The position numbers and the translations under genes are program-made. A model generated the notes under the pieces. The model searched no databases. It was not told the origin of the DNA and saw only the letters and a program-made list of their open reading frames with translations. From NCBI GenBank assembly GCA_026224825.1, contig JAMFRO010000018.1, forward strand, positions 1 to 64,000: a stretch of 64,000 nucleotides of DNA. Reading direction: 5' to 3'. This DNA comes from a bacterium. Lineage in GTDB: Bacteria; Pseudomonadota; Alphaproteobacteria; Acetobacterales; Acetobacteraceae. Positions 1 through 64,000 of the stretch are shown piece after piece. Position 1 is the stretch's first letter; every line of letters starts with the position of its first letter.

Positions 1-1
1 C

Positions 2-394
2 CGGAGCCCTCCGGAGTATAGTCTCAACTTCAACACCATCCTCCAACGCCAATCCTCCGCCAATAAGCAGAAGATCAGAGGCAGAGTACGCAAAATGCTA
101 CAAGGCGGGATTCAGCTGACGGTTACGATCGTTCCGGCGGTCGCGTATGCGCTGGTCGTATCGCGCGTACCGGCTTTGAACCGCTGGCCATGGGTCGGCG
201 ATCCTCTGCTCGGCATCATCGTGTTTTTCTTCATGGGCTTCATTGTGTTGCCGCATAGTGCCTTCACCACGCCAGTGTCGGTGACACCTATGCCCTTCGC
301 GCCCGCCATTTTGATTCACATGTTCGGCTTCGGCCTGCCGATTGCACTGGTCATCCAGCGTGGATGGGCTCGGTCGAGGAATGCCGGTCTCTGA
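2..394 (+). CDS. Membrane protein, probably 5'-truncated by window edge
   Basis: The frame is open without a stop from base 2 to the TGA at 394, so the gene may begin outside the window. An internal ATG at 95 would give a 99-residue protein. From that Met the product shows three hydrophobic stretches, roughly residues 5-23, 38-53 and 70-87, separated by short polar turns, and ends in a basic tail. That is the look of a small integral inner-membrane protein. I do not recognise a family or a function. No convincing ribosome binding site precedes the ATG at 95, which favours the truncated-gene reading. Moderate confidence that it is coding, low on identity. Confidence 0.45.
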   Translation, partial: RSPPEYSLNFNTILQRQSSANKQKIRGRVRKMLQGGIQLTVTIVPAVAYALVVSRVPALNRWPWVGDPLLGIIVFFFMGFIVLPHSAFTTPVSVTPMPFAPAILIHMFGFGLPIALVIQRGWARSRNAGL

Positions 395-671
395 ATCGTC
401 ACCACGTGGGGCAGGCAGTTAGCTCCGCCTTCTCAGGGATTGCCGACTGAACCGCGGCGCAAGGAGCTACCTCGGCGCCCGGATTTGCGACACTTGATTT
501 GGTTCCACTTAAGACCAAGGACACCCACCTGATGAGCATGAAGATAACGCAAATCGTTTCGATTTCAGAATTTTATCCTTTTATTGAACCTACCCCAGCC
601 TGAGAATTCTTTCATCCGAATTGCCGCGCTTCAGTCATCCCCTTCATTTTTCTCTCAAAGGAGTATTCATC
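395..671. other. Intergenic, no gene seen
   Basis: Non-coding stretch between the first membrane protein and the SnoaL-like gene. It becomes AT-richer from about 540 to 660, where the promoter of the downstream gene probably lies. No clear hairpin or operator was recognised. Confidence 0.4.
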
Positions 672-1079
672 ATGATCAGCACAGACCATCTCGACGCCTA
701 TCTCAAAGCGATGGGTGAGCGCGACGTCACCGCGGCAAAAATTCACATGGCTGATGACGTTGTTATCTACAGCCCCCTCGTCCCGGCACCATTCAAGGGC
801 AAGGACCAGGTGGCCGATGTCCTGGCCGCACTTCTCGGCACTGTCGACGCCTTCGAGCCAAAAATGCTGCTGCGCGACAACGCGGACTTCGTCGCCGTCT
901 TCACCATCAAGCTAGGCGACCACGTGATCGACGGCATGGATCACATGCACATTAACGACGCTGGGCTGGTGGACAGCATGACGGTGGCGTGGCGGCCGCT
1001 GCCGTCGGTGGTCGCGGTGCAGCAGAAACTCGCACCAAAACTGGGCGGCAACGCCATGAAACTGGTGAACGTCGAGTAA
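672..1079 (+). CDS. SnoaL-like / NTF2-fold protein
   Basis: A 135-residue protein with the layout of the SnoaL/NTF2-like superfamily: an N-terminal helical part (DHLDAYLKAMGERD), then a beta-rich half carrying the pocket (DDVVIYSPLVPAPFKG, followed by alternating hydrophobic strands). Members are small alpha+beta cone folds used as isomerases, cyclases, hydrolases or ligand-binding proteins, so the fold does not give a reaction. The start at 672 is chosen over the longer in-frame Met at 621 because AAAGGAG sits 8-9 bases upstream and the SnoaL fold begins immediately. It appears monocistronic. Family assignment is reasonable; the substrate is unknown. Confidence 0.7.
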   Translation: MISTDHLDAYLKAMGERDVTAAKIHMADDVVIYSPLVPAPFKGKDQVADVLAALLGTVDAFEPKMLLRDNADFVAVFTIKLGDHVIDGMDHMHINDAGLVDSMTVAWRPLPSVVAVQQKLAPKLGGNAMKLVNVE

Positions 1080-1736
1080 GCGAGCGCACGCCAGATGATC
1101 GGAGCGCGGCTTACTGCCGGCGTCGCCCTCGCTTCAATCAAACTGTGGCTGCCCTTTGTCCACGAGGCAGGGGCGCATCGAAATTTGCGATCGCGATTCA
1201 TCAGTCGAACTTGACCAAGTCCTTAAAGATCAGTTGGCCCCAGCTCAGGGGACGCTATCAAATCTAAATGAAGGGCGTGCTGCAAACGAGATGTGATCTG
1301 ATTTCCTCAGGCCTCCCAGAGATCCGACGCACTCAACATACGGTCGGCAGCGGGGTGTCAAGGAGTTCTATGGGAATGATTAACCTTCACGGCGTAGGCT
1401 TAAGTTAATGTGCAAGTTGACGAGCGTCCAGCGCATTCATCTCCGGCTTTGAGGCGACCCACGCGTAAAGTCGTAATCTAGGCAAACTGGGTGCACAGCT
1501 TGACCCCGCAAGGCGGCTCGCCGATGTCCATGGGAAACGATGGTGACGCCGCCGTCAACAAAATATGCTCAAGATAGTTAACTCTCGGTGGTTGCGTGCC
1601 CCCGCACCCAGAACCACTATGTATCTCAATACATTATGACACCCCTGCGGGGCCTTAAGTTGCTAACATGGGCAACCTGGCACGGTAGCCTTGCCGGCTT
1701 CGAATGTGCGCCAGTGGCGTGGCAGACCCGGTAGTC
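1080..1736. other. Intergenic, about 650 bp, no supported gene
   Basis: Lies between the SnoaL-like gene (+) and the end of the ferritin-like gene (-). Only short, compositionally poor open frames occur on either strand. Base composition is lower in GC than the flanks, which suggests decayed or acquired DNA, but no IS ends, tRNA remnant or recognisable pseudogene was found. Confidence 0.4.
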
Positions 1737-2903
1737 TCACATGAAATTGCGTGTATGTAGGCTTGATAGCGCCCGGGCTTCTGCTTCGCCGAAGCCTAAA
1801 CGGATCAGACTGCCCTGACGCGCGAGATCCATGTCCGTCTGCAGCCGCATGATTTTAGCGTGGCCGCCTGCGATCATTGCCGGTTCGAAGCCCCCGGCGG
1901 CGATCACTGTCAGGGCTTCGAAGACGAGTTCGTTCAGGCCGGAGGTGTGCATCAGCTCGGCATGGCGGCGTTGCATCGCCATGGCCAGGCGCGGGCGCAG
2001 TGTGGCATCCTGCGCCGCGTGGCGCCGCAGATGCGACAGGCCGAAGGCGACATGCCGGGCCTCGTCCTGTGCCGCCAGGCGGCAGATGTCGCGCGTGATG
2101 GGGTCGGGCCCCTCGCGCGCCAGAAAATCCAGCAGGACGAGAAACGAGCCCTCACCCATGACGCTCAACAAAAAAGACGCGATGGCGAAATCCGGTTCCG
2201 TGACCAATGTTTTTAGCGAGGCCTGGCCGCCGCTGGTGGAAACGCCGGGGGCGGTATGGCGCAGCAAAGCACGGCGGGTGAAGACTTCCATGTGGCGCGC
2301 CTCATCGGCCGCCTGGATGGCCAGCAGTTGCAGCACTTCACGGAAATGCGGGTGGATGGTCGCGGCGAAACGCGCCGGCACGAGCAGTGCCGCGGTTTCA
2401 TTTTCGATGAGATAGGTCATCACCTGCACGACGGCCGTCTCGATATCGTCGTCATGCGCAACAGGCTGGTGCCAATCTATAGCCGTCTGCGGATCCCATT
2501 GCGCGGCGGCGGCGCGGGCGTAGAGCCTGGCTGCATCGTCGCTCCAGATTTCCAGTTTATCGACCAGGCCGAAATCGAAACCAGCGCTGCCGCGCTCCAC
2601 CGCCGCACCGCGCGCGGCAAGCCCCCAATGGCGAGGCGGGGATTCGACCACACCTTCCGGCGGTGCCGCCCCGGCGCGCTCCGTAGGCAAGCCGGCGGCA
2701 TTGGGTGTGAGGCGGTGGGTGTGCGGTGCGGTGAAGTCTGCCGCCACGCCCATGGTTCTGGCCCAGGCACGCAGGTGCAGGCGCAGTTCGGGATGGTTGC
2801 CGACAACCTCCAGGCTCTCAGCCGGTGCGAGGCGGCGCAGGGCCCGGCGAAGTAAAATATCTGCACCTTCCTCTAGCCCCAGGGATTCGAGGTCTAGCCG
2901 CAT
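1737..2903 (-). CDS. TusA-like domain fused to ferritin-like diiron protein
   Basis: 388 residues starting at an ATG whose A is shared with the TGA of the upstream gene (TGATG), so translation is coupled. The first ~55 residues look like a TusA/SirA fold (LESLGLEEGADILLRR) but lack the CPxP cysteine. After a Pro/Ala-rich linker comes a four-helix ferritin-like domain with two carboxylate-bridged iron motifs, DEARH at 200-204 (E201, H204) and DEARH at 280-284 (E281, H284), plus Glu residues in the partner helices (IENETAALL, VMGEGSFL). Two ExxH motifs about 80 residues apart are typical of diiron oxidases and oxygenases. Last gene of a three-gene operon with a PhnD-like protein and an acyl-CoA-dehydrogenase-like flavoprotein. 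Function unknown; an oxygen-dependent reaction is inferred. Confidence 0.65.
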   Translation of the reverse strand: MRLDLESLGLEEGADILLRRALRRLAPAESLEVVGNHPELRLHLRAWARTMGVAADFTAPHTHRLTPNAAGLPTERAGAAPPEGVVESPPRHWGLAARGAAVERGSAGFDFGLVDKLEIWSDDAARLYARAAAAQWDPQTAIDWHQPVAHDDDIETAVVQVMTYLIENETAALLVPARFAATIHPHFREVLQLLAIQAADEARHMEVFTRRALLRHTAPGVSTSGGQASLKTLVTEPDFAIASFLLSVMGEGSFLVLLDFLAREGPDPITRDICRLAAQDEARHVAFGLSHLRRHAAQDATLRPRLAMAMQRRHAELMHTSGLNELVFEALTVIAAGGFEPAMIAGGHAKIMRLQTDMDLARQGSLIRLGFGEAEARALSSLHTRNFM

Positions 2904-3739
2904 CACGATGGCAGGAAGTGGTCCAGCCCGCCGGCGCGGTCCACGGCGCTGTTGAGCAGCGCATAGCCGCTGGCCCGGCCGGGCAGCCATTGCTTCAGCC
3001 CTTCCAGTTCCAGCAGCGGCCGGACTGCGGGGTCGTCGAAGCGCATGGCCAGCAGAAGCTCGGTAAAGCGGTGGATCAACGCCTGCGGTGCGTCATCGAA
3101 GATGGTGAAATTGCAATGGTCGAACAGGCCGGTTTCGGCCAGCACCTTTGTGACACCAGTGGGCAGCGTGCCCTCTCTGGCGAAGAGCAGGCGGTTGGCG
3201 TCCAATATGCAGCAGGCGTCCGCCGAGCCTGCCATCAACGCCTTTGCCGCGTCGCGCTCACCGCCAACATGGTCGCCATGCTTGCCGAGTCCAATATCGT
3301 AACGGATCAATTCGAAATCGCGCCCGGGCAGCAGCCCTTCCGCTGCCAGTACCTCCAGGGGGATCAATGTCGCCTGCGGCGAATCCTCGGCCCCGGTGGC
3401 GATACGCTTGCCTTTCAGCCCGGCGATGGAATCTATCCCAGCACCTTTGCGTACAACCACCACGCTGGCGAGATCACGATCGGTATCGCGCATGGCAATC
3501 GCGTGGGCGCGCCGCCCATGCCTTGTCGCGAGGCGCTCGGCCTCCACCCAGGCCAGCGGCGAGTTCCAGGCGATGTTGCATTGGCCGCCCCAATGGCCAC
3601 GCACCTGCGATTCATAATTCGAATAAAGCACATAATCGAACGCCAGGCCTTGTACCTGGAAGAAATCCTTGAACCCTTCCCAGATGGTGACGACTTTCGG
3701 GTCATAGGCCACGGCGCCGAGAATGATGCGGTCGGTCAT
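2903..3739 (-). CDS. PhnD-like substrate-binding protein without signal peptide
   Basis: 278 residues in the PhnD/SsuA/transferrin-type periplasmic binding fold: an N-terminal lobe (LGAVAYDPKVVTIWEGF), a ligand loop (SNYESQV, NIAWNSPLAWVEAER), a hinge (LKGKRIATGAEDSPQATLIP) and the C-terminal lobe (LMAGSADACCILDANR). The start at 3739 follows a GAGGCAG ribosome binding site. Unusually, the product begins directly with the first beta strand; there is no signal peptide or lipobox and no ABC permease or ATPase nearby. It may therefore act in the cytoplasm as a ligand-binding protein or an enzyme on the same scaffold. It sits between the acyl-CoA-dehydrogenase-like and ferritin-like genes, overlapping the latter by one base. 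The ligand is unknown. Confidence 0.65.
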   Translation of the reverse strand: MTDRIILGAVAYDPKVVTIWEGFKDFFQVQGLAFDYVLYSNYESQVRGHWGGQCNIAWNSPLAWVEAERLATRHGRRAHAIAMRDTDRDLASVVVVRKGAGIDSIAGLKGKRIATGAEDSPQATLIPLEVLAAEGLLPGRDFELIRYDIGLGKHGDHVGGERDAAKALMAGSADACCILDANRLLFAREGTLPTGVTKVLAETGLFDHCNFTIFDDAPQALIHRFTELLLAMRFDDPAVRPLLELEGLKQWLPGRASGYALLNSAVDRAGGLDHFLPS

Positions 3740-3743
3740 GTCT

Positions 3744-3811
3744 GCCTCAGGCAAAAATATCGAGGCCGCACAGCGCGGCCTCAGGCAAAAAGATCTAGGC
3801 CGCACAAAGCG
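3744..3811. repeat. 34-bp tandem duplication at a gene junction
   Basis: Two imperfect copies of a unit starting GCCTCAGGCAAAAA and containing AGGCCGCACA..GCGCGG begin at 3744 and 3778. The right copy contains the 3' end and stop of the acyl-CoA-dehydrogenase-like gene; the left copy lies in the spacer before the PhnD-like start and brings its ribosome binding site. The genes probably overlapped before the duplication. Confidence 0.65.
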
Positions 3812-4908
3812 CGGCCGATGAAGTCATAGAGCTGATCGGTGGTGGGCGCCATCACCGTGCCGGCGCGGGCATCGCGGAAATGTCGTTCCACGCCGGTCTC
3901 CTTGCGGAAGGCAGCGCCACCGCAGATGCGCATGGCGAGTTCCGTGGCCTCCGTTGCCGCCTCGCCGGCCGCGGCTTTGACCTCCAGAACGCGCAGCCCG
4001 GTCTCCGGTGCCGATGACTCCAGTGCTGCAATGGTATCGGCGATAAGGGCGCGGACCAGATCCGTTTTCACCTGCATTCGGGCGAGATAGGCGCGGATGG
4101 TGGGCAGCGCGCTGAGCTGCTGGCCGAGATGCGCGAAGCCGGTGGCGGTGACATGCGCGATGGTGCGCGATAGTGCGCCCTCCATGATCCCCAGCGCATT
4201 GGCGGCACTCAGCAAAGTGAAAACCGGCAGTACGGTGGATAGCATGATATCCGCACCCGCACCGTCTCCGCCCAGCAGATTGGCGGCGGGAATACGCGCG
4301 CCGGCAGCCTTTACCGGCGCGGAATCATTGCCGCGCAGGCCGAGACCATCGAACCCCGACCCCGGCACGATGCCAGGCGTGTTTCGGGGCACCAGCCAAA
4401 GCGAGACGCCTTCGCCGGTGGTGGCCTGGCTGGACCAGATGTAAAAATCGGCCTCATTGGCGGAGGTAACCCAGGATTTGGCGGCGTCCAGCACGATCGC
4501 ATCGCCTTCGCGCCGGGCGGTGGAGATGGGCGCCCAGAAATGGCTGCGGCTGCCGGCTTCAGAGAAGGCGAGGGTGGTGAGCGCGCCCCCGGCGGCCACG
4601 CGGCGGCGTAGCTCCTCACTGCCGTGAGCTTCAACCACCGCGGCGGCGCAGTAATGCATGGTCACGATCATTGCCGTGGAGCCGCAGGCGGCACCCAGGC
4701 GCTGCACCACAGCCGCCGCCTGGCGCAGCCCGCCACCGCCGCCGCCAACTACAGCGGCCATGGTGAGCCCGGCGAGGCCGGACTCCTGAAACGCCTGGAT
4801 ATGCGCTGTGGGAAAAATGCCGTCGGCGTCCACCGTTACGGCGCCGGCGGCAGCGGTGGCGGCCAGCGCCTCCAGTTTAGGGTAAAAATCCTGGCTTTGC
4901 TGGTCCAC
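3781..4908 (-). CDS. Acyl-CoA-dehydrogenase-like flavoprotein lacking catalytic Glu
   Basis: 375 residues with GTG start at 4908 behind an AGGGAG ribosome binding site. The order is that of the acyl-CoA dehydrogenase superfamily: N-terminal helices, the middle beta domain (LAFSEAGSRSH, AKSWVTSANEADFYIW), and the C-terminal helical domain ending RDARAGTVMAPTTDQLYDFIGRALCG. In dehydrogenases the segment after RDA carries the catalytic Glu (YEGT); here that position is Ala354 in MAPTTD. This resembles members that act as flavin monooxygenases (the DszC/SfnB type) rather than alpha,beta-dehydrogenases. First gene of the operon with the PhnD-like and diiron proteins. I infer an oxidative step on a sulfur- or phosphorus-containing or otherwise unusual small molecule; the substrate is not shown by the sequence. 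Confidence 0.7.
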   Translation of the reverse strand: MDQQSQDFYPKLEALAATAAAGAVTVDADGIFPTAHIQAFQESGLAGLTMAAVVGGGGGGLRQAAAVVQRLGAACGSTAMIVTMHYCAAAVVEAHGSEELRRRVAAGGALTTLAFSEAGSRSHFWAPISTARREGDAIVLDAAKSWVTSANEADFYIWSSQATTGEGVSLWLVPRNTPGIVPGSGFDGLGLRGNDSAPVKAAGARIPAANLLGGDGAGADIMLSTVLPVFTLLSAANALGIMEGALSRTIAHVTATGFAHLGQQLSALPTIRAYLARMQVKTDLVRALIADTIAALESSAPETGLRVLEVKAAAGEAATEATELAMRICGGAAFRKETGVERHFRDARAGTVMAPTTDQLYDFIGRALCGLDLFA

Positions 4909-4936
4909 GTGCCACTCCCTCTATTAATGCCCGCTA

Positions 4937-5608
4937 CTAATGAGTGGGGAAAACCAGAACCGGATTCGCCTGATAGAATTGCGGAAATTCCGTCTGCAAC
5001 GCCTTCACCACCGGCAGATCGTTTTGCACGATATACGGGTCGGCCGGATGATTGACCAGGTAATCCTGATGATAAGCCTCCGCGCGGTAGAAGGGTTTTG
5101 AGGGCGCCACGGTAACGACGATGGGGCCTGCGAAGACATGCCCTGCGCTCAGTTGCGCGATATAGGCATTCGCGGTTTTTTCCTGGGCCGACGAATTTGT
5201 CCAGATCGCGGAGCGATAGCGTGTGCCATGATCACCGCCCTGGAAGTTCAACTCGGTAGGGTCGACCACCGAAAAGAAGATCTGCAGGATCTGGCCATAG
5301 GAAATCACTTTCGGATCAAATACGATCTGAACCGATTCAGCATGGCCGGATTTGTCGGCACTGACGATTTTGTACTGGGCCGTGGCCGCGGTGCCGCCAG
5401 TGTATCCGGCATAGACATGGGTCACACCTTTTACATGCTCGTAGACACCCTGGGTTGCCCAGAAGCAGCCGCCGGCAAGAACGGCGGTCTCGCTGTGCAC
5501 ATGCTGCGGCGGATCGTAAGCCGGCGCCGGGGCGGGGCCCGCCGCGAATGCCGGAGCCGCCATAAGCGATGACAAAACAAGGCCGAATAAAGTCCTGAAT
5601 ACGCGCAT
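4937..5608 (-). CDS. msrA: Exported peptide-methionine (S)-S-oxide reductase
   Basis: 223 residues. The start at 5608 is preceded by a purine-rich GGGGGGAAGAA. Residues 1-23 are a Sec signal peptide (MRVFRTLFGLVLSSLMAAPAFA), so the enzyme is periplasmic. The MsrA active-site motif GGCFW is at 46-50 with nucleophile Cys48, followed by the family segments GYTGG, YKIVSADKSGHAESVQIVFDP, DPTELNFQGGDHGTRYRSAI and AEAYHQDYL. MsrA reduces the S-epimer of methionine sulfoxide in oxidised proteins. It lies just downstream of a divergent LysR gene, which may regulate it. The export suits a host with periplasmic quinoprotein oxidation, where reactive oxygen would damage envelope proteins. The long in-frame extension to 5812 is rejected. 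Confidence 0.9.
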   Translation of the reverse strand: MRVFRTLFGLVLSSLMAAPAFAAGPAPAPAYDPPQHVHSETAVLAGGCFWATQGVYEHVKGVTHVYAGYTGGTAATAQYKIVSADKSGHAESVQIVFDPKVISYGQILQIFFSVVDPTELNFQGGDHGTRYRSAIWTNSSAQEKTANAYIAQLSAGHVFAGPIVVTVAPSKPFYRAEAYHQDYLVNHPADPYIVQNDLPVVKALQTEFPQFYQANPVLVFPTH

Positions 5609-5682
5609 TTCTTCCCCCCGAGGCGGTCTTATTATCTTGTTGCCGTGCAGGGAGCAGGAGTTGCACAGGCGTAAACCTGCGT

Positions 5683-5715
5683 CCAATGTATTTTTTGTAC
5701 CAAACTTATACATGG
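5683..5715. promoter_or_regulatory. Inverted repeat between msrA and lysR
   Basis: Imperfect inverted repeat CCAaTGTAT...ATACATGG with a 16-base spacer in the 114-bp divergent intergenic region, overlapping the ribosome binding site of the LysR gene. Position and symmetry suit an autoregulatory LysR site, but T-N11-A geometry is not clean. This is a candidate only. Confidence 0.3.
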
Positions 5716-5722
5716 AGCGTAT

Positions 5723-6631
5723 ATGATGGACCTGCGCAAGCTCCGGCATCTGGTGGTGCTTGGTAAGACTTTGAACTATGTGCGTGCGGCCGAAGCATTG
5801 TCGATTACGCAACCGACGTTGAGCCGTTCGATTCAGGCCCTTGAACGCGAGCTGAAGGTGCAGCTCTTTGACCGTAACCGCGGTGGCGTGTGTCTAACGC
5901 CGCAGGGGCGCAGCATCGCCGAGCGGGCCACCACACTTCTCGCGGAAGCGGAGGATCTCGAAAACCATGCCAGGCTGGGTGCCGCCGGGGAGGGGGGGCG
6001 GATAAGGTTCGGCATGGCGCCGATGCCGGCCCATGCGCTTTTAGCGAATGTGCTTGCTGACCGGGTGAGGGGCGCGCCGAAAGTCACGAATGAGGTCGTG
6101 GTGAGGGATGTCGAGCCGCTATGGGAGATGCTTGTGGATGGGGAGATTGAGTTTTTTGTGAGTGCCGGCCTGCCCATGCATGATCTCACGCTGGCCCGTA
6201 CGGAACCATTGGGAGAATTTCCGCTGAGCTTGATCGTGCGCGCTGGCCATCCACTTTTGGGGACGCGCGGGCGCGGCGCTCCAGGTGCCGGTGGAGAAGG
6301 TGCAAAATACCCGCTCTACCGGTCAAGCTGGGCCGGCCTGTCCATTCCGGATGAAGCAGATGGGCTTGTGTGGGGGCCTGCGAATATCGTCGAGGATTTC
6401 GCGACACTCGTGCAGCTTACGGCTGCAACGGACGTGATATGGATCGCCTCGGCTTACGCGATAGATGCTGAAATACGTGCAGGCCGGCTGGTTGAGCTTA
6501 TGCGTGGCCGCCAGCATATTGAAGTGAAGATATATACGCTTGCACGCCGCTCGCAATCGGCACTTGCAAAATCGATCATCGCAACATTGCGGCACCATGT
6601 GGGGCTTATTTCGGCGAGCACTTTGGAATGA
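5723..6631 (+). CDS. LysR-family transcriptional regulator
   Basis: 302 residues (GGAG ribosome binding site 5 bases before the ATG at 5723; a second ATG follows immediately at 5726). The N-terminal 60 residues form the LysR winged helix-turn-helix (LRKLRHLVVLGKTLNYVRAAEAL, TQPTLSRSIQALERELKVQLFDR). The remainder is a periplasmic-binding-like effector domain (IRFGMAPMPAHALLANVLADR). Divergent from msrA and convergent with the alcohol dehydrogenase operon. LysR proteins usually control the divergent neighbour, so msrA is the most likely target. The effector cannot be read from the sequence. The segment around residues 175-195 is Gly-rich (GTRGRGAPGAGGEG), unusual for this domain and possibly a local expansion. 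Confidence 0.88.
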   Translation: MMDLRKLRHLVVLGKTLNYVRAAEALSITQPTLSRSIQALERELKVQLFDRNRGGVCLTPQGRSIAERATTLLAEAEDLENHARLGAAGEGGRIRFGMAPMPAHALLANVLADRVRGAPKVTNEVVVRDVEPLWEMLVDGEIEFFVSAGLPMHDLTLARTEPLGEFPLSLIVRAGHPLLGTRGRGAPGAGGEGAKYPLYRSSWAGLSIPDEADGLVWGPANIVEDFATLVQLTAATDVIWIASAYAIDAEIRAGRLVELMRGRQHIEVKIYTLARRSQSALAKSIIATLRHHVGLISASTLE

Positions 6632-6805
6632 CTTCAGGCACGCCAGCCTTCTAACACGATACGCGGCGCGCCTCGGACAATACCTGGTGTGCCGCGTGGC
6701 ACTGGAAGAGGGGCTGCAAAGTGTATTGAAACCAGATTTGGTTTGATCAACTTCACCTCCGCTGCTTCACTCGGCCTGTCGCGTCCGCGCCTGGTCATGC
6801 TCTGT

Positions 6806-8935
6806 TCAATGAATGGCATTACCCCCGACCGATTGCGCGGCTGCGGCACTGACCGGCAGTGCGGCTGTGGGATTGCCTGATTGGGCGGCGATTGTCTGCC
6901 GGGCGCCGGCGCGGATGTAGGAATAGAGCGCCGTCACCTGATCCTGCGAGAGAAAATCGAAGCGCGGCATTCCTGCCTGGATCAATATCCCGTCATGCAC
7001 CACCTTGTAGAACTCGTCCGGGTTGAGGGCGATGTAGGACTCGCGCAGGTCCGGTGCCGGTGCGCCGGAGGAGATCAGGTTCAAGCCGTGGCAGGCGCCG
7101 CACATGATGTAGAGGCCGCCGCCCAAAGCGACTTTCGCCGGGTCGGGCGTGAACTTAGGATCGTCCAGCGCATGAACCGCGAAGGTGCGGGGCGGCGTGG
7201 GCGGCGGGGGGGCTGTGCCACCGAGCGCATAGGCGAGCAGGTAGCGTGGCTGGCCCCATTTCCAGCCGACATTCATTTTCGCACCCCAGGCGGCGGTCTG
7301 GCCGCCATAGCCCACGAGCAAGGTGACATATTGCTTGGCCCCGGCGGTATAGCTCATCGGTGAGGCGATGACGCCGCCGCCGGCCCCCTGGCTCCAGAGT
7401 TTTGCGCCGGTCAGCGCGTCATAGGCGGCAAACTGCCCGTCCGCCGTGCCCTGGAAGACCACATTACCTGCGGTGGCCAGCGCGCCGCCGTTCCACAGCG
7501 CAGCATGCTGCACGCGCCATACGGGCTTCTGCTGCACCGGGTCCCAGGCGAGCAGCGAGCCCGTATCGTCATTTTCATCCTGTTTCACGCCCAGAATGCT
7601 GATGGGCCCGAGCTGGAACCCGCCCGCCTGCGGCTCGTTTTTGGTTATGCTGAGGCCGAGCTGCATGGTGGGGATATAGACCAGCCCGGTTCGCGGGCTG
7701 TAGGACATCGACTGCCAGCTATGCTCCCCCATCGAGGCCGGCCAGACCAGGCTTTTGCCGGTATTGCCGGATACATCGTAGCGGTCATGCGGTGTCTCGA
7801 TGGGAATGCCGGTTTTCATGTCGATGCCGGAAGCCCAGGTCACCTTGCCGAGTTTACCGGCTGAGATCAGTTTGCCGGTCTCGCGGTCGAGCACATAGAA
7901 GAAGCCGTCCTTCGGCGCCTGCATCAGCACTTTGCGCGGTTTGCCGTTGATTTTGAGGTCGGCCAGCGTGATCTGCTGGGTGCAGTCGTAATCCCATTCG
8001 TCACGCGGCACCACCTGATAGTGCCAGAGGTATTTGCCGGTATCGGCATCCAGCGCCACGATGGAGGCGGTGAAGAGATTTGTGCCCAGGCCGGGGCTGC
8101 GGACTGAGGGGTCGTACGGGCTGGCATTGGCCGTGCCGACATAGATGCGGTTGAGCTCGGCATCGTAGGTGATACTGTCCCACGGGCCGCCGCCGCCGCC
8201 GGTGGTTTTCCAGAAATCCGGGCTCCAGGTCTTCGCCGCCAGCTCCATGGCCGGGTCGCCGGCATTCTGGGCCGGCGAGGCCGGCACCACATAGAAGCGC
8301 CAGACCTGCTTGCCGGTGGCGGCGTCATAGGCGGTAACATAGCCGCGCTGGCCGAAATCCGCCCCGCCCTGGCCGATGATGACCTTGCCGGCAAACACGC
8401 GCGGCGCGCCGGTGACGGTCTGCCCGCTGGTCAGCGAAACTGTTTGCGCCGTCCACAGCGGTTTGCCGGTTTTGGCGTCGAGTGCGGTGAGCCGGCCGTC
8501 CAGAGCGGTTGCGAAAACCCGGCCGTCGGCATAGGCGACGCCGCGGTTGACGGCGAAATTATAGTGCATGGCGTTGGGGTTGGTTTTCCAGACCTGCGGG
8601 TCATAGGTCCATAAAATCTTGCCGCTGGCGCCGTCCACCGCATAGACCTTGGCTTCACTGCCGGTGAAATAGAGCACGCCATCCACCGCTACCGGGGTTG
8701 CTTCCAGGCTGACCTCGCCGGGCAAAGGGAGCGACCAGGCCAGGCCGAGTTTGCCCACGTTGTTTTTGGTGATCTGCTGTAGTTGGCTGTAAGCGGTCTC
8801 GTTGGAATCGCCATTATGGCCGGCCCAGTTGTTGCCGGAGCCCGCCGGGGGAGTGCCGGCATGGGCCGGTGCAGCGGCACAGGCAAGGGATAGAAGCAAC
8901 AAGCCGCGGGCGGTCATTTGCGTGCCGAATTTCAT
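6806..8935 (-). CDS. Quinohemoprotein (PQQ/heme c) alcohol dehydrogenase
   Basis: 709 residues; the start at 8935 (GAGGGA ribosome binding site) is used because it opens a signal peptide of ~26 residues. An eight-bladed PQQ propeller with repeated tryptophan-docking motifs (DAKTGKPLW, DAATGKQVWRF, DADTGKYLW) is followed by a Pro-rich linker and a cytochrome c domain (CGACH at 612-616, GMPRF as Met ligand candidate). It resembles soluble type II quinohemoprotein ADHs, which pass electrons from PQQ through heme to an external acceptor. The catalytic segment EWDYD gives Asp315 and an extra Asp317, the pattern of lanthanide-dependent enzymes. Two oddities: the usual adjacent Cys pair is replaced by Tyr125-Asn126, and the expected metal-binding Glu (GAE) is Asp193. 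Last gene of the pqq/TonB operon. Confidence 0.85.
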   Translation of the reverse strand: MKFGTQMTARGLLLLSLACAAAPAHAGTPPAGSGNNWAGHNGDSNETAYSQLQQITKNNVGKLGLAWSLPLPGEVSLEATPVAVDGVLYFTGSEAKVYAVDGASGKILWTYDPQVWKTNPNAMHYNFAVNRGVAYADGRVFATALDGRLTALDAKTGKPLWTAQTVSLTSGQTVTGAPRVFAGKVIIGQGGADFGQRGYVTAYDAATGKQVWRFYVVPASPAQNAGDPAMELAAKTWSPDFWKTTGGGGGPWDSITYDAELNRIYVGTANASPYDPSVRSPGLGTNLFTASIVALDADTGKYLWHYQVVPRDEWDYDCTQQITLADLKINGKPRKVLMQAPKDGFFYVLDRETGKLISAGKLGKVTWASGIDMKTGIPIETPHDRYDVSGNTGKSLVWPASMGEHSWQSMSYSPRTGLVYIPTMQLGLSITKNEPQAGGFQLGPISILGVKQDENDDTGSLLAWDPVQQKPVWRVQHAALWNGGALATAGNVVFQGTADGQFAAYDALTGAKLWSQGAGGGVIASPMSYTAGAKQYVTLLVGYGGQTAAWGAKMNVGWKWGQPRYLLAYALGGTAPPPPTPPRTFAVHALDDPKFTPDPAKVALGGGLYIMCGACHGLNLISSGAPAPDLRESYIALNPDEFYKVVHDGILIQAGMPRFDFLSQDQVTALYSYIRAGARQTIAAQSGNPTAALPVSAAAAQSVGGNAIH

Positions 8936-9063
8936 TCTTGGTCCCTCGTTTTTGGTCTTGGGCGTATTGATATGCAGTGTATCATTCACGCTTGCGCGCA
9001 ATTGGCAAGTCATATTCGGCGCATTGCATTTTGCGGCAATAAGCGGCGCTGCAAATCGCCCTG

Positions 9064-11424
9064 TCAGAATGTGTATTTAAGGCCGGTATAAATGCCGATC
9101 GGTGCGGCGAGGCTGTAGCTGCGTGGGTTGGTGTAATTGGGCGCCTGCGCGACATAGACACCACCATCGGTCCCCGTGGGTGAGAAGCCGCCGTAGTTAT
9201 AATATCTGGTATCGGTGAGGTTATCGATCTCGGCGAAGAATTGCAGGGCAGGTGTCACATGGTAGTTCGTCGTCAGGTTGAACACGGCATAGCCCGGTAG
9301 CGGCGGGGTTAGATTAGCCTCATCGCCAAAGAGGTAGGAGGAGGTTTGCGCTATGCCCGATAGGCTGATCGTCCAGCGTGGGGTGAGGTTGTAGGTGGCG
9401 CCGAATTTGATGATGTTCTGCGGGATACCAGGCAAATGGTCGCCCGGCACGACCGCGATATTGCCATTCGCATCAGCATCCGGATTGTTCGACTGCTCGG
9501 TGAAGCTGCTCTGGTATGTTGCCTCGACCAACGAATAATTCGCGTAGAAAACCCATTGCAACGTATCGATATGCAGCCCGGCATCCACACCTTCACGGCG
9601 GACATTGCCGATATTGCTGAAATAGCCTTCGCCCACCGGGTTGAAGGGTGATTGCAGGAATTCGATGTCGTTATTGGTGTTGGAGAGATAGGCATCGGCA
9701 TTATAGGAGATGATGCTGCCGGCGGGGCCGGCCGCCGTGCCACGCAAGCCGGCTTGCCACGTGCGGGTGACGATCTGTTTCAGGTCCGGATCGGCCGACA
9801 TGAAATTTGCCAGGCTGCAGCTATCTTCCGGGCTGGCGCAGGAGAGTTCGGCCGGCGTGGGGGCGGCATTCTCTTCGGAATATCCGCCATAGACCATGAA
9901 ATAGGGGGTTATGTCATAGGCAGCGCCGATGGCGGGGTTGAAATGCTGGTAATAATGCCGGCCGGTTAGCCCGCCGCCAGGCGCATTCGGGTCGGGCGGA
10001 TCCTGGTCGTGCAAGGCAATATTGGCGATGTTGAAACGCCCGCTGGCGGTGAGCGAGAGCTTGGGCGTGATGTTCAGCGTATCTGAGACATAGGCGCCGT
10101 AATAGGCATTGCGGATGACGACGCCGACCGGCACCGTTCCGGGCTCATCCAGAATATAGCCGGGCGAGGGAATGCCCGGCGGCGTCGTATAATCGCGCGC
10201 CAGGTCGATGCCCCCGACATAGCCGGAGGCATCGTAATTGGTGAAGCCACCGTCATAGCTCAGGCCGCCGATGAGATTGTTGGTGAGGCCGAAGAACGGG
10301 GTGGTGTTGGTGAGTTGAACGGAGCCGCCGTAGCCATTGGTGTTGGTGGTGTTGAGATTGAGCTGAGAATAGCTGAAATAGCCGAAGGCGTTGGCATTTG
10401 GCGCGAAGTTGGGGATGGACCCACCGCCGCGCGTGGTGCTGGGGTCGCCGGTGCCGCCTTCCTGACAGAGCTGTGTTGCGCCGGTGCCGCAGGGCAGGTC
10501 GTTGGGGCCGTTGCCGTTGATGAGATTTTCCCGCAGATAATCGTAATACAGCACGGCCTGCAGTGAGGTTTCGGGCGTTAGTTTGTCTTGAAAATCCGTG
10601 CTGAATTTGATGTATTTGTCGGTGATGCGATTGGGCCCGGTGAATTGCGATGCGGGGTTTGCCGCGAGCAACTCCACCGGCACCGTGCCCGGGCCGTTGA
10701 GGTTTGAATTGGCGAGGGTGAGGTTGAGATGCAGTTCGGCATCCGCGCCGCGCCAGCCGAGGTCGCCGTAAAAATTCTGGATGTTCGAGGATTGCTCGTC
10801 CCGCCAGCCGTTTTCATGCGTGGCGCCGAGATCGATATAGGCGGAAGTGTTACCCGCCTGCTTGCCGTATTCGAGATTACCTTGAACATTGCTGAATGAT
10901 CCGCCGGACAGCGTGGCCTGGCCGCCCGGATTATTGAACCCGTTCTTCATCTGCACGTTGATGGCGCCGCCGAGTGCGTTCAGGCCGAAGACGGGATTAC
11001 CGTCCTCGATGCTGAGCTGGTCGATGGCCTCGTCCGGCAGCAGGCTCCAGATGGCGAGGTCACCGAAAGGCGTGTTGAACCTGGCGCCGCCGACATAGAC
11101 GGCAAGGCCCGCGGGCGTGCCCTGGATCGGCGAGATTTCGAAGCCGTGGTAGAGGATGGTTGGTTGATATGGATTGGCCTGGCTGTTGACGATATTGACG
11201 CCGTAGGCGCGCTGGCTCAGCGCTTGTACGGCATTGGCGGCACCCGCCTGGCTGATGTCCTGACTGGTGATGATTTGCACCGGGTGCGGGAATTTCCGGC
11301 GGTCCAGCGTGGTGTGCGAAAGTGCTGTGACGACGATGACATCGGATGGAATTTGTGCCGCCGCTGGCAATGGCATGAGGACGGCTAAGGCTGCACCGGC
11401 AAGAGCGAGTTTACGAGTGAGCAT
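9064..11424 (-). CDS. TonB-dependent outer-membrane receptor
   Basis: 786 residues with a signal peptide (MLTRKLALAGAALAVLMPLPAAAQ), a TonB-box-like DVIVVTA right after it, a plug domain (FPHPVQIITSQDISQAGAANAVQALSQ) and a 22-strand barrel ending in aromatic KYTF, the usual BamA signal. It starts 14 bases inside the end of pqqE, so it is translationally coupled to PQQ synthesis, and the alcohol dehydrogenase follows 128 bp downstream. TonB receptors import metal chelates or scarce nutrients with proton-motive energy. In this operon the likely cargo is PQQ itself, a metal complex needed by the dehydrogenase (possibly a lanthanide chelate), or an alcohol substrate. This is inference from context. 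Confidence 0.85.
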   Translation of the reverse strand: MLTRKLALAGAALAVLMPLPAAAQIPSDVIVVTALSHTTLDRRKFPHPVQIITSQDISQAGAANAVQALSQRAYGVNIVNSQANPYQPTILYHGFEISPIQGTPAGLAVYVGGARFNTPFGDLAIWSLLPDEAIDQLSIEDGNPVFGLNALGGAINVQMKNGFNNPGGQATLSGGSFSNVQGNLEYGKQAGNTSAYIDLGATHENGWRDEQSSNIQNFYGDLGWRGADAELHLNLTLANSNLNGPGTVPVELLAANPASQFTGPNRITDKYIKFSTDFQDKLTPETSLQAVLYYDYLRENLINGNGPNDLPCGTGATQLCQEGGTGDPSTTRGGGSIPNFAPNANAFGYFSYSQLNLNTTNTNGYGGSVQLTNTTPFFGLTNNLIGGLSYDGGFTNYDASGYVGGIDLARDYTTPPGIPSPGYILDEPGTVPVGVVIRNAYYGAYVSDTLNITPKLSLTASGRFNIANIALHDQDPPDPNAPGGGLTGRHYYQHFNPAIGAAYDITPYFMVYGGYSEENAAPTPAELSCASPEDSCSLANFMSADPDLKQIVTRTWQAGLRGTAAGPAGSIISYNADAYLSNTNNDIEFLQSPFNPVGEGYFSNIGNVRREGVDAGLHIDTLQWVFYANYSLVEATYQSSFTEQSNNPDADANGNIAVVPGDHLPGIPQNIIKFGATYNLTPRWTISLSGIAQTSSYLFGDEANLTPPLPGYAVFNLTTNYHVTPALQFFAEIDNLTDTRYYNYGGFSPTGTDGGVYVAQAPNYTNPRSYSLAAPIGIYTGLKYTF

Positions 11425-12499
11425 AGCGGCGGTAGTGGAAACTGGTTATACCGGAACCGGCCTCGTCTGCCGCGATATGCTGCAGATTTTCATGGTCAGG
11501 CGCGCGGTGGCAGGCGGGATCTGTTGCCCGCGCATCGCCGGATAAAGCAAGCGCCTGGCAGCGGCAGCCGCCGAAATCGAGTTCCTTGAAAGCACAGGAG
11601 GCGCAAGGCTCACGCATCCAGCCTGTGCCGCGAAAGGCGGTAAAGGCCGGGCCGGTTTCCCATATCTCACGCAAGGGATGCGCGCCGGCGTGCTGGAATG
11701 CCAGATGGGGGATCGTTTCGGCTGCATGGCAAGGCAGCACGCGGCCGTCCGGTGCCACGATGAGAAGTTTCTGGCCCCAGCCGCCCATACAGATTTTTGG
11801 CGTATCGGCGTAATAATCAGGGATGACATAGTCGATGGCCATGCTGCCGCGCCGTTTTTCGCGCTGCTCAGCCACCACCGCATCGGCCTGGCGCAGCGCC
11901 TCGCGCGTTGGCATCAAAGCGGCGCGGTTGCGCAAGGCCCAGCCATGATATTGTACATGCGCGATTTCCAACCGGTCGGCCCCCAGCGATGCGGCAAGCT
12001 CGATCATTTCGGGCAATTCGTGCAAATTCTGCCGGTGCACCACGGCATTGATGGTCAGTGACATCCCCAGCGCCGGCACGAGCCGTGCGATCGCCAGCTT
12101 CTTCTCATGGCCATTGCGATAATTGCCGATGCGGTCAGCGCTTTCCGCATTCGCCCCCTGAATGCTGATCTGCACATGGGCGAGGCCGGCGCGTGCCAGT
12201 TCGCCCAGTTTCGCCTCATCCAGCAGCACGGCGGAGGTGATGAGGTTGGTGTAGATGCCAAGTGCGGTGGCATGGGCGATCAACGCCGGTAGATCGCGCC
12301 GCGCGGTTGGCTCGCCGCCCGAGAAATGGATTTGTAAGACCCCGAGCTGCGCCGCCTCGGTGATCAGTGCCGCCCAAAAATCCGTGGGTTTTTCGTCCGC
12401 CGCCTTCAGCAGGTCGAGCGGATTCGAGCAATACGGGCATTGCAGCGGGCAGCGATGGGTCAGCTCCGCGATCATCGCGAGGGGAGGGGGCAGAGTCAC
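11411..12499 (-). CDS. pqqE: PqqA peptide cyclase (radical SAM)
   Basis: 362 residues. The radical SAM cluster motif CxxxCxxC is Cys17, Cys21, Cys24 (CPLQCPYC), followed by HFSGGEPTARRDLP. The C-terminal SPASM-type cysteines appear in KICMGGWGQ, LPCHAAE, REPCASCAFKELDFGGCRCQA. PqqE joins the Glu and Tyr side chains of PqqA bound to PqqD, the first step of PQQ synthesis. Start ATG at 12499 overlaps the pqqD stop, and the 3' end overlaps the TonB receptor gene by 14 bases. Length matches the family (~360-390). Confidence 0.96.
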   Translation of the reverse strand: MTLPPPLAMIAELTHRCPLQCPYCSNPLDLLKAADEKPTDFWAALITEAAQLGVLQIHFSGGEPTARRDLPALIAHATALGIYTNLITSAVLLDEAKLGELARAGLAHVQISIQGANAESADRIGNYRNGHEKKLAIARLVPALGMSLTINAVVHRQNLHELPEMIELAASLGADRLEIAHVQYHGWALRNRAALMPTREALRQADAVVAEQREKRRGSMAIDYVIPDYYADTPKICMGGWGQKLLIVAPDGRVLPCHAAETIPHLAFQHAGAHPLREIWETGPAFTAFRGTGWMREPCASCAFKELDFGGCRCQALALSGDARATDPACHRAPDHENLQHIAADEAGSGITSFHYRRYAHS

Positions 12500-12777
12500 A
12501 CCGTCACCAGCCCCTTATCGGATAATTCCTGCACAAAACTGGTAACATCCGCTTCAACCTGCGCCGGATCTTCCGCATAACGCTCAGCCAAAGCCAGGGA
12601 AATCGCGGCAATGGAGCGTTCTCCATCACATAATTCAATAATGGAATTGCCGATGTCATCCAGCAGGATCACCCGTTCGGGGCAGAGCAGTACGTTTTGT
12701 TCCCGTGTTGCATCGTAATGGCGCCTTATGCCACGGCGCAGTGCCGGTATGGTTTGCGCGGAAATGGCGCCGTTCAT
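12496..12777 (-). CDS. pqqD: PQQ biosynthesis peptide chaperone PqqD
   Basis: 93 residues. Typical PqqD features: LRRGIRRHYDATREQNVLLCPERVILLDDIGNSIIELCDG, followed by a helical half with SIAAISLALAERYAE. PqqD is the RiPP recognition element that binds the PqqA leader and delivers it to PqqE. The start at 12777 overlaps the last base of the pqqC stop, and its own stop overlaps the pqqE start, so the genes are translationally coupled. Confidence 0.95.
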   Translation of the reverse strand: MNGAISAQTIPALRRGIRRHYDATREQNVLLCPERVILLDDIGNSIIELCDGERSIAAISLALAERYAEDPAQVEADVTSFVQELSDKGLVTV

Positions 12778-13526
12778 CAGTTTGCGGGCTGCGCATGAAT
12801 GCTGGCGAGGAACGCGCCATGTGGAATATGGCCGGGTGCGACATAGGCGCTATATAACGCATCAAGCTGCGCCCACAGAACATCGCATTTAAAGCGCAAA
12901 GCTGCGAGCACGTCCTGCTGTGCTTCGGCGGTGCGGGCATGCTCTTTCACATAGGCCAAAGCGTAATCCGCGTCTTTCGGTGCCTGATGCAGGCGGTTGT
13001 TGAAATAGCTCAGCGTATCGGGCGAGACAAAATCATAATGCGCCAGCATGCCGGCAACACGCGTGGCGATGATGTTTGGCGAAAACAACTCGGTCAGTGA
13101 CGACGCCACAGCTTCAAGCAGGCTGCGGTCCCGCACGAAATGCACATAGGCATCCACGGCAAAGCGCGTGGCGGGGAGAACGCCGGCTGAGGATTGCACG
13201 TATTCCGGGTCGAGCCCGATGCCGGCGGCAAGGCGCAGCCAGCGGGCAATGCCGCCTTCGTCGGTGTCGTCCCCGTCGTGGTCGACCAGGCGCTGGCGCC
13301 AGATACAGCGTGACGCCGCATCCGGCAGGCGGGCGATGATGTTTGCATCCTTATGCGGGATACGGCTCTGGTAGTAATAGCGGTTGAGCGCCCAGGCCTG
13401 CACCTGCATCTGCGACAAGCCGCCGGAATGTAGCAATTGATGGAATGGGTGTAGATGATGGTAATGCCGTGCGCCTGTTTCACGCAGCGCGGCTTCGAGT
13501 TGGGCGGCAGTTAAGAGGCCCGTCAT
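12777..13526 (-). CDS. pqqC: Pyrroloquinoline-quinone synthase PqqC
   Basis: 249 residues, the usual PqqC length, in the TenA/heme-oxygenase-like all-helical fold. Recognised family segments include RYYYQSRIPHKDANIIARLPD, QRLVDHDGDDTDEGGIARWLRLA and SLTELFSPNIIATRV. PqqC performs the final cofactor-free ring closure and eight-electron oxidation that gives PQQ. The start at 13526 overlaps the end of pqqB by four bases (ATGA). Cytoplasmic. Confidence 0.96.
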   Translation of the reverse strand: MTGLLTAAQLEAALRETGARHYHHLHPFHQLLHSGGLSQMQVQAWALNRYYYQSRIPHKDANIIARLPDAASRCIWRQRLVDHDGDDTDEGGIARWLRLAAGIGLDPEYVQSSAGVLPATRFAVDAYVHFVRDRSLLEAVASSLTELFSPNIIATRVAGMLAHYDFVSPDTLSYFNNRLHQAPKDADYALAYVKEHARTAEAQQDVLAALRFKCDVLWAQLDALYSAYVAPGHIPHGAFLASIHAQPAN

Positions 13527-14452
13527 AAATGGAACTCCATTCCATCATGGGTGATGCCCCATCCCGCGCTCTGGACGGCGGCGGCCTGGGGTGAGTCCGC
13601 GCAAAGGATCGGGTTGGTGTTGTTGATGTGGATGAAGAGTTTTTTCCCTACCGAAATACCGGCAAGTGCAGCCATACTGCCATCCGCGCCTGAAATGCTC
13701 ATATGCCCCATCCGCTTGCCGGTTTTGCGGCCCGTGCCGGCCCGGATCATCTCGTCATCATCCCATAGCGTACCATCGAAGAACAGCAGGTCGGCACCCT
13801 CGATATGGTGGAGAAGGTCGGTGGTGACAGCGGCGCAGCCGGGAATATAGACGATGCGCTTATTATGCGGACCGCGGATGGAGAGGCCGATGACGGCCTT
13901 CCCGGAAGAGAGCTGCCGTATGTCGTCCGATGTCTCTTGGTACAATGGGATTTTGCCGGCAACGGGGAAAGCCTGCACGGAGAGGCCGAGCGCCTCACCC
14001 TGGACATCCAAAAGTTCGACCTCCGGCCCTGCCGGCAACGGCAATCGTTTCACGAGGTCGCGGTTCAACACCTGGAAAATCTGGTTGCCCTCGATCACGT
14101 CGCGGACGAAATCATCGGCATAGATCGCCAGCGGTTGTGACTCGCGCAGCGAGAGGAGGCCGGCTATGCAATCCACATCGCCGCTCGAGATAACGATCGC
14201 GCTTAGCGGAGAATGGCGGATGGAGCCCTCGTTGGACGGATGCAGCATTGCATGCACACGCAATTGATATGGCAGATCTGGACTGGCGTTTAATAACACC
14301 CATTTTCTGCCATCGGCACTGACGGCGATGGAAGCCTGCGTGCGGGGACGAACGGCGTCTTCATTCTGGCGGGCGCGGCGGCATCCCTGGCAGTTGCAAT
14401 TCCATTGCGGAAAACCACCCCCAGCAGCAGCACCCAGTACGATGACCCGCAT
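13523..14452 (-). CDS. pqqB: PQQ biosynthesis protein PqqB
   Basis: 309 residues with metallo-beta-lactamase-like architecture. N-terminal MRVIVLGAAAGGGFPQWNCNC and GCRRARQ are characteristic of PqqB, with HSPLSAIVISSGDVDCIAGLL where classical members have HxHxDH, and IHINNTNPI near the C terminus. PqqB has been assigned a hydroxylase role on the Glu-Tyr intermediate before PqqC acts. It begins 33 bases after pqqA and overlaps pqqC. Confidence 0.95.
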   Translation of the reverse strand: MRVIVLGAAAGGGFPQWNCNCQGCRRARQNEDAVRPRTQASIAVSADGRKWVLLNASPDLPYQLRVHAMLHPSNEGSIRHSPLSAIVISSGDVDCIAGLLSLRESQPLAIYADDFVRDVIEGNQIFQVLNRDLVKRLPLPAGPEVELLDVQGEALGLSVQAFPVAGKIPLYQETSDDIRQLSSGKAVIGLSIRGPHNKRIVYIPGCAAVTTDLLHHIEGADLLFFDGTLWDDDEMIRAGTGRKTGKRMGHMSISGADGSMAALAGISVGKKLFIHINNTNPILCADSPQAAAVQSAGWGITHDGMEFHL

Positions 14453-14485
14453 TGTGATGACGCAGCCAGCCAGGCGCGGGCAGGC

Positions 14486-14563
14486 TTATTTTCTGCTTGC
14501 CGAGACGTAGCTGTTAATTTCAGCACCAATGCAGATTTCGATAAGTTTCGGTTTATGCCACAT
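14486..14563 (-). CDS. pqqA: PQQ precursor peptide PqqA
   Basis: A 25-residue ORF, too short for routine ORF calling. Read on the minus strand it starts MWHKPKLIEICIG and contains AEINSY, the E-x3-Y pair (Glu16, Tyr20) whose side chains become the PQQ skeleton, then a short basic tail ending RK. Length, the MW.KP start and the position 33 bases before pqqB match PqqA. A GGAGAGG ribosome binding site lies just upstream (14568-14574). This is the first gene of the pqqABCDE-TonB receptor-dehydrogenase operon. The high copy number of PqqA normally needed would require strong translation or processing of the 5' transcript. Confidence 0.95.
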   Translation of the reverse strand: MWHKPKLIEICIGAEINSYVSASRK

Positions 14564-14619
14564 GCTACCCTCTCCGGGGTTAAATTCAGCGATAAAGGCC
14601 CTCCGCCGTTGGGAGGCAG

Positions 14620-14890
14620 TGTATGGTGGGGGATATCAGTCAGGCTGTCAATTGAACGGGGGGCGTTGTCTCGCCGCGGCCGTCACTGCGCAGGATCATG
14701 GGCTTTCCGTGGTTGTGCTCGAGCGCTCCAGTGAAGTCGGCGGGGTTACCGCCTATTCGATGGGGAGGTGTGGATTCCGGGGGATCATCTCGCCAGCGTG
14801 TTGAAGATCGCGGATTCCCCGGACAGTGGCTTTCGCGACGTGCACGCGCTGTCGATGGGATATGGCGACGCGCGGGCGCGTTGCGCTCAA
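14620..14890 (+). pseudogene. Remnant of FAD-binding dehydrogenase (KSTD/fumarate-reductase type)
   Basis: One frame (about 14660-14760) reads GGRCLAAAVTAQDHG and LSVVVLERSSEVGGVTAYSMG, matching the N-terminal FAD-binding helix and second strand (VVLERSxxVGGVTAYS) of FAD-binding dehydrogenases. At about 14761 the frame shifts, and the next frame continues the same family: GEVWIPGDHLASVLKIADS then GFRDVHALSMGYGDARA. Homology is lost by about 14890, far short of the usual ~550 residues, and the Gly-rich start is degraded. The fragment lies between pqqA and the CoA-transferase gene. This is a truncated, frameshifted relic, perhaps of an enzyme once part of the adjacent catabolic cluster. Confidence 0.75.
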
Positions 14891-14984
14891 GTATAAAGTT
14901 TGAAAGGGGGCGGCTCTGCCGGGTTGCGCTGCCGCGCCTGGTGCCAAATGGCTGAGGCGCGATGGTTCGCCGCGCTTGAAATAA

Positions 14985-14994
14985 AATGCATTAT
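14985..14994. promoter_or_regulatory. Candidate GntR operator upstream of first CoA-transferase
   Basis: The 10-mer AATGCATTAT lies 17 bases upstream of the start at 15011, just after a TTGAAA at 14976. The same 10-mer recurs inside a perfect 12-bp palindrome at 16990-17001, before the MaoC gene. The GntR/FCD regulator gene lies between the two sites, which suggests it represses both promoters. Confidence 0.45.
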
Positions 14995-15010
14995 ATGTAA
15001 AAGCGGGAAT

Positions 15011-16234
15011 ATGATAGCCGGAAATCCACTTACAGGCCGCCGGGTTATCGAACTCGGCACCATGGTCGCAGCGCCGTTTGCGACACATATTCTTTCCCAG
15101 CTTGGCGCGGAGGTAATTAAGGTCGAGCCGCCCAGCGGCGACACCACCCGCGCTCTGATCCGGGGCGGGCCTTCGGGCACGATCATCGCTTATAGTCACT
15201 CGAAGAAGGCCATCTGCCTCGACCTCACGACAGAGGGGGGCAAGGACGTGTTTCGCAAGCTTGTGGCCACCGCCGATGTGGTGATCCATAACCTTGCGCC
15301 GTCGGCCGCGCGCAAGCTTGGGGTGACGGCGGATGATTGTATGAGGGTCAATCCGGGTATCATCCATGTCCATGTGAAGGGTTATGCCCATGGCCCGCAG
15401 GCCGACGATTTGATGACCAATCCAATCGCTGAAGCTGCGACCGGGGCCATGGATCACCACCGTATCGACGGGCGGCCGACCCGTTTCGGCCCGAGTTATC
15501 ACGACCAATTTGCGGGCACTTACGCGGTGATTCGCGTCCTGGCGGCCATGCTCAATCCGGCCGCGACCGCGGCTGAGCGCCGTATCGAAATCGGCCTTTA
15601 TGAGACAGGTCTGCACCTTGCCGCCCGCGATCTCGCCGGCATGCAGTTGAAGACGCAGCTGCTCGGCCGGCTCGAAAAGGAGGGCGGTGGAGAGTTCTCG
15701 ATGCCAGGCTATGGCTCATATCTGACCAGTGATCAGCACTGGATCTATCTCCTTATTCTCACCGACGCGCATTGGGCAAAGCTGACAAAGGCGCTGGCGA
15801 TGCCCGAGGACGGCAATCCGGAGCTTGCCAAGCTGCGTGACCGTAAGAAGCAGCGTGAGCGGGTGGAGGAGGCGGTGAGTACCGCGGTCCGGGCGCTGAG
15901 CTATGAGGAAACCGCCGCCAGGCTGAGGGCTGCCGGTATCGGGTTTAATGAGGTCATGCCGCTCGAGCGTGTGCTGGATGTGCCGCAGGCGCGTCAGCCG
16001 GGTAAGCTTCGTGAATTGAATTATCGCAATTATCAATTCGAAGTTCCCGAATTTCCGGGGCAGCATGAAGTCACGCCGAAGGCGCCGCCGCCGGAACTAG
16101 GCGAGCACACGACGGAGCTGCTGCGCGAGCTAGGCTATGGGGATGCGGCGGCTGCCGCTTTGCTCGAATCGGGTGCTGCGCGTAAGGCTCATGCTGGCGA
16201 TTTCCTTTGGGCTCCGGTGCGGGACAAAGGCTGA
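15011..16234 (+). CDS. CaiB/BaiF family CoA-transferase
   Basis: 407 residues in the class III CoA-transferase family (LTGRRVIELGTMVAAPFATHILSQLGAEVIKVEPP, AICLDLTTEGGKDVFRKL, DVVIHNLAPSAARKLG). The catalytic Asp that forms the acyl anhydride is Asp165 in SYHDQFAGTYA. These enzymes move CoA from a donor such as succinyl-CoA to a carboxylic acid. The start at 15011 is preferred over 14900 because homology begins there and a purine-rich AAGCGGGAA precedes it. Next comes the GntR regulator gene at 16263. It would activate the substrate of the downstream hydratases and lyase. Acceptor identity is not determined. Confidence 0.85.
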   Translation: MIAGNPLTGRRVIELGTMVAAPFATHILSQLGAEVIKVEPPSGDTTRALIRGGPSGTIIAYSHSKKAICLDLTTEGGKDVFRKLVATADVVIHNLAPSAARKLGVTADDCMRVNPGIIHVHVKGYAHGPQADDLMTNPIAEAATGAMDHHRIDGRPTRFGPSYHDQFAGTYAVIRVLAAMLNPAATAAERRIEIGLYETGLHLAARDLAGMQLKTQLLGRLEKEGGGEFSMPGYGSYLTSDQHWIYLLILTDAHWAKLTKALAMPEDGNPELAKLRDRKKQRERVEEAVSTAVRALSYEETAARLRAAGIGFNEVMPLERVLDVPQARQPGKLRELNYRNYQFEVPEFPGQHEVTPKAPPPELGEHTTELLRELGYGDAAAAALLESGAARKAHAGDFLWAPVRDKG

Positions 16235-16262
16235 CGCGGGAGGGCTGCACGGGGAGGCGCGC

Positions 16263-16916
16263 ATGGAGTTCAAGACCAAGGAAAACAAGGTCGCAGACTA
16301 CTTGCGTGAAGGTATCATTGCCGGCCGTTTTCCGCGCGGCGCACGGCTGAAGCAACAAGAGCTTGCTGTTATGCTCAACACCTCGATCACGCCGGTGCGT
16401 GAAGCACTGAAGCTGCTCGAGGCCGAGGGATATGTCCTGGGAGACAGCTACAAGGGCGCCGTTGTCGCACCGTTTGACATAGAGGCCTCCAATGAGATGC
16501 TGAACCTGCGCATCCTGCTTGAGACCCAGCTTGTCCGAGGCGCGGTGGAGAATGCAACCACTGACGATATTGGTGAATTGAAGCGCCTGGCAGGCTCGTT
16601 TTCTCAGGCGATCGAGGCCGGCGACAATGAGGCGGCGCGTGCAGCGAACTACCGCTTGCACCAAAGAATGTTCGAAATTGCCAAACTGCCGCAGACGCTT
16701 CATTTCGTGCAGATACTCTGGGCGCGTTATCCCTTCGACGCGATCAATCGCGTGATGGGGCGTATTTCCCGCGCCGCAGAGGAACACGATAAGATTATTG
16801 CCGCATTTATCTGTGGTGATACAGCAGGTGCCATGCTCGCTACACGCCAGCATATTGAAGCGGGATGGCAGGAGCTAAGGGGCTCGGTCACCGCAGAGGT
16901 CACGCCTGCGCGTTGA
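16263..16916 (+). CDS. GntR-family regulator, FadR/FCD subfamily
   Basis: 217 residues. N-terminal winged helix (VADYLREGIIAGRFPRGARLKQQELAVML, TSITPVREALKLLEAEGYV) followed by an all-helical FCD ligand domain whose metal-binding residues are recognisable (LHQRMFEIA, EEHDKIIAAFICGD, RQHIEAGW). Start ATG at 16263 with GGGGAGG about ten bases before; the longer frame from 16137 overlaps the CoA-transferase and is not used. FCD regulators typically repress catabolic genes and are released by a carboxylic-acid ligand. The repeated AATGCATTAT element before the first CoA-transferase and before the MaoC gene is the likely binding site. Confidence 0.88.
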   Translation: MEFKTKENKVADYLREGIIAGRFPRGARLKQQELAVMLNTSITPVREALKLLEAEGYVLGDSYKGAVVAPFDIEASNEMLNLRILLETQLVRGAVENATTDDIGELKRLAGSFSQAIEAGDNEAARAANYRLHQRMFEIAKLPQTLHFVQILWARYPFDAINRVMGRISRAAEEHDKIIAAFICGDTAGAMLATRQHIEAGWQELRGSVTAEVTPAR

Positions 16917-16974
16917 GCGCCAGAGAAATCATATTTTATTTTCTCAAAATGGCTCGATGGTTCCAGGTGGTTGC

Positions 16975-17003
16975 TTGACCTTTGTTTAGATAATGCATTA
17001 TGC
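16975..17003 (+). promoter_or_regulatory. Promoter with overlapping 12-bp palindrome
   Basis: TTGACC at 16975-16980 is followed after 17 bases by TTATGC at 16998-17003, a plausible sigma70-type promoter for the MaoC gene. A perfect palindrome ATAATGCATTAT occupies 16990-17001, between and over these elements. It shares AATGCATTAT with 14985-14994. Binding there would block RNA polymerase; the neighbouring GntR protein is the natural candidate. Confidence 0.5.
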
Positions 17004-17055
17004 ATCTGGTGCATTTGAGCCCGGCGCCAATGGGGCGCCGCAGCAGGAGCATGAC

Positions 17056-18255
17056 ATGAGCACAGACCACGGAGTTGGCGGCGCACCCGCCGAGGGCAAG
17101 ATCACCCCGGAGGCGATCAAGGCCGCCGAGAACATGATCGGCATGCAGCTGCGCCCGGAAGGCCCGTATCTGCAGGACGCCACCGAGGACACCATCCGCA
17201 ATTTCTGTAACGGCATCGGCGATCTCAACCCGCTGTACCGCGACCTGGAGAGCGGCCGTCTGACCCGTCACGGCTCGCTTCTGGCGCATCCGAATTTCCC
17301 AATGGCCTTCGGCTGGGTCGGCCGGACCCGCTGGGGCCTGCCCGGCGTGCACGGTTTTTATGCCGGCAATGACTGGGAGTTCTTCCGCCATATTCGCCCC
17401 GGCGACCGCATCACCGCGATCGAGCGCGTGGTGGGTGTGGATGTGAAGCAGAGCGAATTTTCCGGCACTCTGGTTCTCCAGTATGTTGAGGCAAGCTACG
17501 CCAACCAGCGCGGCGAGCTCGTCGCCCGCGCCCTTGGCACCTGCACGCGCCATGAGCGCAAGGCCGCCCGCGATGCTGGCAAATATTCCGACATCAAGAC
17601 ACATGAATATACGCCGGCTGAATTCGAGCATATCGACGCCACCATCCTTGGCGAAGAGAAGAACATGCGCGGCGGCAACGTGCGCTACTGGGAAGAAGTG
17701 CAGATCGGCGAAGAACTGCCCGAAATCGTGCGCGGCCCGCTCTCGCTGATGGATACGATGGGCTTTCTCGTTGGCTGCGGCCGTGGCCATACGCATGGCG
17801 TCATCTTCAAAAATGCAGTGAAGCATCCTGGGCATTTCTTCCGCAACCCGGAAGCCGGCGGCGGTATCGAATACACCGGCATCGGCCATCACCGTGAATC
17901 CACGGCGAAGGAGGTCGGCGTGCCGGGCGTGTACGACTACGGCCCGCAGCGCTCCGCCTGGATGGCCAGCCTGGTCACCAACTGGATGGGCGACGCGGCC
18001 TTCCTCAAACGTGTTCGCACCCAGATGCGCCGCTTCAACACCATGGGCGATTGCACCTGGGCGCGCGGCAAGGTGACCAATAAATACATCAAGGATGGTC
18101 ACGCGCTGGTCGACATCGAGATCAAGGGCGAGAATCAGCGCGGCGAGCTGACCACGCCTGGTCTGGCCACCGTGATCCTGCCGTCGCTCGACCCCAAAGT
18201 AAAAGTGTTTTTCGATGGCCGCAATCTCGACCTGGACCTGCCCGTCGTCCGCTAA
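17056..18255 (+). CDS. MaoC-like double-hotdog dehydratase
   Basis: 399 residues. The N-terminal half carries a FAS1-type dehydratase region (IRNFCNGIGDLNPLYRD, HPNFPMAFGW, FFRHIRPGDRITAIERV) and the C-terminal half a second hotdog-like region (VRYWEEVQIGEELPEIVRGPLSLMDTMGF, MGDCTWARGKVTNKYI, VDIEIKGENQRGE). Large two-hotdog proteins of this kind hydrate enoyl-CoA-type thioesters. Start 17056 is preferred over 17051, which hits a stop after one codon, and over 16993, which lies in the promoter; AGGAG precedes it. Own promoter with palindrome upstream and a hairpin terminator downstream, so it may be transcribed separately from the genes that follow. Substrate unknown, probably a branched enoyl-CoA. 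Confidence 0.8.
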   Translation: MSTDHGVGGAPAEGKITPEAIKAAENMIGMQLRPEGPYLQDATEDTIRNFCNGIGDLNPLYRDLESGRLTRHGSLLAHPNFPMAFGWVGRTRWGLPGVHGFYAGNDWEFFRHIRPGDRITAIERVVGVDVKQSEFSGTLVLQYVEASYANQRGELVARALGTCTRHERKAARDAGKYSDIKTHEYTPAEFEHIDATILGEEKNMRGGNVRYWEEVQIGEELPEIVRGPLSLMDTMGFLVGCGRGHTHGVIFKNAVKHPGHFFRNPEAGGGIEYTGIGHHRESTAKEVGVPGVYDYGPQRSAWMASLVTNWMGDAAFLKRVRTQMRRFNTMGDCTWARGKVTNKYIKDGHALVDIEIKGENQRGELTTPGLATVILPSLDPKVKVFFDGRNLDLDLPVVR

Positions 18256-18264
18256 ATTTTTACG

Positions 18265-18300
18265 CCCCTCGCCAAGCCTTGGTTTGGCGGGGGCCGTTTT
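18265..18300 (+). terminator. Rho-independent terminator after MaoC gene
   Basis: Stem CGCCAA/TTGGCG extended by CCCC/GGGG with one bulged T (18265-18293), loop about eight bases, followed by GCCGTTTTGT with a T run at 18297-18300. It lies 10 bases after the MaoC stop. Confidence 0.7.
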
Positions 18301-18333
18301 GTCTCTTTCCGTTACGGCAAGGGAGCGTCCTTG

Positions 18334-19476
18334 ATGAATGAAAAATCTCTGCCGCTGAACGGCGTAAAAATCATCGCCCACGCCGCTGGCGTCGGTGCTG
18401 CCTATGCCGCGCGCCTGCTCTCCACTTTGGGGGCTGATTGTATTCTGCTGGAAGGGCCGCAGGGTTCGCCTTTGCGGACCGAGCCGCCGTTTCTTCCCGA
18501 GAGCAAGGTTTCAGCATTATTTGCTTATCTTGCCGCCGGTATGTGCAGCCGGGTGATCGATCTGGCGCGTGATGACGGGCGTGCGGAACTGGGCGCGCTA
18601 TTGTCCACCAGCGATATTTTTATCGATGACACACCGGTCGCGGCGCGCGCGGCGCTTGGGCTGGACGAAGCCGCGATCGCCGCGCGCCACCCAGACCTTG
18701 TGCATATCTCAGTACTGCCCTTCGGCGCCACAGGCCCAAAATCCGGCTGGAAGGCCGATGACATCCAGGTGCTGCACGCCAGCGGGGAGGGCTATTTGCT
18801 CCCCAATGGTTTGTCAGTCGAAATGTTCCCCGACCGCCCGCCAGTAAAAATCCACGGCCATTTCGCAGCAATGCAGGGCGGCATTGCCGCGGCCCTTGGC
18901 GCGCTTGCCGCGCTATGGGTGCGCCCGAAACTCGGCGGCCAATATGTCGATATTTCCGCGCAGGATGCGACTCTGGCAGTGGGGGCCTTCGCCGTCCAGC
19001 GTCTGGGGGATGGCTCGGTCGAGCATCGCGTCGAACGGAGTTTTCGTTACGGCGGCGTGATCCCCTGCGCGGATGGTTATGTCGAGCTGCTGACGCTGGA
19101 ACAGCGGCAATGGGACGGGCTGGTAAAATTGCTGGGCACGCCGGAATGGGCGCAGGATTCGGTACTCGCCGATCAGCTCGAGCGCAGCCGCCGCGGCCCC
19201 GCCATCAACGCGCACATCCGCGCGTGGGCCTCCTCACGCAAGGTTGAGGATATCGTGCGCGAGGGGCAAAAACTCTTCGTCCCGCTTGCCAAATATTATA
19301 CCCCGGCCGAGGTGATGAACGATCCACACGAAAAATTCCGCGGCCTGTTCCAGCCTTTGGCGGTGGATGGGGCGGGGGTGCTCGGCATGCTGGTCTCACC
19401 CTTTCATTTTGATGGCGCACCTCTGGTGTTGCGGGGCGGACCACCTGTATTGGGTGAAATGAAGGTGCCAGCATGA
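18334..19476 (+). CDS. CaiB/BaiF CoA-transferase-like subunit lacking catalytic Asp
   Basis: 380 residues with class III CoA-transferase architecture (LPLNGVKIIAHAAGVGAAYAARLLSTLGADCILLEGPQ, IFIDDTPVAARAALGLDEAAIAARHPDLVHISVLPFG). At the catalytic position the motif reads HGHFAAMQGG, with His176 in place of the Asp used by Frc and CaiB. Its stop overlaps the start of the next CoA-transferase gene by ATGA. Pairs of adjacent class III subunits of which one is non-catalytic are known in heteromeric enzymes such as BbsEF-type benzylsuccinate CoA-transferase. I infer that this is the non-catalytic partner. Start ATG 18334 follows AAGGGAG; the TTG three bases earlier is unlikely. Confidence 0.8.
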   Translation: MNEKSLPLNGVKIIAHAAGVGAAYAARLLSTLGADCILLEGPQGSPLRTEPPFLPESKVSALFAYLAAGMCSRVIDLARDDGRAELGALLSTSDIFIDDTPVAARAALGLDEAAIAARHPDLVHISVLPFGATGPKSGWKADDIQVLHASGEGYLLPNGLSVEMFPDRPPVKIHGHFAAMQGGIAAALGALAALWVRPKLGGQYVDISAQDATLAVGAFAVQRLGDGSVEHRVERSFRYGGVIPCADGYVELLTLEQRQWDGLVKLLGTPEWAQDSVLADQLERSRRGPAINAHIRAWASSRKVEDIVREGQKLFVPLAKYYTPAEVMNDPHEKFRGLFQPLAVDGAGVLGMLVSPFHFDGAPLVLRGGPPVLGEMKVPA

Positions 19477-20609
19477 AGCCGCTCTCCGGGATCCGCATCG
19501 CCGATTTCACCGTGCATAATGCCGGGCCTTTCTGCACCAACCTGTTGAGCCAGCTCGGCGCCGAGGTCGTGAAAATCGAAAGTGCCATGCGCCCGGACGC
19601 CTTTCGCAAACCGCATCCGGTCTACGGCCGTATGGGCCCGGCGACGTTCGATCAGGTCTCCTCCACCAAACTTTCGGTACGGGTAAACCTCAAAAAACCC
19701 GAAGGCATCGCGCTGGCCAAACGCATCGTTCGCATCTCGGACATCGCGGCCGAAAGTTTTCGCCCCGGCGTCATCGGCCGTCTTGGGCTCGGCTTCGAGG
19801 TGCTACAAAAAATACGCGCCGATATCATCATGCTCTCCGTCTCCTCCTGCGGCCAGGCCGGTCCGGATTCACATTTTGCAGGCTATGCCCCGCTATTCGG
19901 CGCCTGGGGCGCTTTGAGCGATCTCTCCGGCTACCCCGACGGCCCGCCGGTGGAAATGCGTCATGTGATGGACCATACGGTGGGGATGAACGCTGCCGTG
20001 GCGGTGATGGCGGCATTGATGCGGCGCCGCGCCACCGGCCGCGGCGCGCATGTGGACGTGGCTGCGCGCGAAGTTGCCTCCTCTCTGGCCGGCGAAGCGC
20101 TGCTGCTGGCGGCAGCCGGCGGGGCGCCCACGCGCATGGGCAATGCGCAAGAAGGTAGGGAACCGCATAATGTTTACCCAGCAGCCGGTGAGGATCGCTG
20201 GATCGCCATTTCCGCGCGGGATGATGCGGAGCGCGCGGTATTGGCGAATATAATCGGCCGGGATTTGTCGGATGATGCCATTGCCGAGTGGAGCATTACG
20301 CGTGAAGCCGATGCCGCCGCGGCCGAACTACAATCTGCCGGAATCGCGGCACATGCGAGCTGGACGACGCCGGAAATCGCAGCGGACGTGCATTTGCGCG
20401 AGCGCCGTGCCATCGTCGAAGTACAGGAGCCGGACGGTAAAACGCGCGCTGCCGTCGGCGTGCCGATGCGGCTTTCCAAGGGGGCGGAAATCGGAATCCA
20501 CAGCGGCACGCCAAAACTCGGCGAGCACGAAGATTATATTTATGGCGAATTACTGGGGATGGCATTCGCCGAGCGCAAAGCACTCGAAGATGCGGAAGTG
20601 ATCTACTGA
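19473..20609 (+). CDS. CaiB/BaiF family CoA-transferase, catalytic partner
   Basis: 378 residues: LSGIRIADFTVHNAGPFCTNLLSQLGAEVVKIES at the N terminus, SVRVNLKKPEGIALAKRIVRISDIAAESFRPGVIGRLGLGFEVL, and the catalytic segment RHVMDHTVGMNAAVAVMAAL with Asp167. The gene is translationally coupled to the preceding Asp-less homologue, so the two products are likely to assemble. Role: thioester activation of a carboxylic acid for the hydratase/lyase steps encoded next to it. Followed 11 bases later by the dehydrogenase at 20621. Confidence 0.85.
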   Translation: MKPLSGIRIADFTVHNAGPFCTNLLSQLGAEVVKIESAMRPDAFRKPHPVYGRMGPATFDQVSSTKLSVRVNLKKPEGIALAKRIVRISDIAAESFRPGVIGRLGLGFEVLQKIRADIIMLSVSSCGQAGPDSHFAGYAPLFGAWGALSDLSGYPDGPPVEMRHVMDHTVGMNAAVAVMAALMRRRATGRGAHVDVAAREVASSLAGEALLLAAAGGAPTRMGNAQEGREPHNVYPAAGEDRWIAISARDDAERAVLANIIGRDLSDDAIAEWSITREADAAAAELQSAGIAAHASWTTPEIAADVHLRERRAIVEVQEPDGKTRAAVGVPMRLSKGAEIGIHSGTPKLGEHEDYIYGELLGMAFAERKALEDAEVIY

Positions 20610-20620
20610 GGATTTAGGAT

Positions 20621-21493
20621 ATGAGCAGGCCCGTTCTTGGTTTTATCGGTCTTGGCGTGATGGGCGGCGGCATGTGCCGCAACGCCGTGCAAAAACATGC
20701 TGGGCCTGTCCACGTGTTCGACATGGCGCCGGCCGCCGTGGCGGATCAGGCCGCCTCCGGCGCGATTGCTGCTGAATCCGTCGCGGATGTCGCGCAAAAG
20801 GCGGAAGTTATTTTCCTGTCACTGCCAGGCGGTAAACAAGTTGCGGCGGTCTGCGAGGAAATTGCGTTGCATGCGAAACCCGGCAGCGTGGTTGTGGACC
20901 TTTCCACCACCGCCGTAGCCGATGCCCGTATGGTTGCGGCAAAACTCGCAGAGACCGGCATAGACTTCGCAGACGCCCCGGTCGCCCGCACACGCCAGGC
21001 CGCCATCGACGGCACGCTCTCGATCATGGTCGGTGCCAGTGCGGAAATTTTTGCACGCGTCGCGCCGCTGCTGGGATATATGGGCTCGGATGTAACCCTG
21101 TGTGGCGAAGTCGGCTGCGGACAGGTGGTCAAGCTCGTCAACAACACTTTGCTATTCGAGCAAGTGGCGGCGATTGCCGAGATGATGGTGGTGGCGGAAC
21201 GCGCTGGTGTGACACCGGAAAAACTGATCGAGGCGGTCGGGCTTGGCTCGGGCAATTCCTTTGCTTTGCAGACCCATGGGAAAAACGCGATGGCACCACG
21301 CCATTTTCCGGAAAAGGCGTTTCCCTCGCATTATGTGCTGAAGGACCTTGGCTATATGCTGCAACTCGCTGAGCAGATGGGGGTGGATGCCAAAATCGGC
21401 AAACTTGCCGCCAGCTATTACCAGGCGGCGGTGGAAGCCGGCATCGGCGAAAAATATTTCCCGGCGATCATCGAGCTCGTTGGAAAAGAATAG
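20621..21493 (+). CDS. 3-hydroxyisobutyrate-dehydrogenase-like NAD(P) oxidoreductase
   Basis: 290 residues of the beta-hydroxyacid dehydrogenase family. Rossmann motif GFIGLGVMGGGM at 7-18, nucleotide-domain signature VVVDLSTTAVADA, substrate loop DAPVARTRQAAIDGTLSIMVG in place of the classical DAPVSGG, and the catalytic lysine in GCGQVVKLVNNTL. Family members oxidise short 3-hydroxy acids or reduce the matching semialdehydes (3-hydroxyisobutyrate, tartronate, 2-hydroxymethylglutarate). The altered substrate loop argues against strict 3-hydroxyisobutyrate specificity. With the aldehyde dehydrogenase at 22432 it could carry a hydroxymethyl group through aldehyde to carboxylate. Cytoplasmic. 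Confidence 0.85.
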   Translation: MSRPVLGFIGLGVMGGGMCRNAVQKHAGPVHVFDMAPAAVADQAASGAIAAESVADVAQKAEVIFLSLPGGKQVAAVCEEIALHAKPGSVVVDLSTTAVADARMVAAKLAETGIDFADAPVARTRQAAIDGTLSIMVGASAEIFARVAPLLGYMGSDVTLCGEVGCGQVVKLVNNTLLFEQVAAIAEMMVVAERAGVTPEKLIEAVGLGSGNSFALQTHGKNAMAPRHFPEKAFPSHYVLKDLGYMLQLAEQMGVDAKIGKLAASYYQAAVEAGIGEKYFPAIIELVGKE

Positions 21494-21505
21494 TCGGGGA
21501 CGAAA

Positions 21506-21568
21506 ATGCAGGTGCAAAAATTCGAGTATCGCGTTGTCACCGACGGGCTGCTGCACCAGCGCGGCTGA
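21506..21568 (+). CDS. Possible 20-residue ORF or gene remnant
   Basis: ATG at 21506 behind a GGGGACGA purine stretch, 20 codons (MQVQKFEYRVVTDGLLHQRG), TGA at 21566-21568, in the 101-bp gap between the dehydrogenase and the hydratase. The gap is otherwise tight, and the peptide has normal amino-acid usage, so it may be a remnant of a deleted gene or a leader ORF coupling translation. No family recognised. Confidence 0.3.
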   Translation: MQVQKFEYRVVTDGLLHQRG

Positions 21569-21594
21569 GACGACATTAGGCGAAGGAAAATAGC

Positions 21595-22428
21595 GTGAGC
21601 GAATTCAACGATTGGGTGGGCCGCAGCCAGAGTGTGACCGATATGCTGGCCCCCGCGCGCAGCAATGCGTTGAGCGTGGCGCTGGGGGGTGATGGCGATC
21701 TCAAATCCGGGGATGCTTTGCCTTTGCTGCACCATTGGCTGTACTTCTGGGACATCAAACCGCCGGCGGCTCTCGGGCCGGATGGCCATCCGGCCCGAGG
21801 CGGCTTCCTGCCGCCCGTGCCGTTGCCGCGCCGCATGTGGGCCGGCGGACGGTTGAGCTTTTTGCATCCCCTGCATCTGGGATCGCAGGTTACGCGCACA
21901 TCCACGATTACCGCGATCTCGGAAAAAACCGGCCGCAGCGGTACGTTGGTGTTCGTGACGGTTCGGCACGAGCTCGATTCCGGAAAGGGCGTCGCGGTTT
22001 CGGAAGAGCAGGATCTGGTCTATCGGGAGCCGGCGGCGGGAACGGTGCCGGCGCCTGTTGCAGCACCGCCGCCGGCCGCGCCCTGGCTGGAGCAGGTGGA
22101 GGCTGATCCGGTGTTGCTGTTCCGCTACTCGGCACTGACGATGAATGGCCATCGTATCCATTATGACAGGCCTTATGCGATGGGTGAAGAAGCCTATCCG
22201 GCACTCGTGGTACACGGCCCGCTACAGGCGACGCTGCTGGTACAACTGGCCGCCCGTAATCTGGGGGCACCGATTACCGGTTTCGATTTCCGCGGCCAGC
22301 AGCCGGCCTTTGATGGCGTACCGCTGTATGTGTGCGGCGAACCAGCAGAGGGTGGCGCCAATGTATGGACGCAGCAGGGCGAGGCGAAAAACATGGTGGC
22401 GACGGTGCGTACGGGGAACATTGCGTAA
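21595..22428 (+). CDS. MaoC-family hydratase of the itaconyl-/mesaconyl-CoA hydratase type
   Basis: 277 residues, GTG start at 21595 with GAAGGAAAA before it. N-terminal hotdog with the distinctive segment GGFLPPVPLPRRMWAGGRLSFLHPLHLG and a C-terminal hotdog with YSALTMNGHRIHYDRPYA, whose HRIHYD provides the hydratase His/Asp residues. This layout matches itaconyl-CoA (Ich), mesaconyl-C4-CoA (Meh) and HTD2-like hydratases, which add water to make citramalyl-CoA-type products. A CitE-like lyase follows two genes downstream, which fits such a pathway. The exact substrate is inferred from neighbours only. Confidence 0.82.
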   Translation: MSEFNDWVGRSQSVTDMLAPARSNALSVALGGDGDLKSGDALPLLHHWLYFWDIKPPAALGPDGHPARGGFLPPVPLPRRMWAGGRLSFLHPLHLGSQVTRTSTITAISEKTGRSGTLVFVTVRHELDSGKGVAVSEEQDLVYREPAAGTVPAPVAAPPPAAPWLEQVEADPVLLFRYSALTMNGHRIHYDRPYAMGEEAYPALVVHGPLQATLLVQLAARNLGAPITGFDFRGQQPAFDGVPLYVCGEPAEGGANVWTQQGEAKNMVATVRTGNIA

Positions 22429-22431
22429 CCG

Positions 22432-23922
22432 ATGGAGTTGAACGTGACACAGAAATACCAGCTTTTCATCGACGGAAAATGGCGCGACGCCTCCGATGGC
22501 GCGACGATGCCGGCGATCAATCCCTATAACCAGGAGGTGCACGCCATCGTGCCTGTGGCCAGCGTAAGCGATGTGGAAGACGCCATCGCTGCGGCCCGCC
22601 GCGCCTTCGACAATGTATGGAGCAAGACCACGCCCGGCGAACGGGCCAAGCTACTGTACAGAGTGGCCGATCTGCTTGAAGCCGATGCGGACCGCATGGC
22701 ACTTCTGGAAACCACTGATAACGGCAAGGTCATTCGCGAAACCCATAATCAGATGGGCTATGCCGCGCGCATATTCCGCTATTACGCCGCCTGGGCGGAT
22801 AAGATGCATGGCCAGGTGATACCGCTTGACCAGAAGGACACGTTCGATTTCACTTTCAATGTGCCTTATGGGGTGGTGGCCACGGTGACGGCGTGGAATT
22901 CGCCGGTGGCGATCTTGACGAACACTCTGCCGGCGGCACTGGCGGCGGGCAATTGCGTGATCGTGAAGCCCAGCGAACATGCGTCCGTTACCACTCTGGA
23001 AGTGGCGAGACTGTGTGAAAAGGTTGGCTTCCCCGCTGGCGTGGTACAGGTGGTGACCGGGGCCGGCGAGGTCGGCGCGGCGCTGACCAGTAGCAACAAT
23101 GTCGACAAGATCAGCTTCACCGGCAGCCCGGGCGTGGGCCGCATCATCGCCTCAGTGGCGGGGACCAATCTCAAGCCGGTGACGATGGAGCTGGGCGGGA
23201 AATCGCCCAATATCGTATTCAACGATTGCGATTTCGACAGGGCGCTGATCGGCGCCCTGGCCGGCATTTTTGGGGCAACGGGTCAGACCTGCATCGCCGG
23301 CTCGCGCCTGCTGGTGCAGCGAGGTGTTTACGAGCGTATGGTTGAGGGGCTGGCGGCACGCGCGGCGATGATCCGCATGGGCGATCCGCGCCTGACGGAA
23401 ACCGAGATGGGCACGGCGGCCAATGAACCCCAGTTCGACAAAATTCTTTCTTTTATAGAAGCGGCCAAGGGCGATGGCGCCAGGCTGGTGGCCGGCGGAG
23501 GACGCGCCGAGGGGCCGGGTCTTGAAAAAGGCTTTTTCATTCAACCCACCATCTTTGCCGACGTCCGTAACGAGATGAAAGTGGCCGCTGAGGAGATTTT
23601 TGGTCCTGTGCTGTCGATCATTCCCTTCGATGAGGAAGAGGAGGCCGTGCAGATCGCCAACGATACGGCTTACGGGCTTGCCAGCGGCGTGTGGTCTGAA
23701 AACATCGGCCGCTGCATGCGGATGATGCGGGCGATCAAATCCGGCGTTGTGTGGGTGAACACCTATCGCGTGGCAGCTCCCCAGGCACCTTTCGGGGGCA
23801 TGAAGGATTCAGGCTTCGGCCGCGTGCGTGGCGAAGCCGGCATACGCGAATTCACCCAGACTAAGAACGTTTTCATCGATTTTTCGGGTGACAAGCGCGA
23901 CCCGTTCTCAATGAAGTTTTGA
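22432..23922 (+). CDS. NAD(P)-dependent aldehyde dehydrogenase
   Basis: 496 residues, normal for the family. NAD-binding and catalytic segments are all present: AWNSPVAILTNTLPAALAAGN, KPSEHASVTTLEVA, FTGSPGVGRIIA, the general-base Glu in MELGGKSPNIVF, the nucleophile Cys287 in GQTCIAGS, and EEIFGPVLSII. Closest in look to betaine/4-hydroxymuconic-semialdehyde type non-CoA-acylating enzymes. It would oxidise an aldehyde from the pathway, perhaps one formed by the 3-hydroxyisobutyrate-dehydrogenase-like enzyme, to the acid that the CoA-transferases then activate. It starts 3 bases after the hydratase stop. Confidence 0.92.
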   Translation: MELNVTQKYQLFIDGKWRDASDGATMPAINPYNQEVHAIVPVASVSDVEDAIAAARRAFDNVWSKTTPGERAKLLYRVADLLEADADRMALLETTDNGKVIRETHNQMGYAARIFRYYAAWADKMHGQVIPLDQKDTFDFTFNVPYGVVATVTAWNSPVAILTNTLPAALAAGNCVIVKPSEHASVTTLEVARLCEKVGFPAGVVQVVTGAGEVGAALTSSNNVDKISFTGSPGVGRIIASVAGTNLKPVTMELGGKSPNIVFNDCDFDRALIGALAGIFGATGQTCIAGSRLLVQRGVYERMVEGLAARAAMIRMGDPRLTETEMGTAANEPQFDKILSFIEAAKGDGARLVAGGGRAEGPGLEKGFFIQPTIFADVRNEMKVAAEEIFGPVLSIIPFDEEEEAVQIANDTAYGLASGVWSENIGRCMRMMRAIKSGVVWVNTYRVAAPQAPFGGMKDSGFGRVRGEAGIREFTQTKNVFIDFSGDKRDPFSMKF

Positions 23923-24017
23923 CACACAAAGATAGGCACAGATAGTGCGGCGTGTTTCCATGGCCGGCGGCTAAATGAAGTGACGATCAGGATGAAAAAG
24001 GAAAAAAAGATTTGACC

Positions 24018-24821
24018 ATGCTGCCTCGTGCCTGGCTGTTTACCCCAGCTTCACGTCCGGATCGTTTCAACAAGGCGGCCGCTAGCCAAGCCGATGCGCT
24101 GATTCTTGATCTCGAGGACGCGGTGGCGGAAGAGCATAAGGAAGCAGCGCGCCAATCGGTTGTTGCGTTCCTCAAAAACCGGAGAGACGTTCAACAAAAA
24201 ATTGCTGTCAGGATCAACCCGCTGCAGAGGGTCATAGGGCTGGAGGATCTTGCTACGCTGGCAAGGCTCGTCGATGGCCCTGACTATATTCTGATCCCCA
24301 AGGCTGAAGAGCCGGCAGAATTGGCACTTGCGGCGCATATCCTCAATGATGCGGGCTCGCCCGCCAATCTAATGGCTTTGGTTGAGTCCGCACGGGGTGT
24401 CGCGCGTGCCATGGAAGTGGCGCAAGCCACGCCGAGATTGGCATTATTGATGTTTGGCGCTGCGGATTACGCCGCTGATTTGGGTATGCAAGTCGGCGCT
24501 CTGCAGCCCGATTTCGCGCGCGCGGCGATTGTAAATGCCGCTGCTGCCTGTGGCATTGCGGCGATCGACTCGCCATTTTTTGAAATTGACAATCCAGAGA
24601 AACTTAGCGCCGCTTGCGTCAGTGGGCGTTCCTTTGGTTTTTACGGCAAAGCCGCAATTCACCCGGCCCAACTGAACGCGATCATAGCGGCGTTTTCGCC
24701 GACTGAGGAGCAGCGTGTGCTCGCGCGGAGAATTCTGGATGCCGCGCCCGATGGCGTTGGGGTGCTCGATGGAAAGATGGTAGATATCGCGATGGTCCGT
24801 TGGGCGTTGCGCATCGTGTGA
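24018..24821 (+). CDS. CitE-like acyl-CoA lyase (HpcH/HpaI family)
   Basis: 267 residues. Family landmarks: RAWLFTPASRPDRFNKA, ADALILDLEDAVAEEHKEAAR, VRINPL, YILIPKAEEPAEL, MALVESARGV (metal-binding Glu), MFGAADYAADLG (metal-binding Asp), GFYGKAAIHPAQ. Such enzymes cleave malyl-, beta-methylmalyl- or citramalyl-CoA with Mg2+. After a CoA-transferase and an itaconyl/mesaconyl-CoA-type hydratase, (S)-citramalyl-CoA lysis to pyruvate and acetyl-CoA is the natural guess. ATG 24018 is preferred over the TTG at 24012 because AAAAAAAGA spacing and the family start fit either, but ATG is commoner. Confidence 0.85.
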   Translation: MLPRAWLFTPASRPDRFNKAAASQADALILDLEDAVAEEHKEAARQSVVAFLKNRRDVQQKIAVRINPLQRVIGLEDLATLARLVDGPDYILIPKAEEPAELALAAHILNDAGSPANLMALVESARGVARAMEVAQATPRLALLMFGAADYAADLGMQVGALQPDFARAAIVNAAAACGIAAIDSPFFEIDNPEKLSAACVSGRSFGFYGKAAIHPAQLNAIIAAFSPTEEQRVLARRILDAAPDGVGVLDGKMVDIAMVRWALRIV

Positions 24822-24852
24822 ATATGCCCTTAGAATCATAACGAGCGAGAAC

Positions 24853-26142
24853 ATGCTGATGGATTTTACGCGCGGAGATACGACCGGGCTGCGCATTCCG
24901 GCGCATGCCGAGGCATTGCGCGCCGTGGGGGAAGATTTTTTGACGGAAGCCTTCCGGCACTTCGGTTCGCTCTCTCCGGACAATGCGGTTCAGCGTATTA
25001 CGCGGTTTGAAAATTGTCCGGGCGGCAGTACTGGGCAGAAGCTCTTGCTTTCGGTTGAATATTTACAGCCGGAACCCGGTCTGCATACCGATCTCTTCGT
25101 GAAGTTCTCGCGCGATTTCAGCGACCCCGTGCGCGACAACCGTGGCAAATATGAAATGGAGGGCGAAGTGCGTTTCGCGGAAATTTCCCGCTTGCCAGGC
25201 TTTCCCATCAATGTTCCTGCCGCTTATTTCGCTGATTATCACCATGAATCGCATACCGGACTTCTGATCACCCAGAAAATCACCTACGGCGTGAACGGCA
25301 TAGAGCCGCACCGGCCGAAATGCATGGATCACGAGATTTCCGAGCCGCTCGTTTATTATCGAGAGATTATCAAGGCTTTGGCCCGGATCGCCGCAGCCCA
25401 TAAATCCGGCCGCTTGTCCCGCGATATCGCCACGCAGTTTCCGTTTGACGCCAAAGTGGCCGCGGCCGCCGATCCAATCCCTTTCGATGCCCAGCAATTG
25501 AAGGATTATGTCGCACAATATGCGGATTTCGTAGTGCGTTGCCGGCACCTTATGCCCGCCAACATCACGGCTCCGGCCTTTATCGCGAGATTGGATCGGG
25601 AGATTCAGAGCTTTTTGGAACACGAAGCCGAGATCAAACTGTTTCTGCAAAGCAATCCCGATCTGATCGCGCTGTGCCATTGGAATGCCAATATCGATAA
25701 CAATTGGTTCTGGCGCGACGCTTCCGGTGCGATTTGCTGCGGGTTGATCGATTGGGGCCGTGTTGGCCAGATGAATCTTGCATTTTCAATATGGGGAAGT
25801 TTGAGCGGCGCGCCTCTTGAATTATGGGACCATCATCTGCAGGAACTCCTTACCTTGTTTACCACGGAGCTGGCCTTGCATGGCGGTCCAAAGTTGGACA
25901 TCGCCGAGTTGCATCTGCACCTGATGCTCTACATTGCCCTGATGGCAGTTTCTTATTTCATTGCCTCACCCTCGCGCATTCTCCTCCGCTTGCCTGAGGT
26001 GGCTCGCGCTGCCGACGTGCGTGATCCCGTGTTCAAAACCAACGAAACCGCTCGCAACCAGTTGCATATGTGCGCCATTGCCATGAATCTATGGGACCGG
26101 CACGATTTTGGCGCGCTACTCAAAGACCTGCTGGCGCGGTAA
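24853..26142 (+). CDS. APH/ecdysteroid-kinase-like protein with altered catalytic loop
   Basis: 429 residues resembling the aminoglycoside phosphotransferase/EcKL kinase-like family: N-lobe with nucleotide-loop-like FENCPGGSTGQKLLLSVEY and FVKFSRD (candidate ATP-binding Lys), C-lobe with CHWNANIDNNWFW and GLIDWGRVGQ. The usual catalytic HGD is H276-W277-N278, so the catalytic Asp is Asn, while the metal-binding Asp300 of IDWG is kept. Related APH-like proteins phosphorylate hydroxyacyl-CoA intermediates (as in ACAD10/11 and LvaA). At the end of an acyl-CoA cluster a similar role is possible, or it may be a pseudokinase. Start ATG 24853, 31 bases after the lyase. Confidence 0.65.
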   Translation: MLMDFTRGDTTGLRIPAHAEALRAVGEDFLTEAFRHFGSLSPDNAVQRITRFENCPGGSTGQKLLLSVEYLQPEPGLHTDLFVKFSRDFSDPVRDNRGKYEMEGEVRFAEISRLPGFPINVPAAYFADYHHESHTGLLITQKITYGVNGIEPHRPKCMDHEISEPLVYYREIIKALARIAAAHKSGRLSRDIATQFPFDAKVAAAADPIPFDAQQLKDYVAQYADFVVRCRHLMPANITAPAFIARLDREIQSFLEHEAEIKLFLQSNPDLIALCHWNANIDNNWFWRDASGAICCGLIDWGRVGQMNLAFSIWGSLSGAPLELWDHHLQELLTLFTTELALHGGPKLDIAELHLHLMLYIALMAVSYFIASPSRILLRLPEVARAADVRDPVFKTNETARNQLHMCAIAMNLWDRHDFGALLKDLLAR

Positions 26143-26144
26143 TC

Positions 26145-26163
26145 CCCCCGATTTTAACGGGGG
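26145..26163 (+). terminator. Hairpin at end of catabolic cluster
   Basis: CCCCCG-ATTTTAA-CGGGGG directly after the stop of the APH-like gene. The stem is strong but no clear T run follows, so intrinsic termination is uncertain. Confidence 0.45.
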
Positions 26164-26492
26164 TTAGAAGTAGAATTTACGCGGCTGGTTTCAGTTTTTG
26201 AGCGGGGTGATCCCGCCCATAGCCATTGTGTGGCGTAATGCTGTGCCTCACCGTGTACTCGTTCTGTCTACAGATCTGGGCCGAGCATGGCCGCGAAATC
26301 CGCGCGCGGATGCCGGACATTGCCATTTTCTTCATGTTCCATAAAGTTGAACAACCGGTTTGCGCACCCATTTCTATAAAATACGAAAGTTTATCTTGCG
26401 TCTCCTGAAGCATCTGCTGTTGACCAGGTCCTGGTGTGGTGGGCCGCCGTATCCGGTTAAAGGGTACACAATTAAAAGCGAAGGCCTTTGCC
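26164..26492. other. Intergenic, no supported gene
   Basis: Region between the catabolic cluster and the glycosyltransferase. Short open frames occur on both strands (for example 26177-26413 minus), but none has a ribosome binding site or recognisable family. It should contain the promoter of the glycosyltransferase gene. Confidence 0.4.
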
Positions 26493-27596
26493 GTGAAAAT
26501 AGCCCAGATCGCCCCTCTTACGGAATGTTGCCCGCCACGCCTTTATGGGGGCACCGAGCGTATCGTCTCCTATCTCACCGAGGAACTGGTGCGGCAGGGT
26601 CATGAAGTTACATTATTCGCAAGCGGGGACTCTGTCACCTCGGCAGAGCTGGTGCCGTGCTGCGATGTCGCGCTGCGCCTTAACCCCGCCGTAAAAGATC
26701 CATTCCTCTACCACCTTATGATGATAGACCAGGTACGCCGCAGGGCCGACGAATTTGACGTGCTTCATTTTCACATGGACTTTCTTCACTATCCAAATGC
26801 AAGCGCCTTCGCGGGCCGGATGCTCACCACACTTCACGGCCGCCTAGACCTGCCAGACCTGAAGCCGTTCTTCCGTGCGTTTCCTGGTTTTCCTCTCGTC
26901 TCGATCTCGGACGAACAGCGGCGGCCGATGCCGCCGGTAAATTGGGCCGGTACGGTCTATCATGGACTGCCGCGAGACCTTTTACCGTTTACGGCGAAAC
27001 CCGCGGGCCGCTACCTTGCCTTCCTCGGGCGTATTGCGCCGGAGAAGCGTCCCGACCGGGCGATTGAAATCGCAACCCGCGCCGGCGTAATGCTCAAAAT
27101 TGCAGCCAAGATCGACAAAGTCGACCAAGCCTATTGGGACGAAACCATCGCACCAATGGTCGCTAGCCATCCGAACGTCGAATTCATCGGCGAGATCGGC
27201 GAGCATCAGAAGGCTGAGTTCCTCGGCAATGCCGAGGCGCTGCTCTTCCCGATCGACTGGCCGGAACCTTTTGGTCTTGTGATGATCGAAGCCATGGCCT
27301 GCGGCACGCCGGTGATTGCGTTCCGCAGCGGCTCCGTGCCTGAGATTATCGAAGATGGTGTGACAGGCTTTATCGTCAACAACCTCGACGAGGCAGTGGC
27401 GGCAGTGCACTTGGCGGCCAAGCTAGATCGTTCCAACGTTCGCGCCGTCTTCGATAAGTGCTTTACCGCCGCACGAATGGCTGAGGATTATCTGGCGATT
27501 TATGGAGAACTACCGGCTGTGCGCAGCCGCGCGATGCATTATCCGGTCGCGGCGAATGCGATTGGCGGTGGCATTGCCCTTGAGGCGATTGCCTGA
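26493..27596 (+). CDS. Family 4 glycosyltransferase
   Basis: 367 residues from a GTG at 26493 (KIAQIAPLTECCPPRLYGGTERIVSYLTEEL), the natural GT-B start with its glycine-rich donor/acceptor loop; the longer frame to 26436 adds unrelated residues. C-terminal Rossmann half has YLAFLGRIAPEKRPDRAIEIA, VEFIGEIGEHQKAEFL and the retaining E-x7-E motif in EPFGLVMIEAMACGTPVI. Cytoplasmic or peripheral. It is 15 bases ahead of a glycogen-debranching-type gene, an arrangement seen repeatedly in alphaproteobacteria, so a role in synthesis or turnover of a storage or osmoprotective glucan is plausible; sugar donor and acceptor are not determined. Confidence 0.9.
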   Translation: MKIAQIAPLTECCPPRLYGGTERIVSYLTEELVRQGHEVTLFASGDSVTSAELVPCCDVALRLNPAVKDPFLYHLMMIDQVRRRADEFDVLHFHMDFLHYPNASAFAGRMLTTLHGRLDLPDLKPFFRAFPGFPLVSISDEQRRPMPPVNWAGTVYHGLPRDLLPFTAKPAGRYLAFLGRIAPEKRPDRAIEIATRAGVMLKIAAKIDKVDQAYWDETIAPMVASHPNVEFIGEIGEHQKAEFLGNAEALLFPIDWPEPFGLVMIEAMACGTPVIAFRSGSVPEIIEDGVTGFIVNNLDEAVAAVHLAAKLDRSNVRAVFDKCFTAARMAEDYLAIYGELPAVRSRAMHYPVAANAIGGGIALEAIA

Positions 27597-27611
27597 CGAG
27601 AGAGGTTTCCC

Positions 27612-29825
27612 ATGCACGCTCCTACCAGCGCGGACACAGCCGCAAATGCCAACCCGGAAATGGAGCAAAGGACGCCAACGGCGCAGTTTTTTATTTCCGC
27701 CACTTCGTCGCTGCAGGAACAGCGGCCCCGCACATTAAAGCACGGCAATACTTTCGCCGTCTTCGACCATAACGGCGATGCCATTGCCGCCCCCGGCAGT
27801 GCGGAAGGTATCTACCACCGCGACACAAGGTACCTTTCAGCGTTTGCCTTCACAATCGACGGTGTGCGGCCAATTTTGCTGTCCTCGAAGATTCGAGAGC
27901 ACAACATGACGCTGACCTGCGACCTCAGCAATCCTGATTTGTTCGATGCTGCCGGCCAGATGATCCTGGAGCACGATATACTGCATATTCGCCGCTCCCG
28001 TTTCCTTTGGAATGGTGCATGTTACGAGCGTTTCTCCTTGCGCAATTTCGACGACCGCAGGCGGCGCGTCCAGATCGACGTCAGTTTTTCCGCTGATTTT
28101 GTCGACCTCTTCGAGGTGCGCGGCGCCAAACGGGCGCGTCGTGGTGTACTTCAGCCGCCGGTGGTCCATGAAAATCAGGTCCAGCTCTCTTATCTTGGCC
28201 TTGACAATAAGCTGCGCTGCACACGGCTGCGTTTCGACCCAGCCCCGCTGGCGCTGACGGCGGAGCGCGCCAGCTTCGTCTTCGAACTTGACCCGCACCA
28301 GGCGGCAAACGTCGTTCTTGATATCGCCTGCGATGCTTCGGATGAGGCACCGGTGCGCCAGGCATTCAGCCAAGCTCTGCGCATTTCGCGCCAAGCACTG
28401 CGGTCTTCCACCTCCCGTGCCGCCGCCATCATCAGTTCTAACGAGATTTTCAACGAGGCGGCGCGCTGCTCCATTGCCGATCTCTACATGCTGATTACGG
28501 AGACGCCCGAGGGTCCTTACCCCTATGCCGGCATTCCTTGGTTCAGCACGGTATTTGGCCGTGATGGCCTCATTACCGCGCTGCAAACGCTCTGGCTCGA
28601 TCCGGAAATCGCCCGCGGCGTGCTGCTGCATCTCGCGGTCAACCAGGCAACTGACTACGATGCAGCGGCCGACGCCGAGCCAGGAAAAATCCTGCACGAG
28701 GTCCGCTACGGCGAAATGGCCGAACTCAAGGAGGTGCCGTTCCGCCGTTATTACGGCAGCGTCGATTCCACCCCGCTCTTTGTCATGCTGGCTGGCGCCT
28801 ATTTTGAGCGCACCGGCGATCTCAACACTTTGCGCCACCTCTGGCCCCACCTCGAGGCAGCACTGGCGTGGATCGAAAAGGATGGCGACCGCGATCATGA
28901 CGGCTTCGTCGAATATGGCCGTCAGACCGAGATGGGGCTTGCCAATCAAGGCTGGAAGGACAGTCACGATTCCATTTTCCACGCCGATGGCGCGCTGGCC
29001 AAGGGTCCGATCGCGCTCGCCGAAGTTCAAGCTTATGTCTATGGGGCGTGGCGAGCCGCGGCCGAAATTGCGCGAGCCCTTGGCCAGGTTGCGCGCGCTG
29101 CCGGGTTCGATCAGCGCGCTGACGCCCTGCGCACGGCCTTCGATGCCGCTTTTTTCGACGAGACTCTTGGAACTTACGCACTTGCGCTAGACGGCAATAA
29201 ACGACCCTGCCTTGTCAGGAGCTCCAACGCAGGCCAGGTCCTGCTTACTGGGCTCGCGCTGCCGGAGCGGGCGGCTGCAGTCGCCGGCACTCTCATGTCT
29301 CCGGCACAGTTCTGTGGCTGGGGCATAAGGACCATCGCCAGCGGAGAAGTGCGTTACAACCCCATGAGCTACCATAACGGTTCCGTCTGGCCTCACGACA
29401 ACGCGCTAATCGCTGCCGGCCTTGCCCGTTACGGCTTCAGACAGGATGCCGCGAAAATTTTTGAAGCTCTGTTTGCAGCCTCCGTCTATATCGACCTGCG
29501 GAGACTGCCGGAACTGTTCTGTGGCTTCGCCCGCCAGCGCACGCTTGGACCCACCTCCTACCCTGTCGCCTGTATGCCGCAAGCCTGGGCCGCGGCGGCC
29601 CCGCTATCCATGCTGAAATCATGCCTTGGCCTAAGTTTTGACCCGGCGCGCCTCCAGCTCACGTTCGACAAACCCGAACTCCCCAATTTTCTGCACGAGG
29701 TCACCTTGCGCAACCTGCGGCTCGGTGAGGCGATGGTCGACGTATCACTCCGCCGTTCGGGCACTGAAGTCGTCGTGGACGTTCTTAACCGCAGGGGATC
29801 CATACGTGTGCTGACAATCAATTGA
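27612..29825 (+). CDS. Amylo-alpha-1,6-glucosidase / glycogen-debranching-type enzyme
   Basis: 737 residues with GAGAGG ahead of the ATG. N-terminal beta-rich GDE domain (TLKHGNTFAVFDHNGDA, GIYHRDTRYLSAF, RRSRFLWNGACYERFSLRNF; about 35-260) and a C-terminal (alpha/alpha)6 barrel of the glycogen-debranching/GH133 type (GIPWFSTVFGRDGLITALQTLWLDPEIARG, DRDHDGFVEYGRQTEMGLANQGWKDSHDS, NGSVWPHDNALIAAGLARYG; about 290-700). The acidic residues in FGRDG, GFVEYG and WKDSHDS are catalytic candidates. No signal peptide, so cytoplasmic. Likely co-transcribed with the GT4 gene. Reaction by family: hydrolysis of alpha-1,6 glucosidic branches or related linkages. Confidence 0.88.
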   Translation: MHAPTSADTAANANPEMEQRTPTAQFFISATSSLQEQRPRTLKHGNTFAVFDHNGDAIAAPGSAEGIYHRDTRYLSAFAFTIDGVRPILLSSKIREHNMTLTCDLSNPDLFDAAGQMILEHDILHIRRSRFLWNGACYERFSLRNFDDRRRRVQIDVSFSADFVDLFEVRGAKRARRGVLQPPVVHENQVQLSYLGLDNKLRCTRLRFDPAPLALTAERASFVFELDPHQAANVVLDIACDASDEAPVRQAFSQALRISRQALRSSTSRAAAIISSNEIFNEAARCSIADLYMLITETPEGPYPYAGIPWFSTVFGRDGLITALQTLWLDPEIARGVLLHLAVNQATDYDAAADAEPGKILHEVRYGEMAELKEVPFRRYYGSVDSTPLFVMLAGAYFERTGDLNTLRHLWPHLEAALAWIEKDGDRDHDGFVEYGRQTEMGLANQGWKDSHDSIFHADGALAKGPIALAEVQAYVYGAWRAAAEIARALGQVARAAGFDQRADALRTAFDAAFFDETLGTYALALDGNKRPCLVRSSNAGQVLLTGLALPERAAAVAGTLMSPAQFCGWGIRTIASGEVRYNPMSYHNGSVWPHDNALIAAGLARYGFRQDAAKIFEALFAASVYIDLRRLPELFCGFARQRTLGPTSYPVACMPQAWAAAAPLSMLKSCLGLSFDPARLQLTFDKPELPNFLHEVTLRNLRLGEAMVDVSLRRSGTEVVVDVLNRRGSIRVLTIN

Positions 29826-29901
29826 ATATCTAGACATTCATTATGATTTAGGGCCTGTTGAGCATATCATGATTCTCGGGCGGAATGGTCACCTTCGACG
29901 C

Positions 29902-29935
29902 GGCCGGCACAACGATAGGAGCTACGGTGCCGGCC
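29902..29935. terminator. Inverted repeat between convergent genes
   Basis: Perfect 9-bp arms GGCCGGCAC (29902-29910) and GTGCCGGCC (29927-29935) with a 16-base loop, in the 144-bp gap between the debranching gene (+) and the DUF3313 lipoprotein gene (-). Probably a bidirectional transcription barrier; there is no T run. Confidence 0.4.
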
Positions 29936-29969
29936 ATCGACGTCAGAACAAAAAATTGTTATTCAGCCA

Positions 29970-30641
29970 TTAATCCAACTGTTCGACCAGGGCATTTGCC
30001 CCCTTGTCGATACCGGTCTTGGCCGCGGCCAATGTCCCAAAACTCGCGAGGATATTTTCGGAGTTGGGATATTGCTTCGTCACATAGGATTCGAGCAACT
30101 GGTTGCTTTGGGCATCGTAGATTTCGACGCTGTAGATCACGCTGCCCATCATGGCGCCTGGTTTGCCTCTGGCGAGCTGCACGCCATTATAGAGATTGCC
30201 GGCGATGTCGGCATGCATGAGCGTGCTTAAACCAAAGACGGATTTCGCCGCCCCAGTCAACGTCAGCTGAATACGCAGCGTATCCGAATCCGGGGTTGTG
30301 GCAATCGTAAACCGGCCCGCCAGTTTCTTGCTGAAAGCGGTCTGCATGTAGTCAGCCAGCTCGGTCTGATCGTCCTGCGACATGCTGCCAAAACTGTTGT
30401 CAGAGCACTGATAAATGACAACCGGGTCGATAATGGCCTTGGAATAGCTTTGCCAGTTTACCTGGGTTGTGTAGGCATACGGAATTTTGGCGGGGCCATT
30501 GGTATTGGGCTTCAAATAGCTTGCCGACGAAAGGCCGCTGTAGGGGACGGGCTGCGGACCGGCGCAGCCAACCAGCAGCGCCACGGCGCCGAGAGCAAAA
30601 AGAGATTTGGTCGTAACTGTCTTTAGCATCTGAGTGTCCAT
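29970..30641 (-). CDS. DUF3313-like lipoprotein
   Basis: 223 residues from ATG at 30641. A lipoprotein signal (KSLFALGAVALLVGC, lipidated Cys26) is followed by GPQPVPYSGLSSASYLKPN and a compact alpha/beta domain (KAIIDPVVIYQ, LADYMQTAFSKKLAGRFTIATTPDSDTLRIQLTLTGA, GSVIYSVEIYDAQSNQLLESYVTKQYP) typical of the DUF3313 family of outer-membrane or periplasmic lipoproteins. Function unknown. There is no clear Shine-Dalgarno in front of 30641 or the alternative ATG at 30629; the longer frame to 30860 has no leader-like character. A divergently read T/C-rich segment (30650-30665) lies just upstream. Confidence 0.75.
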   Translation of the reverse strand: MDTQMLKTVTTKSLFALGAVALLVGCAGPQPVPYSGLSSASYLKPNTNGPAKIPYAYTTQVNWQSYSKAIIDPVVIYQCSDNSFGSMSQDDQTELADYMQTAFSKKLAGRFTIATTPDSDTLRIQLTLTGAAKSVFGLSTLMHADIAGNLYNGVQLARGKPGAMMGSVIYSVEIYDAQSNQLLESYVTKQYPNSENILASFGTLAAAKTGIDKGANALVEQLD

Positions 30642-30793
30642 TTTGAGGTTAGGGGAGGGGAGTGGAAATTTGACAGAGTGGTTATGGTGTCGATCCATAA
30701 TTAATTTGTTCAAGTCACAAGGTGCGACGGATGATGCCTGATCAAGAACACAGTGATTCCGAACCGGCATTCGATCGCTTAAAGGGGCCGAGA

Positions 30794-30931
30794 TTAGTGA
30801 CCTATACCCATGGCCCAGAGTGAGAGCCCAAGAGCCGGGATTATGACCAGCAGTGCCCATGGCAATATCGCGAGGATTGTTAGCAGGAACGCGACAAGTT
30901 TACGTCGTATCAGGCGCATCCTCTGAGACAT
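30794..30931 (-). CDS. Putative 45-residue single-span membrane protein
   Basis: Short ORF with a basic N terminus (MSQRMRLIRRK) followed by two adjoining hydrophobic segments (AFLLTILAILPWALLVIIPALGLSLWAMGI). Charge distribution and hydrophobicity look protein-like; the upstream part of the longer frame does not. It would be transcribed in the same direction as the DUF3313 lipoprotein, about 150 bp ahead of it. No family recognised. Confidence 0.35.
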   Translation of the reverse strand: MSQRMRLIRRKLVAFLLTILAILPWALLVIIPALGLSLWAMGIGH

Positions 30932-31053
30932 GGGAGGCACCTGCGGTTGGGAAGGAGGCTGTGTGGCGCTGGATGTTGTCCGCCGCTTCAAATCCGATCG
31001 TTCGCAGCTATCACGCGGCGTGAAGTCTGGAACCGCTGGAACATGAGGGCGCA

Positions 31054-31386
31054 TCAAAAGCAGGACCAAAAACTTACAGCCATGCAGGCGATACCAAGGC
31101 CGAGGATGAATGCGATCTCCCAGAAGCCGATGTCCAGCCACTCGTCTTCGGCTTCTGCTCGCGCGCAGTGGCATTCGAGGCCCTGCCTGAATTCGGAAAC
31201 TTTCAGTGGCAACGCGCATTCAAGGCATATGCGATACTGTACCGTATTGCTCTGCGATGATTTCTGGTCGGCAATGGCGGTGCCGCTGGATATGCCGAAA
31301 TCACTGCCATATTTGGATGCGCCATCAGTGCCGGGTCTGCACATGTGGGCCGAAAATTCTGCAGGTCTATGGGTCATCAACGCCAT
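31054..31386 (-). CDS. Putative small membrane protein with Cys-rich segment
   Basis: Up to 110 residues; the true start may be internal. The C-terminal half carries CLECALPLKVSEF and LECHCARAEAEDEW, a possible metal-binding CxxC...CHC arrangement, then a single transmembrane helix (FWEIAFILGLGIACMAVSFW). The N-terminal 50 residues look less convincing. A TGGGAA-N3-TTCCCA palindrome lies 114-134 bp upstream, in promoter position, which supports a real regulated gene. No family recognised. Confidence 0.35.
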   Translation of the reverse strand: MALMTHRPAEFSAHMCRPGTDGASKYGSDFGISSGTAIADQKSSQSNTVQYRICLECALPLKVSEFRQGLECHCARAEAEDEWLDIGFWEIAFILGLGIACMAVSFWSCF

Positions 31387-31499
31387 AATTTATGCCCTTC
31401 ACGTTGAAACGCGGTTTGGATGGAAAGCTATAAAACCAGCCGGACGGATTGTTTTGGAGGTAAAGACGAACCACACAACGCATCTGACGTGACCTTTTT

Positions 31500-31520
31500 A
31501 CGTGGGAAAAATTCCCACGT
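31500..31520. promoter_or_regulatory. Palindrome, copy 1 (TGGGAAAAATTCCCA core)
   Basis: Perfect 9-bp arms ACGTGGGAA and TTCCCACGT around AAA, centred at 31510. The 15-bp core differs by one base from a second palindrome at 33873-33887. Lies upstream of the small Cys-rich membrane ORF (-). Likely a transcription-factor operator. Confidence 0.5.
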
Positions 31521-31806
31521 CAAGTCAAGTCGAACGAATCTGCCTATAAATCCGCGCTAATCGCGATTTGCGCAGGGCGTGGTGCGCAGCGAATGCTAAC
31601 GAGGAAGGCAGGGCGGATGATGTGAGATGTGGGATACCGCTGAGCGTGCCAAGGGCAGGCTTCGCTGTCCGGCCGATGGACGCCTGTTTCAGAGTTTGCA
31701 GCACCAGAGTTTGAAGTGTGGGCTTCAAGTTTCCCCCAGCTTCTTTCAGCGATCAGGAATGTGTGACGCTTTACAGAAAGCCCATTGCCTTCCTGGTTAA
31801 GCCCGC
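31521..31806. other. Intergenic, no supported gene
   Basis: Contains a 67-codon minus-strand open frame (31525-31728) with low plausibility as a protein: no ribosome binding site and an unstructured basic/Ala composition. The stretch could be a dispersed intergenic repeat, but only one copy is present in this window. Confidence 0.35.
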
Positions 31807-32967
31807 TCAGCGTGGTGGCGGGACGCTCCCGCCATTCTGCGCCGGCCGGCTTGCGAATGGATTAATCTCATTGCCGACCGAACCGAGGAAGTGACCTACG
31901 GCCTCCAGTGTGCCTCGCGGAGATACGACCAGTGAGAAAAGCGACGGGCCGGACGAATTATAGAAGAGCTTGCCTTCCGCCAGATAGATGCTGGTGCCCA
32001 CCGCCACATACACCGGGCCGCCGACAGTATAGACATAGGACTGGATCAGCATTTTTTTGACGGACGGTCCAAAATATGCCTGCGGATCGCTATAAAGTAA
32101 GTCCGGCGCGATGGATGTGACATCAAGCTCCGTGCCGAACAACGTGCCGGTTGCAGTGACAGCTTCGCCGTTCCGCAAAGACCGGGAGATGAGTGGCGTG
32201 TGTAGCTTCACCCCACCGATCCAGAAGCCGTCTTTCTTTTTGACGATACTGCCATGAACGGTAACGATGCCTGGAGCCTGCGGATCGATACGTGTGGCCA
32301 CAATCGCACCGGCATGATCGCGAAACCCGCTCACGGCAATCCAGTCACCAAGGGCTAGGCTTCGCATACCGCGCGTGTCCGAGCGCAGAACGACAGTCTG
32401 GCCGGCAACTGTCAGTGTATTTGCACCCAGGGCGCTGATGGGGCCTGAGACCTCGTGGCGAATTGAAACCACATCCGCCCGCAATCCGTCCTTCGACGCC
32501 GCGTCAGGGCCGGCCGTTATGGCGGCAATTTGCCCCACGCGCAGAGCCGCCGGTGGTTCGGCCTGACCGTCGATATTGATCGCGGTTGCCGGATCATAGG
32601 CCACCTCGATGCCATTCAGGCAGACCGATGCAAAGCCGGTGATCTCACCGACAATGCCGGTATTGCCCGCAGCCGCCTTTGCGCCCAAGGGCGCCCCGCC
32701 AGTGCCGCCAATACCGCGGTCCTGCCCCGGGGGGGATGCTGGCGGCGTGCCCATTGCGGGGATTGCGGCGTTGAAGGCCGGCATGCCGGTACCGCCAATG
32801 CCGCGCTCCGCCAAAATTGGCCCGTCATCCGGCCCAACACGGCAGATGTTAGGCATGGCGGCCATCGCCAGCGCGGAGGCCGGCGCTGAGGGCGGAGGGG
32901 GAGGGGCGTTGTGCCCAGATCCACAAGCGGTACAGGCGAGCAAAAACAAAAGGGCGATCCAGCGCAT
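31807..32967 (-). CDS. DUF5666-containing lipoprotein
   Basis: 386 residues. The ATG at 32967 shares its A with the TGA of the upstream gene (TGATG). Lipoprotein signal MRWIALLFLLAC with Cys12, then a Pro/Ala linker and two RGIGGTG repeats (ERGIGGTGMPAFN and DRGIGGTGGAPLG). From about residue 105 come repeated small OB-like beta units of the DUF5666 type (GNTGIVGEITGFASVCLNGIEVAYDPATAI, GPISALGANTLTVAGQTVVL, VTVHGSIVKKKDGFWIGGVKLH). Probably anchored in the outer membrane facing the periplasm. Coupled to a DUF6502 gene. Function unknown. Confidence 0.78.
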   Translation of the reverse strand: MRWIALLFLLACTACGSGHNAPPPPPSAPASALAMAAMPNICRVGPDDGPILAERGIGGTGMPAFNAAIPAMGTPPASPPGQDRGIGGTGGAPLGAKAAAGNTGIVGEITGFASVCLNGIEVAYDPATAINIDGQAEPPAALRVGQIAAITAGPDAASKDGLRADVVSIRHEVSGPISALGANTLTVAGQTVVLRSDTRGMRSLALGDWIAVSGFRDHAGAIVATRIDPQAPGIVTVHGSIVKKKDGFWIGGVKLHTPLISRSLRNGEAVTATGTLFGTELDVTSIAPDLLYSDPQAYFGPSVKKMLIQSYVYTVGGPVYVAVGTSIYLAEGKLFYNSSGPSLFSLVVSPRGTLEAVGHFLGSVGNEINPFASRPAQNGGSVPPPR

Positions 32968-33812
32968 CACTTATCCTCTTCCTGGGCCGCGGCTTCGTCT
33001 TCAGTATAGACATAAATTCCGAAATTGACCCGGCGCGTATCTGTCGCCTGTGGGATCTGACTGTCCGTGGTTTCGAGCAGGCTGATGGCCGTGCGGTTGA
33101 CCTCCAGCAGCGCCTGCGTCGCGGTGGCCTGAGCAATCGCCAGCAGCCGCGCCGCCGCCTCTGGCGTCAGCCGGTCGTAATGCACGGTACTATCGAGGAA
33201 TTTTGGTCCATCGCTGGCCGTGACATTGGCGACTGCCGCCGCGATATGGTCGTGCAGGTTCCGTCCGAAGAAAAACAACTGTTCGGAACTACCGGAACGA
33301 GGAATAAAGGCCGCCTGATTCAGCCGGACCAGATCGCCGGGTTCCAAAAGGACAATGCCCTGCGCAAGAAAATCATCAAGCACAGCACGCGGCCGGATAT
33401 CGGTCGTGACCGATTCCACGAGATCCTCGAAGGACGGGCCAGCCGTCTCGGACCTGAGCCGAGGCAGCACCAGCGGATCGCCCTTTGCGTCGGAAAACCG
33501 CTTTGTCCCCAGCCAGCCACTGATGATCTGGCCGCTGATCGACACCGCTGCGGGAATGGTCTCGTCGGTCGACGCTTCCAGCCGCTGTCTTCGGATTTCC
33601 TTGCGGTGCACACCTGTCAGCAGGCTTATCCTGCTATCGGTTCGCGATGCGGTGTCATTCAACAGGTCGAGGGTTGCAACTTCCACAAACAGCCCGCGCA
33701 AGAGGTCTGCCATGATGGGGAATGTCACCCCGCTAAGGATCGCCAACCGGACGAGCGGCCGCAGCAGACGCCGCAACGGCTGCAGGAGCATCTGCGGTTG
33801 AGGCGGTGTCAT
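32967..33812 (-). CDS. DUF6502 family protein
   Basis: 281 residues. Features that match the DUF6502 family as I recall it: N-terminal helical RRLLRPLVRLAILSGVTFPIMADLLRGLFVEVA, the RISLLTGVHRKEIRR helix-turn-helix-like segment near residue 65, ISGWLGTKRF, and FLDSTVHYDRLTPEAAARL. The middle segment resembles a winged helix, so a DNA-binding or membrane-associated regulatory role is possible but unproven. First gene of a pair with the DUF5666 lipoprotein. A palindrome is centred 68 bp before its start. Confidence 0.75.
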   Translation of the reverse strand: MTPPQPQMLLQPLRRLLRPLVRLAILSGVTFPIMADLLRGLFVEVATLDLLNDTASRTDSRISLLTGVHRKEIRRQRLEASTDETIPAAVSISGQIISGWLGTKRFSDAKGDPLVLPRLRSETAGPSFEDLVESVTTDIRPRAVLDDFLAQGIVLLEPGDLVRLNQAAFIPRSGSSEQLFFFGRNLHDHIAAAVANVTASDGPKFLDSTVHYDRLTPEAAARLLAIAQATATQALLEVNRTAISLLETTDSQIPQATDTRRVNFGIYVYTEDEAAAQEEDK

Positions 33813-34166
33813 AGTGCCTGCTGCGGGCAGAAAAATGTCTTACGCAAAGCGTTTCTCTTCAGACATGGCGTATGGGAAAATTTCCCACACATGCGGTGCG
33901 TTGTCAATGATGCCCTACAGCACTGCCAGACATTTGAGACGCAGGATCAAATGATGAGACGCTGAGGCCTATCGGCGGCCTACAGCACAATGTATTGAGC
34001 ATGGAGAATTCGTGACAAAGTTGGACCGGTGCATTCCGGGCAGGGGATTGCATGGCTTTGGTCACATGTTCGCCGCAACCGTGATGTCCGGTCATACGAT
34101 CTGCCGGCCGCCGGGGGTATGGCCTCAGCTTTGCCGGGCAGAGCGCGCTGGTGCCGGGCGCTGCGC
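33813..34166. other. Divergent intergenic region with operator
   Basis: 354 bp between the DUF6502 gene (-) and the sulfotransferase gene (+). It contains the second TGGGAA palindrome. An in-frame extension of the sulfotransferase to 34029 exists but has no family content. Confidence 0.4.
33873..33887. promoter_or_regulatory. Palindrome, copy 2 (TGGGAAAATTTCCCA core)
   Basis: TGGGAAA-A-TTTCCCA, 7-bp perfect arms, centred 68 bp upstream of the DUF6502 start. One base different from the core at 31503-31517. Position is that of a promoter operator; it also lies in the divergent region ahead of the sulfotransferase. Confidence 0.5.
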
Positions 34167-35885
34167 ATGAGTGCGGAATCCTCAACCCAGGCCGGTTTTG
34201 AATCATTCCTGCGCGCCTGCGCCGCGCATCGCCAGGCGGGGGATTTGCAGGGTGCTCTGCGCGCGGCAAGCTCAGCCTGCCACGCCGCCCCCGCGCGCCC
34301 CGAGCCGCATTATGCCTATGGCGAAATATGGCTCGCTTTGGGCGATTTTCCCCGCGCCGAGCAGGCGTTTGCCGCCGCCATTAAACTTGCCCCCGGCAAC
34401 CCCGAACCCTGGGTGAATTACGGCATCGCCCGCTACAAGCAGGACGCGCTGGAGGACGCCAAGATCGCCATGCGCGCGGCGCTGCGCTGCGCACCGGAAC
34501 ATGAGGTAGCCGCCGGCAACCTCGCTGCGTTCATGCGCATCTCCGGCGAGGGCGAACAGGCCGAACCGCTGCTGCGCCAGGCGCTGGCGCGCAGGCCGGA
34601 TGATTTTGGCGCGCGCCTAAACCTCGCCGTGGAGCTATTGGAGCAGGATCGCTGCGCCGAGGCGCTGGCGCTGCTGGACGAAGCAGCGCCCGTTCAGCCG
34701 GACGCATTGCGGCATTGGCGGCTGCAGCGGTCGCTGGCCCTGTTGCGGCTGGGGCAGTTGCAGGAGGCCGAGGCCGAGTTGGCCGGGCTGGATGACGCGC
34801 CGCCGGAAATCCGCCCGCTGCTGCTGTGGCGCAGGCTGCTTCTGGCCATGGCGCGCGGGGAGCAGGCCAAGGGCCGGGAATTGGCCGGGGAGATGGCGCA
34901 GGCCTGCGAAACCATGGGCCCGCATTCCGTGCCCGAGCACAGGCTGATGGCGCATTACGACCTCGCCTCGTTTTTCGCCCGTGAGGGGGATAGCGCCAGC
35001 GCCATGGCGCAATGGCGCGCTGGCCACGCGCTCCTGGCCCGCATGCAGAATTTTGCGCGCCCGGCCTACCTGGCCTTTATCGATGCCAGCATCGAAGCTT
35101 TTTCCCCGGCCCGCATGGCCACGGGCGCGCGGGCCCGGAATGACGATGCCGCGCCGGTTTTCATTATCGGCATGCCGCGCTCGGGCACCACTTTATGCGA
35201 GCAGATACTAGCCGCCCACGGCCAGGTGTTTGGTGCCGGCGAACGCGCGGCGCTGTCGCAGGTGTGCCATGGGCTGGGTGGCGCCCCGGCGCGCATCGCG
35301 GCACTGGATGGCCCGGCGCTGGACGCGGTCGCGGCACCCTATCTCGCCGCGTTGCATGATTTGGCCCCGGCGGCCGCGCGCATCGTCGACAAGATGCCCG
35401 GTAATACGCTGTTCCTGGGGCTTGCCGCGCTGATATTGCCGGGCGCCAAATTCATCCATTGCGTGCGCGATCCGCGCGATATCGGCTTCTCGATTTTCAC
35501 CTACCGCTTCTACGGCGCGCATCCTTACGCGCATGATCTGGCCGATCTTGGCTGGACCATCGCCCAGCAGGAGCGGCTGATGGCGCATTGGCAGGCGGTG
35601 CTGCCGGGGCGCATTCTCACTGTAAAACTCTCGGACTGGGTGGAGGATTTTGCGTCCACTTTGGCCCGCGTGCTGGCGCATCTGGGTCTGCCGCCGGACG
35701 AGGCCTGCGCGCGCTTCCATGAGTCCACCGCAACTGTGCGCACCGTCAGCCGCCACCAGGTGCGCCAGCCCATCAACGCCAGAGGCATCGGCCGTTGGCG
35801 TGCCTACAAGGCCGAACTTCAGCCACTGATTGCCGAACTTGAAACCGCCGGGCTGCTCGCCGCCTGGCCAGAGGATCCGTCATGA
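34167..35885 (+). CDS. TPR-repeat sulfotransferase
   Basis: 572 residues from ATG 34167. Residues ~15-260 are tetratricopeptide-type helical repeats (RPEPHYAYGEIWLALGDFPRAEQAF, PEPWVNYGIARYKQDALEDAKIAM, DFGARLNLAVELLEQDRCAEAL). Residues ~330-570 are a PAPS-dependent sulfotransferase: 5'-phosphosulfate loop FIIGMPRSGTT at 332-342, the 3'-phosphate segment KFIHCVRDPRDIGFSIF, and RTVSRHQVRQPI near the end. No signal peptide. Its stop overlaps the start of the giant Hint protein gene (ATGA). TPR sulfotransferases in bacteria sulfate proteins, glycans or small molecules; the coupled giant protein is a plausible substrate, but that is inference. Confidence 0.88.
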   Translation: MSAESSTQAGFESFLRACAAHRQAGDLQGALRAASSACHAAPARPEPHYAYGEIWLALGDFPRAEQAFAAAIKLAPGNPEPWVNYGIARYKQDALEDAKIAMRAALRCAPEHEVAAGNLAAFMRISGEGEQAEPLLRQALARRPDDFGARLNLAVELLEQDRCAEALALLDEAAPVQPDALRHWRLQRSLALLRLGQLQEAEAELAGLDDAPPEIRPLLLWRRLLLAMARGEQAKGRELAGEMAQACETMGPHSVPEHRLMAHYDLASFFAREGDSASAMAQWRAGHALLARMQNFARPAYLAFIDASIEAFSPARMATGARARNDDAAPVFIIGMPRSGTTLCEQILAAHGQVFGAGERAALSQVCHGLGGAPARIAALDGPALDAVAAPYLAALHDLAPAAARIVDKMPGNTLFLGLAALILPGAKFIHCVRDPRDIGFSIFTYRFYGAHPYAHDLADLGWTIAQQERLMAHWQAVLPGRILTVKLSDWVEDFASTLARVLAHLGLPPDEACARFHESTATVRTVSRHQVRQPINARGIGRWRAYKAELQPLIAELETAGLLAAWPEDPS

Positions 35886-38800
35886 CCATCATCACCGTCG
35901 CCAGCATCGCCGATCTCGATTCCGCCATTGCCGCCGCCAACAGCCTGGCCAGCGGCGCGGAAACCATCGCGCTGGCTGGGGACATAGCCATGGACGGCAC
36001 CGCACTCACCGCCATCGAGCTGGCAGCGGGTGTGTCGCTGACCATTCTGGGCAACGGCCACACGCTGGATGGCGGCGGCACCGAGCAGGGCTTGTTCGTT
36101 TATGCCGGAACCGTGGCGGTGGATGACCTCACCATCGCCGATGCCCTTGCCCAGGGCGGCGACGCCTCCGGACAGTCGGGAAGTAATTATAATGGCGGCG
36201 GTGGCGGTGGCGGTTTGGGCGCTGGCGGCGGGCTGTTTGTGGGCAGTGGGGCAGCCGTGGTGCTGGAGAATGTCGCGTTCCAGGATGACGGCGCCAGCGG
36301 TGGCAACGGTTCGGCCGGGTTCAGCGGCGCCGGTGCCGGCGCGGATGCGGGGGAGCCCTCGCTGGGCGCGCTCGGGGCAGGTGGGGGCGCCGGCAGCTAT
36401 AATAGCGATGGCGGCGGTGGCGTGGGCGGCGGCGTTACGGGCGGGCTCGGCGGCGGCGGCGGCGGCGCGGGGTCAGCCCAGGGCATTTTCCCCATTCCCG
36501 GCGCCGGCGGCGGTGGGGCTGCGGCGGGTGGCGATATTTTTGTCCAGCAGGGCGGGCAGCTCATCATTCTGGGCGGCAGCCTGAGTGCGGGCACAGTGGT
36601 TGCGGGCGCCGGCACGTTCGAGCAGGGCGGTAATTTCAGCGGTGCGGCTTCCGGCGCAGGCGTTGCCTTTGCCGATGGTGTTTTCATCGGCGCGGGCGAC
36701 ACCATTGCCCTGGCCGCCGCAAGCGGCAACACGTTGATCGTGGCGGGCGCCATCGCCGATGCGAGCGCGCTTGGCGGGGCCACGGGCAGCGTAACGATAG
36801 GCGATGCGGCGGGTGATGACGGGATTGTGCTGTTTGCCGCAGACAATGCCTATGCCGGTGGCACGGATATCGAGAGCGGTACGCTGCAACTGGGTGAGGG
36901 TGGCGCGACCGGCTGGCTGGAGGGGAATGTAAGCCTGGCGTCCGGCACTGTGCTGGTGCTGGACAATGCCGGGGCGAACACGCTTGCCGGCATAATCGCC
37001 GGCGGCGGCGCGTTGGTGCAGGAAACCGGCAGCGTGACGCTGCTGGGGCAGGATTCATTCGGCGGCGGAATCCTCGTTTCAGGTGGCGTGCTGGAACTGG
37101 GCAATGGTGTGCTGCAAGGCGACGTCACTTTGGCAGGCGGCAACCTCGCCTTCGGCCAGAGCGGCGCCGCCACATTTGGCGGCACGATTTCCGGTAGCGG
37201 CATGCTGCTGCAGGAGGGCAGCGGCGTCATCTCGCTCACCGCCGCCAATGATTTTTCCGGCACCGTTTCAATTTCCGCCGGCACGCTGGCGTTGGAGAAC
37301 AATGCGGCGGCGGGCAGCGCCACCATCGCCTTCGGCGCGGCGCCCGGGGTGCTGCAGATTGGCGTGGGCGACGTTCCGGCCAACGAGATCACCGGCTTCG
37401 TGCCGCGGGATACGATCGATCTGCAGGGGTTTTCCGCCACCGGCGTTACGCTGTTGGCGGGTAATGAGCTGCTGGTCGAGAGTGCCGGTGGAAACGTCAC
37501 GCTGGCGCTCGACCCGGCGCAGGATTTTAGCGCCACCAGCTTCAATCTTTCCGCCGATGGCGCAGGCGGCACGGATATCTCGCCGGTCTTCACCAGCTAC
37601 AACGTCTCCACCGAGGCGGAGCTGAATGCAGCACTTATTTTGATCGCCCAGACCGGCGGCAAGTTGGCGGCGGGCAGCACCATCAGCCTGAACATCGCTG
37701 CCGGCGCCACCATCGCCCTCACCAGTGCGTTGGAAGCCATCTATGTCCCGCAAGGGGTGAGTCTGGTCATCAATGGCGGCAATGCCGTGCTGGATGGCGA
37801 AGGGGTGGAGCGCGGCCTGTTCGTCTATTCCGGAAATGTGTCGATCAACGATCTCACCATCGCCGATACACGCGCGTTGGGTGGCTATGGCGGCATGGGC
37901 GTGAGTGCCAATAGTAGCGGAACAACGGTTTTGCTGCCGGTTGCCGTTCCCGGCATGCCCACAACGGGTGGCGTATCCTATTTCATGGTCACGGCGGGCG
38001 GCGGCGGCGGCGGCGGTGCCGGGCTGGGGGGCGGGCTGTTCGTGGCCGGCAGCGGCAAGGGTGGCGCCGCAGCGGCCAATGTGACGTTGGAAAATGTGGC
38101 GTTCCAGAACAATAGTGCCACCGGCGGCGATGGTGCCATCTACCGTTTATCGCAGAGCTACCCGAAATTCTCTGGCGGCGGCGGAATGGGCGGCAATGGC
38201 GGCTATGGCGGCGGTGGCATCGGCAACGCCACGGCGGGCGCGGGCGGCGGCTTTCCTGGCGCCGGCGCGGGTGCTGCCGGCATCATCCCCGGCCTGCCGG
38301 GCAGTACCGGGGCGGGCGGCGGATCGTCGTTCGATTTGTCGAACGGTGATGGTCAGGGCTATGGCGGCGGGGCTGGTGCCAGCGGCCATACGGGCGGGTT
38401 CGGCGGCGGCGGCGGCGCTGGGGTTCTCTATGGGGCGGGAAACTCAACGGGTAAAGGCGGCAATGGCGGGTTCGGCGGCGGCGGTGGCGGCGGCTATAGC
38501 GGCGGCAATGGCGGGTTCGGCGGCGGTGGCGGCTATGGTTATGGCAGTAAGGAAGGCCAGGGCGGCTTCGGCGCGGGGAATGCCGTAAAGGCGGCAAGCG
38601 GCGTTGCTGCCGGCGGCGGCGGCGGGCTTGGTGCGGGCGGCGATATTTTCGTCCAGCAGGGGGCCAGCCTCACCATCATCGGCGGTACGCTGGGCGCAGG
38701 CCAGGCCACGGGCGGGCTGGGTGCCGGGGGGTGGGCAGCCAATAATGGTGAGGGGCTGGGCGGCGCCATCTTCCTGCAAGGCAACCAGATCATCGCCATT

Positions 38801-41800
38801 GCGGCGCCCGATGCGCAGACACTCACCATCGCGGCCGCGATTGCCGACCAATCCGGTTCCGGCGGCACCGGCAGCGAGGCCGGGGCAGGCGGCATCATCA
38901 TCAACGACACTTCCGGCGATGACGGCACCGTTATTTTCACGGCGGATAATTCCTATACCGGCGCCACGCAGATCGAGAGCGGCATTTTGCAGCTCGGCAT
39001 GGGCGGCACATCCGGCGGCATATTGGGCGATGCCGTCATCGCCACCGGGGCGGCGCTGATCTTCGACCTCACCGGCAGTCATGCCTATGCCGGCACGCTA
39101 TCCGGCGCGGGAAGGCTGGGGCTGGAAGGCGGGCTCAGCCTCACTTTGGCGGCGGATAGCGATTTTGCGGGCGGCATCAGCATCGATGCCAGCACGCTGG
39201 TGTTCGGTGCGGGCGGGAGCGTCGGCGGCGATATCACTTTGCACGATGGCGCCGTGCTGGCCGCCACGGGCAGCGGGCTGCTCAGCTTGGGTGGTGCCAT
39301 CACCGGCGACGGCGCGGTGACACAGGCAAGCGACGGCACGCTGACCCTGGCCGGCGCCAATGATTTTACCGGCGGTGTCACATTGCTCGCCGGCACGCTG
39401 GCGCTGGAAAACGCGCGCGCGGCGGGCACGGGCAGCATCCAGTTCGGCAGCGCGGCCGGGCTGGTGCTGCAAATCGGTGCCGGCGATGTGCCGGATAATG
39501 CGATCGCCGGGTTTCTGCCCGGTGCCACCATCGATTTGCAGGGTTTCACCGGCACCGGGGTGACGCTGATCGATGGCGATGTGCTGGAAATTGCCGGCGC
39601 ATCCGGCCCGGTGGATCTCACCCTCGCGGGCAGCCCCGCCGCCGCGGTTTTCGTGACAAGCAACGACGGTAATGGCGGCACGGATGTGTTCCAGATCGGC
39701 ACGGCCTACAGCGTCGCCACTGAAGCGCAGCTCAACACAATATTGCAGCTTTTCGACAATTATAGCGGACAGCTCCCAGCCGGCACGCAGGTCACCGTAG
39801 CACTTGCCAATGACATCAGCCTGAACACGGCACTGGAAAGCATCAGCCTGGCCGGCGGCATCAGTCTGCTGCTCGAAGGGGCGGGCCATACGCTGAACGG
39901 CGGCGGCAGTTTCGCCGGGCCGGATATCGAGGCCGGGGATGTCAGTTTTGCCAGTATTGCCGTCACCGGCACGGGTGTTGCGCTATCGCTCGCAAACGGT
40001 GCCACGCTGGCACTGGATGCCGCAACGATTGCCGGCAGCCTGGCGGGCACGGGCGCGCTGCTGATTGACGGCACGGACACGATCGCCGGCAGCGGCAATG
40101 TGATGGCCGGGGTGACCATATTCGCCGGGGCGACGCTGGATGTAACCGGCGGCGGCACGCTCAGCGGCGCGCTCTCCGGCGGCGGGCTGCTGCAAGGCGC
40201 GAATGAGGCGCTGACCTTGTCCGGTACGGGCGATTTCACCGGCGTTGTGGCGCTGCAAAATGGTACGCTGGCGCTGCAGAGCAGTGCCGCACTGGGCAGC
40301 GGTGTCATCAGCCTCGGCGGCAATGCAGTGCTGCAGATCGCGCCCGGTGCCGCGCCGGGCAATCTCATTACCGGGCTCGGTTCCAGCGATGTGATCGATC
40401 TGCAGAGCCTCTCGGTGACTGGCGCGGCGCTGGCGGGCAATGTGCTTGACCTCACCACGGCAAGCGACGGCATCATCGCTTTGAGTCTCGCCGCCGGCAC
40501 CGCGCTGTCGGGCCAGTTCAACATCACCCAGGATGGCCATGGCGGCAGCGATATCGCGCCGCTGCAGGTGGCGTTCAACGTAAGCGACGAGACGGCGCTG
40601 AATAACGCTCTCTCGTATATCGCTTTGGAGGCGCCGCTCTATGCCGCGGGCACGGCATTCACCATCGCGCTCGGCGGTGCCAGCATGGCGCTGACCGGCG
40701 CGCTGGAGGCGGTCAACCTGGCACAAGGTTATTCGCTGGTGCTCGATGGCGGCGGCGGCACGCTGAACGGAGAGGGCGCTGAGCGCGGGCTGTTCGTGTA
40801 TTCCGGTACGGTCACGGTCGAAAACCTGGTCCTGGCCGATATGCAGGCCGTGGGTGGTTCCGGCGGCTATTTCGGCGGTGGCGGCGGGGCCGGGCTGGGC
40901 GGCGGCCTGTTCGTGGCCGGCAGCAGCAATGGCGGTGCGGCACCCGGCGATGTGACGCTGGTGAATGTCGGCTTCCTCGGCGATGCCGCGCAGGGCGGTT
41001 CCGGGAGCCAGAGCCTGGCGCAGCTCGAAAATAAAATTGCCGCCAGTAAACTGCTGCGCGGCGGCTATGGCGGCGGCGGCGGCATGGGCGGCAACGGGGC
41101 GAATTTTGCCGGGCCAGGTAACATCACGGGCGGTGCGGGCGGTGGCGTGGTCCATATGAACATGGGTAATTACACGGCCGGACAAGGCATCATCCCTGGT
41201 ATAGGCCCGGCCTATTCCAGCGCCGGCTACGGTGGCGGCAGCGGCAACTACTACGGCGGCGGCGGCGGGGTGGGGGGAAACCCCTCCCCCTCCTCGGGCG
41301 GCGCTGGCGGGGCGGGCGGCTTCGGCGGCGGCGGCGGCGGTGGCAGCATGTATAGTAATAGTACCTATAACGGTGGAGCTGGCGGGGCCGGCGGCTTTGG
41401 CGGCGGCGGTGGCGGCGGCAGCGAAAGCGGCGGGGCGGGCGGTTTTGGCGGCGGCGGCGGCGGCTACCAATATGCCGGCGGCAAAGGCGTCGGCGCCGGC
41501 GGTTTTGGCGGCGGCAAAGGTGGTTTCACGATCGCCAGCCCCACATATGGCAGAGGCGTTGGCGGCGGCGGGCTTGGTGCGGGCGGCGATATTTTCGTGC
41601 AGCAAGGCGGCAGTCTCACCATCATCGGCGGCAGCCTCGCCAGCGGCACCGTTACCGGCGGGGCGGCCTATGGCCAGGCTCAATCCGGCAGCGCCTTCGG
41701 CAACGGCATGTTCCTGCAAGGCAATGAAGAGATCACGCTCGCCGCCACGCTCGGCCAGACCTTGACCATATCCGGCGTCATTGCCGACCAGACCGGCTCC

Positions 41801-42766
41801 GGCGGCACCGGCAGCAATGCCGGGGCGGGCACACTCGCCCTCGCCGGCCCCGGCACGGTGCTGCTGGCGGTGGCGAATAATTATACCGGTGGTACCGAAC
41901 TTGAAGGCGGCACGCTGGTGCTGGGGGCCGCGGGCGCTGCCGGCACGGGCGCCATCATTTTCAGCAACGATCCCACATTGGCCTTTACCCAGGCCGATGC
42001 GCCCGCCAATGCCATAGAGGATTTTGGCGCAAGCGATACGCTCGACATCACGGATCTGGTGTTCTCCGGCACGCAGACGCTGGTCCCCGATGCTGATGGC
42101 GTGCTGACCATCGCCGGCACCGCCGCGCCGATTTTGCTTACCTTTACCGGCGCGGATGTTCCGGACAGCCTGTTCTTCGTCTCCGATGGCGAGGGTGGCA
42201 CCGATGTAGTGACCTGCTTCTATCCAGGCACCGCCATCGCCACGCCGCACGGCAGCACGCCAGTGGAAGAATTGCGCCCCGGCGACCTGGTGCTGACCCA
42301 CCAGGGGGCGGCGCTGCCGGTGCGCTGGATCGGCCGTTCGGACGTCTCGACCCGCTTTGCCGATCCGCATCGCGTGCTGCCCATCCGCATCACCGCCGCA
42401 GCACTCGGCGGCGGCCTGCCACGGCGGGACCTGCTCGTCTCACCCGACCATGCGCTGTTCCTGGGCGGCGTGCTGGTGCAGGCTGGTGCGCTGGCGGGGA
42501 CGCCCGGCATATGGCGCGAGCGCGATGTGCCTGAGCGTTTCAGCTACTACCATGTGGAGTTGGCGAGCCATGAATTGCTGCTGGCGGAAGGGGTGGCGGC
42601 GGAAAGCTTCGTCGATAATGTGGACCGCATGCATTTCGCCAACTGGACGCAACGCGATGCGCCCGAAACGCCGATTACCGAACTGCCTTACCCGCGCGCC
42701 AAATCCTGGAGGCAAGTGCCGGAACATCTGAAGACAATGTTTTCCAATGTTAAGTGGAGCGCCTGA
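35882..42766 (+). CDS. Giant Gly-rich repeat protein with C-terminal Hint domain
   Basis: 2294 residues, no N-terminal signal peptide. It is built from four repeats beginning near residues 1, 569, 1268 and 1559, each opening with a conserved lead (NVSTEAELNAAL) and, in three of them, ERGLFVYSGNVSINDLTIAD. Three modules then carry Gly-rich blocks (FGGGGGGG) and a GAGGDIFVQQGGSLTIIGG strand. Autotransporter-associated beta-strand repeats (DFSGTVSISAGTLALENNAA) fill the rest; a right-handed beta-helix is likely. Residues ~2110-2250 are a Hedgehog/intein-type Hint domain (CFYPGTAIATPHG, VEELRPGDLVLT, LLVSPDHALFLGGVLVQA), starting at a Cys that could do N-S acyl shift. A C-terminal export signal is presumed. 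Likely a secreted or surface protein; coupled to the sulfotransferase gene. Confidence 0.85.
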   Translation: MTIITVASIADLDSAIAAANSLASGAETIALAGDIAMDGTALTAIELAAGVSLTILGNGHTLDGGGTEQGLFVYAGTVAVDDLTIADALAQGGDASGQSGSNYNGGGGGGGLGAGGGLFVGSGAAVVLENVAFQDDGASGGNGSAGFSGAGAGADAGEPSLGALGAGGGAGSYNSDGGGGVGGGVTGGLGGGGGGAGSAQGIFPIPGAGGGGAAAGGDIFVQQGGQLIILGGSLSAGTVVAGAGTFEQGGNFSGAASGAGVAFADGVFIGAGDTIALAAASGNTLIVAGAIADASALGGATGSVTIGDAAGDDGIVLFAADNAYAGGTDIESGTLQLGEGGATGWLEGNVSLASGTVLVLDNAGANTLAGIIAGGGALVQETGSVTLLGQDSFGGGILVSGGVLELGNGVLQGDVTLAGGNLAFGQSGAATFGGTISGSGMLLQEGSGVISLTAANDFSGTVSISAGTLALENNAAAGSATIAFGAAPGVLQIGVGDVPANEITGFVPRDTIDLQGFSATGVTLLAGNELLVESAGGNVTLALDPAQDFSATSFNLSADGAGGTDISPVFTSYNVSTEAELNAALILIAQTGGKLAAGSTISLNIAAGATIALTSALEAIYVPQGVSLVINGGNAVLDGEGVERGLFVYSGNVSINDLTIADTRALGGYGGMGVSANSSGTTVLLPVAVPGMPTTGGVSYFMVTAGGGGGGGAGLGGGLFVAGSGKGGAAAANVTLENVAFQNNSATGGDGAIYRLSQSYPKFSGGGGMGGNGGYGGGGIGNATAGAGGGFPGAGAGAAGIIPGLPGSTGAGGGSSFDLSNGDGQGYGGGAGASGHTGGFGGGGGAGVLYGAGNSTGKGGNGGFGGGGGGGYSGGNGGFGGGGGYGYGSKEGQGGFGAGNAVKAASGVAAGGGGGLGAGGDIFVQQGASLTIIGGTLGAGQATGGLGAGGWAANNGEGLGGAIFLQGNQIIAIAAPDAQTLTIAAAIADQSGSGGTGSEAGAGGIIINDTSGDDGTVIFTADNSYTGATQIESGILQLGMGGTSGGILGDAVIATGAALIFDLTGSHAYAGTLSGAGRLGLEGGLSLTLAADSDFAGGISIDASTLVFGAGGSVGGDITLHDGAVLAATGSGLLSLGGAITGDGAVTQASDGTLTLAGANDFTGGVTLLAGTLALENARAAGTGSIQFGSAAGLVLQIGAGDVPDNAIAGFLPGATIDLQGFTGTGVTLIDGDVLEIAGASGPVDLTLAGSPAAAVFVTSNDGNGGTDVFQIGTAYSVATEAQLNTILQLFDNYSGQLPAGTQVTVALANDISLNTALESISLAGGISLLLEGAGHTLNGGGSFAGPDIEAGDVSFASIAVTGTGVALSLANGATLALDAATIAGSLAGTGALLIDGTDTIAGSGNVMAGVTIFAGATLDVTGGGTLSGALSGGGLLQGANEALTLSGTGDFTGVVALQNGTLALQSSAALGSGVISLGGNAVLQIAPGAAPGNLITGLGSSDVIDLQSLSVTGAALAGNVLDLTTASDGIIALSLAAGTALSGQFNITQDGHGGSDIAPLQVAFNVSDETALNNALSYIALEAPLYAAGTAFTIALGGASMALTGALEAVNLAQGYSLVLDGGGGTLNGEGAERGLFVYSGTVTVENLVLADMQAVGGSGGYFGGGGGAGLGGGLFVAGSSNGGAAPGDVTLVNVGFLGDAAQGGSGSQSLAQLENKIAASKLLRGGYGGGGGMGGNGANFAGPGNITGGAGGGVVHMNMGNYTAGQGIIPGIGPAYSSAGYGGGSGNYYGGGGGVGGNPSPSSGGAGGAGGFGGGGGGGSMYSNSTYNGGAGGAGGFGGGGGGGSESGGAGGFGGGGGGYQYAGGKGVGAGGFGGGKGGFTIASPTYGRGVGGGGLGAGGDIFVQQGGSLTIIGGSLASGTVTGGAAYGQAQSGSAFGNGMFLQGNEEITLAATLGQTLTISGVIADQTGSGGTGSNAGAGTLALAGPGTVLLAVANNYTGGTELEGGTLVLGAAGAAGTGAIIFSNDPTLAFTQADAPANAIEDFGASDTLDITDLVFSGTQTLVPDADGVLTIAGTAAPILLTFTGADVPDSLFFVSDGEGGTDVVTCFYPGTAIATPHGSTPVEELRPGDLVLTHQGAALPVRWIGRSDVSTRFADPHRVLPIRITAAALGGGLPRRDLLVSPDHALFLGGVLVQAGALAGTPGIWRERDVPERFSYYHVELASHELLLAEGVAAESFVDNVDRMHFANWTQRDAPETPITELPYPRAKSWRQVPEHLKTMFSNVKWSA

Positions 42767-43507
42767 GAACAACAACGGCGCAGGGGCTTCATGCTGATTA
42801 CGACGTCGGAATCCTGAGTGGTTACCCACAGGCGATCCGGCCGAGATAACGCGTGGCTCGTCCGCCGGGGCACATCCAAATTCGTTCATAGGACATAATG
42901 GTATACCAAAATCCGCATAAATATTTCGCAGGCGCCGCTGCAAATGCTCATTCGCGCAGTTGATCCTGCATTGTGGATCAGGTGGCCGATTATGTTCTGG
43001 CCGGCGCTCCATAGAGATAAAGTTCCGGATGTGAATCCGCGATTTCTGGCCCCGATTTTTACATAGTGTACGAACTAAAACGCATCGTCAAAGGATCCGC
43101 CAAGGGCTGAACCATGCCACATCATGCTGCTCCAGAGGCGTGAAAAACATGACGCTTGCGTGAGAGAGCAGGGCAATAAGTTTGATGGACTTGCCATCCA
43201 TTCACTCAAAAATGAATTGAAGATTCTTTTGTAAGTCATTGACAGATAGTCATGACTTCATAAAGGTTTCATTACAAAAAATATAACGATTGCGACGGTG
43301 AAGCGGCTTGCCAAGAGTTAACAACTCAACTACCGATTACACGCCGTTACTATCACATTTTGGTGAACAGCCTTGAAGTTCGACCTCACCTAACACTCCC
43401 AGGTGGGAAGCGGCCGACTAATCGACATCCGGCTATACAAAGCTAGTGCGTAACGTCACGGCGGTGCGCGACATTCATTTCTCAATCGCTCTGAGGGGGG
43501 ATTCAGC
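42767..43507. other. 741-bp AT-richer region before the eCIS operon
   Basis: Marked drop in GC against both flanks, particularly 43190-43330. Likely holds the eCIS promoter: TTGACA at 43239-43244 with CATAAA/ATAAAG-like sequence at 43259-43265 is one possibility, with sub-optimal spacing of 14-15. The sheath gene has a strong GAGGGGGG ribosome binding site at 43492-43499. Minus-strand open frames here (42440-43012) are shadows of the Hint gene end. Confidence 0.4.
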
Positions 43508-45136
43508 ATGCCTGTTTCGCCGACCTATCCTGGCATCTACATCCAGGAAGCACCAAGCTCGTCCCATACGATCGTTGCGGCACAAACCAATATCGCCGTG
43601 TTGATCGGCTATTCACATCCATTCAAGACGGCGGCCGCCAATCTTGGTAAGGCTGTGCAGATATTCAGCTTCCAGGATTATCAGCGCCAGTTCGGCGGCT
43701 TCGTGCGCTCCACCGCCTTCGCCAACCAGGCGAATTACCAGGCCGACCCCAGCCATAATGCCGGCGATCTGGCCGTGGCGGTGAATCAGTTCTTCCTCAA
43801 TGGCGGCGCGACCGCCTATGTCGTGGCCGTGGCGAGCCCGCTCTGGCCCACGAGCCCGGCAACGCTGACCCTCTCCGGCATCAGCTTCGCCGCACTCGAG
43901 GTGACGGATGATCTGTACACGATGACGGTCAGCATCAAGCCGCTTTTCGCCAGCCCCAGCTCACCGCCCATCGACAGTCCGGCCGACATCGTCATCACCT
44001 ACGGGCCGAGCAACGGCACTGGCGGCACGGTGGTGGAAACCTACCGGCAGGTGACGCTGGACCCGGCTTTGCCGAGCTATATCCTCACCCAGCTCGCCAA
44101 ATCGGCGCTGGTGAGCGTCAGCCTGTCCTCGCCGCCGCCGGGCAGCCTCGCCGCCGCCGCCGGCACCATGCCGGCCTGGTGGCCGGCGGCGGCGGATTTC
44201 TTCTCCGCCTCCGACTTCACCGCCGTACTGCAGGCCGATACCAGCCTGGACAAGGTGCCGCTCGTCAATCTCATGGTCATTCCGGGTGTCACCAACACGC
44301 TGGTGGTGAGCACGGCGATTGCATTCTGCGAGCGCAACTTCTGCTTCTACATTCTCGACCCGGTGATTACCGATTCCGCCGACGGCACACTGCCCGCTTA
44401 TACAAACCTCGTGCAAAATACGCCGCTGCTGGGAGACAGCAGCAAGAATGTGGGGCTTTATTTCCCCTATCTGCTCTCCCCGGACCCGATCGCCGGCAAC
44501 GCCAACAACCCGGTGACGCTGAGCTGGTCCGATTTCACTTTGCCGAGCCCCAATGAGATTCCACCCTCCGGCACGGTGGCGGGTATTTTCGCGGCAACGG
44601 ACGTCTCCCGCGGGGTGTGGAAGGCGCCGGCCGGGTTCCAGGCCGGCGCCAATAATGTCACCGGCGTGGTGGAGCGCGGGCAGATGACGGATGCGCGCCA
44701 GGGCACGCTCAACCCGCTCAGCATCAACTGCCTGCGCAATTTCGCCAATACCGGCACCATTGTTTTTGGCGCCCGCACGCTGGCGGCGCAGACCGACCAG
44801 CAATGGACCTATGTGCCGGTGCGGCGTATGGCGTTGTTCCTGGAGCAGACGTTCAAGGCCAACCTCAAATGGGTGATCTTCGAGCCCAATGCGGAGCCGC
44901 TCTGGAGCGCCATCACGCTCAGTATCTCCGCCTTCCTGCTCGGCCTGTTCAAGCAGGGCGCGTTTGCCGGCACCACGCCAAGCGATGCCTTCCTGGTGCA
45001 ATGCGGCAGCCAGACCACGACGCCGGCGGATATCGATTCCGGTATCGTCAACATCGTCGTCGGGTTCGCGCCGTTGGAGCCCGCGGAATTCGTCATCGTC
45101 ACCATCGCCCAGCTCACCGGCCAGAGCAGCAGCTAA
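43508..45136 (+). CDS. eCIS contractile sheath protein
   Basis: 542 residues. N-terminal signature of phage/eCIS sheaths (PTYPGIYIQEAPSSSHTIVAAQTNIAVLIGYSHPF), central variable domain, and the conserved C-terminal core (RGVWKAPAGFQ, LNPLSINCLRNFANTGTIVFGARTLA, WTYVPVRRMALFLEQTFKANLKWVIFEPN, GIVNIVVGFAPLEPAEFVIVTIAQL). It forms the contractile outer tube that drives the inner tube into a target. Only one sheath gene is present, against three in Afp/PVC, so the sheath is presumably a homopolymer. First gene of the eCIS operon. Confidence 0.93.
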   Translation: MPVSPTYPGIYIQEAPSSSHTIVAAQTNIAVLIGYSHPFKTAAANLGKAVQIFSFQDYQRQFGGFVRSTAFANQANYQADPSHNAGDLAVAVNQFFLNGGATAYVVAVASPLWPTSPATLTLSGISFAALEVTDDLYTMTVSIKPLFASPSSPPIDSPADIVITYGPSNGTGGTVVETYRQVTLDPALPSYILTQLAKSALVSVSLSSPPPGSLAAAAGTMPAWWPAAADFFSASDFTAVLQADTSLDKVPLVNLMVIPGVTNTLVVSTAIAFCERNFCFYILDPVITDSADGTLPAYTNLVQNTPLLGDSSKNVGLYFPYLLSPDPIAGNANNPVTLSWSDFTLPSPNEIPPSGTVAGIFAATDVSRGVWKAPAGFQAGANNVTGVVERGQMTDARQGTLNPLSINCLRNFANTGTIVFGARTLAAQTDQQWTYVPVRRMALFLEQTFKANLKWVIFEPNAEPLWSAITLSISAFLLGLFKQGAFAGTTPSDAFLVQCGSQTTTPADIDSGIVNIVVGFAPLEPAEFVIVTIAQLTGQSSS

Positions 45137-45158
45137 ACGCCAGTAAGGAGGCTTTCCC

Positions 45159-45665
45159 GTGCCGATCTTCAACGTCAACCCGACACGCTACGACCCTTAC
45201 AAATCCTATCGTTTCCTCGTCTATTTCGGAACCAGCACAACACCCGTCGCCGCCGTGAGCAAGGTGACCGCGCTGAAGCGCTCCTCCGATGTCATCGATT
45301 ATAAGGAAGGCGGCAATGCCATCATCCTGAAAGGGCTCGGGCGGACCAAATATGACCCGATCACGCTGGAGCGCGGCGTAACCCAGGATAATGATTTCCT
45401 GAACTGGGCGAATGCGGCGCAGGTGCTGGATAATGGGCATCCCACCAACTCGCTCGCGAATCTTCGCCAGGAGATCAGGCTGCAGTTGCTGAACGAGGAA
45501 GGCCAGGCGGTGCGCGGCTATATCATCCATCGTTGCTGGGTCTCGGAACTCCAGGCCCTGCCGGATCTCGATGCCGGGGCAAATGCGATCGCGCTTGAGC
45601 ATATCAAGCTCGAGAACGAGGGCTGGGAGGTCGACCCGTCCATCGTTGAAGTGAAGGAAACCTGA
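45159..45665 (+). CDS. eCIS inner tube protein
   Basis: 168 residues with GTG start at 45159 and AAGGAGG upstream. Matches T4 gp19-like tube proteins: NPTRYDPYKSYRFLVYFG, VSKVTALKRSSDVIDYKEGGNA, GRTKYDPITLERGVTQDNDFLNWAN, and HRCWVSELQALPDLDAGANAIALEHIKLENEGWE. It stacks as hexameric rings to form the inner needle into which cargo is loaded. Only one tube gene was found, following the sheath directly. Confidence 0.93.
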   Translation: MPIFNVNPTRYDPYKSYRFLVYFGTSTTPVAAVSKVTALKRSSDVIDYKEGGNAIILKGLGRTKYDPITLERGVTQDNDFLNWANAAQVLDNGHPTNSLANLRQEIRLQLLNEEGQAVRGYIIHRCWVSELQALPDLDAGANAIALEHIKLENEGWEVDPSIVEVKET

Positions 45666-45667
45666 AA

Positions 45668-46486
45668 ATGTCCGGGGTCGTAACGGCCCTGGCGCGGTGT
45701 TTTGCGCTGCCGGTGAGCGGCATCACCGTTACATTGGCCGCGCTGACCGGGGCGGAGGATATTCTGTTGGCTGAGGGCAACGCGGCTGATCCGGGGCTGG
45801 CGCTGGCATTGGCCCGGCGCGTGGGGCACCTGCCGCCGGCCACCGACTGGACGGCGTTGACCGTGACGGATGTGGATCATTTCCTGCTGCGGCTGCGCGC
45901 CTCCCTGCTCGGCGGCGGCATCAGCGCCAACCAGAACTGCCGGGCCCCGGTGTGTGGCAAGCGGGTGGAATTTTCGTTCCGTATTGCTGATTATCTGGCG
46001 CATCACGCGCCCCAGCCACCGCGCGGGCGCGGCTGGGCGGCGGTAGCGGCAGCAGAGCCGGGCTGGTACCGGCTGGAAGCGGCGGGGGAGACGCAGGCGC
46101 GGTTCCGGCTGCCCAACCTTGGTGACCAGATCGAGGCGTATGGCCGGCGCGATGGTATGGCCTGGCTGGAAGAGATATGCATTGCGCCCGCAAACCTGCC
46201 CCGGCAGGTGCGGCTGCGGGCGCATGCGGCCATGGAATGCCTGGCCCCGCCGCTTTCCAGCACACTCGCGGGCGATTGCCCGGATTGCGGGGCACGGCTC
46301 GAAGCGCAGTTCGAGGCACGGCAATTCTGCCTGACCGAGCTGCAGGACCGGGCCCGCTACATCTATGACGATGTTGATGTCATCGCGGAACGGTACCATT
46401 GGGATGAGGAGATGATCCTGGCGCTGCCCCGTGCCAGGCGGATGCAATATGCCGAGCGCGCCCGCCAGACCGCGAGGGCCACATGA
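45668..46486 (+). CDS. T4-type baseplate hub assembly chaperone-like, Zn-ribbon
   Basis: 272 residues. The N-terminal part resembles T4 gp26/gp51-like hub chaperones (GITVTLAALTGAEDILLAEG, TDVDHFLLRLRASLLG). Four cysteines in two pairs (NCRAPVCGK near 94 and CPDCGARLEAQF near 203), plus a later FC, suggest a zinc ribbon. The C terminus YIYDDVDVIAERYHWDEEMILALPRARRMQYAERAR is the signature seen in eCIS and phage gene clusters at this position. Probably needed to assemble the hub, not a structural part. It starts 2 bases after the tube gene and overlaps the next gene. Confidence 0.75.
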   Translation: MSGVVTALARCFALPVSGITVTLAALTGAEDILLAEGNAADPGLALALARRVGHLPPATDWTALTVTDVDHFLLRLRASLLGGGISANQNCRAPVCGKRVEFSFRIADYLAHHAPQPPRGRGWAAVAAAEPGWYRLEAAGETQARFRLPNLGDQIEAYGRRDGMAWLEEICIAPANLPRQVRLRAHAAMECLAPPLSSTLAGDCPDCGARLEAQFEARQFCLTELQDRARYIYDDVDVIAERYHWDEEMILALPRARRMQYAERARQTARAT

Positions 46487-47412
46487 AGCGGCAGAGCGGC
46501 TATTTCGGGAGGCTCCTGCCAGGGCCACGGGTGGGCGCGCTGTTGGTACCGCCGCCGGTATTGTTCCGGCCAACGCTGGCGCAGGTGGAGTTCTCGGTGA
46601 TGGACGCGCAGGCCCCGGCACAGGCCGCGCCGCGCCGCGCCGTCGCCCCGGTGCCGGCCCCAGTGCCACAAAGCGTGGCGCCGGCACTTCGGGCGGCGCC
46701 CCTCTCGCCATCGCCCCCCTCGCCATCGTCCACCACGTCCTCGTCCACCGCGCCGTTACCCGCCGCATCGTGGCCCGCAGCGGCGCGGCAGGCGCCACCG
46801 CAACCCGTACCTGTCCCCGCAGCACTGGCGGCCGTAGTGCCAGCACGGGCAGAGGCCCAGCGGGGCGCCGGGACGCCACCGGCACAGCCGGGCATGACAC
46901 CGCCGCCAGCACAAGCACCGCTGCTTCCGCAAACGCCAACGGCGCGGCCCGTGCCGCAGGCCTCACAAGTGGTGGCACCCGTGCCGGCAGGGCAGACAGT
47001 GCCGCCGGCCACCCCACCGCCCTATGCGGTCATGGCGGCGCTGTTGCGGGCAGAGCTGACGCCCCCGCCCATCCTCGCGAGAGCACCGGCGCTACCGCAA
47101 GCCATGCTACCGCAAGCCATGCCGGCGCCTGTGCCGCCCTTGCCCGCGCCATCGCCGGGCCCGGCACTGCCGGCAGCCCCTTTGCTGCTCATGCCGGCGC
47201 CAGCACCGCCCCCGCCGCACAGCCTGGCAGCACCGCGCGCGGCCCCGGCACCGCAACTGCATATCGGCACGCTGGAGGTACGGGTGCTGCCACCAACCCC
47301 CGCGCCGCAACCTGTGCCTTCCATGCGCCCTCGGCTCGCGGCACGGGCCCAGGCGCCGGCCGGCGGCACCATCGCGCGTCATTTCGGCGTGTTCGGTCTG
47401 GGGCAGAGCTGA
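46483..47412 (+). CDS. Pro/Ala-rich disordered eCIS protein
   Basis: 309 residues. Short structured ends (KRQSGYFGRLLPGPR, PPPVLFRPTLAQVEF; LHIGTLEVRVLPP near 260) enclose about 200 residues made mostly of Pro, Ala, Gln and Val, predicted to be disordered. It overlaps the hub chaperone gene by four bases and lies four bases before the next gene, so it is a real member of the operon. The plus-strand alternative frame 46431-47504 is a shadow. No enzymatic function expected; possibly a flexible scaffold or cap-binding linker. Confidence 0.65.
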   Translation: MKRQSGYFGRLLPGPRVGALLVPPPVLFRPTLAQVEFSVMDAQAPAQAAPRRAVAPVPAPVPQSVAPALRAAPLSPSPPSPSSTTSSSTAPLPAASWPAAARQAPPQPVPVPAALAAVVPARAEAQRGAGTPPAQPGMTPPPAQAPLLPQTPTARPVPQASQVVAPVPAGQTVPPATPPPYAVMAALLRAELTPPPILARAPALPQAMLPQAMPAPVPPLPAPSPGPALPAAPLLLMPAPAPPPPHSLAAPRAAPAPQLHIGTLEVRVLPPTPAPQPVPSMRPRLAARAQAPAGGTIARHFGVFGLGQS

Positions 47413-47415
47413 GCC

Positions 47416-47661
47416 ATGGGGGAAGAGGCGCAAAAACTGAAAATCGACCGGCTGACGCTGAACCTGCCGGGGCTTTCGCCGGCGGCGGCCAGGCAGGTGG
47501 GTGAGCTGGTGGCGGCCGGGCTGGCGGCGGCGGGCACATTGCCGCAGAGCGGCGATATCCCGCGGCTCACGGTCACGCTGGAAGTCCGGGACGAAGCGCC
47601 CGCGGGGCTGGCGCAACGCATCGTCGCGGAAACGCTGCGCGCCCTGCGGAGGGAGGGGTAA
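47416..47661 (+). CDS. Small conserved-position eCIS protein
   Basis: 81 residues (KLKIDRLTLNLPGLSPAAARQVGELVAAGL, then RLTVTLEVRDEAPAGLAQRIVAETLRAL). The alternation of an amphipathic helix and beta strand looks folded. The KIDRLTLNLPGLS start is like small proteins seen next to baseplate hub genes in contractile injection clusters. Its stop is directly followed by the ATG of the next gene. Role unknown. Confidence 0.6.
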   Translation: MGEEAQKLKIDRLTLNLPGLSPAAARQVGELVAAGLAAAGTLPQSGDIPRLTVTLEVRDEAPAGLAQRIVAETLRALRREG

Positions 47662-48402
47662 ATGGTCGGCGCGGTGTTGAAAGGCGCACTGATCTCCTTC
47701 ATGCCCTCTCCGGGGCTGGGCCTGCCATCGCTGCCCAATGTCACCATTTTCCAGATCAACCCGGAAACCATCACCCATGCCTGGACGGAGGCGACCGCGC
47801 CGCAGCCGCCATCTGATTCGAAAGTGAAATACTCGCCGCTCGCCGTAGCGGGTGTGCCGGGTGAGAGCTTTTCCTTCACGCTGATGCTGGATTCGGACGA
47901 GCAGCAGGCGGATGTGGGAACCGACCCGATCGGCGCCGGGCTGGCGCTGATCAGCGGTGTGTATACGCGCCTGGCGGCGCTGGAATTGCTGCAATTCCCC
48001 GCCAACCCGCCTTCATCCTCGCTGGTGGGCGGGGTCTCCGCCGCCGCCTCCGCCGCCGGGGCCGGGCAGAGCGCCTCGGATTCACAGGGCACGCAGGTGC
48101 CTATAGGCGAGGTGCCGGTGGTGCTGTTCGTATGGGGCCCGCTCAGGATCGTGCCGGTGCGGGTGACGGCGCTGTCGGTGACGGAGAAATTATTCGATGC
48201 GCTGCTGAACCCGACGCATGTCGAGGCGCAGATCACGCTGACGGTGCTTACCCCGGATGAGCTGGCGGCGATCCAGAGCCCGATGGCCGGCATCGCCAAC
48301 ACTGCCTACAGCTACACGCAAGGGCTGCGCGCGGCACAGGCGCTGGCCAATCTGGGCGAATCGGCAGCCAGCATCCTCGGCATGATTCCAGCGGCCTTGT
48401 GA
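47662..48402 (+). CDS. Contractile injection system tube-initiator (Afp7-like)
   Basis: 246 residues. Opens with FMPSPGLGLPSLPNVTIFQINPETITHAW, the CIS tube/LysM-associated signature, then FSFTLMLDSDEQQADVG, GEVPVVLFVWGPLRIVPVRVTALSVTEKLFDALLNPTHVEAQITLTVLTPDEL. These proteins sit between hub and tube and nucleate tube assembly. Residues 120-145 form a Ser/Ala/Gly-rich loop. The ATG follows the preceding TAA without a gap. Its LysM-like partner is encoded separately just downstream. Confidence 0.85.
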   Translation: MVGAVLKGALISFMPSPGLGLPSLPNVTIFQINPETITHAWTEATAPQPPSDSKVKYSPLAVAGVPGESFSFTLMLDSDEQQADVGTDPIGAGLALISGVYTRLAALELLQFPANPPSSSLVGGVSAAASAAGAGQSASDSQGTQVPIGEVPVVLFVWGPLRIVPVRVTALSVTEKLFDALLNPTHVEAQITLTVLTPDELAAIQSPMAGIANTAYSYTQGLRAAQALANLGESAASILGMIPAAL

Positions 48403-48417
48403 CAGGAGGGAAACAAA

Positions 48418-48702
48418 ATGTTTTTTCCAGGCAGTCGTTACGCGAACCAGTTGCCCTACAGCTTCACGCTGGCGAACGGCACAATGGTGCAGGCGGTCAT
48501 GCCGCCCACGCCGGGTGTCGCCGCCGTGCTCGGCTATTACCGGCGCCAGACCGGCAACCGGCTCGACCAGATCGCCGGGCGGTTTCTCGGCGATGCAACA
48601 AAATTCTGGCATGTCTGCGACGCCAACAACGCGGTGGTGCCCGATGCGCTGGCGGCGCGCGACCTGGTCGGGATTCCTCTGGACGCGGTCGCGACCGGCT
48701 GA
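48418..48702 (+). CDS. LysM-like baseplate protein
   Basis: 94 residues behind an AGGAGGG ribosome binding site. The middle (GYYRRQTGNRLDQIAGRFLGDATKFWHVCDANN) has the LysM look (YRxxxGDxLxxIAxxxxGDxxxWxxIxxxN), and PDALAARDLVGIPLDA closes it. In many phage and eCIS clusters the LysM module is fused to or next to the tube-initiator; here it is a separate polypeptide. It may clamp the baseplate or tube start rather than bind peptidoglycan. Overlaps the next gene by TGATG. Confidence 0.8.
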   Translation: MFFPGSRYANQLPYSFTLANGTMVQAVMPPTPGVAAVLGYYRRQTGNRLDQIAGRFLGDATKFWHVCDANNAVVPDALAARDLVGIPLDAVATG

Positions 48703-49910
48703 TGGGCAGCAATTACGCCCTGCAGTTCAACGGCCAGCCGGCGGATGACACGCTGAAAGGCCTGCTCGCCTCCATCGAGGTGGAGGAGAGCATGGACATG
48801 CCGTCGGCCATCGAACTCAAAGTGCCGGTATCGCGTTCCTCGGGCGGAGATCTGACCTATATCGCGGACCCTCGTTTCGCGCCGATGGCGACACTCTCGG
48901 TGGTGGCACAGGCCGGCGGCAGCGGGGCGAGCGGCGTTGCCACCGGGGCGGCCGGGGCGGTGTCCGCCGCCATGGGCAGCCCGGCCGCACCGCCCGCCGC
49001 GCAATGCATTTTCGACGGCTATGTCCTGCAGCAGAAAATCCATCTCGAAACCGGCACGACCAATTCGGTGCTCACGTTATGGGGCCAGGATGCGAGCTGG
49101 CTGATGAACCAGGCGGAAAAAGTGCGGGAATGGGTGGATGTGACGGATTCCGACGTCGCCGCCTCGATTTTCGGCGAATATGGCATCACGCCCTCGGACC
49201 AGAACAGCAGCGATGACTCGCCCGCCCATACCGAGGACACGCACAGCCTGATGCAGCGCGGTTCGGACATCGCCTTCCTGCGCCTGCTGGCCCGGCGCGG
49301 CGGCAAGACCTGCCGCATCGCCTGCGCCGATGCGCCTGGCAACCGCACCGGCTTTTTCGCCATTCCGCAGCTCACCGGCGATCCGGTGCTCAACCTCGCC
49401 CTCAACGATCCCGACCATTGGACGATCAACAGCATCGACCTGGAATGGGATGCGACCAGGCCGACCAGTGTCAGCGCCAGCAGCGCCTTGTTCAGCGATC
49501 CCTCGCAGCAGGGGGCGACGGGAGACAGCTCCGATTCCGGGCTGCCGCTGCTTGATGCGCAGAATCTCGCCAGTTTCACCGGGCAGACGATGACGGTGCT
49601 GCTGGCCGCCATCGTGGATAGCGGCGGCGAGCTGACGCAGCGCGCCCAGGCGGTGCTGCGCGAGACCGGGTGGTTTCTGCGCTGTGCCGGAGAGGCGGAT
49701 GCGGAACGGCTGGGCATGGTGCTGCGGCCGGGCATGCTGGTGAATCTGGCGGGCATCGGTGCGGTGCATTCCGGCAGTTGGATCGTGTGGACGGTGCGCC
49801 ATAAGATCACCGAAGAAAAGCATTCCATGCGCTTCACGCTGCTGCGCAACGCCGCCGGCAGCCCGCCGCCGGCCAGCGGCGGGCTCTCCAGCCTGGTGGG
49901 GGCGCTATGA
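48702..49910 (+). CDS. Baseplate hub protein, phage late control D / gp27-like
   Basis: 402 residues from ATG 48702, which overlaps the previous stop. Hub-domain features: YALQFNGQPADDTLKGLLASIEVEESMDMPSAIELKVPV, FDGYVLQQKIHLETGTTNSVLTLWGQDASWLMNQAEK, SDIAFLRLLARRGGKTCRIAC, LGMVLRPGMLVNLAGIGAVHSGSWIVWTVRHKI. Forms the trimeric ring that links tube to spike. A Gly/Ala-rich loop at 70-105 interrupts the first domain. Together with the next gene it corresponds to the single Afp8/VgrG polypeptide, here split in two. Confidence 0.88.
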   Translation: MGSNYALQFNGQPADDTLKGLLASIEVEESMDMPSAIELKVPVSRSSGGDLTYIADPRFAPMATLSVVAQAGGSGASGVATGAAGAVSAAMGSPAAPPAAQCIFDGYVLQQKIHLETGTTNSVLTLWGQDASWLMNQAEKVREWVDVTDSDVAASIFGEYGITPSDQNSSDDSPAHTEDTHSLMQRGSDIAFLRLLARRGGKTCRIACADAPGNRTGFFAIPQLTGDPVLNLALNDPDHWTINSIDLEWDATRPTSVSASSALFSDPSQQGATGDSSDSGLPLLDAQNLASFTGQTMTVLLAAIVDSGGELTQRAQAVLRETGWFLRCAGEADAERLGMVLRPGMLVNLAGIGAVHSGSWIVWTVRHKITEEKHSMRFTLLRNAAGSPPPASGGLSSLVGAL

Positions 49911-50449
49911 CGGACAAAGCGCATCAGCAGCATCATGGCGTGGATGAGCGCGCGCTGGCGGATATTCTGGAGCGCATGCGCAACCGGTTTTTCGGCAAAT
50001 ACCGTGGCGTGGTGGTGGATGTGGATGCCGGCACCATGCGGGTGAAGGCAAGCGTGCCGGCGGTGCTGGGCCCGCAGGTGAGCGGCTGGGCGCGGGCCTG
50101 CGTGCCCTTCGCCGGCCCGCAGGCCGGGTTTGCCTTCCTGCCGGATGTAGGCGCCGGGGTGTGGATCGAATTCGAAGGCGGGGATGTGTCCCTGCCCGTC
50201 TGGGTGGGCGGCTACTGGCATGACGGGGAGACGCCGAGCGACGCCAGCGCGAGCGTCTACGTGATCGTGACGAAAGCCGGCCAGAAACTGATGCTCGACA
50301 CCGGGGGTGGCACCATCACCCTCGAGGATGCGAACGGCAACTCGCTCACCATGGATTCGAGCGGCATCACGCTGAGCAGTTCAGGCCAGACCGTAGCGCT
50401 CGGTTCATCCGGCATTAATCTCAACAACGGCGCGCTGCAGGTGACATGA
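49907..50449 (+). CDS. Baseplate spike protein gpV-like
   Basis: 180 residues. OB-fold domain (FFGKYRGVVVDVDAGTMRVKASVPAVLG, GFAFLPDVGAGVWIEFEGGDVSLPVWVGGYW) followed by a beta-helical needle of short repeats (GGTITLEDANGNSLTMDSSGITLSSSGQTVALGSSGINLNNG). Trimerises to form the membrane-piercing spike. Four-base overlaps with both neighbours (ATGA). Short needle compared with VgrG proteins. Confidence 0.9.
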   Translation: MTDKAHQQHHGVDERALADILERMRNRFFGKYRGVVVDVDAGTMRVKASVPAVLGPQVSGWARACVPFAGPQAGFAFLPDVGAGVWIEFEGGDVSLPVWVGGYWHDGETPSDASASVYVIVTKAGQKLMLDTGGGTITLEDANGNSLTMDSSGITLSSSGQTVALGSSGINLNNGALQVT

Positions 50450-50775
50450 TGTCGGGATTCCTCACCCCCTCCTCCGTGATGATGTGCCCGCATGGCGGCA
50501 TGGTGCAGGCCGCCTCCTCCAACACGCAGGTCACTGTGCAGGGCCAGCCGATCCTGCGCAGCACGGATACATTCATAATCGCCGGCTGCGCCTTCGTGAT
50601 CGGCATCGTTCCCAGCCCCTGCGTCACCGTAATATGGATGCAGCCAGCCGCGCGCAGCGTCATTGCGGCCCCCACGCTGACGCTCGCCAGCCTCGGCCTG
50701 TGCCAGGCGGCGACAGGCGCGATGCAGGGCCCGGTGGTCATCGCCTCCACCCAGCCGAACGTCACGGGGCAATGA
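50446..50775 (+). CDS. PAAR-like spike-tip protein
   Basis: 109 residues. Starts SGFLTPSSVMMCPHGGMVQAASSNTQVTVQGQPILRSTDTFIIAGCAF, a PAAR-like cone with candidate metal ligands in CPHGG and GCAF, then VIWMQPAARSVIAAPTLTLASLGLC. It would cap the gpV trimer and sharpen the tip. There is no C-terminal toxin extension, so it is structural. A start at either of two adjacent ATGs (50446, 50449) is possible; the first overlaps the gpV stop. Confidence 0.8.
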   Translation: MMSGFLTPSSVMMCPHGGMVQAASSNTQVTVQGQPILRSTDTFIIAGCAFVIGIVPSPCVTVIWMQPAARSVIAAPTLTLASLGLCQAATGAMQGPVVIASTQPNVTGQ

Positions 50776-50776
50776 C

Positions 50777-51154
50777 ATGAGCCGCACGGATTATGCATTT
50801 CCGTTCCGTATCGACAAAGCCTCCAACCAGGGCGCGCAATCGCCTTACGCCCAGCATGTGGACGAGATGATCCGGCAGGTGCTGCTGACGGCGCCGGGCG
50901 AACGGGCGGATCTGCCGGAATTCGGCTGCGGGCTGCGCCAGTTGCTGTTCGCCCCCAATTCAGACGCGTTGCAGGCCACGGCGCAGTTGATGGTGCAGCG
51001 GAGCCTGAACCTGTGGCTCGGCAGCCAGATCAACCTGCAGCAGGTGAGCGTGACACCCGGTCCGGGCGGCGATTATTCGCAGATTCTCGTACAGATTTCC
51101 TACATCCTCATCGAAACCCAGTCGTCGCAGACGACACAATTGGTGGTGAGCTGA
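50777..51154 (+). CDS. gp25-like baseplate wedge protein
   Basis: 125 residues with the GPW/gp25 fold: SPYAQHVDEMIRQVLLTAPGERADLPEFGCGLRQLLFAPNSDAL, containing the EFG motif that nucleates sheath polymerisation, and a beta-sheet C terminus (ILVQISYILIETQSSQTTQLVV). It connects the baseplate with the first sheath ring. One base separates it from the PAAR-like stop. Confidence 0.92.
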   Translation: MSRTDYAFPFRIDKASNQGAQSPYAQHVDEMIRQVLLTAPGERADLPEFGCGLRQLLFAPNSDALQATAQLMVQRSLNLWLGSQINLQQVSVTPGPGGDYSQILVQISYILIETQSSQTTQLVVS

Positions 51155-51155
51155 C

Positions 51156-53624
51156 ATGGCGAGTCTGGACCGCCGCGCCGCCGTTGCGAATTCAACATCG
51201 GTCAACGGCATCGATTTCGTCGAGGTCACGAACAGCGCGCAGACCGTACTGAGCGTGCATTTCCTCAATGCCGTGCCGGTGCAGGGCAGTTTTGCCGGTG
51301 CTCCCACCATCACCGGCGGCGAGACCATCACCAGCGTGACCGTGCTGCCGATCGCGGATACGGATTGGGGCTGGGACGACGGGCATGTGGTGCTGACGTT
51401 GCATGTGGCGGCGCCAGGGGATTTTTCCACTTACACGCTGAGCTTTCCGGCAAGCCCGGTGCTGGACCTCATCCTCTCCGGCGTGGCCTTCTCCTTCAAG
51501 GCCAACTGCCCCTCCGACCTCGATTGCGAAACCCCGGCACCAGCTTGCCCGCCGGCCACCGGTCTGGTCCCGCCCATCACCTACCTCGCCAAGGATTTCC
51601 TCAGCTTCCGCCAGGCGCTTCTGGATTTCTCGACGCTCAGCTACCCGAACTGGCTCGAGCGTTCGGAGGCGGATTTCGGCGTGATGTTCGCCGAGGCGCT
51701 GAGCGCCGTGGCCGACGAGCTGAGCTACACGCAGGACCGTATCGCCGGTGAATCAACCTTGACCACGGCGACGCAACGGCGCTCCGTGCTGCGCCATGCG
51801 CGGCTGGTGGATTACGAGCTGCTGCCGGCCCAGGCGGCCAGCACGATGCTGCAGTTCGATGTCGCTTCCACCACCACCAGCCTGCCCACGGGCCTCGCCG
51901 TGATCGCGCCGGGGCCGGACGGCACGCCGGTCACCTTCGAGACCGGGATGGGCTTGTTCGACACGGTGGGACCGCAGCCGGCCAGTGCCGCCTGGAACCG
52001 CGCGCCCGGCATTCCCGCCTATTGGTTCGATGCAAGCCAGCAATGCCTACCGGCGGGCGCGGTGCAGATCGACGTCTATGGCCATGGCTTCAATTTCCAG
52101 CCCGGCCAGGCGTTGCTCATCGAGACGGCGGCGGACAGCACGGCGGACGCGCCGCTGCGGCAGATCGTGCATCTGCTGGCGCAGGGCGATCCCGCCGGGC
52201 TGTGGGCGGAGGAGATCGTGGACGAGATTTTTGCCTGTGCCAGGCTGTCCCTGACACCGCCCTATCTGGCCTTGCCCGCCCCGCCGCCGGCCGCCGCCCC
52301 CACGCAAGTCACCAGGCTCCGTATCCAGGCCCAGGACCGGCTTACGGCGGCGCGCGATCTGTCGCGCAGTCTGGTGATCGGCAATCTCATCACCGCCACA
52401 CAAGGCAGCACGGTCGCGGAGGGTTTCGTCATAGGCCCCATCGCGCTGACCACGCCCAACCCGCCGCCGGTGGCGGTGGAGCGGCTGGGGCCGCGCCCCG
52501 CCACCGCGCCAGGGATTTGCGGCACCGCACCGGCAATCCGCCTGTACACGCTGAGCCAGCCGCTGCTCACCTGGCTGCCGGCAACCGACGGCTCCGGCCT
52601 GCCGGCACCCGAGATCATCCTGAGCAGCGGCGCCCCGCCGGTGGGCTGGAGCTGGTGCCGCAGCCTGCTGACGGCAACCGAATTCAGCAATGGTTTCACC
52701 ATCGATCCCGTGTCGTACCGCAGGGTCACGCGCAATTCCGACCTCACCGCGCAATTTGACTATGACGGCGATGCCGGCAGCACGATACGCTTTGGTGATG
52801 GCGTGTTCGGGGTGAATCCGGAGCCGGGGGCGGCGTTCATGGCGCAATACCGTTACGGGGGCGGCGGCATCGGCAATGTCGCGGCCGGCGCCATCTCGCA
52901 GCTCTCGCCCGCGGCACTGGCCACGGGCCTCTACCAGGCGGTGATGAACCCATTCGCGGCGGCGGGCGGCGCGGATGCGCAGACCATCCAATCCGCCCAG
53001 CGCCTGGCGCCGCAGGCGTTCCAGGCCACGCAATACCGCGCCGTGCTGGCGGCGGATTACGCGCAGGCGGCGGACACGCTCTCCTGGGTCAAGAGCGCCG
53101 GTACGCAGTTCCGCTGGACCGGCTCCTGGCTCACCACCTTCACCACGGCCCAGCCGGCGGCCGCCGAGCAGGCCACGGTACCGCAGACACTGCAGTTGAT
53201 CCAGTTGCTCAACCGCTACCGCATGGCCGGCACCGAGAGCTATGTGCCCGGCCCGGATTATGTCTCGATCGATCTGCAGATCATCCTGTGCGCCACGGCG
53301 GATGTGTATGCGGCGGCGGTGGAGCAGGCGGTGTTCAACCTGCTCTCCCCCACCGGGCCCAATGCCGCCAAGGCCTTCTTCGCGGTCAGCCTGTTCAGCT
53401 TCGGCCAGCCCTTGCAGCGCAGCGCGCTCGAGGCCGCGATCCAGGCCATTCCGGGCGTCGCCGGCATACTCTGCATCCATGTCCGGCTGCGCGACCTCAC
53501 CAGCGGCTTCGTCAATATGGGCGACCAGGTGAGCGTGGGCACGAATCAGATATTGCGTTGCGACAATGATCCGAGCAGGCCCGGCAACGGCGCGCTCTCC
53601 ATCACGGTGCAGGGGGGACGATGA
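51156..53624 (+). CDS. Baseplate wedge protein, gpJ/gp6-like (first)
   Basis: 822 residues. N-terminal beta sandwich (ITSVTVLPIADTDWGWDDGHVVLTLHVA), then the J-like start PITYLAKDFLSFRQALLDFSTLSYPNWLERSEADFGVMFAEALSAVADELSYTQDRIAGES, central beta regions (FDYDGDAGSTIRFGDGVFGVNPEPGAAFMAQYRYGGG) and the C-terminal J domain (RLAPQAFQATQYRAVLAADYAQAADTLSWVKSAG, then AAIQAIPGVAGIL). It forms the baseplate wedge ring, equivalent to Afp11. Overlaps the next gene by four bases. Confidence 0.88.
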   Translation: MASLDRRAAVANSTSVNGIDFVEVTNSAQTVLSVHFLNAVPVQGSFAGAPTITGGETITSVTVLPIADTDWGWDDGHVVLTLHVAAPGDFSTYTLSFPASPVLDLILSGVAFSFKANCPSDLDCETPAPACPPATGLVPPITYLAKDFLSFRQALLDFSTLSYPNWLERSEADFGVMFAEALSAVADELSYTQDRIAGESTLTTATQRRSVLRHARLVDYELLPAQAASTMLQFDVASTTTSLPTGLAVIAPGPDGTPVTFETGMGLFDTVGPQPASAAWNRAPGIPAYWFDASQQCLPAGAVQIDVYGHGFNFQPGQALLIETAADSTADAPLRQIVHLLAQGDPAGLWAEEIVDEIFACARLSLTPPYLALPAPPPAAAPTQVTRLRIQAQDRLTAARDLSRSLVIGNLITATQGSTVAEGFVIGPIALTTPNPPPVAVERLGPRPATAPGICGTAPAIRLYTLSQPLLTWLPATDGSGLPAPEIILSSGAPPVGWSWCRSLLTATEFSNGFTIDPVSYRRVTRNSDLTAQFDYDGDAGSTIRFGDGVFGVNPEPGAAFMAQYRYGGGGIGNVAAGAISQLSPAALATGLYQAVMNPFAAAGGADAQTIQSAQRLAPQAFQATQYRAVLAADYAQAADTLSWVKSAGTQFRWTGSWLTTFTTAQPAAAEQATVPQTLQLIQLLNRYRMAGTESYVPGPDYVSIDLQIILCATADVYAAAVEQAVFNLLSPTGPNAAKAFFAVSLFSFGQPLQRSALEAAIQAIPGVAGILCIHVRLRDLTSGFVNMGDQVSVGTNQILRCDNDPSRPGNGALSITVQGGR

Positions 53625-56209
53625 GCTGCATCACGCCACAAACCGGCGCCTGCCCCTGCGGCACACCCACCTTCCCGGTGGACATCTGCAACGCGCCGGG
53701 CCTGCCGGCACTCACCTACCGTGTGGGCGATTATCTGGCCTTCCGGCACCGGCTGCTACAGGCGCTGCCGGGCGAGCGGGAGCTGACGCAATGGCAGCCC
53801 GGCGCGGCCGGCGACCTCGCCGTGCAATTGGTGGAATGGTGGGCCTATCTCGCCGACATCCTCACCTTCTACAACGAGCGCTACGCCAATGAGCAATATC
53901 TCGGCACCGCCATCCAGCCGGCGAGCGTCAACCATCTGGTGCAGCTCCTGGGCTACCGGCCGCGTCCGGCTCTGGGTGCCAAAGCCACGCTGGCGGCGCT
54001 GCTCACCTCCACCGCGCGGCTGCCGGTGCTGCTGCCCCAGGGCATGCAGGTGCAGAGCAAGCCGGGGCCGGGCCAAGCGCCGCAATTGTTCGAGCTGGAC
54101 CAGCAGGTGCAGGCCAGCGCCCCGGACATCATTGCCACGCAGCTCGTGCCGGCCACACTGCCGCTGCAGGGCGCGGGCGGTTCCATCTGGCTCAGCGGCA
54201 AAATCACCACGGTAAAGCCCGGGGATCATCTGCTGCTGATCAACATCCAGGGGCAGAGCGCGCAGCCGATCACGGATTTCGCCTGGATCAGCATCAGCAG
54301 CGCCACCCAGGTGCAGGACCCGCTCGGCAATAACGTCACGGCGCTGGCCTTCACCACGCTGGCGGGCGCGCTGGCGGCAGGCGCGCAGGTGACGAATTAC
54401 GTATTGCTGAAGGCGGCACAGACCTCCCCTCTGTGGCCGTACAGCACCTCATCCTCGGTCATTTCCGACTCAGGCTCGGGCCTTGTCCGTGAGCTTCTTA
54501 CCCGCCACGGCGGCACAACGGGTGAGACGGAGGAGCCCGGACGGCAGCATTATTCCGGCTCGATCCATCTCGCCGGGCTGGCGCGCAACCTCACGCAAGG
54601 GGCGCTGTTCCTGCTGGATGTGCCATCCAGCAGCGGGCTCTCGCCTTTGCCGGCGGCCGTGCAGAGCTATAGCGAGGTCGTTTGGTACGCGAATGGCGAC
54701 GGCCCATCCCCACCCAGCAACCCGACCACCAACCCGCCGGTGACCGTGCTGCATTCGGAAATCTTTGTGCAGACGCTGAGCGGCAATTGGACGAATGACA
54801 TCGCGAGCCAGGTGACGTTGCGCTACGGCTTCGCGCCCGTGGGCACGCTGGCGCCGGTCCTCACGGCGCAGGATTATCTGTATACCGGCGGCAGCCAGGT
54901 GCTGGCGGCCCAATCCGGGAGTTTCCCGGCGGGTGCGGCGCAGGTACTGCTGGAGGACGGCAGTTTCAACGCCGCCGCGGGCATTACTTCAGCCGCGGGC
55001 AACACCATCACGGCTGGGAGTTTTTCCCAAGCCCCGCCCGCGGCAGGTCTGGCCTCGCCCATCTCCGCCATGTTCAACCTGCTGCCGGTCTCGCGCGGGC
55101 AGACAATCGCCTCCGAAACATTGGGCAGCGGCAATCCGGTGGTCATCTCGCAGGATTTCGCCCTCAACAACAAGCCCGTGACCTATTTCGCCGATCCCGC
55201 CTCGGTGTCCGGCAATGGCTTCTCCAGCACCGTGAAGGTCTGGGTGGACGGGGTGCAATGGCAGGAGCAGAAGAGCTTCTACAACCAGCCGGCCACCGCG
55301 CAGATTTTTGTCCTGTACGAGGACGACGCAGGCAGCACCCATGTCAGCTTCGGCGACGGCACCAACGGCGCGCGCCCGCCGACCGGGACCAACAACATCC
55401 TGGCCAGTTACCGTTACGGTGCCGGCGCGCAAGCGCCCGCGGTGGAGACCCTGACGGTGGTGCAGACGCCGCAGCCGGGGCTCAAATCCGTGCGCAACCC
55501 GCTGCCGCCCACCGGCGGGGCGGATGCGGATGCGCCGCAGAAACTGGCAACGCTCGCGCCGCAATCCGTGCTCGCCTTCAACCGCGCCGTCTCGCTCGAA
55601 GATTATGCCGCAATCGCCATGACCGGTGGCGGTGTGACCCAGGCGGTGGCGCAATCCGGCTTCGACCCGCTCTCGCAACGGCCACTGGTGCAGCTCTGGG
55701 TGGCCGGCGATGACGGCGCGGCTGAGGCCGCGCAGACCGCGCTCAACGGCCTGGCCATGCCCAACCAGCGCTTTGTGGTGAATACCGCGAACCCCGTCGC
55801 GGTCACGCTCAGCCTCACCTTCCTGTACGATCCGCGTTATGACGCCACCACCCTGCAAACGGCGATCATCAGCGCGCTGACTGGCAGCGCCACCACCAAC
55901 ACGCTGACAGGCAGCGCCACCGCTCTGTTCAGCACCGCCGGCATGCCGATCGGGCAGGTGGTGTACGACAGCCAGATCGAAGCCGCCTGCCTCGCCATCG
56001 CGGGTGTGACGGCGGTGCATGACCTGAATTTCGCCACCCCCATACGCAGGCTGCCAATCATCTACCGGCTGAGCCGCGCGCAGCTTTGGAAATTCGTTCC
56101 GGGTATAACCATACCGCCCTGCACCGGGCACCAGTATAATCCCGGCAGCGGTAATTATTTTATCCTGCCCGTGCAGAACCTCAGCGTCACGCCGGGGGTA
56201 TCGTCATGA
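53621..56209 (+). CDS. Baseplate wedge protein, gpJ/gp6-like (second)
   Basis: 862 residues. It shares the J pattern with the preceding gene: TYRVGDYLAFRHRLLQALPGERELTQWQPGAAGDLAVQLVEWWAYLADILTFYNERYANEQYLGTA at the start, VLYEDDAGSTHVSFGDGTNGARPPTGTNNILASYRYGAG, and LAPQSVLAFNRAVSLEDYAAIAMTGGGVTQAVA then AACLAIAGVTAVHDL at the end. The two are diverged paralogues, probably forming a hetero-oligomeric wedge. Unlike the first, it has several inserted beta domains in the middle (about 330-500). Confidence 0.86.
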   Translation: MSCITPQTGACPCGTPTFPVDICNAPGLPALTYRVGDYLAFRHRLLQALPGERELTQWQPGAAGDLAVQLVEWWAYLADILTFYNERYANEQYLGTAIQPASVNHLVQLLGYRPRPALGAKATLAALLTSTARLPVLLPQGMQVQSKPGPGQAPQLFELDQQVQASAPDIIATQLVPATLPLQGAGGSIWLSGKITTVKPGDHLLLINIQGQSAQPITDFAWISISSATQVQDPLGNNVTALAFTTLAGALAAGAQVTNYVLLKAAQTSPLWPYSTSSSVISDSGSGLVRELLTRHGGTTGETEEPGRQHYSGSIHLAGLARNLTQGALFLLDVPSSSGLSPLPAAVQSYSEVVWYANGDGPSPPSNPTTNPPVTVLHSEIFVQTLSGNWTNDIASQVTLRYGFAPVGTLAPVLTAQDYLYTGGSQVLAAQSGSFPAGAAQVLLEDGSFNAAAGITSAAGNTITAGSFSQAPPAAGLASPISAMFNLLPVSRGQTIASETLGSGNPVVISQDFALNNKPVTYFADPASVSGNGFSSTVKVWVDGVQWQEQKSFYNQPATAQIFVLYEDDAGSTHVSFGDGTNGARPPTGTNNILASYRYGAGAQAPAVETLTVVQTPQPGLKSVRNPLPPTGGADADAPQKLATLAPQSVLAFNRAVSLEDYAAIAMTGGGVTQAVAQSGFDPLSQRPLVQLWVAGDDGAAEAAQTALNGLAMPNQRFVVNTANPVAVTLSLTFLYDPRYDATTLQTAIISALTGSATTNTLTGSATALFSTAGMPIGQVVYDSQIEAACLAIAGVTAVHDLNFATPIRRLPIIYRLSRAQLWKFVPGITIPPCTGHQYNPGSGNYFILPVQNLSVTPGVSS

Positions 56210-58725
56210 GCGGCACGGCACTGGACAATTACGACATTTATTACGCGGACAAGCTGTGGAGCCTGCTGCCGGCGGTATACCGCGCGCTCGATACCGACCA
56301 GTTCGACAGCAACGGCCCTCTGCGCGAGTTGGTGAACCGCATCGGCGCCACGGCGGGTACGTTGCGGCGGAGCATCGACAGGCTGTGGGAGGACCAGTCC
56401 ATCGAGAGCTGCGATGACTGGGTGATCCCTTATATCGCGCAATTGCTGGATACGAATCTGGTCTATGGGCTGGATGCGCGCGGGCAGCGGCTGGATGTGG
56501 CCAACACCATCGACTACCGGCGGCGCAAGGGTACGCTCGGCGTGCTGGAACAGATCGCGTCCGACATCACCGGCTGGGACGCCAAGGCGGTAGAGTTCTT
56601 TCGCCGCCTCGGCCGCACGCGGCACCTGCTGGATCCTGCAGTCGGGCCTGCCAGCGGGGCAAGCACGAGCCTGGCGCAATTGCAGCAGGCCGAAGGGCTG
56701 GTGGGGCGGTACAGCGGCACGAAAATCGGCGGCTTCGCGGATCTGCGCAATGTCCATGCCGCCGGGCTCAGCGGCACGGGCTTCGATGAGTTCTACCACA
56801 CCGCCGACCTGCGTGCCCCGCTCGGCAGCACCGGCTGGTACGCCATCCCCCATCTCGGCGCGTTCGTCTGGCGGCTCAATGCCTATCCGGTCGGGCCGGT
56901 GACGCCGGTGGCGGTGAAAAATTGCCCGGGCTGGTATTGTTTCGACCCGACCGGGCGGGACATCCCCCTCTTCGCGCCACGGCGCGGCAGCAACCAGTTC
57001 GGCGCCGCCTGGGTCTCACCCGTGGAGGGCCAGATGCCGGGGCCGATCAGCCAGAGCCTGCTCGCGGCCGACCTCGCCGCCGGGGCCAATGGGCTCGGCC
57101 TCTATCCCAACGCTGTCGCGGTGTTCGAGGAACTCAGCGCCGCGCCGCCCCTGTTGGAGGCGCTGCCGGTAAGCGTGCTGCTGGGCCCCACGCCGGCACT
57201 CCTGCTCAGGCCCGCATACGGCAAATTCCGCTACAGCGGTTCGCCGCCCGCCGCACCGCTGGTCGGGCAATATGTGTATGGTTTCCCGTCGGACATCGGC
57301 GCCGGCTCCTACGACCGGCGGGGCCAGGCCATCACCGTGCCCACGCCGGCGCCACGCCAGGCTTTGCAGGGCGGCGGCGCCCTGGGCCCGCTGCCGGCCA
57401 CCGGCACAATGGTGCTGAATGACTGCCTGACCTATGGCGGGGTGCAGGATGTGTCGGTGGCCGCCCTCACCCTGCAAGGCGGCTTCTCGGCGCAGACCGG
57501 CCTGTCCGCGCGGCCGTTGCTGCAATTAACCCCCGGCCAGATATGGCACATCACCGGGCTGTCACCGGATGCCACGCTCAATCTCGACGGTCTGTTCATC
57601 TCCGGCGGCGAGATCGTGCTGCAAGGCCAGTTTTCCACCGTCACCATCACCTGCTGCACGCTGGACCCCGGCACCGCCAGTGCCGGCCCGCTGCTGCCCG
57701 CTGCCTCACCCCCGGCGCCCATATTCACCGAAAATGCCGCCGGCCAGCCGTTGGCGCCGGTGCTGCTGCGCATCGAGGCCGAGATCGAGAGTTTATGCGT
57801 CGACCGCAGCGTGCTGGGGCCGATACGCACCAGCGGCACGGGCGAGGTGGCAACGGCTGGGCTCAGCAACAGCATCATCCAGGCCATCCGCACCTCCCAA
57901 CCCGGCCTGCTGCAAATAGACCAGGTGAAGGACATGCCGCGCCTCGTGCGGCAGTTGCAGCTCGGGCTGGATCCGGTCTCCGCCGCGCTGCGGCAGTTGA
58001 GCCCGGCGCTGGCGGGCATATTGGGCGGGCTGGCGAGCCCGCCGCTGAGCACACCCGTTCTGCCCGCCGCCGATGACCCGCAAATTCTCGCCGCGCTGAA
58101 CGCGCTGATCGCGGGGCCGCCGCTACCGGCCTCGATCTTTGCCGGCGTGGCGCTGTCCGTGGCCACGCAGGACGCATTGGCGGCGAGCTTCCCCTTTGAG
58201 GCGGCACCGGCGCTCAACCGCCTGCTGCTGGAGGATGCCTGCCCGCTGGAGCTGGCCGATGCCGCGCTCGCGTTTGGCGATGGCAGCCTCATCCTCTCGC
58301 GCTGCACCGTGCTGGGGCGGCTCGTGGCGCACCGGTTGCAGGCGAGCGAATGCATCCTGCACGAGTTGACCACGGTGGATGACACCCAGGATGGCTGTAT
58401 CCGCTTCACCGCCTTCGGCCGTGGCAGCGTGCTGCCGCGCCAGTATGAGAGCGTCACCATCCCGCAGCAGGCGCCGCTTTTCACCAGCACCAGCTTCGGC
58501 GCTCCCGCCTATGGCCAATTGCGCGCGGATGCCGACAAGCAGATCCTGCCGCAGACCAGCCCCAGCACGGTGCCGCAGAACATCATCTCGGCCGGCGCTG
58601 AGGACGGCGCGGAAATGGGTGCCTATGCGCGCGACAAGAACCCGATCCGCGCCCAGGCCCTTCTGCTCAAATACCAGGAATACATGCCCGCCGGCCTCGT
58701 GCCGGTCATCATCAACGTCACGTAA
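56206..58725 (+). CDS. Tail protein I-like baseplate protein with C-terminal extension
   Basis: 839 residues. Residues 1-160 are phage tail protein I-like (WSLLPAVYRALDTDQFDSNGPLRELVNRIGATAGTLRRSIDRLWEDQSIESCDDWVIPYIAQLLDTNLVYG, then RRKGTLGVLEQIASDITGWDAKAVEFF). The remaining ~680 residues are beta-rich with parallel beta-helix-like segments (LNLDGLFISGGEIVLQGQFSTVTITCCTLDPG, LEDACPLELADAALAFGDGSLILSRCTVLGRLVAHRLQASECILHELTTVDDTQDGCIRF). The product probably forms the wedge periphery and carries fibre attachment or outer decorations. Overlaps the previous stop by ATGA. Confidence 0.82.
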   Translation: MSGTALDNYDIYYADKLWSLLPAVYRALDTDQFDSNGPLRELVNRIGATAGTLRRSIDRLWEDQSIESCDDWVIPYIAQLLDTNLVYGLDARGQRLDVANTIDYRRRKGTLGVLEQIASDITGWDAKAVEFFRRLGRTRHLLDPAVGPASGASTSLAQLQQAEGLVGRYSGTKIGGFADLRNVHAAGLSGTGFDEFYHTADLRAPLGSTGWYAIPHLGAFVWRLNAYPVGPVTPVAVKNCPGWYCFDPTGRDIPLFAPRRGSNQFGAAWVSPVEGQMPGPISQSLLAADLAAGANGLGLYPNAVAVFEELSAAPPLLEALPVSVLLGPTPALLLRPAYGKFRYSGSPPAAPLVGQYVYGFPSDIGAGSYDRRGQAITVPTPAPRQALQGGGALGPLPATGTMVLNDCLTYGGVQDVSVAALTLQGGFSAQTGLSARPLLQLTPGQIWHITGLSPDATLNLDGLFISGGEIVLQGQFSTVTITCCTLDPGTASAGPLLPAASPPAPIFTENAAGQPLAPVLLRIEAEIESLCVDRSVLGPIRTSGTGEVATAGLSNSIIQAIRTSQPGLLQIDQVKDMPRLVRQLQLGLDPVSAALRQLSPALAGILGGLASPPLSTPVLPAADDPQILAALNALIAGPPLPASIFAGVALSVATQDALAASFPFEAAPALNRLLLEDACPLELADAALAFGDGSLILSRCTVLGRLVAHRLQASECILHELTTVDDTQDGCIRFTAFGRGSVLPRQYESVTIPQQAPLFTSTSFGAPAYGQLRADADKQILPQTSPSTVPQNIISAGAEDGAEMGAYARDKNPIRAQALLLKYQEYMPAGLVPVIINVT

Positions 58726-58743
58726 CGGCCAGGAAACACGCAC

Positions 58744-61700
58744 ATGCCAGCCGACCGCAGCCGCCGCATCGATACACCCGCCAACGGCTATATTCTCCCC
58801 ATCGCGCAGCAGGGGCGCGTGGTGCTGGACCGCGATTTCAACGCCTGGGGCAGTTTTCTGGGCGCACGCATCGATGCCGATGCACTGGACATCGTGGGGC
58901 CCTGCGGCACACCGGATAACGGCTTTGCCATCTCCGCGCCCAGCACCTCGCCGCCAGGCGCGTTCTGGAGCCCGCCGCAGCCGGAAAGCCCACCCGCCGG
59001 CGAAGGCACGGGCTGGGATTTCCTGATCTCCGGCGGCACCATGTATGTCGGCGGATTGCGCGTGCACTGGCCGGCGGTGCAGTCCGGCCAGACCATCACC
59101 TACAGCGCCGCCGACCAGCCGGAGCTGGTACCGCCTGTGACCGGGCTGATCGATTTCATCTTCAGGCGCCCGACCCAGGAGCTGGTCTACCTGAGTGTCA
59201 CGCTGCAGGAGGTGAGCGCGGCGGAAGATCCCGACCTGCTGGATGTGGCGCTCGGCGGGCCGGACACCACGCAAAGGCTGAAGCAGCGCGTGCGGGTGGA
59301 ACGGCTCGGCGTGGATGCCACCGCCTGCGCGGATGCCTGGTCGCAGGCCATCACCGCCTGGAGCGGGCAGGGGCTCGATTTCGACCCCGTGACGATGCGG
59401 CTGGTGCCGGCGGTGAAACTGCAGGTCGGCTTCACCCAGGACGGCCCCTCCGGCGGCCCCTGCGACCCGGTGGCGGCCGGTGGCTTCCTGGGGCCGGACA
59501 ACCAGTCCATCCGCGTGCAGGTGGCGCAGGACACGCTGCTGTGGAGCTACGACAATGCCAGCTTCCTCTACCGCATCCAGGTGGCGTCCGACCGCCAGAC
59601 CATCACGCTGATCGGCGGCCCGCCGGATGTGCAGCATTACCCGCAAACCGGGCAGGTCGTGGAAATCCTCACCACCAGCGCGGTGATCGACAGCGTGCCG
59701 GATGAAATCAATGGCGGCAGCATCGTGCGCGCGGCGGCGCAGCCCACGGGCACGCTGTTCACCCTCACCAAGCCTTACGGCCCGGCGACGCAAGGTGCCG
59801 CCACCAACGTGCTGGTGCTGCCGGCACCGTTAGACCCAGCTTTGCTGGCCAGCGGTCTGCCGCTGTTCCTGCGCGTCTGGCAGGCGCAACTGCCGCTGTC
59901 CTTCAACACGCCGATTACCGTGCAGGACGCCAACAACAATTCCACCGGCCTTACCGTGACCCTGTCCGGTGCCACGGCGGCGGCGGACGGCGCTTTCTGG
60001 CAGATCGCGGCCCGGCCCGCGACGCCGCAGGGTGTTTACCCTGAGGAGCTGCTGCTGGCGCCGCAGCCGGCGGATGGGCCGGTGCAGGCGGTCTGCCCGC
60101 TGGCGGTGATCGACTGGACGGCGGCGAACGGCCCGGCCATCGCCGATTGCCGCACACAGTTCGACAATCTGGCGGTGCTGACGGCGCGCCAGCCCGGCTG
60201 CTGCACGATCGGCGTGTCGCCCGCCGATCTCGGGCCGCAGCGTAGCCTGCAGGACATCATCGATACCGCCGTGCTGCGGGCGAGAGGGGTGACCATCTGC
60301 CTCACCGCCGGCACCTACAAGTTGGCGGCGCCGCTGCAACTCACCCGGCTGCATAGCGGGCTGACCCTGGAATGTTGTGCCGGCGCGGCGGTGTTTATAC
60401 CCTCGGCCAGCGCCGCTGCCAGCGCCTTTAGCGAAGGCCTGATCACCCTCAACGGCGCCGCGCGGGTGACGTTGCGCGGGCTCATATTACAGCCGCCGCT
60501 GGTGCCGGTGAGTCAGGATCTGCTGGCCGAGCTTACCGGCAATCTCAGCGCCGCCGCCCAGGCTGACGCCACAACGCTGCTGCGCTCCCCCAGCCTCAGC
60601 ATCGGCATCCATGCCAGCAACGCCACGGCGCTGAAACTGCAGAATTGCGGCGTGGAATTTTTCCATGGCCTGACGGAGCAGATTATCGATCTGGTGGCGG
60701 CGGGGCTGCTGCTGCGCGGCGATTGCACGGGGCTGCTGGTGGAGACATGCGCCTTCGGTTCGTCCTTCACCCCGACCTATAACCCCCTCAGCACGGCCAG
60801 CAGCTTTACCGACTATGTCGCCGCTGATCGTCAGGACTTCGCCGCAACGGCCACGCCGGCAAGTACCGGCACGGTCAGTTCCGCCGCCACGCTGGCGGCG
60901 GAGACGTCCCTCGTAACAGACCACAACATCACCCTGGCGGTGGACCAGGCACCCAGCATCGCCAGCGGCCCGACTCTGGTACCGCCGCATATCACGCTGG
61001 GCGCAGCGGCAACGCCTGCCTCCACGCTTGAGGTGGCGCATGACACGCTGAATCTGGGCGGCACTTCGGCCCTCGCGGCGCATGAGGTCGAGGCCGCGCC
61101 GACTCTGGCTGAGACAGCAACGACCCTGCATGAACAGCCGCAACAGCAGCCGCAGTCCGATGCCGGCGCCAATGCCGCTGGCAGCATCACCGTCAGCACC
61201 TCGCTGGCTGCCCAGGCCACGACTCAATCCGCCGGCACATTATCGCTCTCCAGCGACTTGTTGCTCGACACGGCGTATCAGCTCTACGCCGGCACCGGGC
61301 TGGCACAGATTCTGGCCAGCCGCAGCGGCGCCAGCGCGCTCACCCTGCGGCGGCCGATGGTGGCCAGTTGCGGCATCGTGGCGGCAACCTGGCAGCCGGC
61401 GCCGCAGCAGGGCAGCGCGCTGACCGAGAATGCCTTCCGCGCCAGCCTCATCGAATGCACGCTGGATGGCGCGGTGATCCGCGACAATGATTTCACCAGC
61501 CTCACCTTCGCCACGCTGCTCAGCACCAATGCCCAGGCTTTGCGCCTGCAGGACAATAACGCGACCGGCGGCGTGGCCGGTTTCTGGGTGACCCTGCCGG
61601 AAATGGGGTCGGCCTACGGCGCCGCCGAGGGTACGAATATCTATTCCGTCAGCGTGTTCAATTTCGAGGAATACCAGGCGCTGTCGGGCTTCCTGCCGCT

Positions 61701-62304
61701 GCTGCCACTGCCGCCGGCACTCGTGTTGCAAGTATTGGACAGGGCCACGGATGATACCCTTGCCGCGAACCAGGCCAGCACGGCAGAGACACGCGCCGCC
61801 ACCGGCGTGAATTTCAGCATCTTCGTCACCGGCAACCATGCCACCACCGGCCAGCGCAGCGCTGTGATCCCGGATGCGAATGCGACAACGAACGTGAACG
61901 CGAATGCGGCAGCCAACACCACACCCACCGGCACCAGCGCGCTGCTGCTCTGGCTGATCCCGGACATCGTGGCGGATGCGCTCGAAAACAGTGATATTTC
62001 CGCCATCGTCGCCAATAATCATTTCATTTCCGCGACACCGGATACGCCGACGGCACTGCTGGCGCTGGCCAATCTGCAGGCAGGCGCCGTCAACGGCAAC
62101 ATCATCCTCAACCAGCCGGGGCCGATCGAGGCCGACCTCTCCGCCCCCAGCCTGTGGGTGGTGATCTCCGAATCGCTGCAATCCACCGAGCCCTTCGCCG
62201 CCAGCGGCAATGTGCTGCGCGGCCTGTCGGACCTCAACCTGCTGGGGCGCGGCACGGCGGCGCAGCGGGCCGGCTGGTCCGGCTATAATGCGGACCCGTT
62301 CTGA
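58744..62304 (+). CDS. DUF6519 beta-helix eCIS protein
   Basis: 1186 residues. The start RIDTPANGYILPIAQQGRVVLDRDFNAWGSFLGARIDADALDIVGPCGTPDNGFAIS is the recognised DUF6519 region. Jelly-roll-like middle (to about 470) follows, then a right-handed beta-helix (LQDIIDTAVLRARGVTICLTAGTYKLAAPLQLTRLHSGLTLECC; LKLQNCGVEFFHGLTEQIIDLVAAGLLLRGDCTGLLVETCAFG). Residues ~696-840 are a Thr/Ala/Ser-rich insert without helix-like rungs, after which the beta-helix resumes (ASLIECTLDGAVIRDNDFTSL). It may be a baseplate-surface or target-recognition component. Enzymatic residues not recognised. Confidence 0.8.
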   Translation: MPADRSRRIDTPANGYILPIAQQGRVVLDRDFNAWGSFLGARIDADALDIVGPCGTPDNGFAISAPSTSPPGAFWSPPQPESPPAGEGTGWDFLISGGTMYVGGLRVHWPAVQSGQTITYSAADQPELVPPVTGLIDFIFRRPTQELVYLSVTLQEVSAAEDPDLLDVALGGPDTTQRLKQRVRVERLGVDATACADAWSQAITAWSGQGLDFDPVTMRLVPAVKLQVGFTQDGPSGGPCDPVAAGGFLGPDNQSIRVQVAQDTLLWSYDNASFLYRIQVASDRQTITLIGGPPDVQHYPQTGQVVEILTTSAVIDSVPDEINGGSIVRAAAQPTGTLFTLTKPYGPATQGAATNVLVLPAPLDPALLASGLPLFLRVWQAQLPLSFNTPITVQDANNNSTGLTVTLSGATAAADGAFWQIAARPATPQGVYPEELLLAPQPADGPVQAVCPLAVIDWTAANGPAIADCRTQFDNLAVLTARQPGCCTIGVSPADLGPQRSLQDIIDTAVLRARGVTICLTAGTYKLAAPLQLTRLHSGLTLECCAGAAVFIPSASAAASAFSEGLITLNGAARVTLRGLILQPPLVPVSQDLLAELTGNLSAAAQADATTLLRSPSLSIGIHASNATALKLQNCGVEFFHGLTEQIIDLVAAGLLLRGDCTGLLVETCAFGSSFTPTYNPLSTASSFTDYVAADRQDFAATATPASTGTVSSAATLAAETSLVTDHNITLAVDQAPSIASGPTLVPPHITLGAAATPASTLEVAHDTLNLGGTSALAAHEVEAAPTLAETATTLHEQPQQQPQSDAGANAAGSITVSTSLAAQATTQSAGTLSLSSDLLLDTAYQLYAGTGLAQILASRSGASALTLRRPMVASCGIVAATWQPAPQQGSALTENAFRASLIECTLDGAVIRDNDFTSLTFATLLSTNAQALRLQDNNATGGVAGFWVTLPEMGSAYGAAEGTNIYSVSVFNFEEYQALSGFLPLLPLPPALVLQVLDRATDDTLAANQASTAETRAATGVNFSIFVTGNHATTGQRSAVIPDANATTNVNANAAANTTPTGTSALLLWLIPDIVADALENSDISAIVANNHFISATPDTPTALLALANLQAGAVNGNIILNQPGPIEADLSAPSLWVVISESLQSTEPFAASGNVLRGLSDLNLLGRGTAAQRAGWSGYNADPF

Positions 62305-62307
62305 GCC

Positions 62308-63489
62308 ATGAGCAACGCACTCGCCATCGCCGCGGTGACCGAGAGCATCGTCAGCCTGGTGACGGAGGGGCTCGATGCCTCGCTCGTCACCGGGGCGCAG
62401 GTCACGGCGCTGCCGCCGGACGGGAGCGGGCTGCCCACGCCGGGCGTGAACATCTTTCTCTACCAGGTGTCGCCCAACAAAGCCTATCGCAATGCCGATC
62501 TGCCGACCCGGGATGCGCAGGGTAATCTGTTGCGCAAGCCGATGGCCGCGCTCGACCTATATTACCTGTTCACCTTCTACGGTGATGCCACCGCGCGCGA
62601 GCAGGAGCGGCTGCTGGGCGCCGTGGCGCTGACACTGCAGGCCAACCCCACCCTGCCGCGCAGCCTGATCCAAAGCATCCAGTCCTCGACCTCCTTCCTC
62701 AACACCTCCACACTAGATACGCAATCGGAACTCATCCGCTTCACGCCGATCGTGTTCTCTCTGGAGGAATTATCGAAACTCTGGTCGTTTCTCCTCAAAA
62801 TCGATTATGTCCTCTCCACCGCCTATGTCGCGAGCGTGGTGCTGATTGAAACGAACGACATTGTGCCCGGCCCGGCCTTGCCCGTGCTCAGCTATAATTT
62901 CACCGCCCAGCCCATCGCGGCGCCAGTGATCACAGCGGTGGCCGCGACACCGGATGCCACAAAGCCGATCCTGGCCGGCAGCAGCATCGCCATTTCCGGT
63001 ACCAATCTGGCAGCGCCGAGCGGCAGCGTGACGCAGTTGCTGCTGAACGGCAGCGCCGTGACGGCGAATGTCGTGTCCGCGCAGGAGATCACCCTGGCCC
63101 TGCCGGCTACGCTGGCGGCGGGGGCGCAGACCGTGCAGGTAACGCAGCCGCTGCTGCTGGGCGCCCCGCCCGTGGCACATCCCGGCACCGGCCCCTCCTC
63201 CGCGCCCTTCGCCTTCACCCTGCTGCCGCAGGTGAGTGCCGCGAGCCCGGTGGCTGGGCCGGCGGTTTCCGTCACGCTGAACCCGCCGGCCCAGCAGGGC
63301 CAGCGTGTCATCCTGCTGCTGACGGCGCAGGCCGCCCCGCATGGCGTACTGCTGTTCGATGGCGGCACGCAGAGCGCCACGGTGGCCAGCCTATCCATCG
63401 CCACGCCCGGCCTCGCCGCCGGCAGCTACGGCGTGCAGGTGCTGGTGGATGGCGCGGAGAGCCTGTCCGGGCCGGTGGTGACGCTGTGA
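62308..63489 (+). CDS. DUF4255-containing tube/sheath terminator (Afp16-like)
   Basis: 393 residues. The N-terminal ~190 residues are DUF4255-like (AIAAVTESIVSLVTEGLDASLVTGAQVTALPPDGSG, GVNIFLYQVSPNKAYRNADLPTRDAQGNLLRKPMAALDLYYLFTFYGD, RFTPIVFSLEELSKLWSFLLKIDYVLSTAYVASVVLIET). This family caps the distal end of tube and sheath. It is followed by two IPT/TIG-like Ig domains (KPILAGSSIAISGTNLAAPSGSVTQLLLNGSAV; RVILLLTAQAAPHGVLLFDGG), which most terminators lack and which may expose a surface. Start 62308, three bases after the previous stop. Confidence 0.88.
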   Translation: MSNALAIAAVTESIVSLVTEGLDASLVTGAQVTALPPDGSGLPTPGVNIFLYQVSPNKAYRNADLPTRDAQGNLLRKPMAALDLYYLFTFYGDATAREQERLLGAVALTLQANPTLPRSLIQSIQSSTSFLNTSTLDTQSELIRFTPIVFSLEELSKLWSFLLKIDYVLSTAYVASVVLIETNDIVPGPALPVLSYNFTAQPIAAPVITAVAATPDATKPILAGSSIAISGTNLAAPSGSVTQLLLNGSAVTANVVSAQEITLALPATLAAGAQTVQVTQPLLLGAPPVAHPGTGPSSAPFAFTLLPQVSAASPVAGPAVSVTLNPPAQQGQRVILLLTAQAAPHGVLLFDGGTQSATVASLSIATPGLAAGSYGVQVLVDGAESLSGPVVTL

Positions 63490-64000
63490 GCGGCCGGCGC
63501 GAATGGCAGGACCGCAACCAGGAGGCCATGAGCGCCGCCCTCACCCGGCTGAAAGCACTGCTGCGCGGTGAGGCACCGCCGCCCCTCCCGGATATGGCGG
63601 AGAGCGCGCTGGCACATCTTGTGGAGGCATTCGGCCTCTCGTCTTTCGAGCGCGACATATTGGTGCTGTGCGCCGGCATGGAGCTGGATGGCGACGTGCC
63701 GGATCTGTGCGCCAGGGCGCGGGGCGACACCGCCAAAGGCGGCCCCAATTTCGCTTTGGCCTTCGCTCTGCTGCCGGAGCCGCATTGGTCGGCACTGGTG
63801 CCGGAGGCGCCGCTCAGGGCCTGGCGGCTGGTGGAGCTGGAAACCGGCCCGCTGCTCACCAGGGCACGGCTGCGCATCGACGAGCGCGTGCTGCATTTCC
63901 TCACCGGGCTGCAGCAGATGGACGACCGCCTGGCCATGCTCCTGGAAAAACTGCCCATGCCGGAGGCGCTGCCGCCGTCGCTTGCGCAATTGGCGGAGCA
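63486..64000 (+). CDS. eCIS AAA+ ATPase, N-terminal part (cut by window end)
   Basis: Open from GTG 63486, overlapping the DUF4255 stop (GTGA), to the end of the window with no stop; 171 residues visible. MSGRREWQDRNQEAMSAAL begins it, followed by LAHLVEAFGLSSFERDILVLCAGMELDGDVPDLCARAR and LALAFALLPEPHWSALVPEAPLRAWRLVEL, the N-terminal winged-helix-like domain of Afp15-type AAA+ proteins. The Walker motifs lie outside the window. Afp15-like ATPases are needed for eCIS assembly or cargo loading. Translational coupling to the terminator is clear. Confidence 0.82.
   Translation, partial: MSGRREWQDRNQEAMSAALTRLKALLRGEAPPPLPDMAESALAHLVEAFGLSSFERDILVLCAGMELDGDVPDLCARARGDTAKGGPNFALAFALLPEPHWSALVPEAPLRAWRLVELETGPLLTRARLRIDERVLHFLTGLQQMDDRLAMLLEKLPMPEALPPSLAQLAE

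Follow-up and report, generated by a model that had tools for sequence, protein, structure and literature searches.

The gene cluster that starts at position 43508 of the window, that is, of the whole 64-kb stretch of DNA analysed here, would encode, with a probability that we put at about 75%, a contractile injection system (CIS) equipped with a DUF6519 fibre and with an ejected lumen cargo bearing an exchangeable, nuclease-like C-terminus. A CIS complete with its fibre and cargo is now placed in the Acetobacteraceae, and we have observed directly its gene content and order, its clade, the architecture of the cargo, the exchange of the cargo C-terminus and the variability of the fibre. The CIS unit consists of 19 genes running from 43508 to 72609 on the same contig, with intergenic gaps of −10 to +22 bases; 17 of these begin within the window, and the ATPase reading frame crosses its edge to end at 65399. 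The initial annotation had proposed an eCIS operon of about 17 genes in an alphaproteobacterial host, and both statements are borne out, the core families being matched and the host correct. The parts of the unit are as follows.

43508..45136, + strand, sheath, single copy (PF04984 4.1e-9, PF17482 1.2e-6)
45159..45665, + strand, inner tube, gp19-like (PF06841 2.4e-31)
45668..46486, + strand, T4-baseplate-like protein with CxxC pairs (weak PF12322 0.0014, below cut-off; conserved in relatives)
46483..47412, + strand, proline/alanine-rich protein (no family; C-terminus most conserved, last ~50 aa matched in contig L022 and genome G032, tblastn)
47416..47661, + strand, conserved small protein of 81 aa (no family; similar ORFs in many relatives; fills an apparent gap)
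47662..48402, + strand, CIS_tube protein, N-terminal half of a split Afp7/Pvc7 (PF19266 in relatives, PDB profile matches)
48418..48702, + strand, LysM/tail-X-like protein of 94 aa, second half of Afp7/Pvc7 (weak Phage_tail_X 0.12, below cut-off; position, conservation)
48702..49910, + strand, hub, GPD-like half of VgrG (PF05954 7.1e-7, just below cut-off, matched with a longer ORF)
49907..50449, + strand, spike, gpV/OB half of VgrG (PF04717 2e-20)
50446..50775, + strand, PAAR-like tip, 109 aa (no family match; position and conservation)
50777..51154, + strand, gp25-like baseplate wedge (PF04965 9e-14)
51156..53624, + strand, baseplate J-like wedge 1 (TIGR02243 161.2 bits, cut-off 155.8)
53621..56209, + strand, baseplate J-like wedge 2 (TIGR02243 161.6 bits, cut-off 155.8)
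56206..58725, + strand, tail protein I-like, with a long C-terminal part (TIGR02242 0.0062 over 18-132, below cut-off; PHROG 9229 0.0004)
58744..62304, + strand, tail fibre, eBAP5/DUF6519 type (PF20129 1.7e-7, 30.6 bits, cut-off 22.4)
62308..63489, + strand, Pvc16/DUF4255 terminator with TIG domain (PF14065 4.5e-39)
63486..65399, in-window part to 64000, + strand, Pvc15-like AAA+ ATPase (WHD PF22977, then AAA PF00004 3.4e-28)
65390-69166, wholly past the window, cargo, 1258 aa (PF13699 2.8e-31, PHROG tape-measure families to 2.3e-11)
69175-72609, wholly past the window, GT2-GT9-GT9-methyltransferase fusion (Pfam domains)

Sheath, gp19 tube, spike, gp25 and the J-type baseplate proteins all lie above their family cut-offs (Pfam/NCBIfam), and Pvc16 (DUF4255) and the AAA+ ATPase are both present. 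The cluster is probably a complete, co-transcribed contractile injection system of the eCIS type, and it belongs to a cross-phylum eCIS clade, being a member of a known and widely shared family and not a new kind of machine. The best solved match of the sheath is 8bky (1.4e-69, profile 6-530), the S. coelicolor CIS sheath described in PMC10066040, and Pvc2 and Afp3 are matched by the sheath profile over the last third or so only. The hub scores 29.1 bits against PF05954, with a cut-off of 30.1 (E 7e-7), and its counterpart in the relative NZ_CP109276.1 is annotated as 'VgrG/Pvc8 family'; it has no match in 50,697 phage records (E 0.001) and, searched as a single sequence, one weak match in the PDB (7aef, 0.006). 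An ORF start of the hub at 48399 was rejected, as the 101 residues that it would add at the N-terminus come from reading the LysM gene in a wrong frame, the true start being 48702. For the CIS_tube protein, PF19266 matches 18 of the 21 aligned relatives but not the window's own copy, and the PDB profile matches are 9rce (6.9e-6), Afp7 (0.35) and Pvc7 (0.84); single-sequence searches of the PDB returned no match for this protein, the fibre, tail protein I or the toxin domain. The split hub/spike and the separate LysM gene had been regarded as distinctive of this locus, which turns out to be wrong: CIS_tube, LysM, hub and spike are four separate genes behind the sheath in 19 of the 33 named-genome loci found with the sheath (nine of the 33 do not extend far enough to show it, and the five Bacillota loci differ). 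This layout is seen in Nitrosospira, Paraburkholderia, Rhodococcus, Mycobacterium and Gemmataceae.

Comparison of the related loci evidences two gene orders: in order A the fibre is followed by Pvc16, the ATPase and then an eCIS_core cargo, and in order B the ATPase gene follows the T4-baseplate-like gene and precedes the small gene. An ATPase-last subclade is recovered (98/98), and two CIS lineages are found in one genus, that of the window (AU p=7e-5), the second of them from a different branch, which is good evidence that CIS clusters move between hosts. L103 and L052, two separate contigs, come from one genome, which thus has in L103 a second CIS cluster, absent from the trees. With a single flank protein from each side as probes, no empty insertion site was readable among 38 genomes of the genus. 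One of the genomes (G014) has both flank proteins (75-76%), but the right-hand one sits where its contig ends, and the contig of the left-hand one continues without match to the window. The ATPase-last subclade, the presence of two CIS lineages in one genus and a fusion gene directly behind the toxin (see below) are new here, and our literature search returned no report on CIS in Acetobacteraceae, nor on CIS in Alphaproteobacteria plus Nitrosospira.

As the initial annotation had anticipated, extension of the sequence downstream revealed a cargo gene past base 64000. Its product has an eCIS_core (DUF4157) domain at residues 85-161, matched in none of 14 control genomes, and similarity to phage tape measures over residues 257-655 (PHROG 1272, 2.3e-11, and further PHROG families too), the copy of the genus-mate G032 reaching 1.3e-18. 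Such a tape-measure match was obtained for three of the eight cargo proteins tested from a set of some 25, namely those of the window, of G032 and of one Streptomyces longispororuber genome. The cargo and its G032 copy are 74% identical over residues 1-1065 and, because the cargo of the genus-mates is alike up to this residue and then unrelated, the C-terminus is, as judged from sequence, an exchangeable toxin tip. The C-terminal domain resembles a Cereibacter plasmid protein (E 3e-9 over domain residues 14-108) whose gene sits two genes after an AAA gene; it has no solved-structure match, and the toxin domain was found in none of the genomes of 99 other relatives. Endonuclea_NS_2 appears under the cut-off in the two proteins, at E=0.09 in the window cargo and at 0.016 in its Cereibacter counterpart, and the C-terminus may tentatively be called a putative nuclease-like domain, the nuclease call being weak. 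The toxin gene is not directly followed by an immunity gene, an odd arrangement if the toxin is antibacterial; in PMC8213781 the absence of immunity genes beside antibacterial CIS toxins is presented as usual and termed a mystery.

The fibre, which had also been expected past base 64000, lies in fact inside the window, as the DUF6519 gene corresponds to the family described as fibre family eBAP5 in PMC12923769, where a C-terminal beta-helix is reported to be frequent. The N-terminal DUF6519 domain covers residues 11-188 and is above the cut-off; residues 440-1186 have no Pfam match, and Beta_helix reaches 0.015, under the cut-off, in the G032 copy. An identity profile indicates that residues ~700-1100 are highly variable between genus-mates. 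The window and G032 thus form a pair in which the machine is conserved and the toxin tip and outer part of the fibre are changed, a natural experiment on the choice of cargo and target.

Assembly, loading and ejection can be proposed from studied relatives. Sheath and tube would assemble on a baseplate made of gp25, two J wedges, tail protein I, the split hub/spike and the split CIS_tube/LysM pair, with Pvc16 capping the tube. The AAA+ ATPase may help to load the cargo, which would lie in the tube lumen, tied to the baseplate by the eCIS_core domain near its N-terminus and filling the tube with its long, tape-measure-like helical part. The DUF6519 fibre would recognise the target, and contraction would eject the cargo, so that the nuclease-like C-terminal domain reaches the target cell, for which another bacterium or a sibling is the likeliest candidate.

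It is possible, though less probable, that the system is of the intracellular or lysis type reported from Streptomyces, its particles staying and firing inside the producer under stress and killing or reprogramming the producer or its siblings, with the nuclease freeing DNA, in place of an attack on foreign cells. Indeed, the nearest solved sheath is that of the S. coelicolor cytoplasmic CIS (8bky; PMC10066040), the nearest studied cargo, Tme, is described as having its role in the life cycle of the producer itself (PMC11126660), and a toxin without a directly following immunity gene would fit such a role. However, the product of the window's fibre-family gene is highly variable in its outer part, as expected for binding diverse surfaces, whereas a conventional fibre gene is reported to be lacking from the clusters of S. 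coelicolor and S. venezuelae (PMC10066040).

The initial annotation had further stated that the locus is neither a prophage nor a type VI secretion system, which holds as far as tested, both readings being rejected on gene content. In a scan of the larger neighbouring ORFs, families of head, terminase, portal and TssJLM proteins are absent from 26 selected upstream ORFs (4 of the 26 without any family at the thresholds used) and from 7 ORFs behind the cluster (2 without any family); within the 64-kb window there are no tRNA or Rfam families. A membrane-anchored, contact-fired type VI system (subtype iv or other) would share contractility and an AAA+ ATPase, and some CIS act from within the cell, but the lack of TssJ/L/M among the neighbours scanned and the presence of fibre and Pvc16 make it very unlikely. 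Phage tails are taken to be the ancestors of all CIS, and IMG/VR files as a virus one contig (L022) whose sheath is 58% identical; yet CIS-gene matches extend over this contig from base 602 onwards within the 12.3 kb examined, the neighbours scanned have no head genes and the hub matches none of the 50,697 phage records. Also, relatives of the cargo, fibre and tail protein I were not found in viral contigs, and ATPase, Pvc16, eCIS_core and DUF6519 are given as eCIS markers (PMC8213781, PMC12923769). A defective or domesticated prophage tail or a tailocin is then an exceedingly improbable reading.

Directly behind the toxin lies the glycosyltransferase-methyltransferase fusion; of the genomes searched, all those in which it occurs also bear a CIS. 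What it does, whether coating of the particle or masking of the producer, is a guess. It might glycosylate the particle (fibre or sheath), in the way that some phages decorate their virions with sugars, or it might change the surface glycan of the producer so that its own particles cannot bind, as a substitute for the missing immunity gene. The fusion may also be a plain neighbour of the cluster, as the order-A cluster of genome G245 lacks it, but it stays with the cluster in G032 although the outer flanks differ. A joint reading, which we consider doubtful, has the fusion as a working CIS part and the cargo also as tail-length ruler: its helical stretch of ~850 residues would set the tail length (by our estimate some 127 nm for a continuous helix), and a single exchangeable protein would serve as both toxin and tape measure. 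A glycosyltransferase behind the toxin makes one answer to the missing-immunity mystery testable.

Among studied systems, the cargo architecture is closest to that of Tme from Streptomyces davawensis, described as DUF4157, a tape-measure-like part and an EndA-like nuclease, co-eluting with baseplate proteins and with demonstrated nuclease activity (PMC11126660). The order of parts is alike, with a C-terminal nuclease or nuclease-like domain; however, Tme has 2247 aa as compared with 1258 aa, its gene lies just upstream of the baseplate genes and not behind the ATPase near the 3′ end, and the window C-terminus is only weakly similar to the family of EndA. The clade of that CIS is described as spanning Proteobacteria, Chloroflexota and Actinobacteria, with one cluster on a plasmid (PMC11126660). 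The annotated Streptomyces anthocyanicus plasmid CIS (NZ_CP109276.1, L093) and the Rhodococcus spelaei CIS (L036) have the same gene set from sheath to DUF6519 as the window and fall in the same 25-row sheath clade but, unlike the window, have order B; the plasmid cluster ends on its 3′ side in a giant gene, whose product of 2456 aa matches eCIS_core only at E 0.7 and no tape-measure family. Order A is shared by Nitrosospira multiformis Nl18 (L032, L096) and Gemmataceae palsa_1347 (L033, L097), although their cargo bodies differ and no glycosyltransferase fusion is found in the 2.7 kb and 1.4 kb behind the cargo. With the eBAP5 fibres the window fibre shares the N-terminal DUF6519 domain, but not a beta-helix detectable by Pfam. 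In contrast to Afp/PVC (subtype Ia), the window has a single sheath and a single tube, VgrG and Afp7 are each split in two, and no separate tape measure was found in the cluster. The two J paralogues, taken initially to set the locus apart from Afp/PVC, do not do so, as two J-like proteins are usual there too. Sheath, tube, baseplate, fibre, ATPase and Pvc16 are common to both, and in Afp/PVC the ATPase and Pvc16 genes lie near the 3′ end, ahead of the toxins.

Read beyond the end of the window, along a contig of 218,536 bases, the contractile injection system (CIS) cluster is complete and comprises 19 genes, all on the + strand and separated by intergenic gaps of −10 to +22 bases. The features relevant to its analysis are the following:

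6806-14452: PQQ-dependent dehydrogenase, TonB receptor and PQQ biosynthesis-like genes (radical SAM-SPASM, TENA/PQQC, beta-lactamase fold)
34029-42766: sulfotransferase-TPR gene and, overlapping it by 4 bases, the gene for a 2294-aa protein
43508-72609, + strand: CIS cluster
58744-62304, + strand: DUF6519 gene (fibre)
65390-69166, + strand: eCIS_core protein (cargo)
69175-72609, + strand: glycosyltransferase-methyltransferase fusion

Matches to Pfam, NCBIfam and PHROGs families were obtained for sheath, tube, spike, gp25, two J-like wedges, Pvc16, AAA+ ATPase and DUF6519, which confirms that the cluster is real and was correctly recognised in the initial annotation, being more complete and also more ordinary than had been thought; the 'PQQ-type' label given there agrees with the PQQ genes. 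Support is weaker for the hub, PAAR, LysM, tail-I and T4-baseplate-like genes, whose assignment draws partly on position and conservation. The 246-aa product is assigned as a CIS_tube protein because 18 of its 21 aligned relatives match PF19266, a family without a match in the window's own copy. The CIS_tube gene and the LysM-like gene 3' of it correspond to a split Afp7/Pvc7, in parallel to hub and spike as a split VgrG. The G+C content amounts to 66.6% in the cluster block, against 60.1% over the initial 30 kb of the window and 53.9% immediately right of the block.

The cargo was found downstream of base 64000, as initially expected. Its eCIS_core domain occupies residues 85-161 (2.8e-31) and it matches several tape-measure families (best 2.3e-11). 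Such a match was obtained for three of eight cargo proteins tested (window, its genus-mate G032 and locus L103 of Streptomyces longispororuber), seven of the eight belonging to the 24 eCIS_core proteins of the comparison set, and is thus not a general trait of these proteins. Residues 1-1065 align with the G032 cargo at 74% and the remainder has no significant alignment to it, the mark of an exchanged C-terminus. Three Cereibacter plasmids have places matching the window C-terminus (65% over 40 residues), and in pORIO4 of Cereibacter azotoformans (L094:2935-6744) the domain is carried by a 1269-aa protein, in which eCIS_core was not found, encoded two genes downstream of an ATP-binding gene that matches the AAA gene of the window cluster. 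The common stretch contains the motif GH...GG...NL.PIT.SANA.HE, and a search of the genomes of 99 further relatives returned no copy of the domain. As the sole family hint, Endonuclea_NS_2, is below the cut-off in both proteins (0.09 in the window cargo, 0.016 in the Cereibacter protein), we describe the domain as nuclease-like and do not name it a nuclease.

Directly 3' of the cargo, one ORF combines GT2, two GT9 and methyltransferase domains. Single-domain matches occur in 38/38 genus genomes, as expected because these families are common, and among them the whole fusion is present only in the window and G032 (65% identity); in G032, too, it lies directly 3' of the cargo. Around these blocks, none of 12 window flank proteins has a match within 30 kb to the left of the G032 block or 25 kb to its right, a shared Hint domain excepted; for the genes at 34029-42766, matches near the G032 cluster are confined to the Hint domain. 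The 2294-aa protein combines PATR repeats of the autotransporter type with a Hint_2 domain at its C-terminus, and a second Hint_2 protein, in which the domain is fused to a GH5 cellulase, is encoded about 32 kb away (contig 75060-77192, L004:13060-15192).

A hub match (E ≤ 0.001) was obtained in 15 of 200 sampled Acetobacteraceae genomes, four of these, the window included, with at least 60% identity; the fusion (E ≤ 1e-100) is found in two of the 200, the window and G179, also of the Acetobacteraceae, both among the four with a close hub (chance 3e-4, uncorrected for kinship). In G179 the CIS contig (L031) stops within the ATPase and a different contig starts within the glycosyltransferase, adjacency of cargo and fusion being possible. 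On another contig of this genome (L098:8625-11730), an eCIS_core protein adjoins a 401-aa ORF weakly matching the GT2 part (5.6e-6). The genome G245 has an order-A cluster (see below) and cargo but lacks the fusion, which counts against a general role for it. The nearest counterparts among the loci compared are a separate, divergently oriented GT2 about 1.5 kb before the sheath of Mycobacterium sp. OTB74 (L047), 44% identical to the GT2 part, and a GT9 and a GT9-methyltransferase in two adjacent ORFs of a 56.8-kb IMG/VR contig (39-45%), near ORFs which we take to resemble terminase genes. In OTB74 this GT2 is one of two glycosyltransferase-like ORFs just 5' of the sheath (L047:6340-8492), the other being judged by eye. 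No account of such a fusion gene in a CIS cluster was found in a limited search of the literature on CIS with glycosyltransferase or heptosyltransferase.

Fibre genes had been placed past base 64000, but DUF6519 has been described as a fibre family, eBAP5 (PMC12923769), and therefore the fibre lies inside the window. Compared with G032, its identity is 52-76% per 100-residue bin over the first 500 residues, 43-49% over residues 501-700, 14-41% over residues 701-1100 and 64% over the last 86, a pattern suggestive of a receptor-binding part undergoing diversification.

A sheath-profile scan of 84,980 species genomes yielded at least 33 loci, a lower bound because it relies on two short peptide patterns, in Pseudomonadota, Acidobacteriota, Planctomycetota, Cyanobacteriota, Chloroflexota, Actinomycetota and Bacillota (taxonomy per database records). 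CIS_tube, LysM, hub and spike are separate ORFs in 19 of the 33 (nine end before this region), and no CIS_tube or LysM match was obtained in the five Bacillota loci. In a 39-row sheath tree, omitting L059 (near-duplicate) and L060 (short), the window falls within a 25-row clade (100/100) with G032, Nitrosospira, Paraburkholderia, Rhodococcus, Mycobacterium, Bryobacteraceae, Richelia, Novosphingobium and a Streptomyces plasmid; a CIS of this clade from an uncultured cyanobacterium has two sheath genes in tandem (L034, 2333 and 4120). A second tree of 29 rows (two G048 rows, L023, L054-L058, a duplicate G028 row and the second L034 sheath removed) places the window and loci L029, L030, L022, L044, L031, L032 and L033 on one side of a branch supported at 98/98 (95/87 in the 39-row tree). 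Gene order was coded from the ATPase position in 25 of the 29 rows, as order A (after the fibre; seven rows, L029 from another contig of its genome, L022 and L044 solely from a missing ATPase at the early place, their sequences stopping short of the 3' ends) or order B (preceded by the T4-baseplate-like gene and followed by the small gene; 18 rows); L030 was too short for coding, and a single change is enough on this tree. L022, an IMG/VR 'virus' contig with CIS-gene matches across nearly all of the 12.3 kb compared and a sheath 58% identical, is probably a misfiled CIS fragment.

Within the genus, the sheath (E below 1e-100) was found in three of 37 genomes searched: window, G032 and G028. 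The G028 cluster has order B, its sheath groups with Novosphingobium, and a single group of the three is rejected on the 29-row tree (AU p 7e-5, for a hypothesis chosen after sight of the 39-row tree); two CIS lineages have thus been acquired within one genus. This double acquisition, the exchanged toxin tip and the glycosyltransferase fusion are what remains of interest.

By analogy with studied CIS, the particle would probably assemble on the baseplate, with Pvc16 as cap and ATPase-assisted loading; the eCIS_core domain would tether the cargo to the baseplate, and contraction would next expel the extended cargo. Tail length may be set by the cargo as well, since the cluster has no other recognisable tape-measure gene. 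Baseplate association is reported for Sle2 (PMC13277306) and for Tme, the tape-measure-related effector of Streptomyces davawensis (PMC11126660); the latter also describes nuclease activity and a role on the producer side, so that the target may be a foreign cell, a sibling or the producer itself. In the Streptomyces longispororuber genome, two separate contigs each carry a CIS cluster (L103, L052), and the former encodes a 2123-aa eCIS_core and tape-measure-like cargo, 3' of the ATPase and immediately before the baseplate genes, which is the position reported for Tme in the S. davawensis CIS.
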